Below, piece after piece: positions 1 to 63,469 of a stretch of DNA of 63,469 nt. Below the pieces are notes generated by a model that ran no database searches, was not told where the DNA came from, and saw nothing but the letters and a program-made list of their open reading frames with translations. Numbering within the stretch: the stretch's first letter is position 1; the number at the start of each line of letters is the position of its first letter. The translations under genes and the position numbers were made by a program. The stretch is from assembly GCF_000401215.1 (NCBI RefSeq), contig NZ_ASRV01000205.1, positions 1-63,469 on the forward strand. Direction: 5' to 3'. This DNA comes from Clostridium sartagoforme AAU1. GTDB taxonomy: Bacteria; Bacillota; Clostridia; Clostridiales; Clostridiaceae.

Positions 1-390
1 AATTTTATACCGAAGGATTTTATTGAAAGATTAAATGATAATTCAGAAAAGAAAAATAATAAACTTATAACGTTATTGATAGTACTTAATATAATGTTTT
101 TTCCGACAACCTTTAACAAAGTTATAATTAATAAGAAAGAAATCAATGAAGAAAAACTTAAAGTAGAAAAAGACTCAAATTTAGAAAAAGATATAAAAAG
201 GGAAAACTTAAAGTATTGGGTAAATTCTATTAATTCAAACATAATAAATATGAAGATTCAAAATAGTAGTGGAATTATAAAGATAAAAGGAGAAGAAGAA
301 GTATTCAAAATAGAAGCTGAAGAGGAGTTTAAGATTAAATCAATAATAAAAGAGGAAAATAACTCATTTATATTAGAGGTGAGCTTATGA
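1..390 (+). CDS. C-terminal part of a probable PilN-like pilus assembly protein
   Basis: The reading frame is open from the first base, so this is the 3' end of a gene that starts outside the window. It reads NFIPKDFIERL, then one hydrophobic segment (LITLLIVLNIMFF), then a Lys/Glu-rich soluble tail. One membrane helix after a short basic lead is the layout of PilN-type inner-membrane pilus proteins, and clostridia often carry type IV pilus genes upstream of efp. Its stop overlaps the next start (ATGA), which suggests translational coupling. The family call rests on topology and location, not on a motif, and is tentative. Confidence 0.45.
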   Translation, partial: NFIPKDFIERLNDNSEKKNNKLITLLIVLNIMFFPTTFNKVIINKKEINEEKLKVEKDSNLEKDIKRENLKYWVNSINSNIINMKIQNSSGIIKIKGEEEVFKIEAEEEFKIKSIIKEENNSFILEVSL

Positions 391-743
391 AGAAAGTAAA
401 AATAATATACTTATTAGTTATTTTTATAACAATTAGTCAACTTTTATTAGTAATTCTGAATAAAAAAGAAGAATCCAATAACGCTATTCAATGTATAACA
501 GAAGTAAAAAATGCTAAATATATAAAGGACATAGAAAATGAGTTCAAAAATATAAATAATTTAACAATATTGAGTTATAATAAAATTAATGAAACAAATT
601 GGGTAATTAAATGTGTTTTAAAGGGCAATAAGGATCTGATAATAAATGATTTAGAAAAAATAAATGGTTACTATGTTAATGAGTATAATTTAAGTTATGA
701 TAAAGAAAATATTTTATTAGAGTTGGAATTAATAAGTAAATAA
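387..743 (+). CDS. Small bitopic membrane protein, possibly PilO-like
   Basis: 118 residues with one N-terminal membrane helix (residues 6-25) followed by a soluble domain. It overlaps the preceding gene by 4 bases and has a matching layout. PilN and PilO are commonly adjacent, similarly built proteins that form the alignment complex linking pilus machinery to the cell wall side. Size, topology and coupling fit PilO, but no specific motif was recognised, so it could be another small accessory membrane protein. Confidence 0.4.
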   Translation: MKKVKIIYLLVIFITISQLLLVILNKKEESNNAIQCITEVKNAKYIKDIENEFKNINNLTILSYNKINETNWVIKCVLKGNKDLIINDLEKINGYYVNEYNLSYDKENILLELELISK

Positions 744-899
744 TGACAATATTTCTTTTTAGTTCGTATAAGTAATTGCATTTATTTGTGAATTTTGATA
801 AAATATTTTTGTTATGTCATAAATATTGTTGAAGTTATGACGAATTAGATAACAAAAGGTTATGCTAAATATGGAATAAAGTTTTTGGAGGTATATTTA

Positions 900-1457
900 A
901 TGATATCAGCAGGAGATTTAAGAAAAGGTGCTACTTTCGAGTATGAAGGACAAGTTTATACAGTAATAGACTTCTTACATGTTAAACCAGGTAAAGGTGC
1001 AGCATTTGTAAGAACAAAATTAAGAAATGTTATTTCTGGGGGAGTTACTGATACGACATTTAACCCAACTGCTAAATTACAAGAAGCAGTAATTGAAAGA
1101 AAAGAAATGCAATATCTTTATTCAGATGGAGAATTATATTACTTCATGGATCAAGAAACTTTTGAACAAATACCACTAAACTATGAAAAAGTAGAGGATG
1201 CTATAAAGTTCATAAAGGAAAATATGTTTGCTATAATTAAGTTCTATAAAGGAGAAGCTTTCTCAGTAGAAGCTCCAAACTTTGTTGAATTATTAATAAC
1301 TCAAGCAGATCCAGGAATAAAAGGTAATACAGCAACAAATGCATTAAAGCCTGCTACATTAGAGACAGGTGCAGTTGTTAATGTACCTATGTTTGTTAAT
1401 GAAGGAGATGTAATAAGAGTAGACACTAGAACTGGTGAATACATGGAAAGAGTATAG
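900..1457 (+). CDS. efp: Translation elongation factor P
   Basis: 185-residue EF-P, which relieves ribosome stalling at polyproline stretches by binding next to the P-site tRNA. The N-terminal KOW-like domain has the tip loop [10 protein letters not shown] with Lys32, the position modified in other bacteria. The C-terminal part carries the OB-fold signature ending [12 protein letters not shown]. The start is ATG 900, preceded by GGAGG at 887-891; the in-frame TTG at 885 overlaps that site and is unlikely. A strong terminator follows, so the gene appears to be its own transcription unit. Confidence 0.97.
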
Positions 1458-1466
1458 TATAGTGAT

Positions 1467-1497
1467 AAGGGGATGTCTGCGACATCCCCTTAATTTA
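1467..1497 (+). terminator. Rho-independent terminator of efp
   Basis: Perfect 11-bp stem AAGGGGATGTC / GACATCCCCTT around a TGC loop, 10 bases after the efp stop. The 3' arm ends in TT followed by AATTT, so the U-tract is short. Confidence 0.8.
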
Positions 1498-1593
1498 GAA
1501 TATAAATAAAAGAATAAAATTTTTTATAGATATTATCCAATTTTAGGGTATAATTTGAATAGATAGTATTTCTATTTAAAAGGAAGTGAAGAT

Positions 1594-1956
1594 ATGAGTA
1601 ATATAAAAAATAAAATAGAAAAAATAAGAATGAACATTCATAGTATTAATGATGATAAATATAGTAATATCTTCAGCAATATTTTGTCTGTTTTAGATGA
1701 TATGTCAAATGAAATTGATAATATGAGGGAGAGACAGGATTATTTAGAAGAAAGTGTTCAATATATGGATGAGGATATTACTGGGTTACAAGATGAGTTA
1801 TTTGAGGAAGTTTCTATAGAAGATCTTATAGAAATGGAAGATGAATACATAGAAGTAAATTGTAAAAATTGTAATAAACCTATTTTTGTTGAAAAGGAAT
1901 CTATAAATAATAATAAAGTAATACCATGTCCTTTTTGTAATAAAGAAGCAATGTAA
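1594..1956 (+). CDS. Small acidic coiled-coil protein with C-terminal zinc ribbon (CD1247-type)
   Basis: 120 residues. The first two thirds are acidic and helical. The C-terminus has two Cys pairs, CKNC and CPFC, that would bind one zinc. Proteins of this layout lie between efp and spoIIIAA in many clostridia and are named after C. difficile CD1247; the function is unknown to me. The ATG at 1594 follows AGGAAGTGA with good spacing. A strong terminator follows, so the gene is transcribed alone. Confidence 0.75.
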   Translation: MSNIKNKIEKIRMNIHSINDDKYSNIFSNILSVLDDMSNEIDNMRERQDYLEESVQYMDEDITGLQDELFEEVSIEDLIEMEDEYIEVNCKNCNKPIFVEKESINNNKVIPCPFCNKEAM

Positions 1957-1973
1957 TTTAATAAATAACTTTA

Positions 1974-2010
1974 ATACCTGCCAATTTTTTAATTGGCAGG
2001 TATTTTATTT
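1974..2010 (+). terminator. Rho-independent terminator
   Basis: Stem ATACCTGCCAATT / AATTGGCAGGTAT (13 bp) with a TTTT loop, then TTTATTTT. Confidence 0.85.
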
Positions 2011-2037
2011 TAGCTTAAATTTTTTTAGGTTAAATAA

Positions 2038-2075
2038 AAATATTTTACATATTTAATTATAAGTATGAATATTAT
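2038..2075 (+). promoter_or_regulatory. Possible sigma-E-type promoter of the spoIIIA operon
   Basis: The segment AATATTTTACATAT followed by a TATGAATA box lies 50-90 bases before the spoIIIAA start. Nearly the same string lies upstream of spoIIM (about 21,213), another gene expected under mother-cell sigma-E control. The match to the classical sigma-E consensus is only partial, so this is an inference from the shared sequence. Confidence 0.3.
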
Positions 2076-2126
2076 TTGATAGAAAGAAATAAGTTTAAAT
2101 ATAACACTACAAAAGGAAGTGATAAA

Positions 2127-3050
2127 GTGAGGTATGAGGAAGAAATTTTAAAGGTACTACCTTTAAAAATAAGCAATGAAGTTAAAGAAATACTTTTAAA
2201 GGAACCTGTTCAAGAAATAAGAATAAAAGTTAATAAATCCATAATAATTAATACAGCACATAAAGAAATAATATTAAAATATGTTACTACAATTGAGGAC
2301 ATAAAGCAGATATTGGTAAAGGTATCTAATTATTCATTATATGCATATGAAGAAGAGATAAAACAAGGTTATATAACCATAAGGGGTGGACATAGAATTG
2401 GTATAGCAGGAGAATGTGTTTTAGTAAATGGAGAAGTTAGAACTATAAGAAATATCTCCTCTTTAAACATAAGAATATGTAGAGAAGTAATTGGATGTTC
2501 TAATGAAATTATGAAATACATAACTAAAGAAGATAGAGTGTTTAACACTTTAATAGTATCTCCTCCTAAATGTGGTAAAACAACAATTCTAAGAGACATA
2601 GCAAGAAATATTTCGTCAGGAATGCCACTTATAGATTTAAAGGGGAAAAAGGTATCTATCATAGATGAAAGAAGTGAAATAGCAGCTTGCTTTAATGGTG
2701 TGGCTCAATTGGATGTTGGGATAAGAAGTGATATTTTAGATAATTGTTTGAAAAAAGAAGGAATGATTATGGCCATTAGAAGCTTATCTCCAGATATACT
2801 TATTTGTGATGAAATTGGTACTGATGGAGACGTTGAAGCATTGCATATGGCTTTTAATTCAGGAGTAAATATTATAGTAACAATACATGGTTATAGTATA
2901 GAGGATGTTTATAAGAGAAAAGTATTTAAGGATTTATTAGAAAACTCTATTTTAGATAGAATAGTTGTATTAAGTAATAGAAAGGGTGCAGGAACAATAG
3001 AACAAATATATTCAATAGGAACGGAGGGGGAGTTTAAGTGCTTAAGATAA
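2127..3050 (+). CDS. spoIIIAA: Stage III sporulation protein AA (ATPase)
   Basis: 307-residue secretion-type ATPase thought to power the SpoIIIA-SpoIIQ channel between mother cell and forespore. A P-loop (PPKCGKTT, about residue 150) and downstream acidic motifs (IIDERSEI; DILICDEIGT) identify the family. The chosen start is GTG 2127, preceded by AGGAAGTG; the frame stays open upstream to 2076 but without a ribosome site. First gene of an eight-gene operon; its end overlaps spoIIIAB by 13 bases. Confidence 0.95.
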   Translation: MRYEEEILKVLPLKISNEVKEILLKEPVQEIRIKVNKSIIINTAHKEIILKYVTTIEDIKQILVKVSNYSLYAYEEEIKQGYITIRGGHRIGIAGECVLVNGEVRTIRNISSLNIRICREVIGCSNEIMKYITKEDRVFNTLIVSPPKCGKTTILRDIARNISSGMPLIDLKGKKVSIIDERSEIAACFNGVAQLDVGIRSDILDNCLKKEGMIMAIRSLSPDILICDEIGTDGDVEALHMAFNSGVNIIVTIHGYSIEDVYKRKVFKDLLENSILDRIVVLSNRKGAGTIEQIYSIGTEGEFKCLR

Positions 3051-3556
3051 CAGCAGTTATTATTATTTTTCTATCTTGTACTTATATAGGATTTTATTAT
3101 GGTGAAAGCTTTAAAAAGAGAAGTAGGCAACTTAACTCAATACTGAAATCAGTATTATTTTTAAATAATGAAGTAATGTATACTAATACACCTCTGCCAG
3201 AGGCTTTAAAATATATTTCATTAAAGGTAGAATCACCTGTTAATTATGTTTTATCTAATGTTTCAGACAAACTTTTAAAAAGTGAAAGTACAAGCGTATA
3301 TGAGGCTTTTGAAAAAGAATATAAGAAAAACAAATCAGAATTCTATTTGCAGGATGAAGATAAGAGGATAGTTAAAGATTTTTTAAGATCTCTTGGAGAA
3401 TCTGGAGTATATGGACAAGATAAACTATTTAATTTGACAATAGAAAATATGAAATTAAATTGTAAATCTGCTGAAGAATTGGCAAAAAAGAATATAAAAA
3501 TGTATAGAGTACTAGGAATATGTATAGGTGCGATGATATCAATTTTTTTAATTTAA
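3038..3556 (+). CDS. spoIIIAB: Stage III sporulation protein AB
   Basis: 172-residue mother-cell membrane protein with a hydrophobic N-terminus (IIIFLSCTYIGFYYG), a helical soluble domain and a C-terminal hydrophobic segment, an arrangement resembling type II secretion GspF parts. It starts with GTG inside the 3' end of spoIIIAA, where GGAGGGGG supplies the ribosome site. Size and operon position match the family. Confidence 0.92.
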   Translation: MLKITAVIIIFLSCTYIGFYYGESFKKRSRQLNSILKSVLFLNNEVMYTNTPLPEALKYISLKVESPVNYVLSNVSDKLLKSESTSVYEAFEKEYKKNKSEFYLQDEDKRIVKDFLRSLGESGVYGQDKLFNLTIENMKLNCKSAEELAKKNIKMYRVLGICIGAMISIFLI

Positions 3557-3570
3557 TAGGAGGGTAATAA

Positions 3571-3768
3571 ATGCTAGATGTAAGTATTATATTTAAAATA
3601 GGGGCTATGGGGGTACTAATTATAGTTATTGATAAGGTTTTAAAGGCAAGCGGTAAGGATGATATTGCTGTAATAACCAATATTGCAGGAATAGTAATTA
3701 TATTAATTACTGTAATAGGACTAATAAGTAATCTATTTAATACAATAAGAACCATGTTTATGCTATAG
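3571..3768 (+). CDS. spoIIIAC: Stage III sporulation protein AC
   Basis: 65-residue protein with two membrane helices, a small component of the SpoIIIA complex in the outer forespore membrane. It starts with ATG after TAGGAGGG and sits 14 bases after spoIIIAB. Length and hydropathy match the family exactly. Confidence 0.93.
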   Translation: MLDVSIIFKIGAMGVLIIVIDKVLKASGKDDIAVITNIAGIVIILITVIGLISNLFNTIRTMFML

Positions 3769-3776
3769 GTGTTATT

Positions 3777-4160
3777 ATGGAGATTATTAAGATTGTTGCC
3801 TTTGCTTTTGCAGCATTATTTATATTTCTAGTTTTTAAAGATAGAAGAAGTGATATATCAATACTAATATCATTATCGGCAGGTGTAATAATTTTCTTAT
3901 TCATCATTACACAACTTAATGATGTAATTTACTTTATAAAAGATATAGCTAATAAAGCTAATATTGATATGGTATATATAGGGGTTGTTTTAAAAATATT
4001 AGCCATAGCGTATTTAGCTACTTTTTGTAGTGAAATATGTAAAGATGCAGGTGCTTCTAGTATAGCAAGTAAGGTTGACTTTTCCGCAAAAATATTAATA
4101 TTAACATTAGCAATACCAATACTTATGGCTGTACTTCAATCAATTTTACAAATATTGTAG
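3777..4160 (+). CDS. spoIIIAD: Stage III sporulation protein AD
   Basis: 127-residue membrane protein with three to four predicted helices, paralogous in its second half to SpoIIIAC. It starts with ATG 8 bases after spoIIIAC, in the order expected for the operon. Confidence 0.93.
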   Translation: MEIIKIVAFAFAALFIFLVFKDRRSDISILISLSAGVIIFLFIITQLNDVIYFIKDIANKANIDMVYIGVVLKILAIAYLATFCSEICKDAGASSIASKVDFSAKILILTLAIPILMAVLQSILQIL

Positions 4161-4168
4161 GTGTTTTT

Positions 4169-5398
4169 ATGATAAAAAGTATGTTTACAAATAGAGTTAT
4201 ATTAGTAATAAGTATAATTATCATAACTTTTATAATTCTTCCAGGTAAAAGTGTTTTAGCTAATGAAGATAATACAAACAACATAGAGATTAATACTGAA
4301 AAAAATATAGAGGAATTTAAATTAGAAAATGAAGAAATAGATGGTAAGTTAAATTCACTATATAACTATATAAATAATATGAAGTCTGATATTGAAATAA
4401 TGAATGATTTGGATCCAGTTGAATATATAAAAGGCTATATTAAAAATGGAGAAGGAAATTTATCCTTTAAAACCATTAGTAATGCAGTTGTAAGCTTTCT
4501 ATTTAAAGAAGTAAAAACAGTTTTAGCATTATCAGTAAGCATAATAGTAATTGCAATAATATGTGCACTACTTAAAAATTTACAAGCTGCTTTTTCAAGT
4601 GAAGGGATATCAAACATAGCATTTTTTGCATGCTATGCATTGTTAATAGTGATTTTATCAAAAAGCTTTATAGTTTCTATAAATATAGCTGTTGGTGTAA
4701 TAAAAGATTTATCTGATTTTATGTCGGCTATTTTACCCGTATTGGTTATGATGATTGGTACAATAGGTGGATTTACACAAGCCGCAACTATGGATCCTAT
4801 AGTTATTGGAGCTACACTTATTATTCCAAGAATTTATACAACTGTAATTATACCTTTAATACTTGTAACCTTTGTATTAGAGTTTGCAAATAATATTTCA
4901 ACTGAAAATAAAATAAGTAATTTGTGTAAACTTACTAAGCAAATAACAATATGGTTTCAAGGAATAATATTAACGATATTTATAGGATTATTAACAGTAA
5001 GGGGAATAACTTCATCAACAATAGATGCAGTTACGCTAAAAACAGCAAAGTTTGCAATAGATAATTTTATTCCAATAGTTGGAAAAGCTTTTTCAGATGC
5101 AATAGCATCAGTTGCAGGATATTCATTAATAATAAAAAATGCTATAAGCTCTGTTGGGTTAATCATAATAATACTTATGATGTTGTATCCAATAATTAAA
5201 ATAATCTTGATTTCATTTGTGTATAAAATAACTGCAGCCATAATAGAACCAATAAGTGATAAAAGAATTACAAATTCAATAGCAGCAGCTGGGGACTCAT
5301 TAATACTAATACTATCATGCGTATTGTCTGTAAGTTTAATGTTCTTTGTACTACTTGCAATCATGGCATCGGCAGGGAAATTTGTTATAGGAGGGTAA
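4169..5398 (+). CDS. spoIIIAE: Stage III sporulation protein AE
   Basis: 409-residue polytopic membrane protein, the largest membrane component of the SpoIIIA complex. It begins with a signal-like segment (VILVISIIIITFIILPGKSVLA), has a polar stretch of about 70 residues, and then many helices. It is 8 bases after spoIIIAD. Its final codons contain the GGAGGG that serves spoIIIAF. Confidence 0.94.
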   Translation: MIKSMFTNRVILVISIIIITFIILPGKSVLANEDNTNNIEINTEKNIEEFKLENEEIDGKLNSLYNYINNMKSDIEIMNDLDPVEYIKGYIKNGEGNLSFKTISNAVVSFLFKEVKTVLALSVSIIVIAIICALLKNLQAAFSSEGISNIAFFACYALLIVILSKSFIVSINIAVGVIKDLSDFMSAILPVLVMMIGTIGGFTQAATMDPIVIGATLIIPRIYTTVIIPLILVTFVLEFANNISTENKISNLCKLTKQITIWFQGIILTIFIGLLTVRGITSSTIDAVTLKTAKFAIDNFIPIVGKAFSDAIASVAGYSLIIKNAISSVGLIIIILMMLYPIIKIILISFVYKITAAIIEPISDKRITNSIAAAGDSLILILSCVLSVSLMFFVLLAIMASAGKFVIGG

Positions 5399-5406
5399 AG
5401 AGAACA

Positions 5407-5985
5407 ATGGAGGAATTAAAGGAATTTGTTATAACCCTAGTTACAATGCTTATATTGATGACTGCAGTAGAATTAATAGCGCCAGATAATAACATGAAAA
5501 AGTACTTAAAATTTGTTTTAGGGTTAATATTTATAGCAATTATGTTATCTCCTATAATTTCTGTCTTTACAAAGGGTGAAGAAAACATTTCAATACAGAT
5601 ACAAAAGTATATAGATCTAAGCAAAAATCAAAGTATTGAAGTTAATAAGGAATATAACAATAATAGCCAAAATACATTTAAGAAAAATTTAGAAGAAAAT
5701 TGTAATAGAATTTTAAAAGAAAAATTTGATAATAATGAATTTTCAAGTGAAATAGATTGTGACGTTGATATGGATAACATTAAATACTCCATTAATACAG
5801 TTAAAGTTGGAGTTAAAAATAAAGATGTATCAAAAATACAAAAGATAATTATAAATACAAAAGAAGATAGCCAAAGCGTGTACTCCCAAGAAGATAAAGT
5901 AGAAAAAGAAGATGAAATAGTGAGTTACTTATCAGAAACACTAAATGTTTCAAAAGACAAGATAAAAGTTTATAAAGTAAATTGA
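5407..5985 (+). CDS. spoIIIAF: Stage III sporulation protein AF
   Basis: 192-residue protein with two N-terminal membrane helices (ITLVTMLILMTAVELIA and LKFVLGLIFIAIML) and a soluble C-terminal domain with a ring-building-motif-like fold. The chosen start is ATG 5407, 9 bases after the spoIIIAE stop; the frame is open further upstream inside spoIIIAE but lacks support. Confidence 0.92.
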   Translation: MEELKEFVITLVTMLILMTAVELIAPDNNMKKYLKFVLGLIFIAIMLSPIISVFTKGEENISIQIQKYIDLSKNQSIEVNKEYNNNSQNTFKKNLEENCNRILKEKFDNNEFSSEIDCDVDMDNIKYSINTVKVGVKNKDVSKIQKIIINTKEDSQSVYSQEDKVEKEDEIVSYLSETLNVSKDKIKVYKVN

Positions 5986-5998
5986 TAGGAGTGAGAAA

Positions 5999-6607
5999 AT
6001 GGGGAAAGGTGATTGGAAAAAAGAGCTATCTACTATTATAAATGATAAAAAGTTTTTAAATGCAGTATGTATTGCATTAGTTTTAGCTTTTGTTTTATTA
6101 GCTATTAGTTTTTTAACTAATGCAAGAAAAAAAGAAGACAAACCAACAAATGGTACTAGTATTACAAAAAACTCATCAGATTTACAAGAACAAGTTGAAG
6201 AAACTATGAGTAATTTTGAAGCACAGGAAAAAAAGGAATTAAAAGATCTTTTAAGTAAAATTGAAAACGTAGGAGAAGTTGATGTTAAAATTCATTTTAA
6301 AAGTGGAGAAGTAAAGATTCCTGCAACAGAAGAAACAACCCAAGAGGCGACGACAGAAGAAACTGATAATCAAGGTGGAAAGAGAAAAAATACTAATCAA
6401 ACTGATGGAACTAAAGTTGTTATGTCTGTAGATAATGGAAAGAATGAACCATATATTCTGCAAATAAATAAACCAGAGATAAGTGGAGTTATGGTAGTAG
6501 CAGAGGGTGCAAGTAGTGCAAAGGTTAAATACGATATACAAGTAGCTGTATCTGGATTATACGGTATTTCAATAGATAAGGTTAATGTATATCCTATGAA
6601 AAATTAG
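5999..6607 (+). CDS. spoIIIAG: Stage III sporulation protein AG
   Basis: 202-residue protein with one N-terminal membrane helix (AVCIALVLAFVLLAISFL) and an extracytoplasmic domain. SpoIIIAG forms a large ring in the intermembrane space of the sporangium. A low-complexity Thr/Glu stretch (ATEETTQEATTEET) interrupts the ring-building domain, as in other SpoIIIAG proteins. ATG follows TAGGAGTGAG. Confidence 0.93.
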   Translation: MGKGDWKKELSTIINDKKFLNAVCIALVLAFVLLAISFLTNARKKEDKPTNGTSITKNSSDLQEQVEETMSNFEAQEKKELKDLLSKIENVGEVDVKIHFKSGEVKIPATEETTQEATTEETDNQGGKRKNTNQTDGTKVVMSVDNGKNEPYILQINKPEISGVMVVAEGASSAKVKYDIQVAVSGLYGISIDKVNVYPMKN

Positions 6608-6646
6608 CATATAATTAAAATGAAAAATAGATGGGGGGAACCAAAA

Positions 6647-7174
6647 ATGACAAGAAAACAATTTGGAATTATTTTCACGCTAATGGCTCTTATAGTATGT
6701 GTAGGAGTTATAGCAGCAAGACTAAACAAGACAGGACTAAATGATCCAACAGACTTTAGCCAAGTAATATCACAAGGAACAGAGGAAAATAAGGATAATG
6801 AAAAGAAAGATGATAAGGAAACATTAGGAACACAAGATTATTTTTATAGTTTAAGAAGCGAAAAAGAACAAAAGGATGCAGCAACACTTCAACAATTAAC
6901 ATCAATGAAAGACGATGAAAATGTATCACAAGAGCAAAAAGATATCGCTAATAACGAATATATAGAAAAAACTATGCTTATAGATCAAGAAGGAAGAATA
7001 GAAGTAAATGTTAAAAATCAAGGTTTTGAAGATGTACTATGCTCCATAGAAGGAAATAAGGTTAGAGTAGTTGTTAAAGCTGAAGAAATAACAGATGCTG
7101 ACAGTTCAGCAATTCAAGAAATAGCAGAAAATGTTTCAGGAATAAGTGATGTTATAATAGAGTCAAAGAAATAA
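6647..7174 (+). CDS. spoIIIAH: Stage III sporulation protein AH
   Basis: 175-residue bitopic protein with an N-terminal helix (FTLMALIVCVGVIAARL) and an external ring-building domain that pairs with the forespore protein SpoIIQ or its clostridial counterpart. The start is ATG 6647, 8 bases after a GGGGGG ribosome site; an in-frame ATG at 6620 lies ahead of that site and is less likely. Last gene of the spoIIIA operon. Confidence 0.92.
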   Translation: MTRKQFGIIFTLMALIVCVGVIAARLNKTGLNDPTDFSQVISQGTEENKDNEKKDDKETLGTQDYFYSLRSEKEQKDAATLQQLTSMKDDENVSQEQKDIANNEYIEKTMLIDQEGRIEVNVKNQGFEDVLCSIEGNKVRVVVKAEEITDADSSAIQEIAENVSGISDVIIESKK

Positions 7175-7258
7175 TTCGTTGTAATATAATTATTGGTTTG
7201 ATATAATGAACATAAGAAAAAAAGAGTTTTGTCATCAAAACCTTTAGGAGGTAAATAT

Positions 7259-7645
7259 ATGGAAAATAAAAATTATGATGATAATTTAGGAATAGTAAAA
7301 ATTTCTGATGAAGTTGTTAGTGTAATAGCTGGAATTGCAGCAGAAGAAATTAAAGGCGTAGAAGACTTACAACAATTAGGTGGTAACAACATATCACAAT
7401 TATTAAAAGGTAAGAAGAATATAGGAAAAAATGTTAAAGTAACATTAAATGAAAATAGTGCTGTAATAGACCTAAATTTAGCGGTAGAGTATGGAATAAA
7501 AATACCTGAAGTAGTAAATGCTGTTCAAGAAAATGTTAAAAGAACAGTAGAAACAATGACTGGATTAAACGTTGATTCAGTAAACATAAATGTTCAAAGC
7601 ATTTATATACCAAAAACTGAAAAAGAAGAAAGTAAGGAAAATTAA
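7259..7645 (+). CDS. Asp23/Gls24 family protein (YqhY-like)
   Basis: 128-residue Asp23-family protein. Family residues are visible in GIVKISDEVVSVIAGIAAEEIKG at the start and in the repeated NVKVTLNENSAVIDL segment. YqhY-type members lie next to nusB or the acc genes in Firmicutes and have been linked to fatty-acid metabolism and envelope homeostasis. ATG 7259 follows AGGAGG at 7246-7251. It has its own terminator. Confidence 0.88.
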   Translation: MENKNYDDNLGIVKISDEVVSVIAGIAAEEIKGVEDLQQLGGNNISQLLKGKKNIGKNVKVTLNENSAVIDLNLAVEYGIKIPEVVNAVQENVKRTVETMTGLNVDSVNINVQSIYIPKTEKEESKEN

Positions 7646-7648
7646 TTT

Positions 7649-7676
7649 CACCCTCTGATTTTTCAGAGGGTGTTTT
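7649..7676 (+). terminator. Rho-independent terminator
   Basis: Stem CACCCTCTGA / TCAGAGGGTG with a TTTT loop and a following TTTTCC tract. Confidence 0.88.
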
Positions 7677-7770
7677 CCTTGTGCTTTAAATAAATTTGTT
7701 GTAGTATATTTATGATTAGAAAGTTATAGAAAGTTAATAATAATAGTATGTAGATACTAAGGAGGATAAA

Positions 7771-8175
7771 ATGAATAGAAAGAAATCTAGAGAAATAGCA
7801 ATGGAATTGCTTTTTGGAATGACTTTAAGCAAGAATACATTAGAGGAAACCATTGAAACATTTATAGAAGATTATGAAATGAATTTAAAGACTATAGATT
7901 TAGAGTACATAAAAGAAATCTTGGCTAAGGTTGAAGAAAATATAAATGAAATAGACAAAAAAATTGAAGGCTCATTAATTAACTGGAAGTTAGATAGAAT
8001 ATCAAAGGTTAATATATCAATACTTCGATTAGCTATTGCAGAAATGATGTATTTAGAAGATGTTCCAGAAAAGGTTGCTATAAACGAAGCAATTGAGATA
8101 ACAAAAAAATATTCAGATGAGAAAAGTGTTTCATTTATAAATGGAGTTTTAGATAGAGCTTTTAAAGAGTTATAA
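7771..8175 (+). CDS. nusB: Transcription antitermination protein NusB
   Basis: 134-residue all-helical RNA-binding protein that joins the rRNA antitermination complex through NusE and boxA. Family features include the [12 protein letters not shown] start and [27 protein letters not shown] end. ATG follows AAGGAGG. First gene of a long co-directional run with folD, xseA, xseB, ispA, dxs and tlyA. Confidence 0.95.
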
Positions 8176-8196
8176 AAAATAATGGGGGAATTTTTT

Positions 8197-9045
8197 ATGG
8201 GGAAAATTATAAATGGTAAAGAAATAGCAAAGGATATAAAAGAAGAAATAAAGGAATACATATTAAAAAGAAAAGAAAAAGGTTTTAGATCTCCTAAGAT
8301 AGTATCTATTTTAGTAGGTAATGATGGAGGGTCTATATATTATATAAATAATCAAGAAAAGGTTGCGATTTCCTTAGGATGTAATTTTGAAAAATTGTTA
8401 CTAAATGAAGAGATATCAGAAGAGGATTTGATTAAAGAAATAGAATTGCTAAATGATAATAAAGATGTGGACGGAATAATATTACAATTACCTCTTCCAA
8501 AATCATTTAATGAAAAGAAAATAATTAATATAATTTCCCCAAAAAAAGATATAGATTGTTTAACATATATTAATCAAGGAAAATTATACTGTGGTGAAAA
8601 AACATTTATACCTTGTACACCTAATTCTATTATAAATATTTTAGAAAGATCTAATATAGAGTTAGAAGGAAAAAATGTTGTAGTTATAGGAAGAAGTAAT
8701 ATTGTAGGAAAACCTGTATCACAATTATTATTAAATAAAAATTCTACTGTGACCATTTGCCACTCAAAAACAAGAAACTTAAAAGAAATTTGTAAATCAG
8801 CGGATATAATAGTTGTTGCAATAGGAAAACCTAAATTTTTAAATGAAGAATACGTAAATAGTAATTCAATAATAATAGATGTAGGAACTTCAGCTGTAAA
8901 TGGTAAAATTACAGGAGATGCTGATTTTGATAAAATTTCTGATATAGTCAAAATGATAACGCCAGTTCCAGGTGGTGTTGGAGCTTTAACAACAACATTG
9001 CTTATTAAAAACACATGTGAGGCATTAGAAAATAATGAAAATTAA
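8197..9045 (+). CDS. folD: Methylenetetrahydrofolate dehydrogenase FolD; cyclohydrolase activity doubtful
   Basis: 282-residue FolD of one-carbon folate metabolism. The NADP domain has GRSNIVGKP and the C-terminal [10 protein letters not shown] motif. The active-site segment normally reads Y-x3-K; here Tyr49 is present but the aligned Lys is Gln53 (YINNQEK). In well-studied FolD enzymes that Lys is needed for the cyclohydrolase step, while dehydrogenase activity tolerates its loss. ATG 8197 follows GGGGG; the in-frame ATG at 8182 overlaps that site. Its 3' end overlaps xseA by 11 bases. Confidence 0.94.
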
Positions 9046-10234
9046 AACATTAACAGTTAGTGAACTTAATAGCTACATAAAAAAAACATTAGACAATGAT
9101 TTTATATTAAATAATCTTTTAGTAAGAGGAGAGATATCTAACTTAAAGTATCATAGTAGTGGACATATATATTTTTCTTTAAAAGATTCAACAAGTAAAA
9201 TTAATTGTGTAATGTTTAAGAGTAATAGTATAAGTTTAGATTTTAAATTGCAAGAGGGAATGGAAGTTATAGCTAATGCAAGATGTTCTATCTATTCAGA
9301 AACAGGTTCTTTGCAATTATATATAGAAAAATTACAAAAAGAGGGTATTGGTGAACTTCATATAAAGTTTGAAAAATTAAAAAAACAGCTGCAAAAAGAA
9401 GGCTACTTTGATGAAATTCATAAGAAAGCTATACCTAAAATGCCAAGAAGAATAGGTGTAGTTACATCAGAAACTGGAGCTGTAATAAGAGATATAATTA
9501 ATGTTTCAAGAAGAAGAAGCAGCTTTGTTGATATTGTATTATATCCAGCTTTGGTTCAAGGAGAAAAGGCATATAAAACAATAATAGATGGAATAAAATT
9601 TTTTAATACAAATAAGAATGTTGATGTTATAATTATTGGTAGAGGTGGAGGATCAATAGAAGAATTATGGAATTTTAACGAAGAAGAATTAGCTAAGGAA
9701 ATATTTAATTCTAAGATTCCAATAATATCTGCCGTTGGACATGAAGTTGATTTTACAATTTCAGACTTTGTAAGCGATTATAGAGCATCAACTCCATCTC
9801 AAGCTGCAGAAATTGCTGTACCATTAGAAAGTGATATAATAAAAGAAATAGAAAACTATAATAAAAGAATAAAGGAAATAGCCTTTAATAAATTTAATTA
9901 TGAAAAAGAAAGATTATTTAATTATAAAAAAATATTACAATTAAATAATCCAGAGGTTACATTATCTAATTCTTATTTAGAAATAGATAATATACAAGAT
10001 AAAATGAAAAAAATAATTAACAATAGAATAGAAAAAGAAAAACTAAAACTAAGATCTTTAAATGATATTTTAGAAGCGCATAATCCTATAAATGTTTTAA
10101 AAAAGGGATATACAATTATAGAGGATAATGATAAAAATATAATTTCATCTAAAAAAGCATTAAAAGACTTTGAAGAAATTAACATAATATTCAAAGATGG
10201 AAATGTTAAGGGGAAAATTATTTCTATTGAATAA
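9035..10234 (+). CDS. xseA: Exodeoxyribonuclease VII large subunit
   Basis: 399 residues. N-terminal OB domain ([23 protein letters not shown]) and the catalytic core with the [13 protein letters not shown] and [10 protein letters not shown] motifs, followed by a coiled-coil arm. With XseB it degrades single-stranded DNA to oligonucleotides. It starts within the end of folD. Confidence 0.97.
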
Positions 10235-10248
10235 GGAGTTGAGAATTT

Positions 10249-10461
10249 TTGGCGAAAAAAGAATCTTATGAAGATATGATAAAAAATCTTCAAGTTATTT
10301 TAAGTAATATGGAAAATAGCGAATTGCCACTTGAGGACTTAATGAAAGAATATGAAGCTGGAGTTAAACTTATTAATAAATTATATAAAACAATAAATTC
10401 TTTAGAAGGAAAGCTAATAACTATAAAAGAAAATATGGAAGTGGAGCTAAAGAATGAGTAA
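10249..10461 (+). CDS. xseB: Exodeoxyribonuclease VII small subunit
   Basis: 70-residue helical protein with the family pattern [22 protein letters not shown]. The start is TTG 10249 preceded by AAGGAG. The end overlaps ispA by 8 bases, showing coupling in the operon. Confidence 0.94.
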
Positions 10462-11329
10462 TATTATAGATAATTATAGAGAAATTATAAATGATTATTT
10501 AACAGTATATTTTAAAGATAAAGGAAGTTATAATAAAATCATATATGATTCAGCAAGTTATAGCTTAAATATAGGAGGAAAAAGAATAAGACCTATATTA
10601 TTTTTATTAACTTATAATCTATATAAAGATAATTACAAAGATACAATAGAAATGGCCTCAGCAATAGAAATGATTCACACATATTCACTTATTCATGATG
10701 ACTTGCCATGTATGGATAATGATGATTTAAGAAGAGGAATGCCAACCAATCATAAAAAGTTTGGAGAAAATATTGCTGTACTTGCAGGTGATATGTTACT
10801 AAATGAGGCAATGAGTTTAATGATTAAATTTTCCATTGAACACGGAGAAAAAGCTTTAAAAGCAGCAAGGGAAATAGCAGAAGCAGCAGGTCCAGAGGGA
10901 ATGATCGGTGGTCAAATAGTAGATGTTATAAATGAAGGAAAGTCCATATCTAAAAAAGAACTTCTTTATATGCATAACAAAAAAACTGGAGAATTAATAA
11001 GAGTATCTATTGTAGCAGCAGCTATTCTTGCAGGAGCTCCAACTAAAGATATAGAAATTTTAAATAAATTTGGAAATAAGCTTGGTTTAGCATTTCAAAT
11101 AAAAGATGATATATTGGATATAATAGGAGATGTTTCAAAACTTGGCAAAAATATCAAAAGTGACGAGAATAATCATAAATCTAACTTTATAACATTATAT
11201 GGACTAGAAGATTGTAAAAAAGAATGTGAAAATTTAACAAATGAATGTCTTGAATTGTTGAAGGGCCTTTCGGTAGAGTCTATTGATTTAGAAAATTTAA
11301 CTTTAGATTTATTAAATAGGGAATTTTAA
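10454..11329 (+). CDS. ispA: Polyprenyl (farnesyl/geranyl) diphosphate synthase
   Basis: 291-residue trans-prenyltransferase that condenses IPP with allylic diphosphates. First Asp-rich motif DDLPCMDND at residues 82-90 and second motif KDDILD near residue 224; GGKRIRP binds substrate. It lies beside dxs, so the operon couples precursor supply and chain elongation of isoprenoids. Confidence 0.95.
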
Positions 11330-11348
11330 CAGAAAGAAAGGTTTAATT

Positions 11349-13208
11349 ATGGGAAGAATATTAGATAAAATTACTTCTCCAGAAAAGGTCAAAGAACTAT
11401 CAAATGTTGAACTAGAAGTTTTAGCAGGAGAAATTAGAGAATTCTTAATAGATAGTGTTTCTAAGACTGGAGGACATTTGGCCTCTAATTTAGGAGTTGT
11501 AGAATTAACTATAAGTTTATTTAAAAGTTTTAATTTGGAAAAAGATAAGATAGTTTGGGATGTTGGACATCAAAGCTATATACACAAGATATTAACAGGA
11601 AGAAAAGATAAATTTAATGAATTAAGAAAATATAATGGTTTAAGTGGGTTCCCAAAAAGGTGCGAAAGTAAATATGACTGCTTTGATACAGGACATAGCA
11701 GCACCTCCATATCTGCTGCTTTAGGAATGGCAAGAGCAAGAGATATAAAAAAAGAAGATAGAGAAATAATTGCAGTTATAGGCGATGGAGCATTAACTGG
11801 TGGTATGGCTTTAGAAGCATTAAATGATGTAGGTTTTAATAAAACAAAGATGATTGTAATTTTAAATGATAATCAAATGTCTATTTCTCAAAATGTAGGT
11901 GGATTATCAACTCATTTAAATAATTTAAGAATGGCACCAAAATACAATAAATTGAAATCAAATATAAATGAAACTTTAAAATCTTCAAAAGCAGGCACAA
12001 AGGTCGCAAGTTATATATCTAGATTTAAAGACAGCATAAAGCAATTTGTAGTACCATCAATGCTTTTCGAAGATATGGGATTGAAATATATAGGTCCTAT
12101 AAATGGACATGACATACAAACCATGACAGAAGTATTAGAGAAGGCAAAGAAAATTGATGAGCCTGTTATAATACATGTAGTCACAAGTAAAGGAAAAGGA
12201 TATGATCTTGCAGAAAAAAATCCAAATAAATTTCATGGAGTAAGCCCATTTGATTTAGAAAGTGGAGAAGCTTATATTCCAAGTTCAAAAACTTATTCAA
12301 AAGCATTTGGAGATGCTATGATAGAACTGGCAAGAAGTAATGAAGATATCGTTGCTATTACAGCGGCAATGCCTGATGGAACAGGACTTAAAGACTACGC
12401 AAAAGAGTTTCCTAAAAGATTCTTCGATGTTGGAATTGCAGAAGCTCATGCAACAACTCTTGCAGCAGGATTAGCAAGTGCAAACTTAAGACCTGTATTT
12501 GCAGTATATTCTACATTTTTGCAAAGAGCATTTGATCAATTGATTCATGATGTATGTATTCAAAATATGCCTGTTGTATTTGCAATAGATAGAGCTGGGT
12601 TAGTTGGAGAAGATGGAGAAACACACCAAGGTATTTTTGATTTATCTTATTTATCACAAATACCTAACATGACAGTATTAGCACCAAAGCACTTAGATGA
12701 AATAAAAGTTATGTTAAAATGGGCACTTTCTCAAGATGGACCAGTTGCCTTAAGATTTCCAAGAGGAGCTGATTGCTGTAAAGAAATATTACCGTTAACT
12801 AAAATAGAATATGGTAAATGGGAAAAATTAATATCTGGGGAGAAGATAGCTATAATAGCAGTAGGAAAAATGCTTCAACACGCTTTATTAGCTAAAGATA
12901 TATTGGAATCTAGGGGGATTAATCCAACTATAATAAATGCGACATTTGTAAAACCATTAGATACTAATATGATACAAGAACTTGTAAATGATGGATATAA
13001 CATAGCTACAATTGAAGACAATATAACAAACGGTGGATTTGGCAGTTATGTGTTAATGAAATTAAATGAACTAGGATTTAAAAATAAATTCAAGTCATTA
13101 GGATTTAATGATAAATTTATACCACAAGGTGATGTAAACTTACTTTATAAAGAAAATAAATTAGATCCAGAAGGAATAGCAGAATCTATTATAGAACTTA
13201 ACAAATAA
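11349..13208 (+). CDS. dxs: 1-deoxy-D-xylulose-5-phosphate synthase
   Basis: 619-residue thiamine-diphosphate enzyme that joins pyruvate and glyceraldehyde 3-phosphate, the entry step of the MEP isoprenoid pathway. The TPP motif is GDGALTGGM...NDNQMSI; the transketolase pyrimidine domain has IAEAHA and DRAGLVGEDG, and the C-terminal domain closes the protein. Full length for the family. Confidence 0.97.
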   Translation: MGRILDKITSPEKVKELSNVELEVLAGEIREFLIDSVSKTGGHLASNLGVVELTISLFKSFNLEKDKIVWDVGHQSYIHKILTGRKDKFNELRKYNGLSGFPKRCESKYDCFDTGHSSTSISAALGMARARDIKKEDREIIAVIGDGALTGGMALEALNDVGFNKTKMIVILNDNQMSISQNVGGLSTHLNNLRMAPKYNKLKSNINETLKSSKAGTKVASYISRFKDSIKQFVVPSMLFEDMGLKYIGPINGHDIQTMTEVLEKAKKIDEPVIIHVVTSKGKGYDLAEKNPNKFHGVSPFDLESGEAYIPSSKTYSKAFGDAMIELARSNEDIVAITAAMPDGTGLKDYAKEFPKRFFDVGIAEAHATTLAAGLASANLRPVFAVYSTFLQRAFDQLIHDVCIQNMPVVFAIDRAGLVGEDGETHQGIFDLSYLSQIPNMTVLAPKHLDEIKVMLKWALSQDGPVALRFPRGADCCKEILPLTKIEYGKWEKLISGEKIAIIAVGKMLQHALLAKDILESRGINPTIINATFVKPLDTNMIQELVNDGYNIATIEDNITNGGFGSYVLMKLNELGFKNKFKSLGFNDKFIPQGDVNLLYKENKLDPEGIAESIIELNK

Positions 13209-13219
13209 AGGAGATAAAG

Positions 13220-14029
13220 ATGTCTGGGAAAAAAGAAAGATTAGATATACTATTAGTTGAAAAGGGTATATTTACATCAAGAGAACGTGCAAAAACAAAT
13301 ATAATGGCAGGAAAGATTTTTGTTGATGGAAGAAGAGTTGATAAAGCAGGAGAAAAGGTCAATATTGATGCAGATATAATTTTTAAGGGACAAGAAATAC
13401 CATATGTCAGCAGAGGTGGTTTAAAACTTGAAAAAGCTATAAAAGAGTTTGGGGTGAACTTAGAAAATAAAGTTTGTATGGATATTGGAGCATCTACAGG
13501 GGGATTTACTGATTGTATGCTTCAAAATAATGCAAAAAAAGTATTTTCTATTGATGTTGGTTATGGACAATTTGCTTGGAAGCTTAGAACCGATCCAAGA
13601 GTAGTCTGTATGGAAAGAACAAATATAAGATATGTTACCCCAGAAGAGTTGGGTGAAACAACAGATTTTGCTTCAATAGATGTATCTTTTATTTCATTAA
13701 AAAAAATAATGCCAGCTACTTTAAGTTTGTTAAATGATAATGGAGAAGTTGTGGCATTAATAAAGCCACAATTTGAAGCAGGAAAAGAAAAAGTAGGGAA
13801 AAAAGGCGTAGTAAGAGAAATAAGTGTTCATAAAGAAGTAGTAATAAATATAACTGAATTCTTAATTAGCCAAAACTTAAATATTTTAGCGGTAAGCTAT
13901 TCCCCAATAAAGGGACCAGAAGGAAATATTGAATACTTAGTTTATTTTACTAAAGATGCAAAAAGAGAATCAAAGTTTACATTAGATGATATAGATAGAA
14001 TAGTAAATGAATCTCATAATATATTGTAA
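13220..14029 (+). CDS. TlyA-family rRNA methyltransferase (S4 + FtsJ domains)
   Basis: 269 residues. The N-terminal S4 RNA-binding domain (residues 5-65, RLDILLVEKGIFTSRERAK) is followed by an FtsJ-like SAM methyltransferase with DIGASTGGFTDC. TlyA/YqxC proteins 2'-O-methylate rRNA in some species; the exact target here is not known. It has the usual location between dxs and the NAD kinase gene. Confidence 0.92.
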   Translation: MSGKKERLDILLVEKGIFTSRERAKTNIMAGKIFVDGRRVDKAGEKVNIDADIIFKGQEIPYVSRGGLKLEKAIKEFGVNLENKVCMDIGASTGGFTDCMLQNNAKKVFSIDVGYGQFAWKLRTDPRVVCMERTNIRYVTPEELGETTDFASIDVSFISLKKIMPATLSLLNDNGEVVALIKPQFEAGKEKVGKKGVVREISVHKEVVINITEFLISQNLNILAVSYSPIKGPEGNIEYLVYFTKDAKRESKFTLDDIDRIVNESHNIL

Positions 14030-14052
14030 AAATTATTATAGAATTAGTATAT

Positions 14053-14082
14053 TTAAGGCTTCAAAATATTTTGAAGTCTTAA
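14053..14082 (+). terminator. Palindrome after tlyA, possible weak terminator
   Basis: TTAAG/CTTAA and CTTCAAAA/TTTTGAAG arms form a long palindrome with one mismatched pair. No U-tract follows, so it may be a processing hairpin or bidirectional element rather than a terminator. Confidence 0.35.
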
Positions 14083-14127
14083 ATGGATATGTTTGACTTG
14101 TAAAATAAAAATAAGGGGTGCTTTTGG

Positions 14128-14979
14128 ATGAAGAGAGTTGCTATTGCAATAAACCCATCTAAAGATAAAGACAATAAAGTGGCTATAAAGGTTAGAGAAA
14201 AGCTTTATAAACATTTTAATAATATAGAGATAATTATGTTAAATAGTTATGATATAATAAATTATAAGTTTAAAGAACTGCTCGACCTTATAATAGTTTT
14301 GGGGGGAGATGGAACTATCTTAAGTGTTGCTAGAGGAATAAACGGCAAACTAGATGTACCAATCTTAGGAATTAATATTGGAAACTTAGGTTTTATATCA
14401 AGCATAGAAGTTTCTGAAATTGATAAAGCCTTTACAAAATTAAAAGAAGGGAGCTATATATCTCAAAAAAGAATGCTTTTAACTTGTGAATTACCACTAG
14501 AAAATATAAAAAGCGAATCCTTAGCATTAAATGATATAGTTGTAGCTAGAGGAACCTTGTCAAGAATGGTAAAATTTCAAATTTTTATAGATGGGAAAAA
14601 ATATTATAGCTTCAAAGGTGATGGACTAATTATTTCAACTCCAACAGGCTCAACTGCTTATTCATTTTCAGCTGGAGGACCTTTTATTTATCCGGATGTT
14701 GATGTTATTGCACTAACTCCAATATGTCCTCATCCTAAGGGAATGCAAACTATAATCTTAAATAGTAGCAGTGAGGTTGAAGTTAGAGCAGAAAATGGGG
14801 ATGAAGAGTTATATATAACATTTGATGGGCAAAAAGCAATAAAAACTACTAGTAAAACCATAATAAAGATAAGAAAAGCAAAAGAATATGCTAATATAGT
14901 TTTATTTGATGATTATGATTATTTTAAGGTACTACGGTCAAAAATTCTAAATAACTGGGAAGAATGTGAAGGTGATTAA
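14128..14979 (+). CDS. nadK: NAD kinase
   Basis: 283 residues. The GGDGT motif ([10 protein letters not shown], about residue 58) binds the phosphate donor, and [15 protein letters not shown] binds NAD. It makes NADP from NAD. ATG follows AAGGGGTG. The stop lies just ahead of the argR ribosome site, and nadK-argR-recN is a usual clostridial order. Confidence 0.96.
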
Positions 14980-14980
14980 T

Positions 14981-15430
14981 TTGAAATTGAAAAGACATAA
15001 TAAAATTTTAGAAATAATTAATGAGAAAGATATAGAAACTCAAGAAGAACTAGCAGAAGAACTTAAAATGGCAGGTTTTGATGTAACTCAGGCAACTGTA
15101 TCAAGAGATATAAAAATATTAAAGCTAATTAAGATGCAAGGAGCTTCAGGCAACTATAGATACGTTGCATCATCAAAGGAATCAAAGGATATAAACGACA
15201 AATTATCTAGTATATTATCAAATGCAGCTATATCAGTAGAAAATGTAGATAAGTTTGTCGTAGTAAAAACTTTGACAGGATCAGCTATGGCAGTTGCAGA
15301 AGCAATAGATACATTATTTGATACAGAGGTTGCTGGAACCATTGCTGGAGATAATACAATTTTTATATTAGTTAGAAGTTTAGATAAAGCAGAAGAGTTA
15401 GTAGACAAAGTTAGAAAAATGATTTTATAA
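14981..15430 (+). CDS. argR: Arginine repressor
   Basis: 149 residues from TTG 14981, which follows AAGGTGAT with proper spacing; an in-frame GTG at 14966 overlaps nadK and is less likely. The N-terminal winged helix has [12 protein letters not shown], the C-terminal domain oligomerises and binds arginine. The usual effector motif GTIAGDD reads GTIAGDN here (Asn125), which could alter arginine response. ArgR controls arginine metabolism and in clostridia often sits next to recN. Confidence 0.94.
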
Positions 15431-15447
15431 AATTAAAGGTGATTAAT

Positions 15448-17148
15448 ATGCTGTTACAATTAAATATAAAAAACTTTGCATTAATTCAAGAATTATGCGT
15501 AGAATTTGGAGAAGGTTTCAATATATTATCAGGAGAAACAGGTGCAGGTAAATCTATATTAATTGATACTATAGATTATGTATTAGGTGGAAAGTTTTCA
15601 AAGGATTTAATAAGATACGGAGAAGAAAAAACTTTTGTAGAAGCTGTTTTTTCAATTGAAAATGACGAGGTTATTGAAGTTTTAAAAGAATTAGATATTG
15701 AAGATGAAGGTATGATTATAATATCAAGAGAAACTACTTTATCGGGAAAAAGTATAATAAAGGTTAATGGAAAATCAGTAGTACTTTCTTATTTAAGAAG
15801 AATAAGAGAAGGACTATTAGATATTCATGGACAACATCAAAATCAAAACTTACTAAACAGAGCCTTTCACATATATTATTTAGATGATTTTATAGGAGAA
15901 GATTTAGATATTTATTTAAAAAAATTTGAGGACTTAAGAAAAGATCATAATTCAATTTTAGAGAAGATAAAAGAGCTAAATGGTAATGAAGATAGAGAAA
16001 AACTTGTTGATTATATAAGATTTCAAATTGAAGATATAGAAAAGGCTAAACTAAAAGTTGGAGAAGAAGAAAGTTTAAATGAAGAATTTAATCTACTTTC
16101 TAATGCAGAAAAGATATCTTTAGCCTTAAATAAAACCTACTCTCTTTTAGATAATCAAATGGAAGGTATTTCAGTTATAGAAGGTATATCAAAGGCTATA
16201 AATGAATTATCTATAGTTGAAAAACATTTTGAAAAGTTAAAAGATAAAAGAGAGAGAATGGAAGAAGCTTTATATACTCTAGAAGAAATATCTAGAGAAG
16301 TAAGAGATTTATCATCAGAAATACATTATGATGAATTTGAACTTGAGAAGATTAATTCTAGAATATATGAGATTAGTTTATATAAGAAAAAATATGGTGA
16401 GTCTGTAGAAGAAATTTTAAATTATTTAGACAAATTAAAATTACAATATGATGAAATGATTAATTCTGAAGAAATAATAAAAGAATTAAATTTAAAAAAA
16501 GAAATTATAGAAGAAGAAATGAGAGCAGTATCAGAAGAAATGCATAATATTAGAGTTACTAATGCAGTTAACCTTGAAGAAAAGGTTAGATATGAATTAG
16601 CTTATATTGGTATGGAAAAATCTCAAATTAAAATATCTATAGAAAAAAGTAAAAATTTTAATTTAAGAGGATTTGATGAAGTTTCCTTTTTAATTTCTAC
16701 AAATCCAGGCGAACCATTAAAGCCATTAGAAAAGGTACTTTCAGGTGGAGAGCTTTCAAGAATTATGTTAGCACTTAAATGTGTTTTTGTTGATAAAGAC
16801 AAAATCCCAACTCTTATATTTGATGAAATAGATACAGGTATAAGTGGAACTATAGCAAAGAGAGTTGGAGAAAAGATGTATCAGGTTTCTTGTAAGCACC
16901 AAGTTTTATGTATAACACATTTACCTCAAATAGCAGCTTTATCGGATTGTCATTATTTTGTTTCGAAAAAAGTTGAAAATGAAAAAACATTTACACAAAT
17001 AAGAACACTAGATAAATACGATAAAATTAAAGAAATAGCAAAAATGACTAGTGGCGATGAAGTAAGTGATGTTACCTTAGAAAATGCATCAGAAATGGTT
17101 GCTTTTGCAGAATTAAAAAAACAAGAAATATTAAAAAGTTATTTATAA
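15448..17148 (+). CDS. recN: DNA repair protein RecN
   Basis: 566-residue SMC-like ATPase for double-strand break repair. Walker A GETGAGKS lies near residue 32, long coiled coils fill the centre, and the C-terminal half has the signature LSGGELSRIM and Walker B LIFDEIDTGISG. The start is ATG 15448, after AAAGGTGAT; an in-frame GTG 9 bases upstream falls in the ribosome site. A clear terminator follows. Confidence 0.96.
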   Translation: MLLQLNIKNFALIQELCVEFGEGFNILSGETGAGKSILIDTIDYVLGGKFSKDLIRYGEEKTFVEAVFSIENDEVIEVLKELDIEDEGMIIISRETTLSGKSIIKVNGKSVVLSYLRRIREGLLDIHGQHQNQNLLNRAFHIYYLDDFIGEDLDIYLKKFEDLRKDHNSILEKIKELNGNEDREKLVDYIRFQIEDIEKAKLKVGEEESLNEEFNLLSNAEKISLALNKTYSLLDNQMEGISVIEGISKAINELSIVEKHFEKLKDKRERMEEALYTLEEISREVRDLSSEIHYDEFELEKINSRIYEISLYKKKYGESVEEILNYLDKLKLQYDEMINSEEIIKELNLKKEIIEEEMRAVSEEMHNIRVTNAVNLEEKVRYELAYIGMEKSQIKISIEKSKNFNLRGFDEVSFLISTNPGEPLKPLEKVLSGGELSRIMLALKCVFVDKDKIPTLIFDEIDTGISGTIAKRVGEKMYQVSCKHQVLCITHLPQIAALSDCHYFVSKKVENEKTFTQIRTLDKYDKIKEIAKMTSGDEVSDVTLENASEMVAFAELKKQEILKSYL

Positions 17149-17183
17149 GTGACATACATAACTTATAAAAAAATGAACACACT

Positions 17184-17217
17184 AAAATCATGGTTATTTA
17201 CCATGATTTTATTTTTT
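17184..17217 (+). terminator. Rho-independent terminator of recN
   Basis: Stem AAAATCATGGT / ACCATGATTTT followed by ATTTTTTT. Confidence 0.88.
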
Positions 17218-17329
17218 TATATTTTTAAAGTTATATACTAAAAATTTTTAACGTTTTTAACAAACTTAATACAGCATATAAGAATTAACATGAGGGAAAG
17301 TTAAATACAGAAGCAAAGGAGGAGGTAAT

Positions 17330-18520
17330 ATGAGAATGAAAAAATTTAAATATTTAGTTGTAATAATAACTCCAATGTTGATTCTGGGTTTAATTACTTT
17401 CTTTAGTTTAAGTAATATTCCGGAAAAAATATATATAAATGAGGCTATTCCAAGCTCAGATTTAATAGTATCAAATAATATTTTTATGAAAAATACTAAA
17501 ATAAATAAGGATAAGCTTCAAATAAAATTATTAGGATTAATTCCTGTAAAATCAGTTTCAGTTTCAAAAATAAATGATTTAGAAGTATATCCAGGAGGAA
17601 TAAATGTTGGTATAAAGTTATCTACTAAAGGTGTATTAGTAGTTGGGCATTCCGAAATACAATCAGTTGAAGGTAAAATAGAAAGTCCAGCAAAAACTTC
17701 AGGAATAGAACTTGGTGATGTTCTTATAAAAATTAATGGAGAAGAAATACAAAGTTCAAAAGATTTATCTAAAAAGGTAAAAGGCTTAAATAAATCCAAA
17801 ATAAGCGTAGATTATCTTAGAAATGGGAATGTTGAAAGTAAAGAAATAGATTTAGAAAAAGAAAACAATGAGTATAAATTAGGACTTTGGGTGCGAGATT
17901 CAACAGCTGGAATAGGAACTCTTACTTTTTATGATAAAAACACTTCAATATTTGGTGCATTAGGTCATCCAATAACTGATGGAGACACAAATAAGCCATT
18001 TACAATAAGTGATGGAGATTTATTAAATTCATCAGTAATAAGTGTTAGAAAAGGAGAAAAGGGTTCTCCAGGCGAACTAAAAGGATTATTTGTAAATGAA
18101 AAAGAAAGTTTAGCTAAGATACAAAAAAACACTGAATCCGGTATATTTGGTGAAGCAAAAGTAGACTTGACTAATCCAGTATTTGATAAACCATTAAAGG
18201 TAGGTTTCAGAAATGAAATAGTAGAAGGACCTGCACAAATAATAACTACAATAGATGAAAATGGTCCTAAAATGTATGATATAGAAATAATAAAAATATT
18301 ACCACAAGAAGAACCAGGACCAAAAAGTATGGTAATTAAAGTTACTGATGAAAAATTGCTAGAAACAACAGGTGGTATAGTTCAAGGAATGAGTGGAAGT
18401 CCAATAATTCAAAATGATAAATTAGTTGGAGCTGTTACTCATGTGTTAATTAATAAACCAGATGTAGGGTACGGAATATATATTGAGTGGATGTTAAAAG
18501 ATGCCGGTGTAATAGAATAA
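17330..18520 (+). CDS. spoIVB: SpoIVB serine peptidase
   Basis: 396 residues. Forespore-made protease that signals across the intermembrane space to trigger sigma-K processing or, in species lacking that checkpoint, other late steps. N-terminal membrane anchor (residues 8-28), PDZ domain (about 95-175), and a SpoIVB peptidase domain with His213 (GALGHPITDGD) and Ser355 (QGMSGSPI). ATG follows GGAGGAGG. It precedes spo0A, the standard Firmicute order. Confidence 0.96.
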   Translation: MRMKKFKYLVVIITPMLILGLITFFSLSNIPEKIYINEAIPSSDLIVSNNIFMKNTKINKDKLQIKLLGLIPVKSVSVSKINDLEVYPGGINVGIKLSTKGVLVVGHSEIQSVEGKIESPAKTSGIELGDVLIKINGEEIQSSKDLSKKVKGLNKSKISVDYLRNGNVESKEIDLEKENNEYKLGLWVRDSTAGIGTLTFYDKNTSIFGALGHPITDGDTNKPFTISDGDLLNSSVISVRKGEKGSPGELKGLFVNEKESLAKIQKNTESGIFGEAKVDLTNPVFDKPLKVGFRNEIVEGPAQIITTIDENGPKMYDIEIIKILPQEEPGPKSMVIKVTDEKLLETTGGIVQGMSGSPIIQNDKLVGAVTHVLINKPDVGYGIYIEWMLKDAGVIE

Positions 18521-18553
18521 TAAGAGTTATTAATATTTTAGGTGTTATAATAT

Positions 18554-18592
18554 AAATTAATGAGGATATATAAGTATTCTCATTAATTTGCT
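18554..18592 (+). terminator. Probable terminator of spoIVB
   Basis: Stem AAATTAATGAG / CTCATTAATTT with a 14-base loop. The AT-rich stem and short T-run make it moderate. Confidence 0.55.
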
Positions 18593-18840
18593 GTCATAAA
18601 AGTGAAGTTTATTAAAAGTTAAAATAAATTTTATAATAATATTTTGAAAAAATTGTAAAAAAACTATTAAAATTAAATTAATTGTGCTATAATTATATTA
18701 AATTTATTCTGTAAAGAATTGTTTTTTTATGTAATGTCTATATATAATATTTATAGATGAATTTAAAAGATAAATTAAAAAGGAACTTAGTATGGTACTC
18801 TTAATAAATGGAGTATTTTGGGAAGATGGGGGAGAAAAGT

Positions 18841-19647
18841 ATGAATGATTCAAAAATTTCAGTTCTAATAGCTGATGATAACAAAGAATTTTGTAGTATC
18901 TTAAATGATTATTTATTAAATCAAAGAGATATAGTGGTTACTGCTGTTGCTAAGGATGGAAGGGAAGCCTTAGCCCTTATTGAGGAAAAGCAACCAGATT
19001 TAGTGGTATTAGATATAATAATGCCACATTTAGATGGTTTAGGAGTCTTGGAAAGACTTAATTCTATGAACTTAGAAAAAATGCCAAGAATAATAGTATT
19101 ATCAGCAGTAGGTCAAGACAAAATTACTCAAAGAGCTATAACATTAGGTGCGGATTATTATGTTGTTAAGCCTTTTGATATGGATGTTTTTACTAAGAGA
19201 ATAAGAGAAATGTTTAATGGGTCTTCTAATGAAGTGGTTAGAAAACCAACTACAGTAGTTGAAACAGAAGTTAGAAGTCAAAACAAAGGACCTATAGATT
19301 TAGAAACTGAAATTACTAATATAATTCATGAAATAGGTGTTCCGGCACATATAAAGGGATATATGTATTTAAGGGAAGCAATAACCATGGTTGTTAATGA
19401 TATGGAATTATTATCAGCTGTAACTAAAGAATTATATCCATCAATAGCTAAAAAGTATAATACAACTGCCTCCAGAGTTGAGAGAGCAATAAGGCATGCT
19501 ATAGAAGTAGCTTGGGGCAGAGGTCAAGTTGATGCAATAAACAAGCTATTTGGTTATACTATCCATAACGAAAAGGGTAAACCTACTAATTCTGAATTTA
19601 TAGCTATTATAGCTGATAAATTAAGACTTAAGAATAAAGTATCTTAA
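18841..19647 (+). CDS. spo0A: Sporulation master regulator Spo0A
   Basis: 268 residues. N-terminal receiver with acidic pocket D12/D13 and phospho-acceptor Asp58 ([12 protein letters not shown]), hinge, then the DNA-binding domain with [20 protein letters not shown]. It activates entry into sporulation when phosphorylated. The start is ATG 18841 after GGGGGAG; an in-frame ATG at 18808 lacks its own ribosome site. The 320-base upstream region is AT-rich; I could not fix a promoter in it with confidence. Confidence 0.97.
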
Positions 19648-19671
19648 TATTGGTGTTTAAGCCATTATTTA

Positions 19672-19716
19672 AAAACCTTTATTTATTGACGTTTTGTCAG
19701 TAAATAAAGGTTTTCA
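19672..19716 (+). terminator. Rho-independent terminator of spo0A
   Basis: 14-bp stem AAAACCTTTATTTA / TAAATAAAGGTTTT with a TTGAC...GTCAG inner part. Confidence 0.85.
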
Positions 19717-19743
19717 TTAATTTATTAAAAATTATAAATATAA

Positions 19744-19790
19744 AAGACAACAACCAATCATTAGAAAAAAATGATAAATTGTTGCCTTTT
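19744..19790 (-). terminator. Terminator of the small minus-strand gene
   Basis: On the minus strand GGCAACAATTTATCATT pairs with AATGATTGGTTGTTGTC, followed by TTTTA. It lies 6 bases past the stop of the 59-residue gene. Confidence 0.75.
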
Positions 19791-19795
19791 TTAGA

Positions 19796-19975
19796 TTATG
19801 ACTTAGAAATACATGCTTTAACATTTTTTATTACTTCATCAAGTTTATTCTTAAATTGATCTTCTGAATAAACACTTTGAGCAGTATATAAGCTTTCTGA
19901 TATTACTTCTAAATCACCTATTGCGACATTAGGGAGAGCATCGGATAAATATTTGAATATTTCTTTTTTTGACAA
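19796..19975 (-). CDS. Small conserved-looking helical protein, 59 residues
   Basis: Too short for routine gene lists but well formed: a TTG start on the minus strand 7 bases after AGGAGG, 59 codons, TAA stop and a dedicated terminator. The product begins MSKKEIFKYLSDALPN and is mostly helical with no membrane segment or motif I recognise. It faces spo0A from the other strand. Function unknown. Confidence 0.7.
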   Translation of the reverse strand: MSKKEIFKYLSDALPNVAIGDLEVISESLYTAQSVYSEDQFKNKLDEVIKNVKACISKS

Positions 19976-19990
19976 GGGTACCTCCTAAAT

Positions 19991-20334
19991 TGAAATATTT
20001 TGCGAAGCAAAATATTTCAGTTCACAGTGCACAATTCACGGTTCACAGTTTTTGAGATAAGGGAACAGGTAAAAGGGAACAGGAAACAGATTGTGATATA
20101 AATTGCAAAGCAAAATAGTGAATAGTGATGGAAAAAATCTTTATAGGATTTTGGAATAAAGAGTACTTAGTATAAAAACCTATCTACTGAAGCTTGCCCT
20201 AAAGTAGGTGTCTTTAATTTTTAATTAAAGTTTACACTTAGTACTTGATATCTGTTCTCTGTTACCTAAAAAGTGGAAACAACTGTAAACTGTGTCTTGT
20301 GAACTGTGCACTAGAAAATTGCTTCGCAATTTAT
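19991..20334. repeat. Large imperfect inverted repeat, MITE-like
   Basis: About 340 bases whose two halves are inverted copies with changes. The left half (AAATATTTTGCGAAGCAAAAT, then CAGTTCACAGTGCACAATTC, then GGGAACAGG) is mirrored on the right by TATCTGTTCTCTGTTACC, GTGAACTGTGCACTAG and AAATTGCTTCGCAATTT. An inner pair AGTACTTAGTATAAA / TTTACACTTAGTACT and a central CTACT/AGTAG hairpin complete the stem. Short open frames inside it are by-products. Similar intergenic elements are common in clostridia. Confidence 0.65.
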
Positions 20335-20576
20335 TTATATTCTTTTAAATATAGAAAAGTACCTTTTAAAATTATAGATTATAAATTACCTGATATAAAT
20401 ATAGTAGAGATTCAGAGAATGTTATAGTGGAAAATATTTTTGATATTAAATTTTGGTAATGGTAAAATAAAGTAATAAGTTTATTTTATTATTTCTTGTC
20501 TTGAGTTTTAAGTAATTATCTACTTGGAAATAAAGAATAATTGAACTTATAGATATTTTATATTAAGGAGAAGGTT

Positions 20577-21095
20577 ATGAATTTAAATGAAAAGATATTA
20601 AGCGAAAGATTAATTCACAAAGGAAATTTCATAGATTTTATAAATAAAGAGGTAGAATTGCCAAATGGAAGTAAAACCAATAGGGATATTATAAAGCATC
20701 CAGGAGCAGCAGCAATTATAGCTTTTTTAGATTGCGAAAATATAATTTTGGTAGAACAATTTAGATTGCCTTTAAATAAAGTAATTTTAGAAATTCCAGC
20801 AGGAAAGCTTAATAAAAATGAAGAGCCTATGGAATGTGCAAAGAGAGAACTTACAGAAGAAACTGGATATATTGCAAAGGATATAGAATATTTAGGTTCT
20901 ATTGCAACAGCTCCAGGATTTTGTGATGAAATTATATATTTGTATAAAGCTTATAACTTAACTTTGGGAGAAAAGAATGAAGATGAAGATGAATTTACAA
21001 ATGTAAAGATTTATAATATAAAAGATGTTAAGGATATGATAAAAAAAGGCGAGATTATAGATGGTAAGACTATAAGTATATTTACTTTCTTATAA
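20577..21095 (+). CDS. Nudix hydrolase, ADP-ribose pyrophosphatase type
   Basis: 172 residues with a complete Nudix box from residue 79 (GKLNKNE...RELTEETGY), in the setting IPAGKL characteristic of ADP-ribose pyrophosphatases (NudF). It would hydrolyse ADP-ribose to AMP and ribose 5-phosphate. ATG follows AAGGAGAAGG. It lies upstream of spoIIM, as in related clostridia, but has its own terminator. Confidence 0.88.
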   Translation: MNLNEKILSERLIHKGNFIDFINKEVELPNGSKTNRDIIKHPGAAAIIAFLDCENIILVEQFRLPLNKVILEIPAGKLNKNEEPMECAKRELTEETGYIAKDIEYLGSIATAPGFCDEIIYLYKAYNLTLGEKNEDEDEFTNVKIYNIKDVKDMIKKGEIIDGKTISIFTFL

Positions 21096-21141
21096 AATTT
21101 AATATTATAGAAATAATAGTGCTTTACTTTTAATTTTTATG

Positions 21142-21204
21142 TGGACATATATAGTGTTGTATTGCTTTAAGTAGTTAATACAGCACCATATATGTCCATT
21201 TTTT
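21142..21204 (+). terminator. Rho-independent terminator
   Basis: Long stem TGGACATATATAGTGTTGTATT / AATACAGCACCATATATGTCCA (22 bp with few mismatches) then TTTTTT. Confidence 0.85.
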
Positions 21205-21212
21205 ATAAAAAA

Positions 21213-21247
21213 ATATTTTACATATATTCAATTATGAATAATAGGGG
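21213..21247 (+). promoter_or_regulatory. Possible sigma-E-type promoter of spoIIM
   Basis: Contains AATATTTTACATAT and a downstream TATGAATA box, almost the same string as upstream of spoIIIAA (2038). Sharing between two mother-cell genes is the main argument. Confidence 0.3.
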
Positions 21248-21294
21248 AATTTACAACATATTATGTTCTATAGCAACTATGGAGGAGGAATAAT

Positions 21295-21930
21295 ATGAAT
21301 TTAATAGAACGGATAAATTCAAACTTCAGAGAAAATAGAATATTTTATTTACTAGTACTAACATTTTTCTTTGTAGGTATATTACTGGGTTCATATACCA
21401 TAAAATATATGGATGGAGTAGATGCAAAAGACCTAGCGGATTACTTTACAGGATTCATTAAAAGTATAAATGTTGAAGAATTAAAAACTAATGAACTGCT
21501 TATAGGCATAATAAAAAATAATTTAATAATAATTTTACTTATAATAGCACTTGGTTTTACTGTTTTTGGGGCACCCATAATATTGATTATTGATTTAATA
21601 AAAGGATTTACATTAGGATATACTTTTAGCTTTTTATTAACTACTTTCGAGGGAAAAGGAATTTGGATTGCTCTAGCATCAACAGTACCACAAAACATAT
21701 TTTATATACCTTTTTTCATAGGAATAAGTATTATTTCTTTGGAATTATCTTCAATAAAATTAAAAGGGAAGTTCTTTAATGGAGTTGGAGGCAACAAGCT
21801 TAGTATAAATGGACTAGCAATGAAATTAGGTTTTTTTGTTTTATTATTCGCCATAGGGGTTTTAATCGAGTGCTATGTGAGCCCTGGGATAATAAAAATG
21901 GTAATTACTAAAGTTTATAAATTAACCTAA
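21295..21930 (+). CDS. spoIIM: Stage II sporulation protein M
   Basis: 211-residue polytopic membrane protein, part of the DMP machine that drives engulfment. It has about five helices, with the family segment LALGFTVFGAPIILIIDLIKGF in the middle. ATG follows GGAGGAGG. The neighbours (nudix upstream, Xer-like recombinase and deoB downstream) match the usual clostridial order. Confidence 0.93.
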   Translation: MNLIERINSNFRENRIFYLLVLTFFFVGILLGSYTIKYMDGVDAKDLADYFTGFIKSINVEELKTNELLIGIIKNNLIIILLIIALGFTVFGAPIILIIDLIKGFTLGYTFSFLLTTFEGKGIWIALASTVPQNIFYIPFFIGISIISLELSSIKLKGKFFNGVGGNKLSINGLAMKLGFFVLLFAIGVLIECYVSPGIIKMVITKVYKLT

Positions 21931-22000
21931 TCCAATGAGAATAAAGAAGGAATAAGAGTGTTTTTGTCGAATTAATAATATATTAGGATAGGGGAGAATT

Positions 22001-22879
22001 ATGAAAGAAATTGTGAATAATTATAAGGAAGCTTTATTGAAAAGTCATAAAAGTGAAAACACTGTTTATGCTTATGTAACTGACGTTAACTTATACGTTA
22101 AATATTTAAATAGTAAGAATATGAGTATTAATGAAACGGATAATGTATCGGTACTTGGTTATATACAACACTTACTTAGCCAAGGTAAATCTGAGAGGTC
22201 TATAAATAGAATAGTTATAAGTCTTAGAAGTTTTTATAATTATTTAAAGGATCAAAAAGTTGTAAATGAGATTCCTAAAATATATTACAAGAATACATCT
22301 ACAACTAAAAAGTTACCTGAAATATTGACTATTGATGAGGTAGACAGAATAATTAAAATCGTCGATAAGGACTGTAATAAAGGAGTAAGAGACAATGCTT
22401 TATTAGAACTTATGTATGCTACAGGCATGAAGGTTTCTGAGATAATAGGATTAAAGGTATATGATATTAACTTAGAGTTAAACTTTGTGAAATGTCACGA
22501 TAATAAAAATTATGAGAGACTTATTCCAATAGGAAGAAGTGCAATAGAAGCTTTAAAAGAATACTTAAAGATACGAGATCAAGTGGCATGTGCAGGAGTT
22601 GAAAACTTATTTGTTAATTTAAATGGAAACCAATTAACAAGGCAAGGCGTATGGAGAATAGTGAAAGAGTATTCTCATAGAGCTGGAATTAAAAAGGAAG
22701 TTAATCTAAATACTTTTAGACATTCCTTTGCAGTACATTTATTACAAAATGGAGCTAATGTAAGAGCAGTTCAAAAACTTTTAGGAAATCAAGTTTTAAC
22801 TTATATGGACACATATTATGAAATAATTAATAACGATAAGATAAATATTGTATATAAAAACTCCCATCCTAGAGCATAA
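22001..22879 (+). CDS. XerD-like tyrosine recombinase homologue with altered active site
   Basis: 292 residues that align end to end with XerD, including the final HPRA. N-terminal SAM-like domain to about residue 100, then the catalytic domain. Of the six catalytic residues only Arg240 and Tyr272 stand. The first Arg is Lys144 (ATGMKVSE), the Lys is Asn168, the His of the HxxR box is Asn237 and the last His is Asn263 (LLGNQ). DNA cutting looks unlikely; DNA binding may persist. The frame is intact, so it is not a decayed gene. Confidence 0.88.
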   Translation: MKEIVNNYKEALLKSHKSENTVYAYVTDVNLYVKYLNSKNMSINETDNVSVLGYIQHLLSQGKSERSINRIVISLRSFYNYLKDQKVVNEIPKIYYKNTSTTKKLPEILTIDEVDRIIKIVDKDCNKGVRDNALLELMYATGMKVSEIIGLKVYDINLELNFVKCHDNKNYERLIPIGRSAIEALKEYLKIRDQVACAGVENLFVNLNGNQLTRQGVWRIVKEYSHRAGIKKEVNLNTFRHSFAVHLLQNGANVRAVQKLLGNQVLTYMDTYYEIINNDKINIVYKNSHPRA

Positions 22880-22929
22880 TAATAGAGAATAGTTAATTCT
22901 AGGCTTTATATTTGAAAGGAGTAGGTAAA

Positions 22930-24099
22930 ATGAAAAGAGTAATATTAGTAGTAATGGATAGTCTAGGAGTAGGTGAATTGCCAGATGCAGATCTTTATGG
23001 AGATGTTGGAAGTCATACTCTAGACAACACTTATAAAGCCTGTGGGGGATTAAAAATAGACAATCTTGAGAAATTAGGATTTGGAAATATAGAAGGGGTA
23101 AAATATTTAAATAAAGTTAATAGTTCAATTGGAGCTTATGGTAAGCTTATGGAAAAATCAAGAGGTAAAGATACAGTAACTGGACACTGGGAAATTGCAG
23201 GGGTAATATTAGAAACTCCACTTAACACTTACCCAAATGGTTTTTCAAAAGAAATAATTAACGAATTTTTAAATAAGGTTAATAAAAAGGATATTTTAGG
23301 AAACTGTGTTGCATCAGGTACAGAAATTATAGAGAGACTTGGTGATGAGCATGTTAAAACAGGATATCCAATAGTTTATACTTCAGCAGATAGTGTGTTT
23401 CAAATTGCAGCTCATGAGGATATAGTTCCTTTAGAAGAATTATATAATATGTGTAGCATTGCAAGAGAAATGCTTGTTGGAGAAAATATAGTTGGGCGAG
23501 TAATTGCAAGACCTTTTATTGGATCAAATGGGGAATATAAAAGAACATCTAATAGAAGAGATTATGCTTTAGATCCATTTTCAAAAACAATGCTTGAATA
23601 TTTATATGAAGATGGAAAAGAAGTTGCAGCAGTAGGTAAAATAGAAGATATATATAATAAAAAGGGTGTTACAAAGGCAGTTCACACTAAAAATAATATG
23701 GATGGAGTGGATGCTACCTTAAGATATATGGATGAAGTTAAAGAAGGACTTATATTTACTAATTTAGTGGACTTTGACATGTTATATGGACATAGGAATG
23801 ATCCTAAGGGATATGGAAAAGCTATAGAAGATTTTGATAATAGATTAGAAGAAATATATAGCAAGATGTCAGATGAAGACATATTAATATTAACTGCAGA
23901 TCATGGATGTGATCCAACAACAGAAAGCACAGATCATTCAAGAGAATATATTCCTCTATTAGTTTATGGAAAAAATATAAACCCTTGCAATATTGGAACA
24001 AGAAACAGCTTTACAGATATAGGTAAAACAGTTTTGGATTATTTCAATATTAAAAATGATATAAATGGTGAAAGTTTTTTATCTAATATATTAAAATAG
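22930..24099 (+). CDS. deoB: Phosphopentomutase
   Basis: 389-residue metalloenzyme interconverting (deoxy)ribose 1- and 5-phosphates. Metal motifs include VMDSLGVGELPDA at the N-terminus, the TVTGHWE active-site segment, and DHGCDPT and DHSREY near the C-terminus. ATG 22930 follows AAAGGAGTAGG. It is paired with the pyrimidine-nucleoside phosphorylase gene for nucleoside salvage. Confidence 0.96.
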   Translation: MKRVILVVMDSLGVGELPDADLYGDVGSHTLDNTYKACGGLKIDNLEKLGFGNIEGVKYLNKVNSSIGAYGKLMEKSRGKDTVTGHWEIAGVILETPLNTYPNGFSKEIINEFLNKVNKKDILGNCVASGTEIIERLGDEHVKTGYPIVYTSADSVFQIAAHEDIVPLEELYNMCSIAREMLVGENIVGRVIARPFIGSNGEYKRTSNRRDYALDPFSKTMLEYLYEDGKEVAAVGKIEDIYNKKGVTKAVHTKNNMDGVDATLRYMDEVKEGLIFTNLVDFDMLYGHRNDPKGYGKAIEDFDNRLEEIYSKMSDEDILILTADHGCDPTTESTDHSREYIPLLVYGKNINPCNIGTRNSFTDIGKTVLDYFNIKNDINGESFLSNILK

Positions 24100-24114
24100 G
24101 AGGATTACATCCTT

Positions 24115-25418
24115 ATGAGAATGTATGATATTATATTAAAAAAAAGAAAAGGCTTAGAATTATCTAAAGAAGAAATAGATTTTTTGTAAAGGGATTTACA
24201 AATGGAGAAGTGCCAGATTATCAGGCTTCAGCATTACTTATGTCAATATTTTTTAATAAGATGAATAAAAGAGAAACAGCTGACCTTACTATGGCCATGG
24301 TTAATTCAGGAGATAAAATTGACTTATCTTCAATAAATGGAGTAAAGGTAGATAAACATTCTACTGGTGGTGTTGGAGATAAGACTAGTATTTGTTTAAC
24401 ACCTTTAGTTGCATCTCTTGGAGTTCCAGTTGCTAAGATGTCTGGTAGAGGTTTGGGGCATACAGGTGGAACTATTGATAAATTAGAAGCTTTTGATGGA
24501 TTTTCAGTTGAACTTTCTGAAGAAACATTTATAAATAACTCTAATACAATAGGAATAGCTTTAACTGGTCAAACAGGAAATATTGCTCCAGCAGATAAAA
24601 AAATATATGCCCTTAGGGATGTTACAGCAACAGTAGATAATATGTCATTAATAGCATCAAGCATAATGAGTAAAAAAATCGCATCAGGAGCAGATGCTAT
24701 AGTTTTAGATGTAAAAGTTGGAGATGGAGCATTTATGAAAACCCCAGAAGATGCAAAGGCTTTAGCTAGAGAAATGGTAGACATAGGAACTTCAGTAGGA
24801 AGAAAAACAATAGGTGTAATTTCTGATATGGATCAACCTTTAGGATATTCAATAGGAAATTCGCTTGAAGTTATAGAAGCTATAGAATTATTAAAGGGAA
24901 ATGGCCCTAAAGATTTAGTAGAGTTAACACTAGCTTTAGGTAGTTATATGCTTGTTTGTGGAAATAAAGCAAGTAATTTTGAAGAAGGAAAAGCATTATT
25001 GCTAGAAAATATAAATAATGGTAAGGGATTAGAAAAGCTTAAAGAATTTGTTAAGGCTCAAGGTGGAGATGCAAGTTTTGTAGATGATACTAGTAAATTT
25101 CCTAAAGCAAAATATATAGTCCCTGTAAAAGCTAATGAAAGTGGTATAATTTCAAAAATAAATGCCGAAGCTTTTGGATTAATTGCAATGGAACTTGGAG
25201 CAGGAAGAGAGACAAAAGAAAGCACAATAGATTTATCTGTAGGTATAGTTTTAAACAAAAAAAGAAGTGAAGAAGTAAATGAGGGGGATATACTAGCTTA
25301 TATTCATAGTAATGATGAATATAAAGCAGAAAAGGCAAAGAAAGATATATTAAATAATATTATTATATCTAAATCTTTAGATAAAGACATTCCTCTAATA
25401 TATGATGTAGTACAATAA
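24115..25418 (+). pseudogene. pdp: Pyrimidine-nucleoside phosphorylase, frameshifted near the start
   Basis: The gene starts at ATG 24115 after TAGGAGG, reads MRMYDIILKKRKG..., and stops at 24187. One extra T in the T6 run at 24180-24185 would restore [19 protein letters not shown] and join the frame that runs to 25418, for about 434 residues, the family length. Motifs [23 protein letters not shown] and [12 protein letters not shown] bind phosphate and nucleoside. Either a sequencing deletion or a real mutation; the remaining 400 residues are intact, which favours the former. Confidence 0.85.
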
Positions 25419-25428
25419 ATAAAAACAT

Positions 25429-25470
25429 AAATATGATAAGAAGAAATTAGTTCTTTTTATCATATTTTTA
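25429..25470 (+). terminator. Rho-independent terminator
   Basis: AAATATGATAAGAAGAA pairs with TTCTTTTTATCATATTT, followed by TTATTTTT. Confidence 0.75.
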
Positions 25471-25509
25471 TTTTTATTGGTAATAATAAGCTTGAAGGGA
25501 GGCAATATA

Positions 25510-26730
25510 ATGTACAAAAAAACTATAAATAAAATTGTTGCAATTGTTTTAAGCTTATTATCTATAGCTGCAATTCCGGTTAAAGCAGATGTAGAACCAT
25601 ATGATACTTCAACAGAAACTTATGAAGAATGGACTATGGAGGTTTTTAGTGATGAAGGAATAACAGTAGATGCAAGATCTGCATTACTAATAGAACCAAC
25701 AAGCGGAAAAATCCTTTATGAAAAAAATATCGATGAAAAATTTGCACCAGCTTCTGTTACCAAAATAATGACTATGCTTTTAACCATGGAAGCTGTAGAT
25801 AGCAACAAGATATCATTACAAGATAAAGTAACATGTAGTGAAAATGCAAAGAAAATGGGTGGAAGCACAATGCTTCTAGATACAGGTGAAGTAAGAACTG
25901 TCGAAGAACTTTTAAAAGGAGTTGCAATTGCATCTGGAAATGATGCAGCAGTAGCCTTAGCTGAATATTTAGGAGGCACAGAAGAAGCTTTCGTAGGAAT
26001 GATGAATAAAAGAGCTCAAGAGTTAGGAATGACTAACACAACTTTTAAAAATAGTAATGGATTGCCTATAGAAGGTCATTTATCAACTGCAAGAGATATT
26101 TCAATTATGTCAATGGAGCTTTTAAAACATCCAACAATTTTAAAATATTCAGGAATATATATGGAAACAATATCTGAAGGCAGAAAATCTCCAATAGAAT
26201 TAGTTAACCATAACAAGCTTGTAAGATTCTTTGAAGGTTGTGATGGACTAAAAACAGGTTATACTGAAGAAGCCAAATATTGTATTTCAGCTACTGCAAA
26301 TAGAAATGGTGTAAGAATGTTATCTGTTATTATGGGAGCACCAACATATAAAGTAAGAAATAGAGATGCGGGAATGTTATTAAATTATGGATTCTCCAAA
26401 TTTGAAGGCAAGAAGATTTTTGCTAAAGATGAAGACGTAGAAAATATTTATTTAAGTAAGCAAACAGATAAATTCTTAATAGCAAAAGCAAAAGATGACT
26501 TAGTTGCAATTGTGCCAAAGGGAACAAATGCTGAATTAGAAAAGAAAATAGTAATAGATGAGGTTAAAAAAGAATATAAACAAGGTGAAATCGTAGGTAA
26601 GTGTGAAATTTATTTAGGAGAAGAAAAAATTGGCGAAATAGAGTTATATTCTGATAGAGATATTAAACTAGGTGGATTATTCGAAAACTTCAAGTTTAAT
26701 ATGAAGAATATGTTTAAAAAAGGAATATAG
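25510..26730 (+). CDS. D-alanyl-D-alanine carboxypeptidase (DacF type)
   Basis: 406 residues. Signal peptide (residues 1-26), then a penicillin-binding peptidase S11 domain with SVTK (82-85), SGN (142-144) and KTG (248-250), and a C-terminal beta domain. It trims the terminal D-Ala from peptidoglycan stem peptides. The membrane end is FKFNMKNMFKKGI, an amphipathic anchor typical of this class. The start is ATG 25510 after AAGGGAGG. Confidence 0.93.
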   Translation: MYKKTINKIVAIVLSLLSIAAIPVKADVEPYDTSTETYEEWTMEVFSDEGITVDARSALLIEPTSGKILYEKNIDEKFAPASVTKIMTMLLTMEAVDSNKISLQDKVTCSENAKKMGGSTMLLDTGEVRTVEELLKGVAIASGNDAAVALAEYLGGTEEAFVGMMNKRAQELGMTNTTFKNSNGLPIEGHLSTARDISIMSMELLKHPTILKYSGIYMETISEGRKSPIELVNHNKLVRFFEGCDGLKTGYTEEAKYCISATANRNGVRMLSVIMGAPTYKVRNRDAGMLLNYGFSKFEGKKIFAKDEDVENIYLSKQTDKFLIAKAKDDLVAIVPKGTNAELEKKIVIDEVKKEYKQGEIVGKCEIYLGEEKIGEIELYSDRDIKLGGLFENFKFNMKNMFKKGI

Positions 26731-26760
26731 TAAAAAATAGTTATACCTTCAAATACATAT

Positions 26761-26813
26761 AAAATATTGGATATTAAGTATAGATGATACTTATATCCAA
26801 TATTTTATTTTTT
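26761..26813 (+). terminator. Rho-independent terminator
   Basis: AATATTGGATATTAAGTAT pairs with ATACTTATATCCAATATT, then TTATTTTTT. Confidence 0.85.
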
Positions 26814-26916
26814 ATGCTTAATTATTGTAAGGGTTATGTTTAGTATATTATAATTTATCACATAAGAAATAAAACTTGAAATAAATATTAAGTTATAGTT
26901 TATAAGGAGAATTATC

Positions 26917-27432
26917 ATGGAATTATGGGATATATACGATAAAAATAGGCTTCTAACAGGTAGAACTATAGAAAGAGGGAATAAATTAAAAAAAGGTGAT
27001 TTTCATCTTGTGGTTCATGTTTGTATTTTTAATTCAAAAAATGAAATGCTTATTCAACAACGTCAACCATGGAAAGAAGGCTGGCCTAATATGTGGGATA
27101 TAACTGTAGGCGGAAGTGCTTTAGCTGGAGAAGATAGCATAGAAGCTGCTGAAAGGGAAACACTTGAAGAAATAGGATATAAAATTAATTTATCAAATGA
27201 GAGACCATTTTTCACAATAAATTTTGAGGTTGGTTTTGATGATTATTATCTTGTTGAAAAGGAAATAGATATTGAAAGTTTAACCTTACAATATGAAGAA
27301 GTTAAGGCAGTTAAATGGGCAAGTAGAGAAGAAGTTTTACAATTAATTGAAGAAGGAAAATTTATTAATTATTGGTTTAGCAATAATCTTTTTGATATGA
27401 GAAAACAAAGAGGCTCTTTTAATAAAATATAA
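26917..27432 (+). CDS. Nudix hydrolase of the isopentenyl-diphosphate isomerase-like group
   Basis: 171 residues with a full Nudix box (GSALAGE...RETLEEIGY) and the N-terminal pattern WDIYDKNRLLTGRTI seen in YfcD-type proteins. Substrate unknown; members of this group are often called putative IPP isomerases without proof. ATG follows AAGGAGAA. Single-gene unit. Confidence 0.85.
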   Translation: MELWDIYDKNRLLTGRTIERGNKLKKGDFHLVVHVCIFNSKNEMLIQQRQPWKEGWPNMWDITVGGSALAGEDSIEAAERETLEEIGYKINLSNERPFFTINFEVGFDDYYLVEKEIDIESLTLQYEEVKAVKWASREEVLQLIEEGKFINYWFSNNLFDMRKQRGSFNKI

Positions 27433-27540
27433 CTTTCCATTTTACTTGATATCAGTACTTTAAAAAAGGTTGTCCTTTACTATTAAAATTGATATTATAT
27501 ACTGGAAGGAATATAGAGTTATTAAAGGAAGCTGATGTTT

Positions 27541-28286
27541 ATGGAAATGCCAAAAGTAAAAGTAGCAAATTTCGAAGGGCCTTTTGATTTATTGTTACAT
27601 TTAATAAAAAAAAATGAAATGGATATATATAATGTAGAAATATATAAAATTACAACTCAGTACTTAAAATATTTAGATGAAATGAAGATTATGGATTTAG
27701 ATATAACTTCTGAATTTATAGTTGTTGCAGCTACACTTATAGAAATAAAATCTAAAAAGCTTTTACCTAATACAAAAGTGGTAGAAGAAAACGAAGAAGA
27801 TATTGAAAAAAACCTTATGGAAAAGCTTATAGAATATAAAAAAATTAAAGGAGCAGCTTTATTTTTTAGAGAAAAGTACATAAATTCTGGAGATATATAT
27901 ACAAAAAAGCCAGAAATAATTGAAGAAACTAAACAAAATAAAAAAGATGAAGATATTCTTAAAAACATTACATTAATAGATTTGTATAATATCTACAATA
28001 AATTAATAGATAATTTTTTTAAGAAGCAAAATAAAGAAAATATAATACAAAGAAAATATATATAGATAAATATAAAGTTGAAGATAAGATGGAAGAGTTA
28101 TTAAGTAACATTGAAATAAAAAAGATTATTAAATTTAGGGATATAATAAATGAAAGTGAATGTAAATTAGAGGTAGTAGTAACATTTTTAGCTTTATTAG
28201 AACTAATAAAACTTAGGATGATAAAAGTATATCAAGATCAAAACTTTAATGATATCCTAATGGAGAGGAGAAAAATAAATGAGTAA
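27541..28286 (+). pseudogene. scpA: Segregation and condensation protein ScpA, frameshifted
   Basis: Kleisin subunit of the SMC-ScpAB condensin. The N-terminal part (KVANFEGPFDLLLHLIKKNEMDIY) and the C-terminal winged-helix part (ECKLEVVVTFLALLELIKL) are both present but in different frames. One more A in the AAAA run at 28053-28056 would read RKIYIDKYKVEDKMEELL and give one protein of about 248 residues. ScpA is normally important for chromosome segregation, so a sequencing error is more likely than true loss. The start is ATG 27541; ATG 27535 is too near AAAGGAAG. Confidence 0.88.
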
Positions 28287-28887
28287 ATTTGAAATTGCTC
28301 AATATGAGTTTGAAGAGATTTCATCAAAACCAAAGATTAAATCTGCAATTGAAGCATTGCTTTTTGTAAGTGGAGATCCTTTAACTGTAAAAGATTTAAG
28401 TAATTCTCTAGAAGTCTCACCAAAGTTTGTTGCTAATTTATTGAATGAAATGGTTTTAGAATATGAAGATGAAAAAAGAGGAATTAAATTAATATCTATA
28501 AATGGAGAATATCAATTAGTAACTAAAGCTGAAAATAGTGATTATATTCAAAAGTTACTAAGAAAGAATAAAAGACAATCATTATCACAAGCTTCTTTAG
28601 AAAGCTTAGCTATTATTGCATATAAACAGCCTATCACTAGAGTAGATATAGATGAAATAAGAGGAGTAAAATCTGAAAGTGCTCTTCAAAGATTATTAGA
28701 AAAAGATTTAATAAAAGAAGTTGGAAGATTAGAAGTTCCAGGAAGACCTATATTATTTGGAACTACTGAAGAATTTTTAAGACAATTTGGATTAAAAGAA
28801 TTAAAGGAATTACCTTCATTAGATTTATATTCAGATGGTGAAGAAGCTGCTATAGACGCTATTAATGATGTAATTAAAGATTTATAA
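28279..28887 (+). CDS. scpB: Segregation and condensation protein ScpB
   Basis: 202 residues, two winged-helix domains; key stretches are SAIEALLFVSGDPL and the second-domain core LAIIAYKQPITRVDIDEIRG. It binds the kleisin ScpA as a dimer. It overlaps the end of scpA by 8 bases, so the two are coupled. Confidence 0.95.
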   Translation: MSKFEIAQYEFEEISSKPKIKSAIEALLFVSGDPLTVKDLSNSLEVSPKFVANLLNEMVLEYEDEKRGIKLISINGEYQLVTKAENSDYIQKLLRKNKRQSLSQASLESLAIIAYKQPITRVDIDEIRGVKSESALQRLLEKDLIKEVGRLEVPGRPILFGTTEEFLRQFGLKELKELPSLDLYSDGEEAAIDAINDVIKDL

Positions 28888-28989
28888 GATACAGGACTGT
28901 CGCATAGACAGCCCAATTAAGAATTAATAATTAAAAATGGATAATTATTGATGTAATTTATTCCAAATTACTAAAAATAATTTAGTTTT

Positions 28990-29014
28990 GAAAACTCCTA
29001 AAGGAGTTTTTTTA
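28990..29014. terminator. Terminator between scpB and ytfJ
   Basis: Stem AAAACTCC / GGAGTTTT followed by TTTTT on the + strand; on the other strand the arms are preceded by A-rich sequence, so it may serve both converging units. The flanking 180 bases hold another GGACTGTC/GACAGCCC hairpin and AT-rich inverted arms, no gene. Confidence 0.7.
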
Positions 29015-29070
29015 TTAATTTTTCATCCTTAATTTTTAATTTTCGACAGAGCTCCATATCTTATAAATTT

Positions 29071-29553
29071 CTAAAACAAGCTATTTGAAGAAGAATCAGT
29101 ATCATCACATAAATCAGGATTACATGTTTTATCTTCAACATTAACTTTAGAATCTTTATTTTTCTTCTTATCGCTGTTAAAAGCACCTTTTATCATATCA
29201 AGAATTTGAGGTACAGAGTCAACAATTCTATCATATGTATTATCTTGATCAACAGGAAGAATCCTTACAGCATCATCTCTAAGAACTAAAAATGCTACAG
29301 GCTTAACTGTAACACCAGCACCAGAGCCACCACCAAAAGGATAATTTGCAGTATTTTCAGGTGATATTTTACATTGATTCCCAAATTCACTTCCTCCAGA
29401 TGCAAATCCAAAGGTTACTTTTGATATAGGTATAATATAGCTACCATCTCGTGTTTCCACTGCATCACCAATAACTGTATTTACATCTATCATATCTCTC
29501 AGATTTTCCATGGTACTTCTCATTAAATTTTCAACAGGATGTTCATTTGACAT
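29071..29553 (-). CDS. ytfJ: GerW/YtfJ family sporulation protein
   Basis: 160 residues with the family core MIDVNTVIGDAVET, IIPISKVTFGFASGGSEFG and the glycine-rich GGGSGAGVTVKPVAFLV. In Bacillus the protein is needed for spore germination; it is made in sporulating cells. Minus strand, ATG after GGGAGA. The DUF2953 gene lies directly upstream, the usual pairing. Confidence 0.92.
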   Translation of the reverse strand: MSNEHPVENLMRSTMENLRDMIDVNTVIGDAVETRDGSYIIPISKVTFGFASGGSEFGNQCKISPENTANYPFGGGSGAGVTVKPVAFLVLRDDAVRILPVDQDNTYDRIVDSVPQILDMIKGAFNSDKKKNKDSKVNVEDKTCNPDLCDDTDSSSNSLF

Positions 29554-29562
29554 ATTATCTCC

Positions 29563-30161
29563 CTATTCGGGAGCCACCTCCTTAATTTCAAAAGATTTAG
29601 ATATTAAATATAAGATATATATAATATTAGCAATATTAAAGTAAAATATACTAGTTATTCCAAAAGATATAATATTGGTGTTGAATTTAGGAGTAATACC
29701 AAGTTTTATATCTTTAACTATAAAAACCTTATCTAAAATTAATCTTAATAAGGTAGGAATATTATTCATTAATCCATAAAGTATTGCACAATAAGCTGCA
29801 TCTTCAATTCCAAAATTTAAATGCCCTTTTATTTTTAATAAGGGCTTAAATTTATTACAAGAAATATTATTGTATAGCTTTTTTATAGAAATTTTCTTTA
29901 CTATTTTTTTTTCTTAATATGCCAGGAGTTAGAAGAGTTTTTATCTTTATATTTCTTTGTAGTTTCTTTTTTGAAATCTAATTTATTTCTGTAAACAAGC
30001 TTTTTAAGTAATTTATTTTCAATACCTTTATTTGAAGAAAATATATTTGAATTAAATAATTTTAAATTAAATACATTATTGTTAAAACTTATTTCAATCT
30101 TTAGAGGAATAGGAAAAACAAAAAGTAAAATTAAAAATATAAAAAATAATATTAAAGGCAT
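29563..30161 (-). pseudogene. DUF2953 membrane protein, frameshifted
   Basis: The first part starts with a membrane helix (LILFFIFLILLFVFPIPL) and ends at a stop just past a run of nine A on the coding strand (29904-29912). One more A would continue as KIVKKISIKKLYNNIS... through GIEDAAYCAILYGL to the stop at 29563, about 199 residues. That second part is the recognisable DUF2953 core. The family is sporulation-linked and typically sits with ytfJ. Likely an indel in the run. Confidence 0.78.
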
Positions 30162-30288
30162 ATCTTCACTCTTTTCTACAGTATTCTAATAATTTCCATA
30201 AGTAAAAATAAAAAAATAACAAAAATATGTTTAAAAAATAACTTTTAGAACAAACTACTCATAGATGGTTAGTATAGAAGGTGATAAC

Positions 30289-31460
30289 ATGAAAATTATA
30301 AAAAAGTTATTTTTACTATTTTATTAGTATTATTGACAACAGTATGTAATGTTTATACAGCAGAAGCATTTATTGAAGATGATATAGATATGGATGATGA
30401 AACAGTAGAAATGCTTGATGAGGATTTTATTGATATAGATGGAAATAAAGTTGATAAAAAGTTACCATTAAGAGTATCTGCAAGAAATGCCATAGCTATA
30501 GATGGGAAAAGTATGGAAGTTTTATGGGGACAAAAAGGTTATGAAATAGTTCCAATGGCAAGCACTACTAAGATATTGACATCCCTTATAGCAATAAATT
30601 ATGGAGATTTAGATAGAAAAGTAACCATCAGTAAAAATGCTTCATCTATTAGGGGTTCAACAGTAGGCTATAAAGCTGGAGAAGAAGTAACAATGCGAGA
30701 GCTATTATTTGGGCTTATGTTTAGATCTGGAAATGATGCTGCAATAGCAATAGCAGAAGATATAGGGGGCTCTATAGATAATTTTTCTAATATAATGAAT
30801 GATTTTGCAAGAAGTTTAGGAATAATAGATTCTCATTTTGAATCACCACATGGTTTAGATAGTGCAAAACATTATTCTTCAGCATATGATTTAGCAATTT
30901 TAACAGCTAAAGGCATGGAATCTGATATATTTAGAGAAATAGTAGGGGAAAAGGTTATATATAAAGATAAATATAATTTTACAAGAGATTATCAAAACAT
31001 AAATAAAATATTATATAGAATACCAGGTGCTAATGGGGTAAAAACTGGTTATACAGGAGGGGCAGGCAAATGCTTAGTTTCATCTGTAAATTATAATGAT
31101 AGAAATATTATAATAGTAGTACTAAATTGTCCAGATAGATGGAATGTAACTGAAAAAATATTTAATTATGTAACTAGCTGCAACACTTTTATGGATATAT
31201 CCAATAAAGAAATTTTAGAAAAAGAAAATTTAGCAGGACTTGGAAAAATCATTGAAGAAGAAGATATAACTTATGGCTATAAAGAAAAAGACATAGTAGA
31301 AGTGGAAGTTTTTAATAGATATTCTGATGTAGAAAGTGGAGATATTCTTGGAAAAATATCTATTAAAGAAGAAGAGTATGAGAAAGATAAATTTCCATTA
31401 ATAAGTAATATAAATATGAGTAAAGAAGAGTTTGAAAATATAATATTTAGTAAGGAGTAG
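30289..31460 (+). pseudogene. D-alanyl-D-alanine carboxypeptidase (DacB type), frameshifted in the signal peptide
   Basis: ATG 30289 after AGAAGGTGA opens a lead that stops after 15 codons. One more T in the TTTTT run at 30310-30314 gives MKIIKKLFFTILLVLLTTV, a normal signal peptide, in frame with the rest (about 390 residues). Peptidase S11 motifs, numbered in the restored protein: STTK 92-95, SGN 147-149, KTG 252-254. Sporulation DacB-type enzymes modify cortex peptidoglycan. The enzyme body is intact. Confidence 0.86.
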
Positions 31461-31483
31461 AAGAATTTTTTTCTACTCCTTTA
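31452..31483 (+). terminator. Rho-independent terminator
   Basis: AAGGAGTAGAA pairs with TTCTACTCCTT across the stop codon of the preceding gene, with a T-rich loop. Confidence 0.7.
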
Positions 31484-31552
31484 GTGCTTTTAAAAATATA
31501 AGATTTCTAGATACTTTAAAAATGATAAAAATACATATCTTTAAGGGAGATT

Positions 31553-31578
31553 TTACACTATATCAAAATATAGTGTAA
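31553..31578. promoter_or_regulatory. Perfect palindrome, candidate operator
   Basis: TTACACTATAT-CAAA-ATATAGTGTAA: two perfect 11-base arms with a 4-base gap, 63 bases before the start of the next gene. No T-run follows, which argues against a terminator. The binding protein is unknown. Confidence 0.4.
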
Positions 31579-31640
31579 CAAAATGAATAATAGAAAATAA
31601 TCTATTATTATGTAAGAAATCTAATGGGGAGATTAAAAAT

Positions 31641-32606
31641 ATGAAAGAAACTGTAGATTGTATAGATTCAGGGACAGAGTTTTGCCCGTGCCATCTTGCT
31701 GAGTCCAACGAATGTATCCTTTGTTCTCAATTACAGGGTAGTTGTTTTTGTGATTGTCTAAATTGGAATGGAGTGTGCATATATCATGAATTTATTAATA
31801 ATGGATCTAAGGCAAAGGAAGGAAGAAAGACATATAATTGTTTAGTTGAAAAGAAAGTTTTATATCAATCAGATGTTTTATTAATTAAATTTAAAGTTCC
31901 ACATAAGCTTGCAATAGATCTAGTTAAACCAGGAAGCTTTATTTTTATAAGAACCAATGAAAATATTTATTTTGATGTACCTATCTCTATTTTAGAGTCT
32001 AATATAGAAACAAATATAGTAACTATAATGATAGAAATAAGAGGAATTAAAACAAAGAAATTATTAGATATAAAAGAAGGTGGAGAAATAACAATTAGAG
32101 GGCCATATTGGAATGGAGTATTTGGCTTAAAAAATCTAGATAAGCAAATTAATAAAAATGTGCTAGTTATAGCAAGAGGAATAGGAATGGCTCCTATGAT
32201 GCCAGTAATAAGAAAGTTATCATTAAATAATAATAATGTAAATTTAATATTAGATAAAGCTCCTTATAGTGATAATTATGTTAAAGAATTTTTAGCAGAA
32301 TATGATTTAAATATTATAGAAGAATCAGTATTAGATAAGGGAGAGTTAACTGATGAAGTTAAGGTAATTATAAAATCTTATATAAAAGAAAAAAATGTAG
32401 GATATATTCATATAGCAGGAGCAGATATATTAACAGTTAAGATGATAGAGTATTTAAATAGTATAGGTGGGGAAGATATTAAGCTATCTTGCTGCAATAA
32501 TATAAAAATGTGCTGTGGGGAAGGGGTATGTGCGCACTGTACTAGATTGCGAAATATTAGCATACTTTTCCAACAGTGCGTCTATTTTTTTTTAGATAGC
32601 TTGTAG
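31641..32606 (+). pseudogene. Sulfide/dihydroorotate dehydrogenase-like FAD/NAD-binding protein, cut by the mobile element
   Basis: PyrK-type electron-transfer protein. The N-terminal Cys-rich lead (CPCHLAESNECILCSQLQ) is followed by a FAD domain (PGSFIFIRT) and an NAD domain (ARGIGMAPMMPVI). The C-terminal [2Fe-2S] motif normally reads C-x4-C-x2-C...C; here it reaches KMCCGEGVCAHCT and then runs into foreign sequence, so the last cluster ligand and tail are missing. The last ~20 codons (from about 32,545) belong to the element. Excision would be expected to restore the gene. Confidence 0.85.
32515..32595. other. Left attachment junction (attL region) with terminator-like hairpin
   Basis: The host gene stops matching its family just after GGGGAAGGGGTATGTG (32,517-32,532). 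The next bases CGCACTGT pair with ACAGTGCG 30 bases on, followed by T9. The crossover is therefore close to 32,530; the exact core cannot be set without the right junction, which is not in the window. Confidence 0.55.
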
Positions 32607-34156
32607 ACTATGTTTAGGTCTCCTGTATCTTCATCCCATACAACTTTTTCTAGCACAGAAGCTAGGAGTTTTCTTTTTTCATCTATTGTGGATCCATTGA
32701 ATAGATATTTGAAGTTATCTAGTTTTTGAAGAATACTTTCTAATTCATAGTGTTCTATTGAGTCATTAACTTCTTCTTCTAATTCAGTATTCAATTCCTT
32801 CTTTAATTTAGAAACTTCTTCTTTGTACTCTTGTATTTGTGATAATATTAATCTTGATATTTCTATATCGTCAGTTAAGGAAAGTTTTTGAAGTAGTCGT
32901 TTTATTTTAAGCTCAACTGCTTTGAAGGTTTTTTTCCATGTCTTTTCTATTATCTGATATATGTTTTTTATGTTTACTTGCAATCTCAATTAGTTGATGA
33001 AGCAATTCATTTTTGTTATAGGCACATAGTGCATCTATTACTAATTCTTCAGTTAAAGAACCATTTAAATTTTTAACTGTACAATTTACCCCAAAGGATT
33101 TTGATTTGTTGGAACAAACGTAGTAGAAAGGTCTTTCTTTTTTGTTTTAGCACCAGTATATTTAACTATCATATTAGCACCACATTTACCGCATTTTAAG
33201 AGTCTTGTTAATATTGCAGTATTTGATATGCTAGGATTAGATCTAGGACTTAAATTTGATGTTAGGATTTCTTGGACCTTTAACCAATCAGAGCCTTCAA
33301 TAATGCCTTTATGGATTGATACAGCTGCTATTTTCTCATTAGTCTCCTGGGAGTACCTCATTATTCCATTACCATTAGCAACACCAAATACAGAATAGCC
33401 AATAGACTTTAAATAATCTAGTACTTCAGGTGTGGATTTTACATAAGCAGGATTTTGAAGAATAGAACTAACACCTGATTTTTCAAGTTCACCACCTAAT
33501 TTTCCGCTTATATTATTTTTAATACAAAATCTTGATACCTCATTTAATGTTTTGCATTCAAGATATTTATTAAATATCAAATTTACTTTTTTAAGTTCCT
33601 CTTCATTTTCTACAAATCTACTTAAACTCTTTTCCTTAAGATTTTCATCAATATAAGTTTCGCGTACTGCATCAAAACCAAGTGGGGGAGTACCTCCAAG
33701 CCATCTGCCTGTTTTAGAAAGCTCAATCATATTATCACGAACTCTTTCAGCTATGGTTTCTCTTTCAAGCTGTGCAAATACTGAAGCTATATGAATCATT
33801 GCTCTTCCCATTGGGGTACTTGTATCAAACTGTTCCTTTATAGAAATAAAATCTACATTATATTTTTGTAATAACTCTAAAGTAGTAGAGAAGTCAGCTA
33901 CATTACGAGATATTCTATCAAGCCTATAGCAAACTAGTGAATTGATTTTCTTGGCTTTGACATCAGCTAATAATTTTTGGAACTGTGGTCTTTGAGTATT
34001 TTTACCTGAAAAGCCTTCATCTTCATAAATTATAAAATTAACATCAGCATTAGCAGTCATACGTAAATAGTAGTCTTTGCATAAATCAATTTGATTTTCT
34101 ATACTATCTCCAGTAGATGTATATACTGATTTTCTAGAATAGATTGCTATATTCAA
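32582..34156 (-). pseudogene. Large serine recombinase (integrase), two frameshifts
   Basis: N-terminal resolvase domain with Tyr-x-Arg-x-Ser (IYSRKS, Ser10), DSIENQ, YEDEGFSGK and YRLDRISRN; then the recombinase domain and zinc-finger Cys pair (LLKCGKCGANMIV), and a C-terminal coiled coil. The start is TTG 34156 after TTGGAGGTG. The frame breaks at 33,134-33,143 (one T missing on the + strand) and at the T7 run 32,929-32,935. Restored length is about 525 residues. Its location next to the junction marks it as the integrase of the element. Confidence 0.9.
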
Positions 34157-34245
34157 TAAATTCACCTCCAAATTCATTTAGGCAACAAAAGTTGCCTATA
34201 ATATATCTATGCTACATAAGTAATTAAATTATTCAATTTAATAAA

Positions 34246-34713
34246 CTAGCTAAAAATTTCTTTTGGAAACTTAAGCTTTAATATATATTCAGGAACATTA
34301 TATATAGCAGCTACTTGATTTAATGTATAATCACTATACTGAGTATAGTCATCATCAATTAATAGCTCAGAAGCGAAGGTATTTGCCTCAGTTTCTATAA
34401 TATTTGTTTTATCAAATATATTATTTGCTAGACATAGATAATTTTCATTAGGATGTAATATAGCATGTCCTAATTCGTGAGCTAGTACATAGGTTTTAAA
34501 GCCTTCTTTTAGTTTATTATTTATATGGATTATTTTAATTTTACCAGCTTTTTGATAGAATCCATTAATATTACCTAAATCATGAAAAATAATACCAATA
34601 CCAAGATTCTTTATTATTTCTAAAGGATCTCTAGTTTTATGTTTTTTAATTAATTTAGTTACTTGTTTTTTAATAAGCTCATCCTTCGTATAAATACCCT
34701 TTATTTTCCCCAT
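34246..34713 (-). CDS. ImmA/IrrE family metallopeptidase
   Basis: 155 residues with HELGH (VLAHELGHAILHP) and a downstream Glu (ETEANTFASELL) that complete the zinc site. ImmA-type proteases cleave the element's repressor to allow induction. It lies directly downstream of an XRE repressor gene on the same strand, the standard pairing. ATG follows TAGGGGAA. Confidence 0.92.
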   Translation of the reverse strand: MGKIKGIYTKDELIKKQVTKLIKKHKTRDPLEIIKNLGIGIIFHDLGNINGFYQKAGKIKIIHINNKLKEGFKTYVLAHELGHAILHPNENYLCLANNIFDKTNIIETEANTFASELLIDDDYTQYSDYTLNQVAAIYNVPEYILKLKFPKEIFS

Positions 34714-34741
34714 AAAATTCCCCTAAAGATATTTACTTCCT

Positions 34742-35209
34742 TTAGTCCTTTCTATATTTCTTAGGTGTATGTTTAAGCTTATTTTGCATCTTTGCATATT
34801 CTAATCCAGCTTTTATTGCCTGAATTATAAATTGCATATCTTCCTCATCAACTACATTACCGCTTAATAATAATCCATCTTGTGTTTCAAGTTCAGCAAT
34901 AGTAGCAGCAAGTTTTTTTTCTATGTCTTTTTCATCTTTTTTATTTAAAGATGTATTAAGGCCTTTAGATTGTCCATCTTGTGTAATATCTCTAGTATCA
35001 GTTAGTCCATTTAAATAATCAATAGAACAGTTAAAATATTTAGAGCATCTAAGTAGAAATTCTCTAGATGGCTTACGTAAATTATTTTCAAATCTACTTA
35101 ATGATGATTTTGTAACCTCAAGTAGGGGAGCTAACTCATCTAAAGTCATATTTTTTTCATTTCTAAGTAATCGTAACCTTTTGCCAAATATAGAATTTAC
35201 ATCTTCCAT
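34742..35209 (-). CDS. XRE-family repressor
   Basis: 155 residues from ATG 35209, preceded by GAGGTG. N-terminal helix-turn-helix (LRLLRNEKNMTLDELAPLL... TKSSLSRFENN), then a linker and acidic helical C-terminal part. It is divergent to a small Cro-like gene across a 350-base control region with repeated AGTTG/CAACT sites, so it likely maintains the integrated state and is removed by the neighbouring protease. Confidence 0.9.
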   Translation of the reverse strand: MEDVNSIFGKRLRLLRNEKNMTLDELAPLLEVTKSSLSRFENNLRKPSREFLLRCSKYFNCSIDYLNGLTDTRDITQDGQSKGLNTSLNKKDEKDIEKKLAATIAELETQDGLLLSGNVVDEEDMQFIIQAIKAGLEYAKMQNKLKHTPKKYRKD

Positions 35210-35364
35210 TTTATTCACCTCACATATGCATTTAATGATATTAACATCTCTATTATAATAACTTACCCAAAATTAATATTTATAAAAGGTAAAAGTAAAA
35301 AATAGAGTGAAAATAGATAAATTCATACTTTGAAAAATATTTCATTGTATATATAATACTACAA

Positions 35365-35892
35365 AGTTGACTGTAAGGAAATATATTTATATAAAAATAT
35401 ATAAATATTTCCAATTATTCTAATGTAAGAAGAAAGTGATATTAATTTTTAGAAAATTCTTAAAATAGTTATTTACAACTTAAGTTTATTATAATATAAT
35501 TAAATTAATAAGTTGACAACAAGGTAACAAAAGGGTGATTTTAGAATTATGAAAGGAGATAAATATGCCATATATTGAATTGAAAGTTTTAAGATGTAGG
35601 AACAAATTAAGTCAAGGAGATATAGCTAAAAAGCTAGATATTACAACGGCTTCATACAATAAAAAGGAAAACGGAAAGCAAGCCTTTTCTTTGCTTGAAG
35701 CAAAAAAATAGCAGCTATTTTTAATTTATCAATTGAGGAAATTTTTTTTGCAAAATAAGTTGACTATTGGACAACAAGAGATCAAACAAACATCAAACAA
35801 AAAAACTAAAGCATTTAAATTTGAAAAGAAATATAGCTTAATAAAGTTGAAAAGCAAAAATTTTTTGACAATTAGTTGACTTGAGGGCAACT
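35365..35892. promoter_or_regulatory. Set of AGTTG-N9-CAACT operator-like sites
   Basis: Four related 19-base sites surround the Cro-like gene: 35365 AGTTGACTGTAAGGAAATA, 35511 AGTTGACAACAAGGTAACA, 35758 AGTTGACTATTGGACAACA, 35874 AGTTGACTTGAGGGCAACT. The last is a perfect AGTTG/CAACT palindrome; the others keep the left arm and a GG near the right arm. The first also has a TTGACT box followed 17 bases later by TATAAA, a likely rightward promoter. Position between divergent regulators suggests repressor/Cro binding. Confidence 0.55.
35565..35758 (+). pseudogene. Cro-like helix-turn-helix regulator, frameshifted
   Basis: ATG 35565 follows AAAGGAG. The helix-turn-helix reads KLSQGDIAKKLDITTASYNKKENG. 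The frame stops after 48 codons in the A7 run at 35702-35708; one more A gives KKIAAIFNLSIEEIFFAK and a normal 64-residue protein. It is divergent from the XRE repressor and probably drives the rightward early operon. Confidence 0.78.
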
Positions 35893-35998
35893 AATAAATA
35901 ATGATAATGCAATTATTAATTTCAGAATATCAAGTTAGTAGTAACAAGATATTAGATGATGAATAGTATATAAGAAAAGTTTTTAGGATGGGGATGCA

Positions 35999-36163
35999 AT
36001 GAAACCCTTAAGAGCAGTAAATGTTAATGCACCAGATAAAGAGTTTTTAGAGGAGTTTCATAAAATTCTAGCTAAAAGCATAGTTAGAAGATTAGGTGAA
36101 GAGAATTCTAGAAAGTTAGTGGAACTTGCAACAGAAGGGGATAAAATAGCAGCAAATACATAA
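35999..36163 (+). CDS. Small element protein, 54 residues, unknown
   Basis: ATG 35999 to TAA, product starting MKPLRAVNVNAPDKEFLEEFHK, charged and helical, with GGATGGGG as a ribosome site. Short proteins in this place are usual in the early operon of clostridial phages; I recognise no family. Confidence 0.6.
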   Translation: MKPLRAVNVNAPDKEFLEEFHKILAKSIVRRLGEENSRKLVELATEGDKIAANT

Positions 36164-36245
36164 GAGGAATAGGCTATATAGCCTAAGGCAATAAGAAAAA
36201 ATGCATATAGTATCTATTTTATTTTATGAAGGAGATCAAAAATAA

Positions 36246-36518
36246 ATGCAAACATTAAAAAATTTTACAATAGCTTGCAAGGTAAAGGATTTAAAGAAAG
36301 AACTTAAAAAAGTATTAGAGAGGAGTGTTTTTATGAGCAATTTTAGTTTACCTGATTTAAGTTATGACTATTATTATCAGTTTGATGATGAAAAGGAAAT
36401 AGGTATTTGTGATCATTGTCATGACAGTATTACAAGTAATCATGATGCATATAAGTTTGAGGATGATTTGATTCATAGCGATTGTCTTTATGATTATATG
36501 CAAAAGTTTAAAATTTAA
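36246..36518 (+). CDS. Small protein with a CxxC/HxxC zinc-binding pattern
   Basis: 90 residues from ATG 36246 (site AAGGAGAT). A second, stronger ribosome site (AGAGGAGTG) precedes ATG 36333, giving a 61-residue product starting MSNFSLPDLSYDY. The shared C-terminus has CDHCHDS and HSDC, a likely single zinc site. Either start is possible. Function unknown. Confidence 0.6.
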   Translation: MQTLKNFTIACKVKDLKKELKKVLERSVFMSNFSLPDLSYDYYYQFDDEKEIGICDHCHDSITSNHDAYKFEDDLIHSDCLYDYMQKFKI

Positions 36519-36539
36519 AGGATTATAGGAGGTAAGATT

Positions 36540-37586
36540 TTGGAGAGTTTAAATTATCAGAATAATGAAAATATACAAGGGTGGATTTTTGAAAAAAGAA
36601 GAAGTATTAAGGATGGAATAAAGTATTGCAGAAAGTTCTATGGCTTAGATTGTGATATTTTACTTAAGACAACGGATTTGGACCATGAGGAATGGCTTAA
36701 GGCTAGAAAGACTGGAATATCAGGAACTGATGTTGGAGCAATAGCAGGAATAAGTAAATATAAATCACCTATGGGTGTTTACTTAGAGAAAACAACAGAT
36801 GAAATAACACAGGTGGAAAATGAAAAAATGTATTTTGGAAAGGTTATGGAGTCAGTAGTCGCTAAGGAATTTGCCCTTAGAAATCCTGGATTTAAAATAA
36901 GCAAAGTTAATGCAGTATTAAAACATAAAGACTATGAATTTGCCATTGGTAACATTGACAGGCTAATTAGAAATGAAAATGGTGAGAAGGGCATATTAGA
37001 GGTTAAAACAGTATCAGAGTATATGAAGGGCTATTGGAGTGATGATGAAGTACCTTTTGAGTACATGGTCCAATTACAATGGTATATGTTTATCTCAGGA
37101 ACTAACTTTGGATATTTCGCAGCACTTATTGGTGGAAATACATTTATTCAAAAGTATGTTGAAAGGGATGAAGAGCTTATAGCAATGCTTAAAGATATAT
37201 CTATGGACTTTTGGGAAAATAACATTTTGAAAAAAGAAGCACCTGCAGTTGATGGAAGTGAAGCTACCACAGAAATATTAAAGACTATGTATCCAGAAAG
37301 CAATGAATTAGAAATAGAGCTAGAAAGTGATGCACTTGAGCTTATTAACAAAAGAGGTATCTTAAAGGATGAGATTAAATCATTAGAAGCAGAAGTAGCA
37401 GAATGTGAAAATAAACTAAAGGATCTTCTAAAAGATAATGAAGTTGGAGTAATAGAAGATAGAAAGGTTATATGGAAGAGTTATACAAGAACTAGCCTAA
37501 ATTCAAAATCATTTAAGGAAGAAGAACCAGAGCTTTATAAAAAGTATTCCAAAGTATCAAATTATAGAAAATTTGAAATTAAATAA
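36540..37586 (+). CDS. YqaJ-family viral recombinase (exonuclease)
   Basis: 348 residues. The YqaJ/lambda-exonuclease-like core shows KTGISGTDVGAIAG, the acidic metal ligands around GNIDRLI, and EVKTVSEY. A C-terminal coiled coil follows. It would resect DNA ends to feed RecT, encoded next. The start is TTG 36540, 7 bases after GGAGG. Confidence 0.9.
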   Translation: MESLNYQNNENIQGWIFEKRRSIKDGIKYCRKFYGLDCDILLKTTDLDHEEWLKARKTGISGTDVGAIAGISKYKSPMGVYLEKTTDEITQVENEKMYFGKVMESVVAKEFALRNPGFKISKVNAVLKHKDYEFAIGNIDRLIRNENGEKGILEVKTVSEYMKGYWSDDEVPFEYMVQLQWYMFISGTNFGYFAALIGGNTFIQKYVERDEELIAMLKDISMDFWENNILKKEAPAVDGSEATTEILKTMYPESNELEIELESDALELINKRGILKDEIKSLEAEVAECENKLKDLLKDNEVGVIEDRKVIWKSYTRTSLNSKSFKEEEPELYKKYSKVSNYRKFEIK

Positions 37587-37603
37587 AGAAAGGTGATGAC
37601 AAT

Positions 37604-38470
37604 ATGACAATGCAAAATGTTGCAAGTACAGAAAGTGTAAAGAAAGCTATTAAAAGTAAAGGAGAAGAAAAGATACTAAATAAAGAAAATAATTTTCAAG
37701 TAGTAATAAGCAATCAGCTTAAAAATCAGTTTAAGGCAATATCCACATTAGTTCCAAAGCATATTACACCAGAAAGGCTTTGCAGAATTGGATTAAATGC
37801 AGTGTCTAGAAATCCTAAGCTTATGGAGTGTCATCCAGCGAGCATTGTTGGATCAATAGTTAATTGTGCCACATTAGGACTAGAGCCTAACCTCCTAGGC
37901 CATGCCTATATAGTACCTTTTTACAATAATAAAACTGAACAAATGGAAGCTCAATTTCAAATAGGCTATAAAGGAGCATTAGATTTAATTAGAAGAACAG
38001 GCCAAGTGAGTACAATATCAGCTCATGAAGTCTATGAAGGTGATAAGTTTGAGTATGCTTATGGGTTAGAGGAAAAGCTTATTCATATACCATCTGGGGA
38101 AGATAAGGAAGATAAGATAACTCACTTTTATGCATGTTATAAGCTTAAAGATGGTGGAACTGGATTTATAGTAATGACTAAAAATCAAATAGATCAACAT
38201 AGAGATAAATTCACAAAGTCAAAAAATAAACAAGGAGGAGTATTTGGACCATGGAATGAGCATTATGTATCTATGGGGTTAAAGACCGTATTATTAAGGC
38301 TTATAAAGTATATGCCAATATCTATAGAGCAAGAACAGGTGCAGCAAGTGATGGAAGGTTTAAATAAAGACAATACTGTTATTACAGTAAAGGATCCAGG
38401 TGAAAATTTAGGCTTTGGAGAAGCTTTTATAGATAGTGAATATGTAGTTAATAAAGGAAATGAAGAATAA
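37604..38470 (+). CDS. recT: RecT single-strand annealing protein
   Basis: 288 residues with the RecT core: NPKLMECHPASIVGSIVNCATLGLEP, QIGYKGALDLIRRTG and the GPWNEHYVSMGLKTVLLRL segment. It anneals complementary strands during phage recombination and is paired with the YqaJ nuclease upstream. ATG follows AAAGGTGATGA. Confidence 0.93.
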   Translation: MTMQNVASTESVKKAIKSKGEEKILNKENNFQVVISNQLKNQFKAISTLVPKHITPERLCRIGLNAVSRNPKLMECHPASIVGSIVNCATLGLEPNLLGHAYIVPFYNNKTEQMEAQFQIGYKGALDLIRRTGQVSTISAHEVYEGDKFEYAYGLEEKLIHIPSGEDKEDKITHFYACYKLKDGGTGFIVMTKNQIDQHRDKFTKSKNKQGGVFGPWNEHYVSMGLKTVLLRLIKYMPISIEQEQVQQVMEGLNKDNTVITVKDPGENLGFGEAFIDSEYVVNKGNEE

Positions 38471-38471
38471 A

Positions 38472-38800
38472 AAAGACACCTTTCCAAAGGAAACTCAACG
38501 CCTGGTAGCAGTTGAGTAAGTTCGAAGAGCTAAATCAAAGATTTAGATTCTCACTTAAGGTGCCTTAGATAAATAAAATTGTTTGAAGATAGGTGCTTCT
38601 GCAAAAGGTAGCTATCACATAAGAATTATAAAACAAAGTTAGATGAAACTCAACTCATATGCAGTTGAGTTAATTAGAAGACTTAAAATGTCCAAGTATA
38701 TAAATTAAAAAAGTTAATTAAGGAAGCTCAACTTCTCTGTCGTTGAGTAAGTTTGAAGAACTAAATCAAGGATTTAGATTATCACTTAAATAGAGGTAAA
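38472..38800 (+). ncRNA. Leader region with repeated hairpins (CTCAAC/GTTGAG and CTAAATC/GATTTAG)
   Basis: The 335 bases between recT and the DnaD-like gene hold two copies (38,492-38,556 and 38,726-38,790) of a unit made of a CTCAAC-loop-GTTGAG hairpin, TAAGTT-GAAGA, a CTAAATC-loop-GATTTAG hairpin and CACTTAA. The hairpin loops differ while the stems stay the same. A third lone CTCAAC/GTTGAG hairpin is at 38,648-38,670. Copy 1 is closed by CACCTT/AAGGTG. This looks like a structured RNA or a translational control leader; no known class was recognised. Confidence 0.6.
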
Positions 38801-38805
38801 TAGAT

Positions 38806-39660
38806 ATGGCTATTTTTAGAACAGTAAAAAATAAAAACTATTCAATAATGCATAATGGATTTTTAACTGATAACAGGTTAAGTATGAAGGCTAAAGGGTT
38901 ACTAGCATATTTTTTAAGTAAGCCTGATGATTGGGAATTTTATAGCAATGAAATAACTAAAAACTGTAGGGATGGAAAAGATAGTATAGCCACAGGTATT
39001 AAGGAGCTTGTAAATGTTGGATATATAGAAAGGTTTTATAAAAGAAATGAAAATGGAAGGTTTGAAGGTGGCTATGAATACTTAGTATATGAAACAACAT
39101 CACATAAGGAAAAGTTTTTCATTGAGGAAAGTACAGAAGCGGAAAAGTCCAAAGTGGAAAATACAGTTTCGGAATTAACCAAAATGGATTTTGCCAATTC
39201 GGAGAATCCGCCCCTACTAAATACTGAATATATACTAAGTACTGAATATAAACTAAATACTAAAACACCACCACCAACTGAATATAAACTAAATACTGAT
39301 AGTCATGAAAAAAATAATAATATAGGTACAAATAAAATTAATAAAGAAGAGTGGTGGAGGAGTAGTAATAAAGATATATATGAATTTTATATAAATAATG
39401 GCTTTGGAAAAATAAACAGTGTAATAATAGATGTCTTAGATCACAATATAAAAAAATACTCAAAAGAAGCTATTAAGATAGCTATGATAGAAGCAATTAA
39501 AAATAATAAATATACATTAAGCTATGTTGAGGGGATATTAAATAAAAGTAAGGGAAAATTTAGAGGTAAAAAAGGGGAGTTTAAAATTGGAGATAGTACA
39601 TCAAGTGATGAAGGACACATTAGAGAAGAAGGATATATCCTTGACATTGATGACTTGTAA
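38806..39660 (+). CDS. DnaD-like phage replisome organiser
   Basis: 284 residues. The N-terminal winged helix begins with FRTVKNKNYSIMHNGFLTD and LSMKAKGLLAYFLSKPDDW, typical of phage replication initiators. A Thr/Lys-rich linker with repeated EYKLNT units joins a DnaD-like C-terminal domain (IYEFYINNGFGKIN...YVEGILNKSKGKF). It would load the helicase loader encoded next, whose start overlaps its end. Confidence 0.85.
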   Translation: MAIFRTVKNKNYSIMHNGFLTDNRLSMKAKGLLAYFLSKPDDWEFYSNEITKNCRDGKDSIATGIKELVNVGYIERFYKRNENGRFEGGYEYLVYETTSHKEKFFIEESTEAEKSKVENTVSELTKMDFANSENPPLLNTEYILSTEYKLNTKTPPPTEYKLNTDSHEKNNNIGTNKINKEEWWRSSNKDIYEFYINNGFGKINSVIIDVLDHNIKKYSKEAIKIAMIEAIKNNKYTLSYVEGILNKSKGKFRGKKGEFKIGDSTSSDEGHIREEGYILDIDDL

Positions 39661-40411
39661 AACTTGTGGAGATAATATTGAAAAATTAGTTCAGCTCTTT
39701 GGGAAAACAATTAAAGTTAATATTATATGCAGCTGCAGAAAGAAAGAGCTAGAAGAAAAGCATAAAGCAATAGAAAAAGAAGAAAAGAATCAAAGGCTTA
39801 AAACCATTAAGAAAAACTCACTAATGGAAAAAAGCTTTTATAATAAAACCTTTGAAAATTGGGATTTTGAAAAAGGTGATAGAAAGCTTTATAACTTAGG
39901 AATTAAATATATTGAGAACTTTAAAGAGATAAAAGAAGAGGGACTAGGCTTATTAATAACAGGTGGAGTAGGGAATGGGAAAAGCTATTTATCCTTTGCT
40001 ATTGCAAATGGACTTTTAAAAAAAGGTGTGCCAGTAGTTTGTATTAGCATAAATGGATTACTAGAAAGAATAAAAGAAACTTATTCAACCTGGGGAAAAG
40101 AAGGCGAATGGGAAATAATAAAACTTCTAGGAAATGCAGATCTTTTAGTAATAGACGATTTAGGAACAGAACAAAATACTGAATGGAGCATATCAAAAAT
40201 TTACACCATCATAGATAGTAGATATAGAAATAAACTGCCAACAGTAGTTACAACAAACTATCCAGTCGACATATTAAAAGATAGGTATGGAGAAAGAACA
40301 GTGGACAGGCTGATAGAAATGTGTACAACCATTGAAAGTAAAGGAAACAGCATTAGAAAAATCAATGCATTAGAAAATAGAGATAACCTAAGAAATTTAC
40401 TTAAGGAATAG
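39641..40411 (+). CDS. DnaC/IstB-like helicase loader ATPase
   Basis: 256 residues from TTG 39641, 8 bases after AGAAGGA; ATG 39650 is the next option. An N-terminal zinc ribbon (CKTCGDN...CSCRKK) is followed by an AAA+ core with Walker A (TGGVGNGKSYL), Walker B (LLVIDDLGTE) and sensor region (VVTTNYPVD). It forms the replication module with the DnaD-like protein. Confidence 0.9.
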   Translation: MTLMTCKTCGDNIEKLVQLFGKTIKVNIICSCRKKELEEKHKAIEKEEKNQRLKTIKKNSLMEKSFYNKTFENWDFEKGDRKLYNLGIKYIENFKEIKEEGLGLLITGGVGNGKSYLSFAIANGLLKKGVPVVCISINGLLERIKETYSTWGKEGEWEIIKLLGNADLLVIDDLGTEQNTEWSISKIYTIIDSRYRNKLPTVVTTNYPVDILKDRYGERTVDRLIEMCTTIESKGNSIRKINALENRDNLRNLLKE

Positions 40412-40425
40412 AGAGGTGTATGGGT

Positions 40426-41220
40426 ATGGAAAAGAATTTAACAGTAATTATGGAAAGAGCAGTACTTGGGAAGAATTTTAAAATCTATGGTACTTATGAA
40501 AACCCATTGTTTTTGGCAAAGGATGTTGCTACATGGATTGATTATTCTATTAGTAATGTTAGTAAGTTAGTAAATGTAGTAGATGAAGAAGAAAAGGTTC
40601 GTAACATTATTACTACCCCTGGAGGTAATCAAGAAACATGGTTTTTAACAGAGGATGGATTATATGAAGTATTGATGCAAAGTAGAAAACCTATAGCTAA
40701 AGCATTTAAAAAAGAAGTTAAGTTGATACTTAAAGATATAAGAAAAAATGGTATGTATGTAAATTCAAAGCTTTTAGATGATATGTTAGAAAATCCAGAG
40801 TTTTCAATAACTATGCTACAAAAATTAAAGGTAGAAAAAGAAAATCAAAAAACATTAACTAAAGCTATAGAAGAGCAAAAGCCAAAGGTTGTATTTGCAG
40901 ATGCAGTTACAATATCATCATCTACTATTCTAGTTGGTGAACTTGCAAAGCTTATTAAACAAAACGGAGTGGATATTGGTCAAAATAGACTATTTCAATG
41001 GCTTAGAGATAATGGATATTTAATCAAGAAAAAAGGTGTTGATTATAATATGCCAACTCAAAGAGCCATGGAGCTTGAATTATTTAAAGTTAAAGAAATA
41101 ATTATAACTAAAAATAATGGCCAAAATGAAATAAGCAAAACTACAAAGGTAACAGGCAAAGGACAAATATATTTTATAAATAAGTTTATTATTGGAGGTT
41201 CTTATGGATACAGCAATTAA
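40426..41220 (+). CDS. Phage antirepressor (BRO-N and KilAC domains)
   Basis: 264 residues. BRO-N domain at the N-terminus (FLAKDVATWIDYS...WFLTEDGLYEVLMQSRKPIAKAF) and a phage antirepressor C-terminal domain (VGELAKLIKQNGVDIGQNRLFQWLRDNGYL). It probably interferes with the repressor or acts as a DNA-binding regulator. ATG 40426 follows GAGAGGTG. Confidence 0.9.
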   Translation: MEKNLTVIMERAVLGKNFKIYGTYENPLFLAKDVATWIDYSISNVSKLVNVVDEEEKVRNIITTPGGNQETWFLTEDGLYEVLMQSRKPIAKAFKKEVKLILKDIRKNGMYVNSKLLDDMLENPEFSITMLQKLKVEKENQKTLTKAIEEQKPKVVFADAVTISSSTILVGELAKLIKQNGVDIGQNRLFQWLRDNGYLIKKKGVDYNMPTQRAMELELFKVKEIIITKNNGQNEISKTTKVTGKGQIYFINKFIIGGSYGYSN

Positions 41221-41713
41221 TATAAATAGTCCAGTTTTTAAATGTTTACTAAATGATATAGATGAAGAAATAAAAAGATGCTTAGGCCATGTAATAGGAA
41301 ATAGCTTTGAAGGGGCAGAAATTAATGTAAAGCTAATTATAGATATTCCTGAAACAGAAAGGGAAGTTCCTATGGTTGATGAAGATGGAGAAATTACATG
41401 TAGAATATATAAATATAGAAAACCAAATATACAACATAAAGTAACATCAACACTAAAGAAACAGTACAAGCGTCAAGGGTGCTATACAGAAAATAAAGCA
41501 GTTGTAGAAAGGGATGGAGAATATTTAGCAGTAGCTATAGAAGAAGAGGAACCACTATTGTTAGTAGGAGATAAAAATTTTATTGTTGACTAAGATTTAA
41601 TCACTAAGTTAAATGAAAATGTTGCAAGAATTAAATTAAGAAAGAAGCCCCAATATGATAGAATATTAAAAGTTGAGCCTGGTAATAATCTAGAATTAGA
41701 TGAAACAGTATAA
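41204..41713 (+). pseudogene. Unknown phage early protein with an in-frame stop
   Basis: ATG 41204 follows TTGGAGG. The frame runs 129 codons, meets TAA at 41591-41593 and then stays open for 39 more codons with coding character (DLITKLNENVARIKLRKK). So either the protein ends at 129 residues or a single nonsense change has split a 169-residue protein. It starts inside the end of the antirepressor gene. The family is unknown to me. Confidence 0.6.
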
Positions 41714-41729
41714 AAAGTTTAAACACTAG

Positions 41730-41960
41730 AGGGACAAGCCACTACCATAGGCTCTTAGTGGCCCAAGCTCATATTGGGATATTCTTTGTCAATAAAAAAA
41801 TTTATTTAAAAGAATATTCAGAGTTTTATCTAAGAGCATTTATTCCGCTATGTCTATGAGGCTTGCCCGAGTGGACAGAAGCAAATATACATCTAAAGGT
41901 TAAATAACAAGAAAATGTCCTTTGATAAATATCAAAGGTGGGCCCCTTTAGGGAGTTCAA
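41730..41960 (+). ncRNA. Structured non-coding stretch upstream of element R1 copy A
   Basis: Contains a GCCACTA/TAGTGGC hairpin (about 41,739-41,763), a long-range pairing of GGGACAAGCC (41,732) with GGCTTGCCC (41,861), a perfect CCTTTGATA-AA-TATCAAAGG hairpin and GGGCCC. The segment TTGCCCGAGTGG resembles a tRNA D-arm, but no full tRNA fold can be drawn. It could be the 5' domain of a larger RNA whose 3' part is R1. Confidence 0.4.
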
Positions 41961-42086
41961 ATGCAGAAACATGATAATAATAGTTTAGTGGCAATAAAAT
42001 ATTTGGCTTTAAATTCTTATTTAGATGGAACAGCTGTAGCTAGTACACCTAAATGTGAATTTAAAGGTAGCACATATAAGATATAA
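41961..42086 (+). CDS. Possible 41-residue peptide ending in the conserved ALNSYL-GTAVAS segment
   Basis: ATG 41961 follows AGGGAG. The product reads MQKHDNNSLVAIKYLALN... The last half matches the end of a broken frame at 50,657-50,953 (VAIKKLALNSYLGGTAVAS), with synonymous changes in the VAI codons that suggest coding. The same DNA can also fold as a CTTTAAATTC/GAATTTAAAG hairpin, so RNA function is an alternative. Confidence 0.35.
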   Translation: MQKHDNNSLVAIKYLALNSYLDGTAVASTPKCEFKGSTYKI

Positions 42087-42097
42087 ATGAAAAGAAA

Positions 42098-42327
42098 ACA
42101 ATGAAAGACCTATGCCAGCACCTTGTGCGCTAGTATAGGTTTTTCTTTGTGATAAGTATGAATCATTTATAGTTATATAGAGCACTGCACCCTGTCGGGT
42201 ACCCAAATAAAGTACTAGTATTATGCTTAGAGATACTTGCGGCATAAAGGGTTCGATTTTGAGAAACCTCTATGCTGCTAGTAGAGCTAGCTAATGACCT
42301 GTCCTTTTTTTGTGACAGTTAAGGTGC
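42098..42327 (+). ncRNA. Structured RNA element R1, copy A
   Basis: 230 bases starting AACAATGAAAG. Parts: hairpin CCTAT..GCAC-CTT-GTGC..ATAGG; a closing stem GCACC-CTGTC paired with GACAG-TTAA-GGTGC at the 3' end; inside it hairpin GCATAAAG/CTCTATGC with a GGGTTCGA loop edge, and GCTAG/CTAGC; then a U7 tract. Copies B and C keep the stems with compensating changes (GCAC:GTGC becomes GTAC:GTAC, GCACC:GGTGC becomes GCCCC:GGGGC). It ends 138 bases before the helicase gene. Confidence 0.8.
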
Positions 42328-42464
42328 AAAGTGGTTGGTTGTATATTTTTGGTAAATATAATAAAATAGAATTAAAATTATAGAATGGAGTATAAAAATT
42401 CTAAAGGTAAATGAATTTATTAAATCATAAAGTATATTCTTACATAGATATTAAGGAGGCAATT

Positions 42465-45254
42465 ATGGAGTTTGAAGTCTTAAAGGACCTTAATGATGAG
42501 CAAAAGGAAGCTGTAACATCAACGGAAGGGTATGTACGTGTGATAGCAGGGGCTGGTAGCGGTAAAACAAAAGCATTAACAAGTAGATATATATATCTTG
42601 TAAAAGAGTTAGGGATTTCAACAGCTAACATTTTATGTGTAACCTTCACAAATAAAGCGGCAAAAGAAATGAAAAAACGTATACGTAATATTATTGGAGA
42701 TAATGACACAGGTTTGATTTGTACATTTCATAGTTTTTGTAGACAACTATTAAGGGAAGATATTCATGTAATAAATTATCCAAGTAATTTTATTGTAATG
42801 GATACAGAAGATATGAGTTCAGTATTGAAAATTGTGTACGAACAAGCAAATATAACTTCAAGACAATATACTTTTTCTAATTCTAAAGATATGATAGGTA
42901 TAAGAAAAGGAAGGATGGAGCACATACCATATATACTAGAGATGGATAGTAATGTATTAAAACAAAAATTCATATCTTCAGAAAACATTGATGATAAAAT
43001 ATTTTTTGGGTATCTGTATCAACAAAGAAAAAGCTTTAATTTAGATTTCAATGATTTAATTACGATTGCATTATATATATTAAATACTTTTCAAGAGAAA
43101 CGAGAAAAGTGGCAAAAAAGATTAGAGTATGTTATGGTAGATGAATTTCAAGATGTTAGTTCATCACAATATGTAATTGCAAGCTTACTAAGTGAGTATC
43201 ATAAAAACTTATTCGTTGTTGGGGATCCAGATCAAACTATTTATTCATGGAGAGGGGCATGTATTGAATTTATATTAAATTTTGATAAGCAATTTTCAAA
43301 TGTTAAAACAATAATAATGAACACAAATTATCGCTCTAGTGAAAATATTTTAAACGCATCGAATTCTTTAATAAATAAAAATGAAAAGAGAATAAAGAAG
43401 GAATTAAGAGCTATTAAAAAATCTAAAATTCCAGTAATTTATAATCACTCTAAAACAATATATGATGAAGCAAGATGGATTAGTAATCAAATAAAAGAAA
43501 TTATAAAATCAGGAAATAAATATAATGATGTATGTATATTGTATAGAGCTCATTATGTATCTAGAAGTATTGAAGAAATATTAATAAAAGAAAAAATGCC
43601 GTATGTTTTATATAGTGGAGTAGGATTTTATGAGAGAAAGGAAATAAAAGACGTACTAAGTTATTTAAGGATGATCGTATTTGAAGATGATTTATCATTA
43701 ATTCGTATAATTAATGAGCCAAAGAGGAATTTTGGAAAGAAGCGAATGGAAATAATCCGAACATATTCTGAAAAAAATAATTGCTCATTATTTAATGCTT
43801 TAAAGTACAATATTGAAGATAAACTTATTTTAAAAAGTAAAGTAAGTGAATTTGTCGATTTAGTAGAAAAATATCAAAAAATATATAAAGAGATGACAAT
43901 AACAGATCTATTAACAGCAGTATTGAATGATAGCGGGTATGAAGCTATGTTGAGACAGAGTGGAGAAGATGAGCGTCTAGATAATCTAGCGGAGTTAAAG
44001 AGTTCTATTGTAGATTATGAAAGTAGTGCTGGAGAAGAGACATCTTTAGAAGATTATTTACAAGAAATTGCTTTATATTCAAATTCTGATATGAAGGAAG
44101 AGCAAGATAAAATAAAAATGATGACTATTCATACTGCAAAAGGATTAGAGTTTCCATATGTATTTATTTGTGGTTTAAATGAGGGAATATTTCCAAGTCA
44201 AAGAGCAAATACACAAGATAAGTTAGAAGAAGAACGTAGATTGGCTTATGTTGGATATACACGCGCTGAAAATGCATTGTTTTTAAGTGAATCTGAAGGT
44301 TTTAACTATGATGGTTCATGTCGCTATCCATCAAGATTTATTTTCAATACTGATAAGAGATATTTAAATTATACTGTTAAGTTAGATAAAAACTTAATAG
44401 AGGATGCGAATGATTTCATTAATATTACCGAAAAAAAATTAAAAGGAACTAACGATATAAAATTTAAAATTGGAGATAAGATAATTCATAATATATTTGG
44501 GGTAGGTACTATAAAAGAGATTAATAGTGAAAATCTATTGTACATTATTAAATTTGATAAGACTACAACTAATAGAAGTATTAGATTTTCAGCAAAATTG
44601 TCAGAGGATAACAATAATATTAATTCTAATTTTATTTCGAATAATGATGACTCAAAAATAAGAGCAGAGCAAGAGAAAGAAAGAAGAGAGAAAGAAGAAA
44701 AAATAAGAGCTGAGCAAGAGGAAGTAAGGAGAAAGAAAGAAGATAAAATAAGAGCAGAACAAGAGGAAGCAAGGAGAATAGAAGAAGATAGATTAATGGC
44801 AATACTAGAAGCTGTGAAAAGCATAAAAGAAGAGAATTTAAGAGCGGAACAAGAGAAGGTAAGGAGAGAGAAAGAAGAAAAAATAAGAGCGGAGCAAGAG
44901 GAAGCAAGGAGAAGGAAAGAAGAAAAAATAAGAGCAGAAGAAGAGAAAGTAAGGAGAATAGAAGAAGATAGATTAATGGCAATACTAGAAGCTGTGAAAA
45001 GCATAAAAGAAGAAAAATTAAGAGCTGAACAGGAGGAAGTAAGGAGAAGAGAAGAAGAAGATGAAGTTAAAAGACTTGATGAAAAGAGATTAAAAATAGA
45101 ACAAGAAAAAAAAGAGATAGTAAATGCTATTAGAAAACATGAAGAAATAATTAATAAAAATAAGTATACCTTTTTTGGAAAAGGTGTAAGAATGAAAAAA
45201 CACTCAAAAGAGCAAATTATTATATTGAAAACTAAATTAAATATGTTTAAATAA
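42465..45254 (+). CDS. UvrD/PcrA-like helicase with a long repeated coiled-coil tail
   Basis: 929 residues. Superfamily 1A helicase: Walker A GAGSGKT (29-35), Ia FTNKAAKEM, II DEFQD (226-230), III GDPDQTIYSWRGA, IV NYRSSENIL, V MTIHTAKGLEFPYVF, VI VGYTRAENALF. A Tudor-like PcrA C-terminal domain (FKIGDKIIHNIFGVGTI) starts near residue 665. Unlike PcrA it continues with 2.2 copies of a 60-residue Glu/Arg/Lys coiled-coil repeat (about 731-864) and a short basic end. ATG 42465 follows AAGGAGG. Alone in its module, so probably a defence or replication accessory. Confidence 0.9.
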   Translation: MEFEVLKDLNDEQKEAVTSTEGYVRVIAGAGSGKTKALTSRYIYLVKELGISTANILCVTFTNKAAKEMKKRIRNIIGDNDTGLICTFHSFCRQLLREDIHVINYPSNFIVMDTEDMSSVLKIVYEQANITSRQYTFSNSKDMIGIRKGRMEHIPYILEMDSNVLKQKFISSENIDDKIFFGYLYQQRKSFNLDFNDLITIALYILNTFQEKREKWQKRLEYVMVDEFQDVSSSQYVIASLLSEYHKNLFVVGDPDQTIYSWRGACIEFILNFDKQFSNVKTIIMNTNYRSSENILNASNSLINKNEKRIKKELRAIKKSKIPVIYNHSKTIYDEARWISNQIKEIIKSGNKYNDVCILYRAHYVSRSIEEILIKEKMPYVLYSGVGFYERKEIKDVLSYLRMIVFEDDLSLIRIINEPKRNFGKKRMEIIRTYSEKNNCSLFNALKYNIEDKLILKSKVSEFVDLVEKYQKIYKEMTITDLLTAVLNDSGYEAMLRQSGEDERLDNLAELKSSIVDYESSAGEETSLEDYLQEIALYSNSDMKEEQDKIKMMTIHTAKGLEFPYVFICGLNEGIFPSQRANTQDKLEEERRLAYVGYTRAENALFLSESEGFNYDGSCRYPSRFIFNTDKRYLNYTVKLDKNLIEDANDFINITEKKLKGTNDIKFKIGDKIIHNIFGVGTIKEINSENLLYIIKFDKTTTNRSIRFSAKLSEDNNNINSNFISNNDDSKIRAEQEKERREKEEKIRAEQEEVRRKKEDKIRAEQEEARRIEEDRLMAILEAVKSIKEENLRAEQEKVRREKEEKIRAEQEEARRRKEEKIRAEEEKVRRIEEDRLMAILEAVKSIKEEKLRAEQEEVRRREEEDEVKRLDEKRLKIEQEKKEIVNAIRKHEEIINKNKYTFFGKGVRMKKHSKEQIIILKTKLNMFK
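44659..45057 (+). repeat. 180-bp tandem repeat inside the helicase gene
   Basis: Period of exactly 180 bases: the stretch starting at 44,772 (AGGAGAATAGAAGAAGATAG) recurs at 44,952, and 44,663 onward matches 44,843 onward. It encodes a 60-residue unit containing EEDRLMAILEAVKSIKEE. Near-identity over 60 bases suggests recent duplication. Confidence 0.9.
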
Positions 45255-45333
45255 CTATAGCAAACTAAGTGGGGTAAGAAGTTCGTGGGATAAACATTTT
45301 TAGGTACAAGCAATATGTTAAATTGAAGTTTAT

Positions 45334-45412
45334 TGGTGCAGTGGTGCTACAGAAGAAAAGAGATTATCCATCGTAAGTTGCTACTATCCTTTTTTGTGAC
45401 AGTTAATATGCC
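45334..45412 (+). ncRNA. Partial copy E of element R1
   Basis: Only the 3' signature is clear: CTACTATCCTTTTTTGTGACAGTTAATATGCC matches in pattern the R1 end (CCTGTCC-T6-GTGACAGTTAAGGTGC). The 5' hairpin is absent. It lies 80-160 bases past the helicase gene and 150 bases before the next frame. Confidence 0.45.
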
Positions 45413-45561
45413 AGAAAATGAAATTGTAGTTATATTATTAAATAGATAATTAATGGTAATAATCCAACTAATAAGATTGAAAGAGGCAAGAAAAAAGGAA
45501 AAAGGAAATCAGAATATCGGTCTATAAAATACTTTAAAAATAATGATGGTGAGAATTAATT

Positions 45562-45879
45562 ATGGAGAGGGAATATTTTATATCAGTTCCTTTAAATCAA
45601 GATAGTATTGAAGAATGTAATTATTGGCAACAAAATTCTAAAAACATAAAGGTTTATACGTTAAAAGAAAAAGAGTTTGATTAAATATATGAGACTGGAA
45701 TATTTGACTATATAAACAATAAATGCGATATTTTAATTGATGTTTATGAATCAGAAGAAGTTAAAGGTGATAATTTAAATAAAGCATTAAAAATTGCAAA
45801 AGATAGAGAATGTGAAGTATTAATACAAGCTTTAGAATTAGCAATAGAAAAGAATACATTAGTTGGATTAGACTTTTAA
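45562..45879 (+). pseudogene. Small acidic protein of unknown function with an in-frame stop
   Basis: ATG 45562 opens a frame (MEREYFISVPLNQDS...) that meets TAA at codon 38 and continues in the same frame with coding character to 45879 (YETGIFDYINNKCDILIDVYESEE). The total would be 105 residues. A lysine-rich coding fragment (KGKRKSEYRSIKYF) lies just upstream without a start. A terminator follows. No family recognised. Confidence 0.45.
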
Positions 45880-45881
45880 TG

Positions 45882-45915
45882 AGCACTTACTTAGATAAAG
45901 AGTAGGTGCTTTTAT
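45882..45915 (+). terminator. Rho-independent terminator
   Basis: Stem AGCACTTACT / AGTAGGTGCT followed by TTTTATT. Confidence 0.8.
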
Positions 45916-45940
45916 TATGTTTAAAATTAAGGAGGAATAA

Positions 45941-46066
45941 ATGAGCTAAACAATTATAAAAGAAGAACCAACACAAAGGAAAAAGTTAGATAGTAAATTC
46001 GAAAGCAAACTTCACCTAGTAGCACCTCTGGGTGTCCAATGTTTGCTTAGTGCAAGTACTAGCTAA
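45941..46066 (+). pseudogene. Short frame with a stop at codon 3
   Basis: GGAGG precedes ATG AGC TAA, after which the frame stays open for 38 codons (TIIKEEPTQRKKLDSKFESK...). The good ribosome site suggests a small gene lost by one nonsense change, though its end overlaps the R1 fragment D. Low certainty. Confidence 0.3.
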
Positions 46067-46101
46067 TGCTCTGACCTTTTTTTGGTGACAGTTAAAGTGC
46101 T
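46021..46101 (+). ncRNA. Partial copy D of element R1
   Basis: AGCACCTCTGGGTG at the 5' side, CTAGCTAATG in the middle and CTGACC-T7-GGTGACAGTTAAAGTGCT at the 3' end follow the R1 order. The outer pairing AGCAC/GTGCT is kept while the inner hairpins are shortened. It lies 190 bases before the next gene. Confidence 0.55.
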
Positions 46102-46292
46102 CTTAAATTAAAAGAGAAAATTAAAACCTTTTATTAGGAAAATTGTTACAATATGATATAATTGTTTGGTATATGAGAGTTAACTATTGGTAGTATATAT
46201 AATAAATAGTATTTAAAATACTATGATTTTATAAAGAAACGTAACTTGTTATTGTTTACACTTATAACACTTCATTTAAAGGAGGATGAGTT

Positions 46293-47128
46293 TTGGAGAA
46301 TAAAAGCAAGAGAAAAATTTATAATGGGTTGTTAAAATCAAAAGCTATAGTTAAAACTGCTGCTGGTGGAGCATTAAGTTTAGTTGATCCAACAGGTGTT
46401 TTGGCAGAAGGGCAAAAAAAGGTATTGACGTTTTAATTAATAAAATTGCAAATGAATTTGATACACGAAAGTTAACAGAACTTGAAAGTGATAGAGTAAA
46501 AGAGGTTATGGTTTCTGCTATTGAAAAGATAGAAAAAAATCTTTTAGAAGGAAAAGTTATACGTGATGATAATTTCTTTTATGACGAATTTAATGATATA
46601 AGTGATGGCGAGGAAATTTTTGAGGCGATAATAATTTCATCACAAAGAGAAGCACAAAAAATGAAACTAAAATTTTATGGTAATTTACTTGCTAATATGG
46701 GATTTTGCAAGGAACTTAGCAGTGATGAGGCTATACAGATTATAAGTTTTGCAGAAAGATTAAGTTATAGGCAATGTTTATTATTGACTGCTATATTTAT
46801 TAATACTGCGCAATATCGTGTATCCGGAAAGGCTAGTTTTTTGGCTAATAAGTTCATAACCGATGGTATGGAAAAAAATATACCATTTGATAGGATTTCT
46901 TTATATCAAGATGTTTTAGAGCTATATAGAATGGGATTGGTTTTTGAAGTAAATGGAAATCTACTATTAACTATTGGACAGGTTAATTTACATTCAATTA
47001 TAGTTGGTGGAATAGGAGATAAAATAGTTACATTAATGGAATTAGATAGGGTAATGGATAATGAATATACAGAGAATCATATTAATGATTTTATTAAATT
47101 ACTGACTGTTATAAAGAATGAAAATTAA
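46293..47128 (+). pseudogene. Unknown cargo protein, about 278 residues, frameshifted
   Basis: TTG 46293 follows AAGGAGG and reads MENKSKRKIYNGLLKSKAIV with a small-residue hydrophobic patch (TAAGGALSLVDPTG). The frame breaks in the A7 run at 46414-46420; one more A joins it to the frame ending at 47128. The body is helical and mostly soluble. No known motif was found. It is first of a group with the TPR gene and the 48,812 gene. Confidence 0.6.
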
Positions 47129-47217
47129 AAAATTAGTCTGAGAAATGAAAACTAAAGTGATATTAATAATTAGTTTATTTTACAAAAGGTATATATAAAT
47201 TAAATGGAGATGAGATT

Positions 47218-48542
47218 ATGGATGTTTTAGGTTTTGTAATTAGTGTATTTAGTGGAGTTGTTGGAAATAGCGTATATAATTTTATTACGGAAGAGGATAT
47301 TGAGTTAAAATTAACAAGAATATATCATTTGGTTGAGAATTTGTTTTGTGAAAAATATGGAAATAAATATGGAGATTATTCAAATAGCTTTCTGCTAGGC
47401 AAGAGAATATTCATTATATAATTAACTCATTTAATTATAATGAAAAAGATTTATTAGATGGTAATGGATTTAACACAAATTCTATTGAGGGTGAAATTGA
47501 AATAGCCAATAAGGAGGATATTGATTGGTTTATAGAGAGATTAAAAAAGGAGATAAAAAATGATAGGGAGCTAGAAAGGTTATTGCAAGAAAAAGAACAT
47601 ATTATAGAACAAAAAAATATTCATAAAGATATAACACATATGCATATGAACCTTGAAGAAAAAATTAATCAATTAATTGCTTCTCAACAAAATGATTTAG
47701 ATATTAATTATAATGAAATAATTGAAATATATGAAGAGAAGGATCATAATGAGCAGGAATTTAGATTAATTACATGGTTAAATAAAAATAAGGGCCATAA
47801 GGAAGGTGTTATATTAAAAGCTTATATTGCCTATGATAGAGAAGAATGGAGTTTGGCATATAAGTTATATAAATATGTGGTTGATATATATAGTGAAGAG
47901 TTTGAATTTAATAATACATTAGGATTAATATATGAAAAATTAGGTGATTATAAAAAAGCAGAAGAGAAGTATATTTTGCTTTTAAATCATGATTACAATA
48001 ACTTATTTGGATTATTCAACTTGGGAAATTTATATTATAAAGTATATAGTAATGTTAAAAAAGCGTTATATTATTTATTAAGAGCTAAAGATATAGAACC
48101 AGAGGATAGTGAAATTTTAAATAATATTGGTGTTATTTATAAAGAATTAGGAGATTATGAATTAGCAAAGGAATATTTTGAATTAGGAATGAAATATTCA
48201 TCTAATAATCCATTGCCATTTTTAAATATGGGCGAGTTATATATGGATGTGCTTAATAAATATGATGATGCAATTATTTGTTTTAAACAATACCTGAAGT
48301 TTCCAGCTAAACAAAAAGATAAGATTTATAATGTGCTTGGGTTAATTTATGGAAGCGTTGTATATAAAGATAGAGATAAAGCAATAGACTATTTTAATGA
48401 AGCTTTAAAAATTAATCCTTACTTAAAAGAAGCTAAAATTAATTTAGAGATTATAAAAGGTAGTGATTTGTATTTCGATAATTTGCTGACATTTTCAGGG
48501 GATAGAGAAATAGACTTATTGAAACAAGGATATGTTCAATAA
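47218..48542 (+). pseudogene. TPR-repeat protein, frameshifted near the N-terminus
   Basis: ATG 47218 follows GGAGATGAG. The first 57 residues (FVISVFSGVVGNSVYNFI) are in one frame, and one more T at 47389-47391 restores the rest (SARQENIHYIINSF...), total about 441 residues. The C-terminal half holds at least five TPR units, for example FNNTLGLIYEKLGDYKKAEE and LNNIGVIYKELGDYELAKEY. TPR arrays with a short N-terminal module are common sensors in bacterial defence systems. Confidence 0.7.
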
Positions 48543-48604
48543 TAAAGATGACTTATATTTAAGTTATTGTACAAAGCATTTTCACATGGAAGTTTCTTCA
48601 GCAA

Positions 48605-48757
48605 ATGTATATTGAAAAGATTAAGAAAAAGAAAAATAAAAGAGTTTTATCAGGAGATATAAAACCTACTGAGTGTATGAAATTATTAGGTATAACAAGA
48701 CCTACGTAGTATAGATATAGAAAAGAATATGAAGATATATATAAGTGGGTATTTTAA
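48605..48757 (+). pseudogene. Remnant of a resolvase/invertase C-terminal domain
   Basis: The frame reads MYIEKIKKKKNKRVLSGDIKPTECMKLLGI then has TAG where resolvases usually have an aromatic or small residue, and continues YRYRKEYED. The pattern GDIKPTECMKLLGITRPT resembles the helix-turn-helix that ends small serine recombinases. No catalytic domain is nearby, so it is a fragment. Confidence 0.45.
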
Positions 48758-48811
48758 ATAGAGGATATTGCCAAATTCTGTAGAATTAGTTCTATGGAAG
48801 GAGGTGATCAC

Positions 48812-49582
48812 ATGGAAAAAGATATATTTAATAAAAAGGAAATTATTAGAGCAAGGAGAGATATCCAAGGATGCATGGAAGATATTCTGAATAATTTTGG
48901 AAGAACTATGTACCATGTTAATATAAAAAGGTTTATTAATTTAATAGAATTTAATAGAGTCCTAAAGTTTTTAACAGCTCCTTTCTATGATTTAGATACA
49001 AATAATATTGAAGAAGATGATGATGGCTGGATAGAGTTAAATATTTCAGATTCTATAGACTATCAAATTGCGTATGTATTTAAAAAGTTTAAGTATTTTT
49101 CAAGTGTTGATGACCAGCTAGTGGAGTATAACTTTTTATATGATGTGTTTAGAAATACTTCAAGCTATGAAAATGTAGAAATATGGAATAATGAAGTTGT
49201 TAAACCTTGTTTTAGAGAAATTTTATTTAGAATAGATGATTTAATTGAAGATCTTCCAAAAGAAGAGGAGGTAAATGCTAAATATATGAGTATAATAAAT
49301 ATTGGAAGTATAAGTAATGCCAACGGAAATTTAGCTATAGGTGATAAAAATATACAAAACAATAATTCAGTAGATTTATTTGAGGATATTATTAGACTAA
49401 TTAATGAAAATATTAATGATGACTATGAGAAAGAAGAGGCTTTAAGGATAGCAAATGAACTTAAAGATAATCAGAATAAAGGCAGCTTTAAAGATATTGT
49501 TCCAAAGTTTATAGCAGCAACAGCGAAATATGGACCTATTTTTTTAGGAATGTGGCAAACATTACAAAATATTTGTGATTAA
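48812..49582 (+). CDS. Unknown cargo protein with the SNANGNLAIGDKN motif
   Basis: 256 residues from ATG 48812, after GGAGGTGATC. About residues 1-165 are an acidic helical domain. The middle has SISNANGNLAIGDKN, a Gly/Asn-rich string often seen at the junction between sensor and effector parts of bacterial conflict proteins. The C-terminus (IVPKFIAATAKYGPIFLGMW) is hydrophobic and may insert into membranes. A terminator closes the unit. Inference: membrane-acting effector of the preceding TPR group. Confidence 0.6.
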   Translation: MEKDIFNKKEIIRARRDIQGCMEDILNNFGRTMYHVNIKRFINLIEFNRVLKFLTAPFYDLDTNNIEEDDDGWIELNISDSIDYQIAYVFKKFKYFSSVDDQLVEYNFLYDVFRNTSSYENVEIWNNEVVKPCFREILFRIDDLIEDLPKEEEVNAKYMSIINIGSISNANGNLAIGDKNIQNNNSVDLFEDIIRLINENINDDYEKEEALRIANELKDNQNKGSFKDIVPKFIAATAKYGPIFLGMWQTLQNICD

Positions 49583-49585
49583 TGA

Positions 49586-49615
49586 AGGAACTCTCAATAA
49601 TGAGGGTTCTTTTTA
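49586..49615 (+). terminator. Rho-independent terminator
   Basis: Stem GAACTCTCA / TGAGGGTTC with an ATAA loop, then TTTTTAT. Confidence 0.82.
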
Positions 49616-49652
49616 TATAGGAGGAATTATGATTGTATTATACTAGTTTTAA

Positions 49653-49847
49653 ATGAAAAGGTGTGGTAAAGAAATTATATTATTAACAGAACCACTAAAT
49701 AGCACATTGAAGGATGGTAAATATATATCATGTTCTCATTGTGGTAGTAAAAATTTATTTAAAGAAACTGAAACTGATGATCTTAGGGAATGTATGAAAG
49801 CTAGAAGATATAAAAGAGATTCTAGGGGTTGTATTGAACAGTATTAA
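49653..49847 (+). CDS. Small zinc-ribbon protein, Com-like
   Basis: 64 residues with CGK near the start and CSHCGSKN in the middle, similar in layout to Com-type translational regulators. ATG 49653 has no ribosome site; the proper site GGAGGAATT precedes an in-frame ATG at 49629 that is followed by TAG and TAA before this ATG. The gene may therefore be impaired at its start. Confidence 0.5.
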   Translation: MKRCGKEIILLTEPLNSTLKDGKYISCSHCGSKNLFKETETDDLRECMKARRYKRDSRGCIEQY

Positions 49848-49898
49848 AAGGAAATTTATTAATCTTGTAGAATATTAATTCTATGGGAGGGATTGGTT

Positions 49899-50636
49899 GT
49901 GGATGAGAAGTTAAATAATTTAATAATAAAATTCGGAGATGAAAAATGGATAGATAAGTTGTATTCAGGTGAAATTTTTATGCAACCATTAAAATCTTAT
50001 ATAGATTTAGAGAGAGAAGAAAAGAGGAAGGGACAAGGAGATAAAAATGAAGCATCATTAAGAAGTAAATTAATTGACTATAAATTTTCTTGTGAAAACT
50101 CTAGTGAGCAAATGGATTTATTTCTTAATTTATTAAATAATGGAGAAGATGCTACTTTTACATTTAGATACAAAGATGATGAAAGGTATTTAACTTCTTG
50201 TTTTTATAAGGTAGATGCTGAAAGATTTGTTTTTATTGGTGAAGAAGATGATAAAAAATATTATCAATATAATTTTACTAATGAAGAGAAAGAAATTTTT
50301 AGTTCTTGGGGTAATAGTGCTTTGATTATTAATAGTAAAGTATTTTTTAATGCTATAAAGACTTGTTTATCAAATATAGACAGTAGATTAGGTAAGGTGA
50401 ATTATTATTGTGAAGATAACTTACCTGAAGAAGCACTTTTAGATTACCAACAAAAGAAAGTAAGTAGATTGTTTTGGAAAGATGAATTTTTTAAACATCA
50501 AAATGAATATAGATTTGTAATTGCTGAAAAATCAGATAAAGGAAAAGTTGTTGCAAATTTAGGTAGCCTTAAAGAAATATCTATGAAATATAATTCTTCT
50601 CAATTAGTAACAGATGGATTTATTTATATAGTATAA
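49899..50636 (+). CDS. DUF2971-like cargo protein
   Basis: 245 residues from GTG 49899, 8 bases after GGGAGG. The start LIIKFGDEKWIDKLYSGEIFMQPLKSYIDLE and the later FWKDEFFKHQNEYRFVI follow the pattern of DUF2971-type proteins (opening segment with a sheet and a conserved aromatic-Glu-Arg near the end). The biochemical role is unknown. It is followed by R1 copy B. Confidence 0.5.
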   Translation: MDEKLNNLIIKFGDEKWIDKLYSGEIFMQPLKSYIDLEREEKRKGQGDKNEASLRSKLIDYKFSCENSSEQMDLFLNLLNNGEDATFTFRYKDDERYLTSCFYKVDAERFVFIGEEDDKKYYQYNFTNEEKEIFSSWGNSALIINSKVFFNAIKTCLSNIDSRLGKVNYYCEDNLPEEALLDYQQKKVSRLFWKDEFFKHQNEYRFVIAEKSDKGKVVANLGSLKEISMKYNSSQLVTDGFIYIV

Positions 50637-50656
50637 TTAAGAGGAGATGATAAAGC

Positions 50657-50953
50657 ATGAATATACTATTTGAATTTCCTAGTGATGAAGCTCGTAATAA
50701 ATGGCTGCTTTATCACTACTTAAAAAACTCTAAAAATTTGTTTGGTTACCATAGGTAGTATGGAAATTAGAACAAATAAGTTTAGAGTTTTTTACAAGAT
50801 ATATATCTACAAAAAGAAGATAATACTGCAACTCCTATTAGAGAGTATGAACCCAAAAAAAAGTATATTTTGAGTGTAGCGATAAAAAAGTTGGCTTTAA
50901 ATTCTTATTTAGGTGGAACAGCTGTAGCTAGTCCTCCTAAATGTGAATTTTAA
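50657..50953 (+). pseudogene. Broken small gene, about 98 residues, ending ALNSYLGGTAVAS
   Basis: ATG 50657 follows AGAGGAGATGA. The frame MNILFEFPSDEARNKWLLYHYLKN is interrupted twice, near 50,737 and in the T6 run 50,788-50,793. Restoring both gives a protein through REYEPKKKYIL to PKCEF. Its last 30 residues match the peptide upstream of R1 copy A. Unknown family. Confidence 0.4.
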
Positions 50954-50984
50954 GCCAGCACATCTAAAATATAAATGAAAAGAA

Positions 50985-51216
50985 AACAATGAAAGACCTA
51001 TGCCAGCACCTTGTGTGATAGTATAGGTTTTTCTTTGTGATAAGTTAAAAACATTTAGAGTTATATATAGCACTGCACCCTGTCGGGTACCCAAATAAAG
51101 GACTAGTCTTATGCTTAGAGATACTTGCTGCATAAAGAGTTCGACTTTGAGAAACCTTTATGCTGCTAGTAGCTCTAGCTAATGACCTGTCCTTTTTTGG
51201 GTGACAGTTAAGGTGC
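50985..51216 (+). ncRNA. Structured RNA element R1, copy B
   Basis: 232 bases, starting AACAATGAAAG and ending GACAG-TTAA-GGTGC like copy A. The hairpin GCAC/GTGT here contains a G-U pair that only works on the + strand, and GCATAAAG/CTTTATGC is perfect where copy A has one mismatch. It ends about 230 bases before the next gene. Confidence 0.8.
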
Positions 51217-51448
51217 ATTAATTAGAATTGAAATAGTATTATTGATTATTAATATTAAATTAATCTTTGTAAGGAACTAAATAAAAGCATTTAAAAGTTT
51301 GTTTTATAAACTTTCTGTAAAAATCACGTAATATATAATAACTGATGATTTGTAGACAATAATGAAAGGATATATACTTAATTTTAGTGAGGTACATACG
51401 TATGCAGATCAATTAGATATGAAAATATTATTTAGAGGGGAAATAGTT

Positions 51449-52216
51449 ATGAGTTATAAGTTTTATTCAAAAGAAGAGGTTAGAGATAAATATATCGCAA
51501 AGGGGAGTTTTTACAGTGTTGAACAAGGTTACTATAAGGGATATCGTAATGATCTTCATATATTAGACAGAAATTTAGTGGAGAGTGGACTAAACTTAAC
51601 ATATAGTAAGCCAGACATTTTATTTATAATGATGAATCCTGGAGGTTCAGAACCAATTAATAAACAGATCAACAGTTTAACAAAAGATAATCTTGTTAAG
51701 TGGTTATTAAAAGACAATTTAGTTGATGCGATACCAGATGAAACTCAAGATCAGATAATGAGAATAATGTGGAATACGGGAGCACAGCATAGTAGAATAA
51801 TTAATATATCTGATATTAGAGAAGGGAGCAGTAAAAAATTCTATCCACTAATTAAGGGCATTGAGGATATCCATAGTATTTTTTCAAATGAGAGAACTAA
51901 TGAACTTGATAATGTGTTTGGAAATTTTGACTCTGATACTTTTATATTTAAGGCATGGGGAGTAAATGAGAACTTATCTTTTAGAAGCCTTGTAGGACAA
52001 TGTCTTAAAAAATTATCTAAAGAGGCTAATGTAATAGGATTAGAAAAAAACAATGACGAGTTCTTATGTTATCATCCATATTCACCTAATCCAAAAGTTT
52101 TAGAGTTATGGTTTAACAATGCTATGGAATTAATTTACAAAGAGATTCCAGAAGAATGGTTTTCGATGTTGAAAAGAAAATATGATAAACTTCCTAGCAA
52201 AGCAAGCAACACATAA
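51449..52216 (+). CDS. Cargo protein resembling DUF1643/uracil-glycosylase-like proteins
   Basis: 255 residues from ATG 51449, after GAGGGG; the frame is open upstream to 51362 but without support. The segment KPDILFIMMNPGGSEP resembles the LFIMLNPS core of DUF1643 proteins, and CYHPYSPNPK may correspond to a second active-site-like loop. Reaction unknown. It lies alone between R1 copy B and a 640-base gene-poor stretch. Confidence 0.5.
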   Translation: MSYKFYSKEEVRDKYIAKGSFYSVEQGYYKGYRNDLHILDRNLVESGLNLTYSKPDILFIMMNPGGSEPINKQINSLTKDNLVKWLLKDNLVDAIPDETQDQIMRIMWNTGAQHSRIINISDIREGSSKKFYPLIKGIEDIHSIFSNERTNELDNVFGNFDSDTFIFKAWGVNENLSFRSLVGQCLKKLSKEANVIGLEKNNDEFLCYHPYSPNPKVLELWFNNAMELIYKEIPEEWFSMLKRKYDKLPSKASNT

Positions 52217-52858
52217 CAAAATTTCTATTTGAAGTTGCTTTAATGAACATAGACAAGATATACATACAAAATTATAAGCTTATTAGGTTAAAATTAGTAA
52301 CTAAAGTTTCAGGAGTATAGTGAAATGATAGGTAACTTAGAATATTGTATCATGAAACGTGCTCTAAGAAATTTAGGTTTTTGATAGAAATGGGAAAATA
52401 CATTTAAAATGAGAATTATTTTCATCTTCAAATTCTACTAAGTACATACATTTTTATGACAATATTCTTGATGTTTTTTAGAGAAATTCAAATTTTCTTG
52501 ATTATCAGAAAGTATATTTACATCATCGATATAGTTAACAGCACTATTTAATATTTCTATCTATTCCATATATTTATCTCCTAACAATAAAATCCTATAA
52601 TTTAAATAACTTTATATATATTTCTTCAGTATAACTATAGAAATATATATACTACTGGAATGATGAATAAGCTATAAAAAATTTTCTTAGAAATAGAATA
52701 TCAAGAAACCTACCTTTAGTCTTTTCTAATCATATATCTTAAGAGCTTTTGATTATGTTCAGGTAAATTTGATTCATGAATAGAAGAAAGCGGATAATGT
52801 CAATAATTAGAACAAGATATTGTATTTTAATAGTATAAGAGAAGCGGGGTTTTAGGAA
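52217..52858. other. Gene-poor stretch of about 640 bases
   Basis: AT-rich. Apart from a broken short minus-strand frame at 52,438-52,569 I see no gene, strong hairpin or repeat. Confidence 0.5.
52438..52569 (-). pseudogene. Short minus-strand frame with a stop at codon 3
   Basis: AGGAGA precedes ATG GAA TAG, after which the frame continues 40 codons with coding character (IEILNSAVNYIDDVNILSDN) and ends KNVCT. A small gene probably lost by a nonsense change. No homologue recognised. Confidence 0.3.
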
Positions 52859-54513
52859 ATGCTCAAGTTGGAAGAGTATATTGTTAAGAGAAAAAGGGAA
52901 GATAAACTTGATGAATTCGATTTTAAGAAACATTCAGAAAATATGGCAAATATTATTAAGTATGTAACAGATTATTTTAATAATTATTTGAATTTAGAGG
53001 ATTACGATTATGAAAAGATAAAAACACAACAAACAGTAGATAAGTTTAAGAATGATATAGAAAAAAGATATCCAGAAACAAATGAATATATAATATCTTA
53101 TTATTTAGATAATAAAAAAGATTAGATAAATATGTTGCTAAAGCTTTTGAAGAAATGAAAGATAGTGAATTATTTTATAAAGAAGAGGATTTTAAAAAAG
53201 TTGCAGAGTACGTTATTGAGAAAAAATTATATGTTCCTATGAATGAAACCTTAAGTAATAAATTAACTATAATGGCACAAGAATATAAACAAAATGAAAG
53301 TGAAGCTCCATCTATTTCAGAAATGAAGGAGCTTGATAATTCAGTAGTAGATTGGGTAAAGAGTGTATTTAGAAAATATAATGTAAATTTACTGAATTAT
53401 GCAAGTGCGGTTGCATATCATTATTACGAAACTTATGTTGTAACAGAATATAATAGAGATACAAATACTTTTTATCATATTAATAAGTACGACTATAGAT
53501 ATCAAGAAAATCCATTTGATATTAATGATATTTACGCTAGAAATGAGCATAGAGAGTTCATTAAGGAACATAGGGGTGAACTTGAAATGCTGATAATGTA
53601 TTGTTGGCTAAATGATGAAATAAAAGATTTAGATTATTGGCCAGAATATGTTCAACTTTGCATTGATTCAAATAGAGTAAAGTTATCCAAAAGAAAGCGT
53701 GTGTTTAAGCCAGTTCAGATTTCTAATATTAATTATCCAAATGAAATAGTTACTGGATGTAAGTATATTGAAACAGCTAATGGTTTAATTGAAAAAGATC
53801 CCGGAAAGGATTATATATTAAGGATAGTTTATAGAAAAAATAATGATGAAATATGGAAAGATAAAATGTTATTAGAGTCTATAATCAAAAATATAAAAAG
53901 TAGCTTTAATAGATATGGAGCTGCTAGTCTTATAGAATTTCAATCACCATATAAATCGGTAGAATATAGTAAAGAAAAGTTTTTTGATTATTATAAAATA
54001 TTTGAAAAAGGTTTATGTAGATTTAAAAATACTAAAATAGCTATAATAAATGGATACATAAAAGGTAGCAAAGGAAAAGAATTTTTATTTTCAAATATAG
54101 ATGACATTGTTAATTTACATAATATCTGCAAAGAGTTAAATCTAAAATTAAAGTTATCAGTTGATTTTACTGATAGTAATAGAAAAAATATTTTAAAAGA
54201 AAAATTGGAAGATACAATTAATGCTTTAGCTTCAATTAGAAGCTTTATAGTTGGAATTCATCTTAATAGTATTGATGATTGGAGTAATTATAGGGATATA
54301 TATGTTGAAGACAGTAGACATGAATATATGAGTATTTATGAATATCCAACAGTATCAACTTTTATGAAAGGGTTAGCTACAATTGTACAGGATGGTAAAA
54401 TTAGATATTTAATTCCAGAGAAAGTTAAAAATGAAGAGGTACTTGAAGCCTTAATAGATTTATTATATCGTGCTGGATTTAGTTTTGAAAAAGGTGTTGG
54501 TGCTGATGAATAG
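52859..54513 (+). pseudogene. Large unknown cargo protein, about 551 residues, frameshifted
   Basis: The frame from 52859 (MLKLEEYIVKRKRED) ends in the A6 run at 53114-53119; one more A gives KKRLDKYVAKAFEEM and joins the frame to 54513. The N-terminal half is helical and acidic; the second half alternates strands and helices (YILRIVYRKN, TKIAIINGYIKG, LKLKLSVDFTD, FIVGIHLNSIDDW), which could be a barrel-like fold. No catalytic motif was recognised. It overlaps the next gene by 8 bases, so the two form a coupled pair. Confidence 0.65.
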
Positions 54514-55479
54514 TAGTGAAATAAATATATATGATGAAATTGAATTTGATGCATGGGTTAAAAAGATTAATACTATATTAGATGAAAAGAATTATTGCCA
54601 TATAATTGAAGAACATTGTCGTGAGATGGACTATAGAAAAAATAAAAGGAAAGATAATTATCTAGAAAATTTACCTCCTAATATTAGTTGGAAGTTGAAA
54701 GGAGAATTTTTTCTTTACCAAAAGGAAAAGAAAAAAATGTATTAGATATTAATACTTCAGAAAAAAAGAGAGATAAAGCATATAGATTTATGAGTATATT
54801 TATAAGTTGTATTTCAAAAATTGGCGGTAGAGTATATGTTGATTCAATGGAAAATAACGATAACACAATGATTACTTTATTGGGAAGTAAATATAAATGT
54901 AGTTTATATGAAAAGCAAGTTAAGTTAAGAGATAAGGCAAAAACCGAAGAAAGAAATATGAGACCTTTATATGATTTAGAATATACTGGAGAATTATACT
55001 TTAAAATTTTAGGCGAAAATAAAGATATAAATAAAAAGGATACCTGGGAATTGTTGCAGACAATAGAAATTTCTAATTCAGGGGATATAAAAGGTAAATT
55101 AATAGAGCTGTTTTATAAGTTAAGAGATGATGTTATATCTAAAAAGATTATTATAGATCAAGAAATGGAAAAGAAACAAGAAGAGATAAAAAAAGAAATT
55201 AAAAAATTGGAAGAAGAGAAGATACGTGAAGAGCAAGTTCGTATAGAAAAAGAAAATTTGATAAAAAAACAAAAGATGCAAGAAAATATAAACAATCATA
55301 TGGATAAATGGGAGCATATTAATAAAGTTTTAATGTATGTTAATAACTTACGTTCCATGATAGGTGCAAGTGACAACGAAAAAAATCTAATTTTAAAGTA
55401 TTGTGATTATGTTGAAAAAATCTATAGTAAATCAAAGTTTTATGAAGAAATATTAGAATTTTCACAAAAACTAGACTAA
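54506..55479 (+). pseudogene. Partner protein with C-terminal coiled coil, about 324 residues, frameshifted
   Basis: ATG 54506 lies inside the end of the preceding gene. The frame breaks in the T6 run at 54707-54712; one more T gives GEFFSLPKGKEKNVL and joins the frame to 55479. A mixed N-terminal domain is followed by a long charged coiled coil (residues about 210-265, KKQEEIKKEIKKLEEEK) and a helical end. Coupling with the upstream gene marks a two-gene module. Function unknown. Confidence 0.65.
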
Positions 55480-55594
55480 TAAGAAGAATAAGTTAAGTAG
55501 TTGGTGAAGTAAGTTAAAAGATGAGAAAAAAGAAAAAATTAAGCAGTATAGTGAAAATGAAAAATATATTTTAGTTTAACCTCATCTTTAGATT

Positions 55595-55730
55595 CCAAGG
55601 CACAGGGAAAAGAGGAGAATAGCGTTGCTACTATTCCCCTCTTTTCTTTGTGTCTTGGATTATTAGAGCTCAATAGTTTCGTCATTACCCTGGGTTAGGG
55701 TGGGAAACCCCTTTAAAATCAAAGTAATAG
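55595..55730 (+). ncRNA. Structured RNA element R2, copy 1
   Basis: A hairpin with a nearly unbroken 28-bp stem (CCAAGGCACAGGGAAAAGAG... against ...CTCTTTTCTTTGTGTCTTGG) and an 8-base loop. Several pairs are G-U that hold only if the + strand is the RNA. It is followed by ATTACCCTGGGTTAGGGTGG and AAACCCC. The same order and tail, with a differently sequenced stem, occur at 62,523-62,650 on the other strand. Confidence 0.7.
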
Positions 55731-56143
55731 ATAAAAATTACTGAAGCGAGTTTCGAGCTTGAGTAAGATTTTAGATATTGCTACATTATGATTGAGTAAT
55801 ATTGAAGTAATTACAATTAATGATAATGAAGTTTTCCAAGCAAAATCAATTAGTGTGTATATACTTAGGGCATAATTCAATAATCTTTGATAAATACCAG
55901 GATTCGGGTTATTTGTTGATGAATTTGGTAGAATAATGAAGAAATAAATCATGCGGGTTTATAGTGCAGAATGTAGAAGAATACATTTCTAGGAAAAAGA
56001 AGATAAGATTAATATACTTTAACATATCAGTTTATAAACAAAATTATAGTTATTATATTTTATTAAAAAAAAATTATATTTATGTTAAAATATATATATT
56101 GAGGATAAAAAAGGCGGATTATATTAAATAAGAAGGGGGAAAT
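55731..56143. other. Non-coding stretch before the DUF6414 gene
   Basis: About 410 bases. A + strand frame near 55,750-55,870 has some coding character (LSNIEVITINDNEVFQAKS) but is cut by stops, so it is at most a remnant. The last 100 bases are AT-rich and probably hold the promoter of the next operon. Confidence 0.4.
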
Positions 56144-56899
56144 ATGAGGAGTAAGAAAGAAAAGAAAACCAGTAAAATAATAAAAGTAATATATTTTGAT
56201 GAATGTTCGGCTACAGATTTTTTAGAAATTACAAATGGTGGAAAGGTTAATGTGGTAGATGAGGAGTCTAAAGGGAAAACAAAACAAGTAGATTTTAATA
56301 TTGCAGAAAAGTTAGGAGTTAAACTGAAACTATTCTCATTTGTAGATACAGGCGTCGAACAGAAATTAAATGGTCAAGCAAAATATTTAGGACAAAGCTT
56401 GATGAAAACAACATTATCCAATACTGTTTTATCTGATTACATAAATACGGTAGCGAATGAAGAGAGTATAATGGTATTTAAGGGATTCAAATTGAGTGCA
56501 TATCCAAATTCTTTAGCTCACTTCAAAATGTTTTCACCTTATAGTATTTTAAATAATGATGACAATGGTAGTTTAAATATATCAAAGCTAGATGAAGCAT
56601 TAGAAAGTGCAAAAGGATATTATGAATTAATTGCAGAAAATGGAGATAATCCAAAGAAGATTTTAAGATTCAATATAAAGGCATTTAGAAATAATTATGG
56701 GATTTCAGATGTAATAAAAATGGACCTAACATATCATGCTATAAAAGTTGGAAGTTTTCCAGAAGAAAGATTAACAATGGAAAATGAGTTCCAACAGTTA
56801 AAAAATGATTTAACAGTAATAGAAACATTAGATAATAAAAAGAAAGAGAATATATTGGATGTATATGATGTAATATTAGCGGGGGTAACTAATGAATAA
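56144..56899 (+). CDS. DUF6414-like protein
   Basis: 251 residues from ATG 56144 after AAGGGGGA. The opening IKVIYFDECSATDFLEITNGGK and the middle SDYINTV are the pattern I associate with DUF6414. The family is of unknown function and is found in accessory regions. It overlaps the AAA+ gene by 8 bases, so the two are co-expressed. Call from memory of the pattern, not a search. Confidence 0.6.
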   Translation: MRSKKEKKTSKIIKVIYFDECSATDFLEITNGGKVNVVDEESKGKTKQVDFNIAEKLGVKLKLFSFVDTGVEQKLNGQAKYLGQSLMKTTLSNTVLSDYINTVANEESIMVFKGFKLSAYPNSLAHFKMFSPYSILNNDDNGSLNISKLDEALESAKGYYELIAENGDNPKKILRFNIKAFRNNYGISDVIKMDLTYHAIKVGSFPEERLTMENEFQQLKNDLTVIETLDNKKKENILDVYDVILAGVTNE

Positions 56900-58003
56900 T
56901 ATTACTATTTTTAATGGTCCAAGCTATAAGTTTAAAGAGATAATACCCAATAGAGATATATGTACATTCTTGGAATTAGTAGATGAAGATGATTCAGATA
57001 GAAGAACATATTTACATACTGTACCTGGGCAAAATGATATAGACAATAAGGAAAAAGAATATATCAAGAATTTAATAATATATTCAACAGACTATGCTAG
57101 TGTAAATAAACATGTAATTTTAAACTTTACTAATTTCTTAGAGAAATGGGAAATAGAAAATATATATGTTCAAAACCCCCAGAGACTCTAGTAAATAATT
57201 TATATAAAAGAAATAAGAATATAAAGATAATAAATCATGAATATAAAAAAATTGAACTAGATTTAATAAAAAAAATTATCAATCAATTTTCATTTAAAAT
57301 CATTGGGCAAGATAGTATAAAGGATGAATTAGGTGCTACACTTTATCAAAATTTAAGGATGGAAGAAAATAAGCCTTTAGTAGTTATGTTATATGGGGAA
57401 TCAGGTGTAGGGAAAACAGAAAGTGTTAAATTTATTGCAAATTTATTAGAAGAGGACCTGTTTAGAAAACAATTTTCAATGTTCCAAAATGAAGCATATT
57501 CTACATATTTGTTTGGAGGAAAACATAACGAACTAAGCTTTGCTCAAGAATTATTAGAAAGAAAATCAAATATTATATTACTTGATGAATTCGACAAATC
57601 AAATAATATTTTCTATAGTGCCTTTTATCAAATGTTTGATGAAGGAATTTTAGAAGATACTAATTATAAAGTTAACTTACAAAATTCAATTATCTTTGTA
57701 CGTCTAATTATAAGACTGAAGATGAAATTAAGAAAAAACTGGGATGAACCAATATATTCTAGATTTGATTCGTTTATAAAATTTAATAGTATTAGCTTGG
57801 AAAGTAGAAGAAAAATAATTAATATTCAATTTGAAAGAGAGTATTTAAGGTTATCTGATAAAGAAAAGGAAATAATCGATAAATATAATGGTATAAATGA
57901 GATTTTAGACAAGTTAGCTAAAAATAATAATAATATCAGATATATGGGCAATATGCTTCGAAAGATAATATATATTATTATTATTAGGGAGCTTAATAAA
58001 TAA
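56892..58003 (+). pseudogene. Clp-like AAA+ ATPase with frame breaks
   Basis: The first 99 residues end in the C5 run at 57176-57180; one more C gives VQNPPETLVNNLYKR and continues to 58003, about 370 residues. Walker A YGESGVGKTES (near residue 172) and Walker B NIILLDEFDKS match the Clp/AAA_2 group. Between 57,695 and 57,745 the frame drifts: adding a T and removing one restores FCTSNYKTEDEIKKKLGEP, the sensor-1 region, ahead of the arginine finger IYSRFD. Likely partner of the DUF6414 protein. Confidence 0.75.
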
Positions 58004-58184
58004 AGTACTTTAGAAATAATTTCACTTTAATAACCTTGTATCTAATTGTAATAGCGTGTCAGACAAGCTTAGATCTCAAAATACACTGATTAAATGTTAG
58101 TAGTAAGTTAATAGAAATCACGTAATGCTTCGGGCAGTATTGTTTTAAAAAACATTAAAAATAAAATCTTAAAGGAGATAACCA

Positions 58185-59738
58185 ATGTCTACAGTAAAAT
58201 CTTTACTTATTGGAGTTAGCGATTACTCTATGATGAATGAAAATAATTTACCATTTTGTATTAATGATATTTCTGCAATGTCTGAAGCTTTAACTAAAGG
58301 TTTAAAAGCTGAAGCCTCTAATATTATTGCATGTGGAGATAATGGAATTGTAACTAAATCTAATTTTCTGGATTCTTTGAAAAAAGCAATTTCTACTGTA
58401 AAACCAGAGGATACATTTATATTCTATTTTTCTGGTCATGGAGGGAATTCTGAAATTGGACATTTATTATTGTTGAGTGATGGTTATATAATGACTCAAG
58501 AAGTTATAGAATTATTTGAGTCAATCCCTGCTAAAAACAAGATAATTATATTTGATAGCTGTATGGCTGGTAATTTTGAAGTAGTTGAAACACCTATTTT
58601 TTCTCAAACTATGCTTTTAGATGACTTCGTTGGTAAGGGATATGCAGTAATTTCATCATGCAATGCGACACAGTATTCTTATGGACATCCAAATAAACCT
58701 GTTAGTTTATTTACTAGTTTTTTATGTGAAGCTTTAAAAGATAGGTATATTATACGCGAAGGAAAGAAATCGCTAAATGATATTCAAAAGCTTTTATTTC
58801 TTTATTTAAGCATATGGAATAAAAATAACCATAAAAGGATACAGAATCCTATTTATAGAGCCAACCTAGGTGGTACTATATATTTCTCAGTGGAAGATTA
58901 TACTTCATATAAAATAAAGAACTTTTATGAAGAAACTGAAAAATATACAATTTATTCTGTAAAACCATTACATAGTAGTATTGCTAAAAGATATTCCGCA
59001 AGAATAATTTTAAAAGAGCCACTTTCATTTGAGGAAATTGCTCAAATAAATCATGAGGTTGTTGAAAAATTAAAAATGGAAGAATTCTATAATAATTCAA
59101 AATCAGAGTTGTACTGGAAAGGAAAACCTGCAAATATAGTGTTTTGTTATTTTGGTCGTGATGAACAAGACATGATTAATAATAATTATATTTGTCATAC
59201 AACATGGGTGGATAATAGTCAAGATAAAGAATGGTGGTATAAATTATATAATAATTGTGAGGTAATCAAAAATATACACTTTAATGTGCACACTTATTAT
59301 GATACATTAAAGACTTTCAATGAAGAAAATATTGGAGAAAAGAATTTATTATATAAAAAAACTACAATGATAGTTAAAAATATAGTGACATTAGCTGAGA
59401 GTGCTATTAGCTTATACAACGAATTCATTAATAATAGTAAAACAGAAATAGAATTAATACAAGATATGGAAATCTTAATTCCACACATTGAAAAATGGTA
59501 TTTTTTTGAAACAGAATTAGAGCTACCACCTAAGGAGTTGAAAAAATGGTGTCAATGTTGTTCGAGTCTTGTATCAACGATTCACGATTTTACTTTTTTT
59601 TATAATCAAAGGTATATTGATGGAAGAACTAGTGAAAATAGAATTGCATGCATGAATATGACGATAAAGAGATATTATGATGATTTGGAAAAATTAAAAA
59701 TAGAAGAACAGACTCTAACATTACATGATAAAATTTAG
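58185..59738 (+). CDS. Caspase-family (C14) protease with long C-terminal domain
   Basis: 517 residues. The caspase-like domain occupies about residues 1-230, with the catalytic His85 in FYFSGHG and Cys126 in IFDSCMAG. The remaining 280 residues are unlike known domains and may be a sensor or substrate platform. ATG follows AAAGGAGATAA. The gene is 181 bases after the AAA+ gene and may act with it. Such proteases are known effectors in bacterial suicide defence; that role is inferred. Confidence 0.9.
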   Translation: MSTVKSLLIGVSDYSMMNENNLPFCINDISAMSEALTKGLKAEASNIIACGDNGIVTKSNFLDSLKKAISTVKPEDTFIFYFSGHGGNSEIGHLLLLSDGYIMTQEVIELFESIPAKNKIIIFDSCMAGNFEVVETPIFSQTMLLDDFVGKGYAVISSCNATQYSYGHPNKPVSLFTSFLCEALKDRYIIREGKKSLNDIQKLLFLYLSIWNKNNHKRIQNPIYRANLGGTIYFSVEDYTSYKIKNFYEETEKYTIYSVKPLHSSIAKRYSARIILKEPLSFEEIAQINHEVVEKLKMEEFYNNSKSELYWKGKPANIVFCYFGRDEQDMINNNYICHTTWVDNSQDKEWWYKLYNNCEVIKNIHFNVHTYYDTLKTFNEENIGEKNLLYKKTTMIVKNIVTLAESAISLYNEFINNSKTEIELIQDMEILIPHIEKWYFFETELELPPKELKKWCQCCSSLVSTIHDFTFFYNQRYIDGRTSENRIACMNMTIKRYYDDLEKLKIEEQTLTLHDKI

Positions 59739-59797
59739 TAATCACTCTAGATAGTTGTGAAATTTCCCAAGGGGTATTAATTTTTAAGGCAAAACTT

Positions 59798-59916
59798 ATG
59801 GAATTCGGATATTTAAATATAAAAAATTAAAATTGTGTAAAAATAATACAAGCATAAGTGATTTAAAGAAAGTATTTGATACTGTCAAAGTTCTTTTTAG
59901 AATTAGAGATATGTGA
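59798..59916 (+). pseudogene. Possible 39-residue peptide gene with an A-run indel
   Basis: ATG 59798 opens MEFGYLNIK and stops soon after the A6 run 59821-59826. One more A gives KLKLCKNNTSISDLKKVFDT through FRIRDM. No clear ribosome site. Weak. Confidence 0.25.
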
Positions 59917-59931
59917 ATTAAAATAATGGTA

Positions 59932-59986
59932 GAAATGGCCATAGCTAATCAGTTACATGCGTACTCATTAGCTATTCCTATTTTTT
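59932..59986 (+). terminator. Terminator after the caspase module
   Basis: Stem ATAGCTAAT / ATTAGCTAT with an inner GTTACATGCGTAC hairpin, followed by T6. It is nearly identical to the one at 62,474. Confidence 0.82.
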
Positions 59987-60170
59987 GATTAAAAAGATAT
60001 TAAATGCACAAATAATTTAAATAATTATTACGGATATTCGATAAAAGATTCAAAAAATGTCTTATTAAATACAAAAAAATCACATTAAATAGAATAAAAA
60101 TAAGTAAAAGTGCAAAGAATTATATTAACAAATGTGAAAAAATCACGTATAATCTAATTGAGGTGATATT

Positions 60171-61523
60171 ATGTTAGTAAGATTTAGTGTTGGTAATTTT
60201 TTATCATTTAAAGATATTCAAGAATTTTCAATGATTAAAGGTAAGGCCAAAAAGAAAGCTGAGAGAATTTTTGATAATGAAAAAATTAAGTTATTAAAGT
60301 TTGCTTCAGTATTTGGTGCAAATGCTTCAGGTAAATCAAATTTTGTAAAAGCAATTAATTATTCAAGAAATATAATTTTAAAGGGTGAAATAGATAATAT
60401 TAGTGCATCAGAATTTAAATTAGATAATGAAAGTAAAAATAAGCCATCATATTTTGAGTTTGAAATAGTGATAGATGATAGAGTATATAGCTATGGATTT
60501 GAAATTAGTATTCATAACAAAAAGTTTATTTCAGAATGGCTTATAGAGTTAGAGGCGAATAGAGAAGTAGTTATATTTAGTCGTGATATACCTAATGAAA
60601 AATCTAGTTCAGATCTTAAGATTAAAGATCAAGGCAGCAGGAATAGTTTTAATTTATACTTAAATGATTTAGAGTCTAACGATGAAGTTCTATTTTTAAA
60701 TGAGATGAATAGTAAATCAAAAAGTACTTTATATAAAAAAGAGGATGAATTAATTATTTTCAAAAAGATATATGAATGGTTTCTTAATAAGATTGATGTA
60801 AATTATCCAGAAAGGCCTATATCAAATTATTCATATTTTTTAGAGAACAACAATCAAATATGTAAAATTCTACAGTCCTTTGGAACGGGAATTACTAATT
60901 TTAAGGTAGAAGATACAAATATAGATGCAATAAAAGGTTTGCCAGGTGATTTAGTTAAAAAGATTATTACAGATTTGGAGAATATAAAGAACTCAGATAA
61001 TGAAGGGAAAAAAGAAGCTACTATAACGTTAAGAACTCGTAATGCTTATTATATGTTTAATCTTTTAGATGATAATGAAACTATTGATGTTACAACTATT
61101 AAATTTAATCATGGAAGTGATGTATTATTTGGATTTGAAGAGGAGTCTGATGGTACTAGAAGATTATTAGATTTAATAGAAATACTATATAATGCAGAAG
61201 ATAAAGTTTATATTATAGATGAATTAGATAGAAGTTTACATCCGCAATTAACATATAAATTTATTCAAGAGTTTTTAAAGTTAGCTAATAATAGAAATAC
61301 TCAACTTATAATAACAACACACGAAGCTAGATTATTAGACTTTGAGTTGTTGAGGCAAGATGAAATATGGATTTCTAACAAGGGGGACTTAGGTGATACT
61401 TCTTTATATTCTTTAGATGAATACAATATAAGATTTGATAAAAAAGTTGAAAAAGCCTATTTAGAGGGTAGATATGGTGGTGTGCCGATCTTTAGTAGTA
61501 TCTTTCCAATAGGGGAGGTATAA
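60171..61523 (+). CDS. RloA/AbiLi-like AAA family ATPase
   Basis: 450 residues of the ABC-like ATPase class found in abortive-infection systems. It begins MLVRFSVGNFLSFKD; Walker A GANASGKS (49-56); Walker B YIIDELDRSLHP; and a switch His (ITTHEARLL). ATG follows GAGGTGATA. The next gene begins 1 base after the stop and encodes RloB, so the pair is a RloA/RloB or AbiL-type system that probably arrests growth on infection. Confidence 0.88.
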   Translation: MLVRFSVGNFLSFKDIQEFSMIKGKAKKKAERIFDNEKIKLLKFASVFGANASGKSNFVKAINYSRNIILKGEIDNISASEFKLDNESKNKPSYFEFEIVIDDRVYSYGFEISIHNKKFISEWLIELEANREVVIFSRDIPNEKSSSDLKIKDQGSRNSFNLYLNDLESNDEVLFLNEMNSKSKSTLYKKEDELIIFKKIYEWFLNKIDVNYPERPISNYSYFLENNNQICKILQSFGTGITNFKVEDTNIDAIKGLPGDLVKKIITDLENIKNSDNEGKKEATITLRTRNAYYMFNLLDDNETIDVTTIKFNHGSDVLFGFEEESDGTRRLLDLIEILYNAEDKVYIIDELDRSLHPQLTYKFIQEFLKLANNRNTQLIITTHEARLLDFELLRQDEIWISNKGDLGDTSLYSLDEYNIRFDKKVEKAYLEGRYGGVPIFSSIFPIGEV

Positions 61524-61524
61524 T

Positions 61525-62454
61525 ATGAGAATACCCAAGAAGTATGGTGAGAGAACTTTACATTTTAAAAGTGAACAAATAGAAAAGCCTAAGTATATAT
61601 TTGTATATGAGGGACAAGAAACAGAAGCACAATATTTTCAAGGGATAATTGATAACAGAGGAATTCTAAATATAAATCCATTAATTGACTTACAACCAAT
61701 ATTACGAAGTCATTTAGAACTTACAAAAAGCCATCCAGTAAATATTTTAAGTTATTTAGAGAGATACTTAGAAAATTATTATTCTATTGATATGATTTCA
61801 AATAAAATTGTTGATTTTTGCATTGAGATACTAGATGTAAAAGACAATAGCATTTATACTTCAAAAATGTTAAATGAGGATATTATAAGGTACTTATGCT
61901 ATATCAGTGAAAAAGATACAAATGAAATAATTAATTTTACCAGTGAAACTTTAATAGGATTAGCAAAATATTTAGAGGATAAAATTCAACTAACTGATCA
62001 GATTGATTCAATTATTGAATATATAGAAGACCAAGAGATAGTTTATAATAAGGATATAGATAAAATATGTCTTATCATTGATAGAGATTGTGGAAATGTT
62101 AAACCAAATCAATATGATCTAATACTTGAAAAATGTAGAAATAAAGGTATCAACCTATATGTTACTAATCCTAATTTTGAATTTTGGCTTTACCTTCATA
62201 CTAGAGAAGTTCTGTTTGAGGATCATATTGACTTATTAGAAAACAGAAGAACTGGAAAGAAAAGATATCTTGAGCGTAGATTAAGCGATGCATTTGAAGG
62301 ATATAGAAAAGATTATATTAAATTTGATAGATTTTTACCTAAGTTAGATATAGCAATAGAGCAAGAAAAACAATTTTGTGAAGATTTAATTGGATTGAAA
62401 ACTGAACTTGGATCTAATGTTGGTATTTTAATTAGTCAATTAAAAAATAAATAA
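61525..62454 (+). CDS. RloB-family protein (AbiLii-like)
   Basis: 309 residues. N-terminal KYIFVYEGQETEAQYFQGI with the conserved Glu of RloB/OLD-TOPRIM-like proteins, a central insertion, then ICLIIDRDCGN and the family hallmark TNPNFEFWLYLH. It is the nuclease-like partner of the upstream ATPase. ATG follows GGGGAGGTA. The central helical insertion (about residues 70-165) seems longer than in typical RloB. Confidence 0.85.
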   Translation: MRIPKKYGERTLHFKSEQIEKPKYIFVYEGQETEAQYFQGIIDNRGILNINPLIDLQPILRSHLELTKSHPVNILSYLERYLENYYSIDMISNKIVDFCIEILDVKDNSIYTSKMLNEDIIRYLCYISEKDTNEIINFTSETLIGLAKYLEDKIQLTDQIDSIIEYIEDQEIVYNKDIDKICLIIDRDCGNVKPNQYDLILEKCRNKGINLYVTNPNFEFWLYLHTREVLFEDHIDLLENRRTGKKRYLERRLSDAFEGYRKDYIKFDRFLPKLDIAIEQEKQFCEDLIGLKTELGSNVGILISQLKNK

Positions 62455-62473
62455 CTATCAATGATAAAAATAG

Positions 62474-62520
62474 GAATAGCTAATCAGGTACATGCGTACT
62501 CATTAGCTATTACTATTTCT
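62474..62520 (+). terminator. Terminator after RloB
   Basis: Stem ATAGCTAAT / ATTAGCTAT with an inner GTACATGCGTAC palindrome, then TACTATTTCTTT. Nearly the same as at 59,932. Confidence 0.8.
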
Positions 62521-62522
62521 TT

Positions 62523-62650
62523 GATTATAATGGGATTTCCCACCCAAGCCCAGGGTAATCTATGAACTAGAACGTTAATATTAACTAAGTGGCACAAAGA
62601 TAAATGTGGACTAACAAAAGTTGTTCCACTTTTATCCTTGTGCAAGGTTA
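62523..62650 (-). ncRNA. Structured RNA element R2, copy 2 (minus strand)
   Basis: On the minus strand: hairpin GCACAAGGATAAAAGTGGA... paired with ...TCCACATTTATCTTTGTGC (62,592-62,643), then a spacer, ATTACCCTGGGCTTGGGTGG and AAATCCC. Compared with copy 1 the stem bases differ but pairing is kept, and the tail is nearly the same. Confidence 0.7.
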
Positions 62651-63124
62651 AAATAGCCTTAGCTCCTATCACTATATTTGTATCTAAATCATTGATTTTA
62701 ATTTTTAACTTTAGATGTTTTGTTAATTAGTCTATTTTTATGATTACAAAGGGAAGCTGCGCCTCTAACCCTGCTTAATGCTCCTTAAACTTAAAATTTC
62801 AATAAATAGAAAATATGGACTAGCTATAGCTATTCCATTTTTCTATTTATACTAGAGATAAAATTAAACTGAAAAAGGTAGCAATCTAAATCAAATGTTA
62901 TCTTTGAAACTAGTATTTATTTAGCTTTTAATATGTTTAATCTTATTAGTACTTAATCTTCTATAAAGTAATCACTAACTATTATTATTACTGTAGTTTT
63001 AGCAGTTAGATTTTTTTATATCTTTGATATTTAAAGTTCGTATATAATTATCTATAAACTTTGTAATCTAATATAATTTCATCTGATGATATATCTGTAG
63101 GGTTTATAACTTATAATTATTTGG
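62651..63124. other. Non-coding AT-rich stretch between R2 and R1
   Basis: No gene seen. It holds one GGACTAGCTATAGCTATTCC-type hairpin near 62,818-62,838 reading as a terminator on the minus strand. Confidence 0.5.
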
Positions 63125-63356
63125 GCCCCTTAACCTGTCACCCCAAAAAGTACAGGTCATTAGCTAGAGCTACTAGCAGTCTAAAGGTTTCTCAAAATCG
63201 AACCCTTTACGCAGCAAGTATCTCTAAGCATAAGACTAGTACTTTATTTGGGTACCCGACAGGGGGCAATGATCCTTTTAACTATTGATGTTTATTACTT
63301 TAACAAAGAAAGTCCTATACTGGTACACAAGGTACTGGCATAGGCCTTTCATTGTT
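63125..63356 (-). ncRNA. Structured RNA element R1, copy C (minus strand)
   Basis: 232 bases on the minus strand, starting AACAATGAAAG and ending GACAG-GTTAA-GGGGC. Relative to copies A and B, the closing stem GCACC:GGTGC is GCCCC:GGGGC and the first hairpin GCAC:GTGC is GTAC:GTAC, both compensated changes. GCTAG/CTAGC and TAAAGGGTT/AAACCTTTA hairpins are kept. It points away from the window end toward R2 copy 2. Confidence 0.8.
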
Positions 63357-63469
63357 ATATACATGTATACTCTAGATGAGCAAGCTTTAAAAGATAAGAA
63401 GCTAAGTACTATTTAAATTACAATAGTACTAATACTGAAAAAGCTTTACAAAACCATTATTAATAATTA

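Follow-up and report, generated by a model that had tools for sequence, protein, structure and literature searches.

R1, a rod-shaped structured element in variable, defence-rich islands of Clostridiaceae

The attC sites of integrons, which lie between cassette genes, are imperfect palindromes kept by fold over sequence; one strand is used, and their core boxes read RYYYAAC and GTTRRRY. REP and MITE repeats are dispersed non-coding palindromes, and sso single-strand origins and Frpo single-stranded promoters are imperfect hairpins whose active form is the folded DNA. GOLLD, ROOL, OLE, 6S and HEARO belong to the Rfam library, and the first three, large ornate RNAs, are structured bacterial elements like R1, the element that we describe. 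The assembly of defence genes into islands and their exchange are poorly understood; R1, which a covariance model detects in 14 genera and which neighbours defence cargo, would offer a way into this question. We read R1 as most probably a new structured family, rod-like in shape, whose members sit in variable Clostridiaceae islands rich in defence genes.

The window, a 63,469-nt stretch of Clostridium sartagoforme AAU1 DNA (contig NZ_ASRV01000205.1), carries three copies of R1, A to C, where the initial annotation had placed an element of about 230 nt; the sequence, alignment and a search of the own genome (100%, 92% and 85% identity) bear out these positions, a fourth copy being a fragment. 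The 230-nt unit consists of two parts, a 5' hairpin with a spacer and then a 3' rod of 148 nt, which is a single long unbranched hairpin interrupted by internal loops.

42004..42067, plus strand: additional putative long hairpin 5' of copy A, read from sequence and alignment
42098..42150, plus strand: 5' hairpin of copy A (fold z -6.5)
42186..42329, plus strand: rod A, a copy of the conserved 148-position element (covariance-model match 120.2 bits; several broken pairs; fold z -4.0)
46052..46102, plus strand: fragment, 3' arm of the rod only (nhmmer 26.4 bits; blastn E 4.6e-7 over 46059-46100)
50986..51038, plus strand: 5' hairpin of copy B (fold z -5.8)
51074..51218, plus strand: rod B (covariance-model match 150.4 bits; fold z -10.3)
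63123..63268, minus strand: rod C (covariance-model match 137.4 bits; fold z -4.9)
63303..63355, minus strand: 5' hairpin of copy C (fold z -4.6)

All three rods and all three 5' hairpins fold better than shuffles. The closing stem (GCACC:GGTGC in copies A and B, GCCCC:GGGGC in C) and the first hairpin (GCAC:GTGC, GCAC:GTGU and GTAC:GTAC) read as previously reported. The fragment, which had no match in the covariance model search that found rods A-C, is probably a decayed rod copy. A putative hairpin resembling that at 42004..42067 lies at about 50892-50956, 5' of copy B; copy C has a different sequence there. The length of about 230 nt holds for the window copies, whereas conservation in relatives is limited to 148 nt: the 5' hairpin with its spacer, absent from an alignment of 31 copies from relatives, was found in the window only.

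The search of clostridial genomes with a covariance model, as the initial annotation had suggested, gave rod matches in 43 of the 225 genomes searched within the order; counting the own genome, these represent 14 of 56 genera, and all belong to one family, which is Clostridiaceae as told from named congeners. Many rods are solitary in these order-level searches. Dropping four places below 33 bits left 34 cores, and the resulting alignment (A3) has 33 rows, a truncated copy (L026) being omitted; a set of 62 copies, some of them fragments, comprises 77 matches minus 15 that overlapped a better match. Alignments span the rod for 850 of the 1891 pairs among these 62 copies, and in those 850 similarity mostly ends at the rod edges (median extent -2 nt on the 5' side, +6 nt on the 3' side).

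In the true register 93.3% of alignment cells are paired, compared with 39-52% in slid controls, and two-sided changes occur in 30 of 50 pairs (0 of 500 shuffles); at least two Watson-Crick types are present in 41 of the 50 pairs across the 62 copies. Selected secondary structure, originally proposed from compensatory changes among three copies, is thus borne out well beyond them. The same copies contain 94 G-U pairs and 45 A-C pairs, an excess from which we infer that one strand is selected, as a single G-U pair had been taken to indicate. This excess fixes the strand, yet it fits single-stranded DNA as well as RNA, so that, of the structured RNA first described, the selected fold stands and RNA as the acting molecule does not follow. 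Internal loops are conserved to the same degree as stems (mean 1.11 bits each): the GGG bulge, kept in 97-98%, and the UA/CU and U.U loops hold their places across copies, and conservation on the 3' side of the UAAU/UAAU loop is lower, falling to 52%.

Like REP and MITE repeats, R1 is a dispersed, multi-copy non-coding palindrome, set in hairpin-rich spacers, and one genome (G092) carries a 1.3-1.4 kb R1-bearing unit on two replicons, with a common 3' edge; the hairpin at this edge is dispersed as well. These features would suit a selfish or passive repeat whose compensatory changes stem from palindrome correction in replication rather than from selection. Such correction should remove mismatches, yet the GGG bulge and the UA/CU and U.U loops stay in place; together with the G-U/A-C asymmetry and the occurrence in 14 genera, this makes a selfish or passive origin, in our judgement, rather unlikely. 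The positioned loops, covariation over these genera and the defence-gene neighbourhood set R1 apart from REP and MITE repeats.

With the gathering score of each Rfam 15 family as the match criterion, the whole window gave no match, and six further rod-bearing loci gave four, none on a rod; permissive searches of two stretches returned solely weak matches, far below the gathering score. The initial annotation named no class with this layout, which is borne out for the window and these loci, where ROOL and GOLLD, singled out beforehand for exclusion, were not matched by their covariance models, nor were OLE, 6S and HEARO. R1 differs from GOLLD, ROOL and OLE in being one unbranched rod without a match at the gathering threshold. 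The main rival to the reading that we favour below is nevertheless a trans-acting structured non-coding RNA that would be transcribed from a promoter of its own and might belong to a ribonucleoprotein of defence or counter-defence (in Clostridium with KYESK, a small protein named here). It is a serious but doubtful contender: the G-U excess, the fixed non-Watson-Crick loops, the lack of a cis relation between rods and ORFs and the presence of R1 in 13 of 13 genomes with KYESK (found by profile) speak for it, against which the presence of as many as six sense copies in a genome, often inverted, is unusual for an RNA gene, and a T tract (TTTTT within 15 nt 3' of the rod, as for an intrinsic terminator) follows just 1 of 62 rods. 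The rarity of this tract also led us to reject R1 as an intrinsic terminator. If R1 is an RNA gene, it forms a structured RNA class of wide distribution for which we found no relative.

Rods reside in long spacers, at median distances of 704 and 870 nt from neighbouring ORFs (of at least 100 aa), and their strand has no bias relative to the orientation of these ORFs (31 vs 28; 26 vs 29); on these grounds a cis-regulatory leader or riboswitch was rejected. A transcription or RNA-processing insulator between modules, acting as a bidirectional barrier or RNase III site, would be consistent with stable rods that stand in long spacers in either orientation. The hundreds of bases to the nearest ORFs, the lack of orientation bias and the near-absence of terminator T tracts leave it improbable.

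Using PADLOC at E 1e-20, we matched 136 models near rods (120 of 333 ORFs scanned) and 5 at other sites (120 of 227 scanned), these counts being of models, not proteins; among the near-rod models with most members are reverse transcriptases and homing endonucleases, of the kind found in group II introns. The window itself holds three neighbours of rods with PADLOC matches.

42411..45254, plus strand: UvrD-like helicase, 3' of rod A (Pfam; PADLOC GajB E 1e-94)
58185..59738, plus strand: caspase-domain protein between rods B and C (Pfam; PADLOC caspase E 1e-11)
60171..62454, plus strand: AbiLi/AbiLii-like pair, AAA_21 ATPase and RloB, 3' of rod C (Pfam; PADLOC E 4e-82 and 9e-16)

The helicase is assigned a presumptive defence role, since UvrD helicases are a broad family. 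At another locus (L064), a gene pair matching the same AbiLi/AbiLii models again lies 3' of a rod. Segments between rods would be a place to seek new defence genes.

Adjacent copies within 30 kb point outward in 19 cases, in the same direction in 6 and inward in 6 (n=31; P=2e-5 against the 25% expected). Transposon terminal inverted repeats would form outward pairs at the two ends; R1 has this excess of outward pairs alongside many solitary copies. The neighbouring copies in the window form one direct and one inward pair. In two related genomes (G039 and G059), both rods and their flanks are common (91-93%), whereas the cargo between them measures about 12.6 and 0.84 kb, respectively; a second variable segment (about 11.4 vs 4.1 kb) has no rod, indicating that variable cargo can arise without rods.

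Recurrence near defence genes, often as mirror-image pairs, suggests that R1 delimits blocks of genes that can be exchanged, and the outward pairs, variable cargo and absence of a link to gene orientation point to a boundary element at least as much as to an RNA gene. We tentatively propose, at somewhat below even confidence, that R1 is a new structured family whose folded single strand forms the boundary of exchangeable cargo. The folded strand would be recognised by a protein, and R1 would serve as an end or exchange site of a cargo module, allowing cargo to be swapped as the flanks stay. Homologous recombination in any common flank would give an identical swap, and the solitary rods, the non-outward pairs of the window and the restriction of KYESK to one genus also weigh against this reading, as does the lack of any recurrent recombinase beside rods in the locus maps.

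R1 shares with attC an imperfect palindrome, a conserved fold and one selected strand, but neighbouring R1 copies are mostly inverted, in contrast to the head-to-tail attC sites of integrons, and none of the 62 copies has RYYYAAC and GTTRRRY boxes at both ends (in either order, no farther than 25 nt from the ends). A long imperfect hairpin with a strand preference also recalls sso and Frpo, and an ArdA antirestriction protein in one locus (L028), with a similar ORF in another (L040), would fit a conversion or promoter site on single-stranded DNA that serves an island moving as ssDNA; unlike sso and Frpo, R1 occurs in both orientations within one island, and we regard such a role as highly improbable.

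Within the boundary reading, the two ends tend to differ in one genus: apical loops are of type I or type II, and of 11 outward pairs that could be typed, 9 combine I with II. KYESK, absent outside Clostridium, usually adjoins the type I end, which makes it a candidate binder of R1; in the 15 examined loci that encode a close homologue of KYESK, this homologue is located 5' of a type I rod and on the same strand, with exceptions among copies beyond those loci. A more specific version of the boundary proposal, which we rate as unlikely, holds that the rods are paired, structurally recognised ends of undescribed hairpin-bounded cassettes that lack a transposase and by which antiviral defence and antirestriction genes are shuffled between islands of Clostridiaceae; KYESK would then be dedicated, in one genus, to binding these ends.

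The window is one contig (C205) of the 322 that make up the 3.98-Mb C. sartagoforme AAU1 genome. Sequence inspection, alignment and a search of the strain's own genome showed that the three copies of the R1 element claimed in the initial annotation are real. The window is organized as follows:

Window start to ~32 kb: chromosomal genes dxs, SMC_N/recN-like and spoIVB
33086-34174: serine recombinase
3' of the serine recombinase, before the cargo region: YqaJ/RecT, DnaB_2-type, IstB-like and KilAC/Bro-N genes
After the KilAC/Bro-N genes, up to the contig end: cargo region
42186-42329, forward strand: R1 rod, copy A
46052-46102: fragment of a rod 3' arm
51074-51218, forward strand: R1 rod, copy B
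63123-63268, reverse strand: R1 rod, copy C

Several minor features accompany the rods. A tandem repeat of 45-nt period (44614-45108) lies within the 3' part of a UvrD-like helicase ORF, the protein of which has a repetitive C-terminal tail, and an AbiL pair is flanked by two repeats (59925-59986 and 62460-62521) that are 87% identical and palindromic in appearance. Upstream of copy A, positions 41860-41965 resemble a degenerate tRNA by eye; ARAGORN made no tRNA call there.

The element was originally delimited as a unit of ~230 nt, of which a 148-nt hairpin, here called the rod, is kept among relatives, whereas the 5' part, a separate hairpin and spacer, differs between genomes. A blastn search of 68 genus genomes (own included) with a 243-nt query gave matches in 14, with similarity beginning at query position 86-99, and the aligned copies share a single conserved 148-nt rod preceded by a 5' part that varies from genome to genome. 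Among 62 copies (1891 pairs, 850 of which aligned across the rod), the median extent of alignment past the rod was -2 nt at its 5' end (75th percentile +5, 90th +545) and +6 nt at its 3' end (75th percentile +204); related islands account for the long tails.

The rod comprises 50 pairs in five stacked helices. In 33 copies, 93.3% of cells were paired, compared with 39-52% in slid controls, and two-sided changes occurred at 30 of the 50 pairs; none of 500 shuffles attained any of five measures. RNAalifold, given no prior structure, placed two-sided changes at 25 of 38 pairs. A fit of 62 copies to the model had 92.3% of cells paired and at least two Watson-Crick types at 41 of 50 pairs, in an alignment biased towards that model. 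The covariation thus bears out the selected structure proposed initially, and we judge both structure and family to be established by computation. Conservation is high in the GGG bulge (97-98%), the U.U loop (95-97%) and the internal loop UA (89-92%, opposite CU 75-95%), ranges from 77-92% (5' side) to 52-84% (3' side) in the UAAU loop, and is weak at a few single loop positions (39-52%).

Across the 62 copies, G-U pairs outnumbered A-C pairs (94 vs 45), with a G-U excess in 39 sequences, an A-C excess in 10 and a tie in 13. Because a symmetric cruciform would give no such bias, the folded molecule is one strand. The bias fits RNA and single-stranded DNA alike, so that, of the strand-specific RNA first proposed, the strand specificity stands and the chemistry is left between the two. 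An RNA gene acting in trans is the main rival to a boundary role and seems to us somewhat less likely than it.

With the covariance model, whose strict filters make all counts lower bounds, the rod was found in 20 of 68 genus, 43 of 225 order (14 of 56 genera) and 8 of 391 class genomes, own included each time; the matches fall within the window's own family. Pattern searches gave seven matches in named genomes, from four Clostridium assemblies and one Bacillota MAG. Phages and plasmids yielded no matching record by blastn, and the exact core patterns of R1 were absent from IMG/VR. One relative (G092) has three rod copies on a second contig of 79.6 kb, which is probably a plasmid.

The median distance to the nearest ORF of at least 100 aa is 704 nt 5' of the rod and 870 nt 3' of it, and neither side shows an orientation bias (31 vs 28 and 26 vs 29). 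These long distances and the lack of bias disfavour a leader, riboswitch or 3' UTR element. Counting fragments, 31 pairs of neighbouring rods lie no more than 30 kb apart; 19 point outward, six are direct and six inward, an outward excess with P 2e-5 against a 25% expectation, though loci that are related do not count as independent. At up to 10 kb, the pairs number 16 outward, five direct and none inward. In the window, A and B form a direct pair, and B and C an inward one.

Near rods, 120 scanned of 333 ORFs (at least 150 aa, within 8 kb) matched 136 PADLOC models at E 1e-20, compared with five for 120 scanned of 227 control ORFs, taken from R1-bearing genomes at 20 sites away from any rod; these figures count models, not proteins. 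In the first 25 of the list, the best-populated models include Cas1/RT, reverse transcriptases and homing endonucleases, as expected from group II introns; type I and II methyltransferases, a type I specificity subunit, DrmA, Cas1 and RmrA are also represented. At E 1e-5, eight of ten chosen rod neighbours matched a model, including GajA and GajB (L063), AbiEi (L056), AbiL (L064) and a PDC-S25/ThsA-like protein (L060), and a 796-aa protein (L069) and a 597-aa protein (L072) matched none. For the window, six of ten proteins had a match at E 1e-3, no more than a weak one in two cases. A lysis-like set comprises seven recurring gene clusters, three or more of which are present in 21 of 39 loci; the sigma-like cluster carries Sigma-70 region 2 (Pfam), and the others we take to be an amidase, a BhlA-type holin, DUF1659-like and DUF2922-like proteins and two further small proteins without a name. 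An ArdA antirestriction protein (L028 6724-7254, Pfam E 3e-33) lies inside an island carrying R1 and KYESK (described below), and an ORF at L040 5365-5895 resembles it.

That the rods, as folded single strands, mark the ends of exchangeable cargo is possible but short of probable. Two relatives, G039 and G059, have both rods in common, along with several hundred bases flanking each, at 91-93% identity, and further backbone at 88-97%. The inter-rod cargo is ~12.6 kb in G039 and ~0.84 kb in G059, and the G039 cargo matched nothing in G059 beyond short stretches of the flanks. Counting against a boundary role, G039 has an additional 1.8 kb immediately flanking the right-hand rod on its outer side; another segment, in which a search found no rod, also differs (~11.4 vs ~4.1 kb). 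The locus therefore varies beyond the rods.

A small protein of 132 aa without a Pfam family, which we call KYESK (L029 7633-8031 and homologues), usually adjoins rods of apical-loop type I. By profile, it occurs in 13 of 225 order genomes, every one R1-bearing and in the window's genus (in G003 as a fragment). The window's genome has no KYESK, nor have six further congeners with R1. Searching with a single sequence brought up one more match, a weak one (E 4e-4), in G038, which lacks R1. Fifteen of the loci retrieved for their rods carry a close homologue; in each, KYESK lies upstream of a type I rod on the same strand. Among copies outside that set, three full-length ones (G002, G013 and G048) have a co-directional rod downstream; G028:1000181 has a rod fragment only, G002:C2 a rod that lies on the opposite side and strand, and G028:1593790, G028:2325413 and three truncated copies no rod listed nearby. 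Of two diverged homologues, one accompanies a downstream type I rod (L026) and the other a type II rod (L033). Outward pairs typed at both ends combine I and II in 9 of 11 cases, by a rule fitted by eye and leaving aside six incompletely typed pairs. The KYESK model is of moderate confidence, and likeness to WGR or Pur-alpha was within noise.

R1 appears to belong, as a well conserved member, to a wider hairpin set, because rods also sit in larger units with further hairpins nearby. In G092 the rod lies within a 1.3-1.4 kb non-coding unit, on the chromosome and the second contig, four copies of which end at a common 3' edge, a hairpin; in L023, ~470 nt 3' of the rod are included in an inverted repeat. 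The short palindrome forming the G092 edge is dispersed and matches tens of places in G092, G093 and G094. On the 3' side of rods in the Clostridium loci L023-L040 are more conserved hairpins, with GTGGCGCAGCCAC and CTGCCGCAGGC blocks and a long GAGAAGT...ACTTCTC hairpin, in which there seem, by eye, to be compensatory changes.
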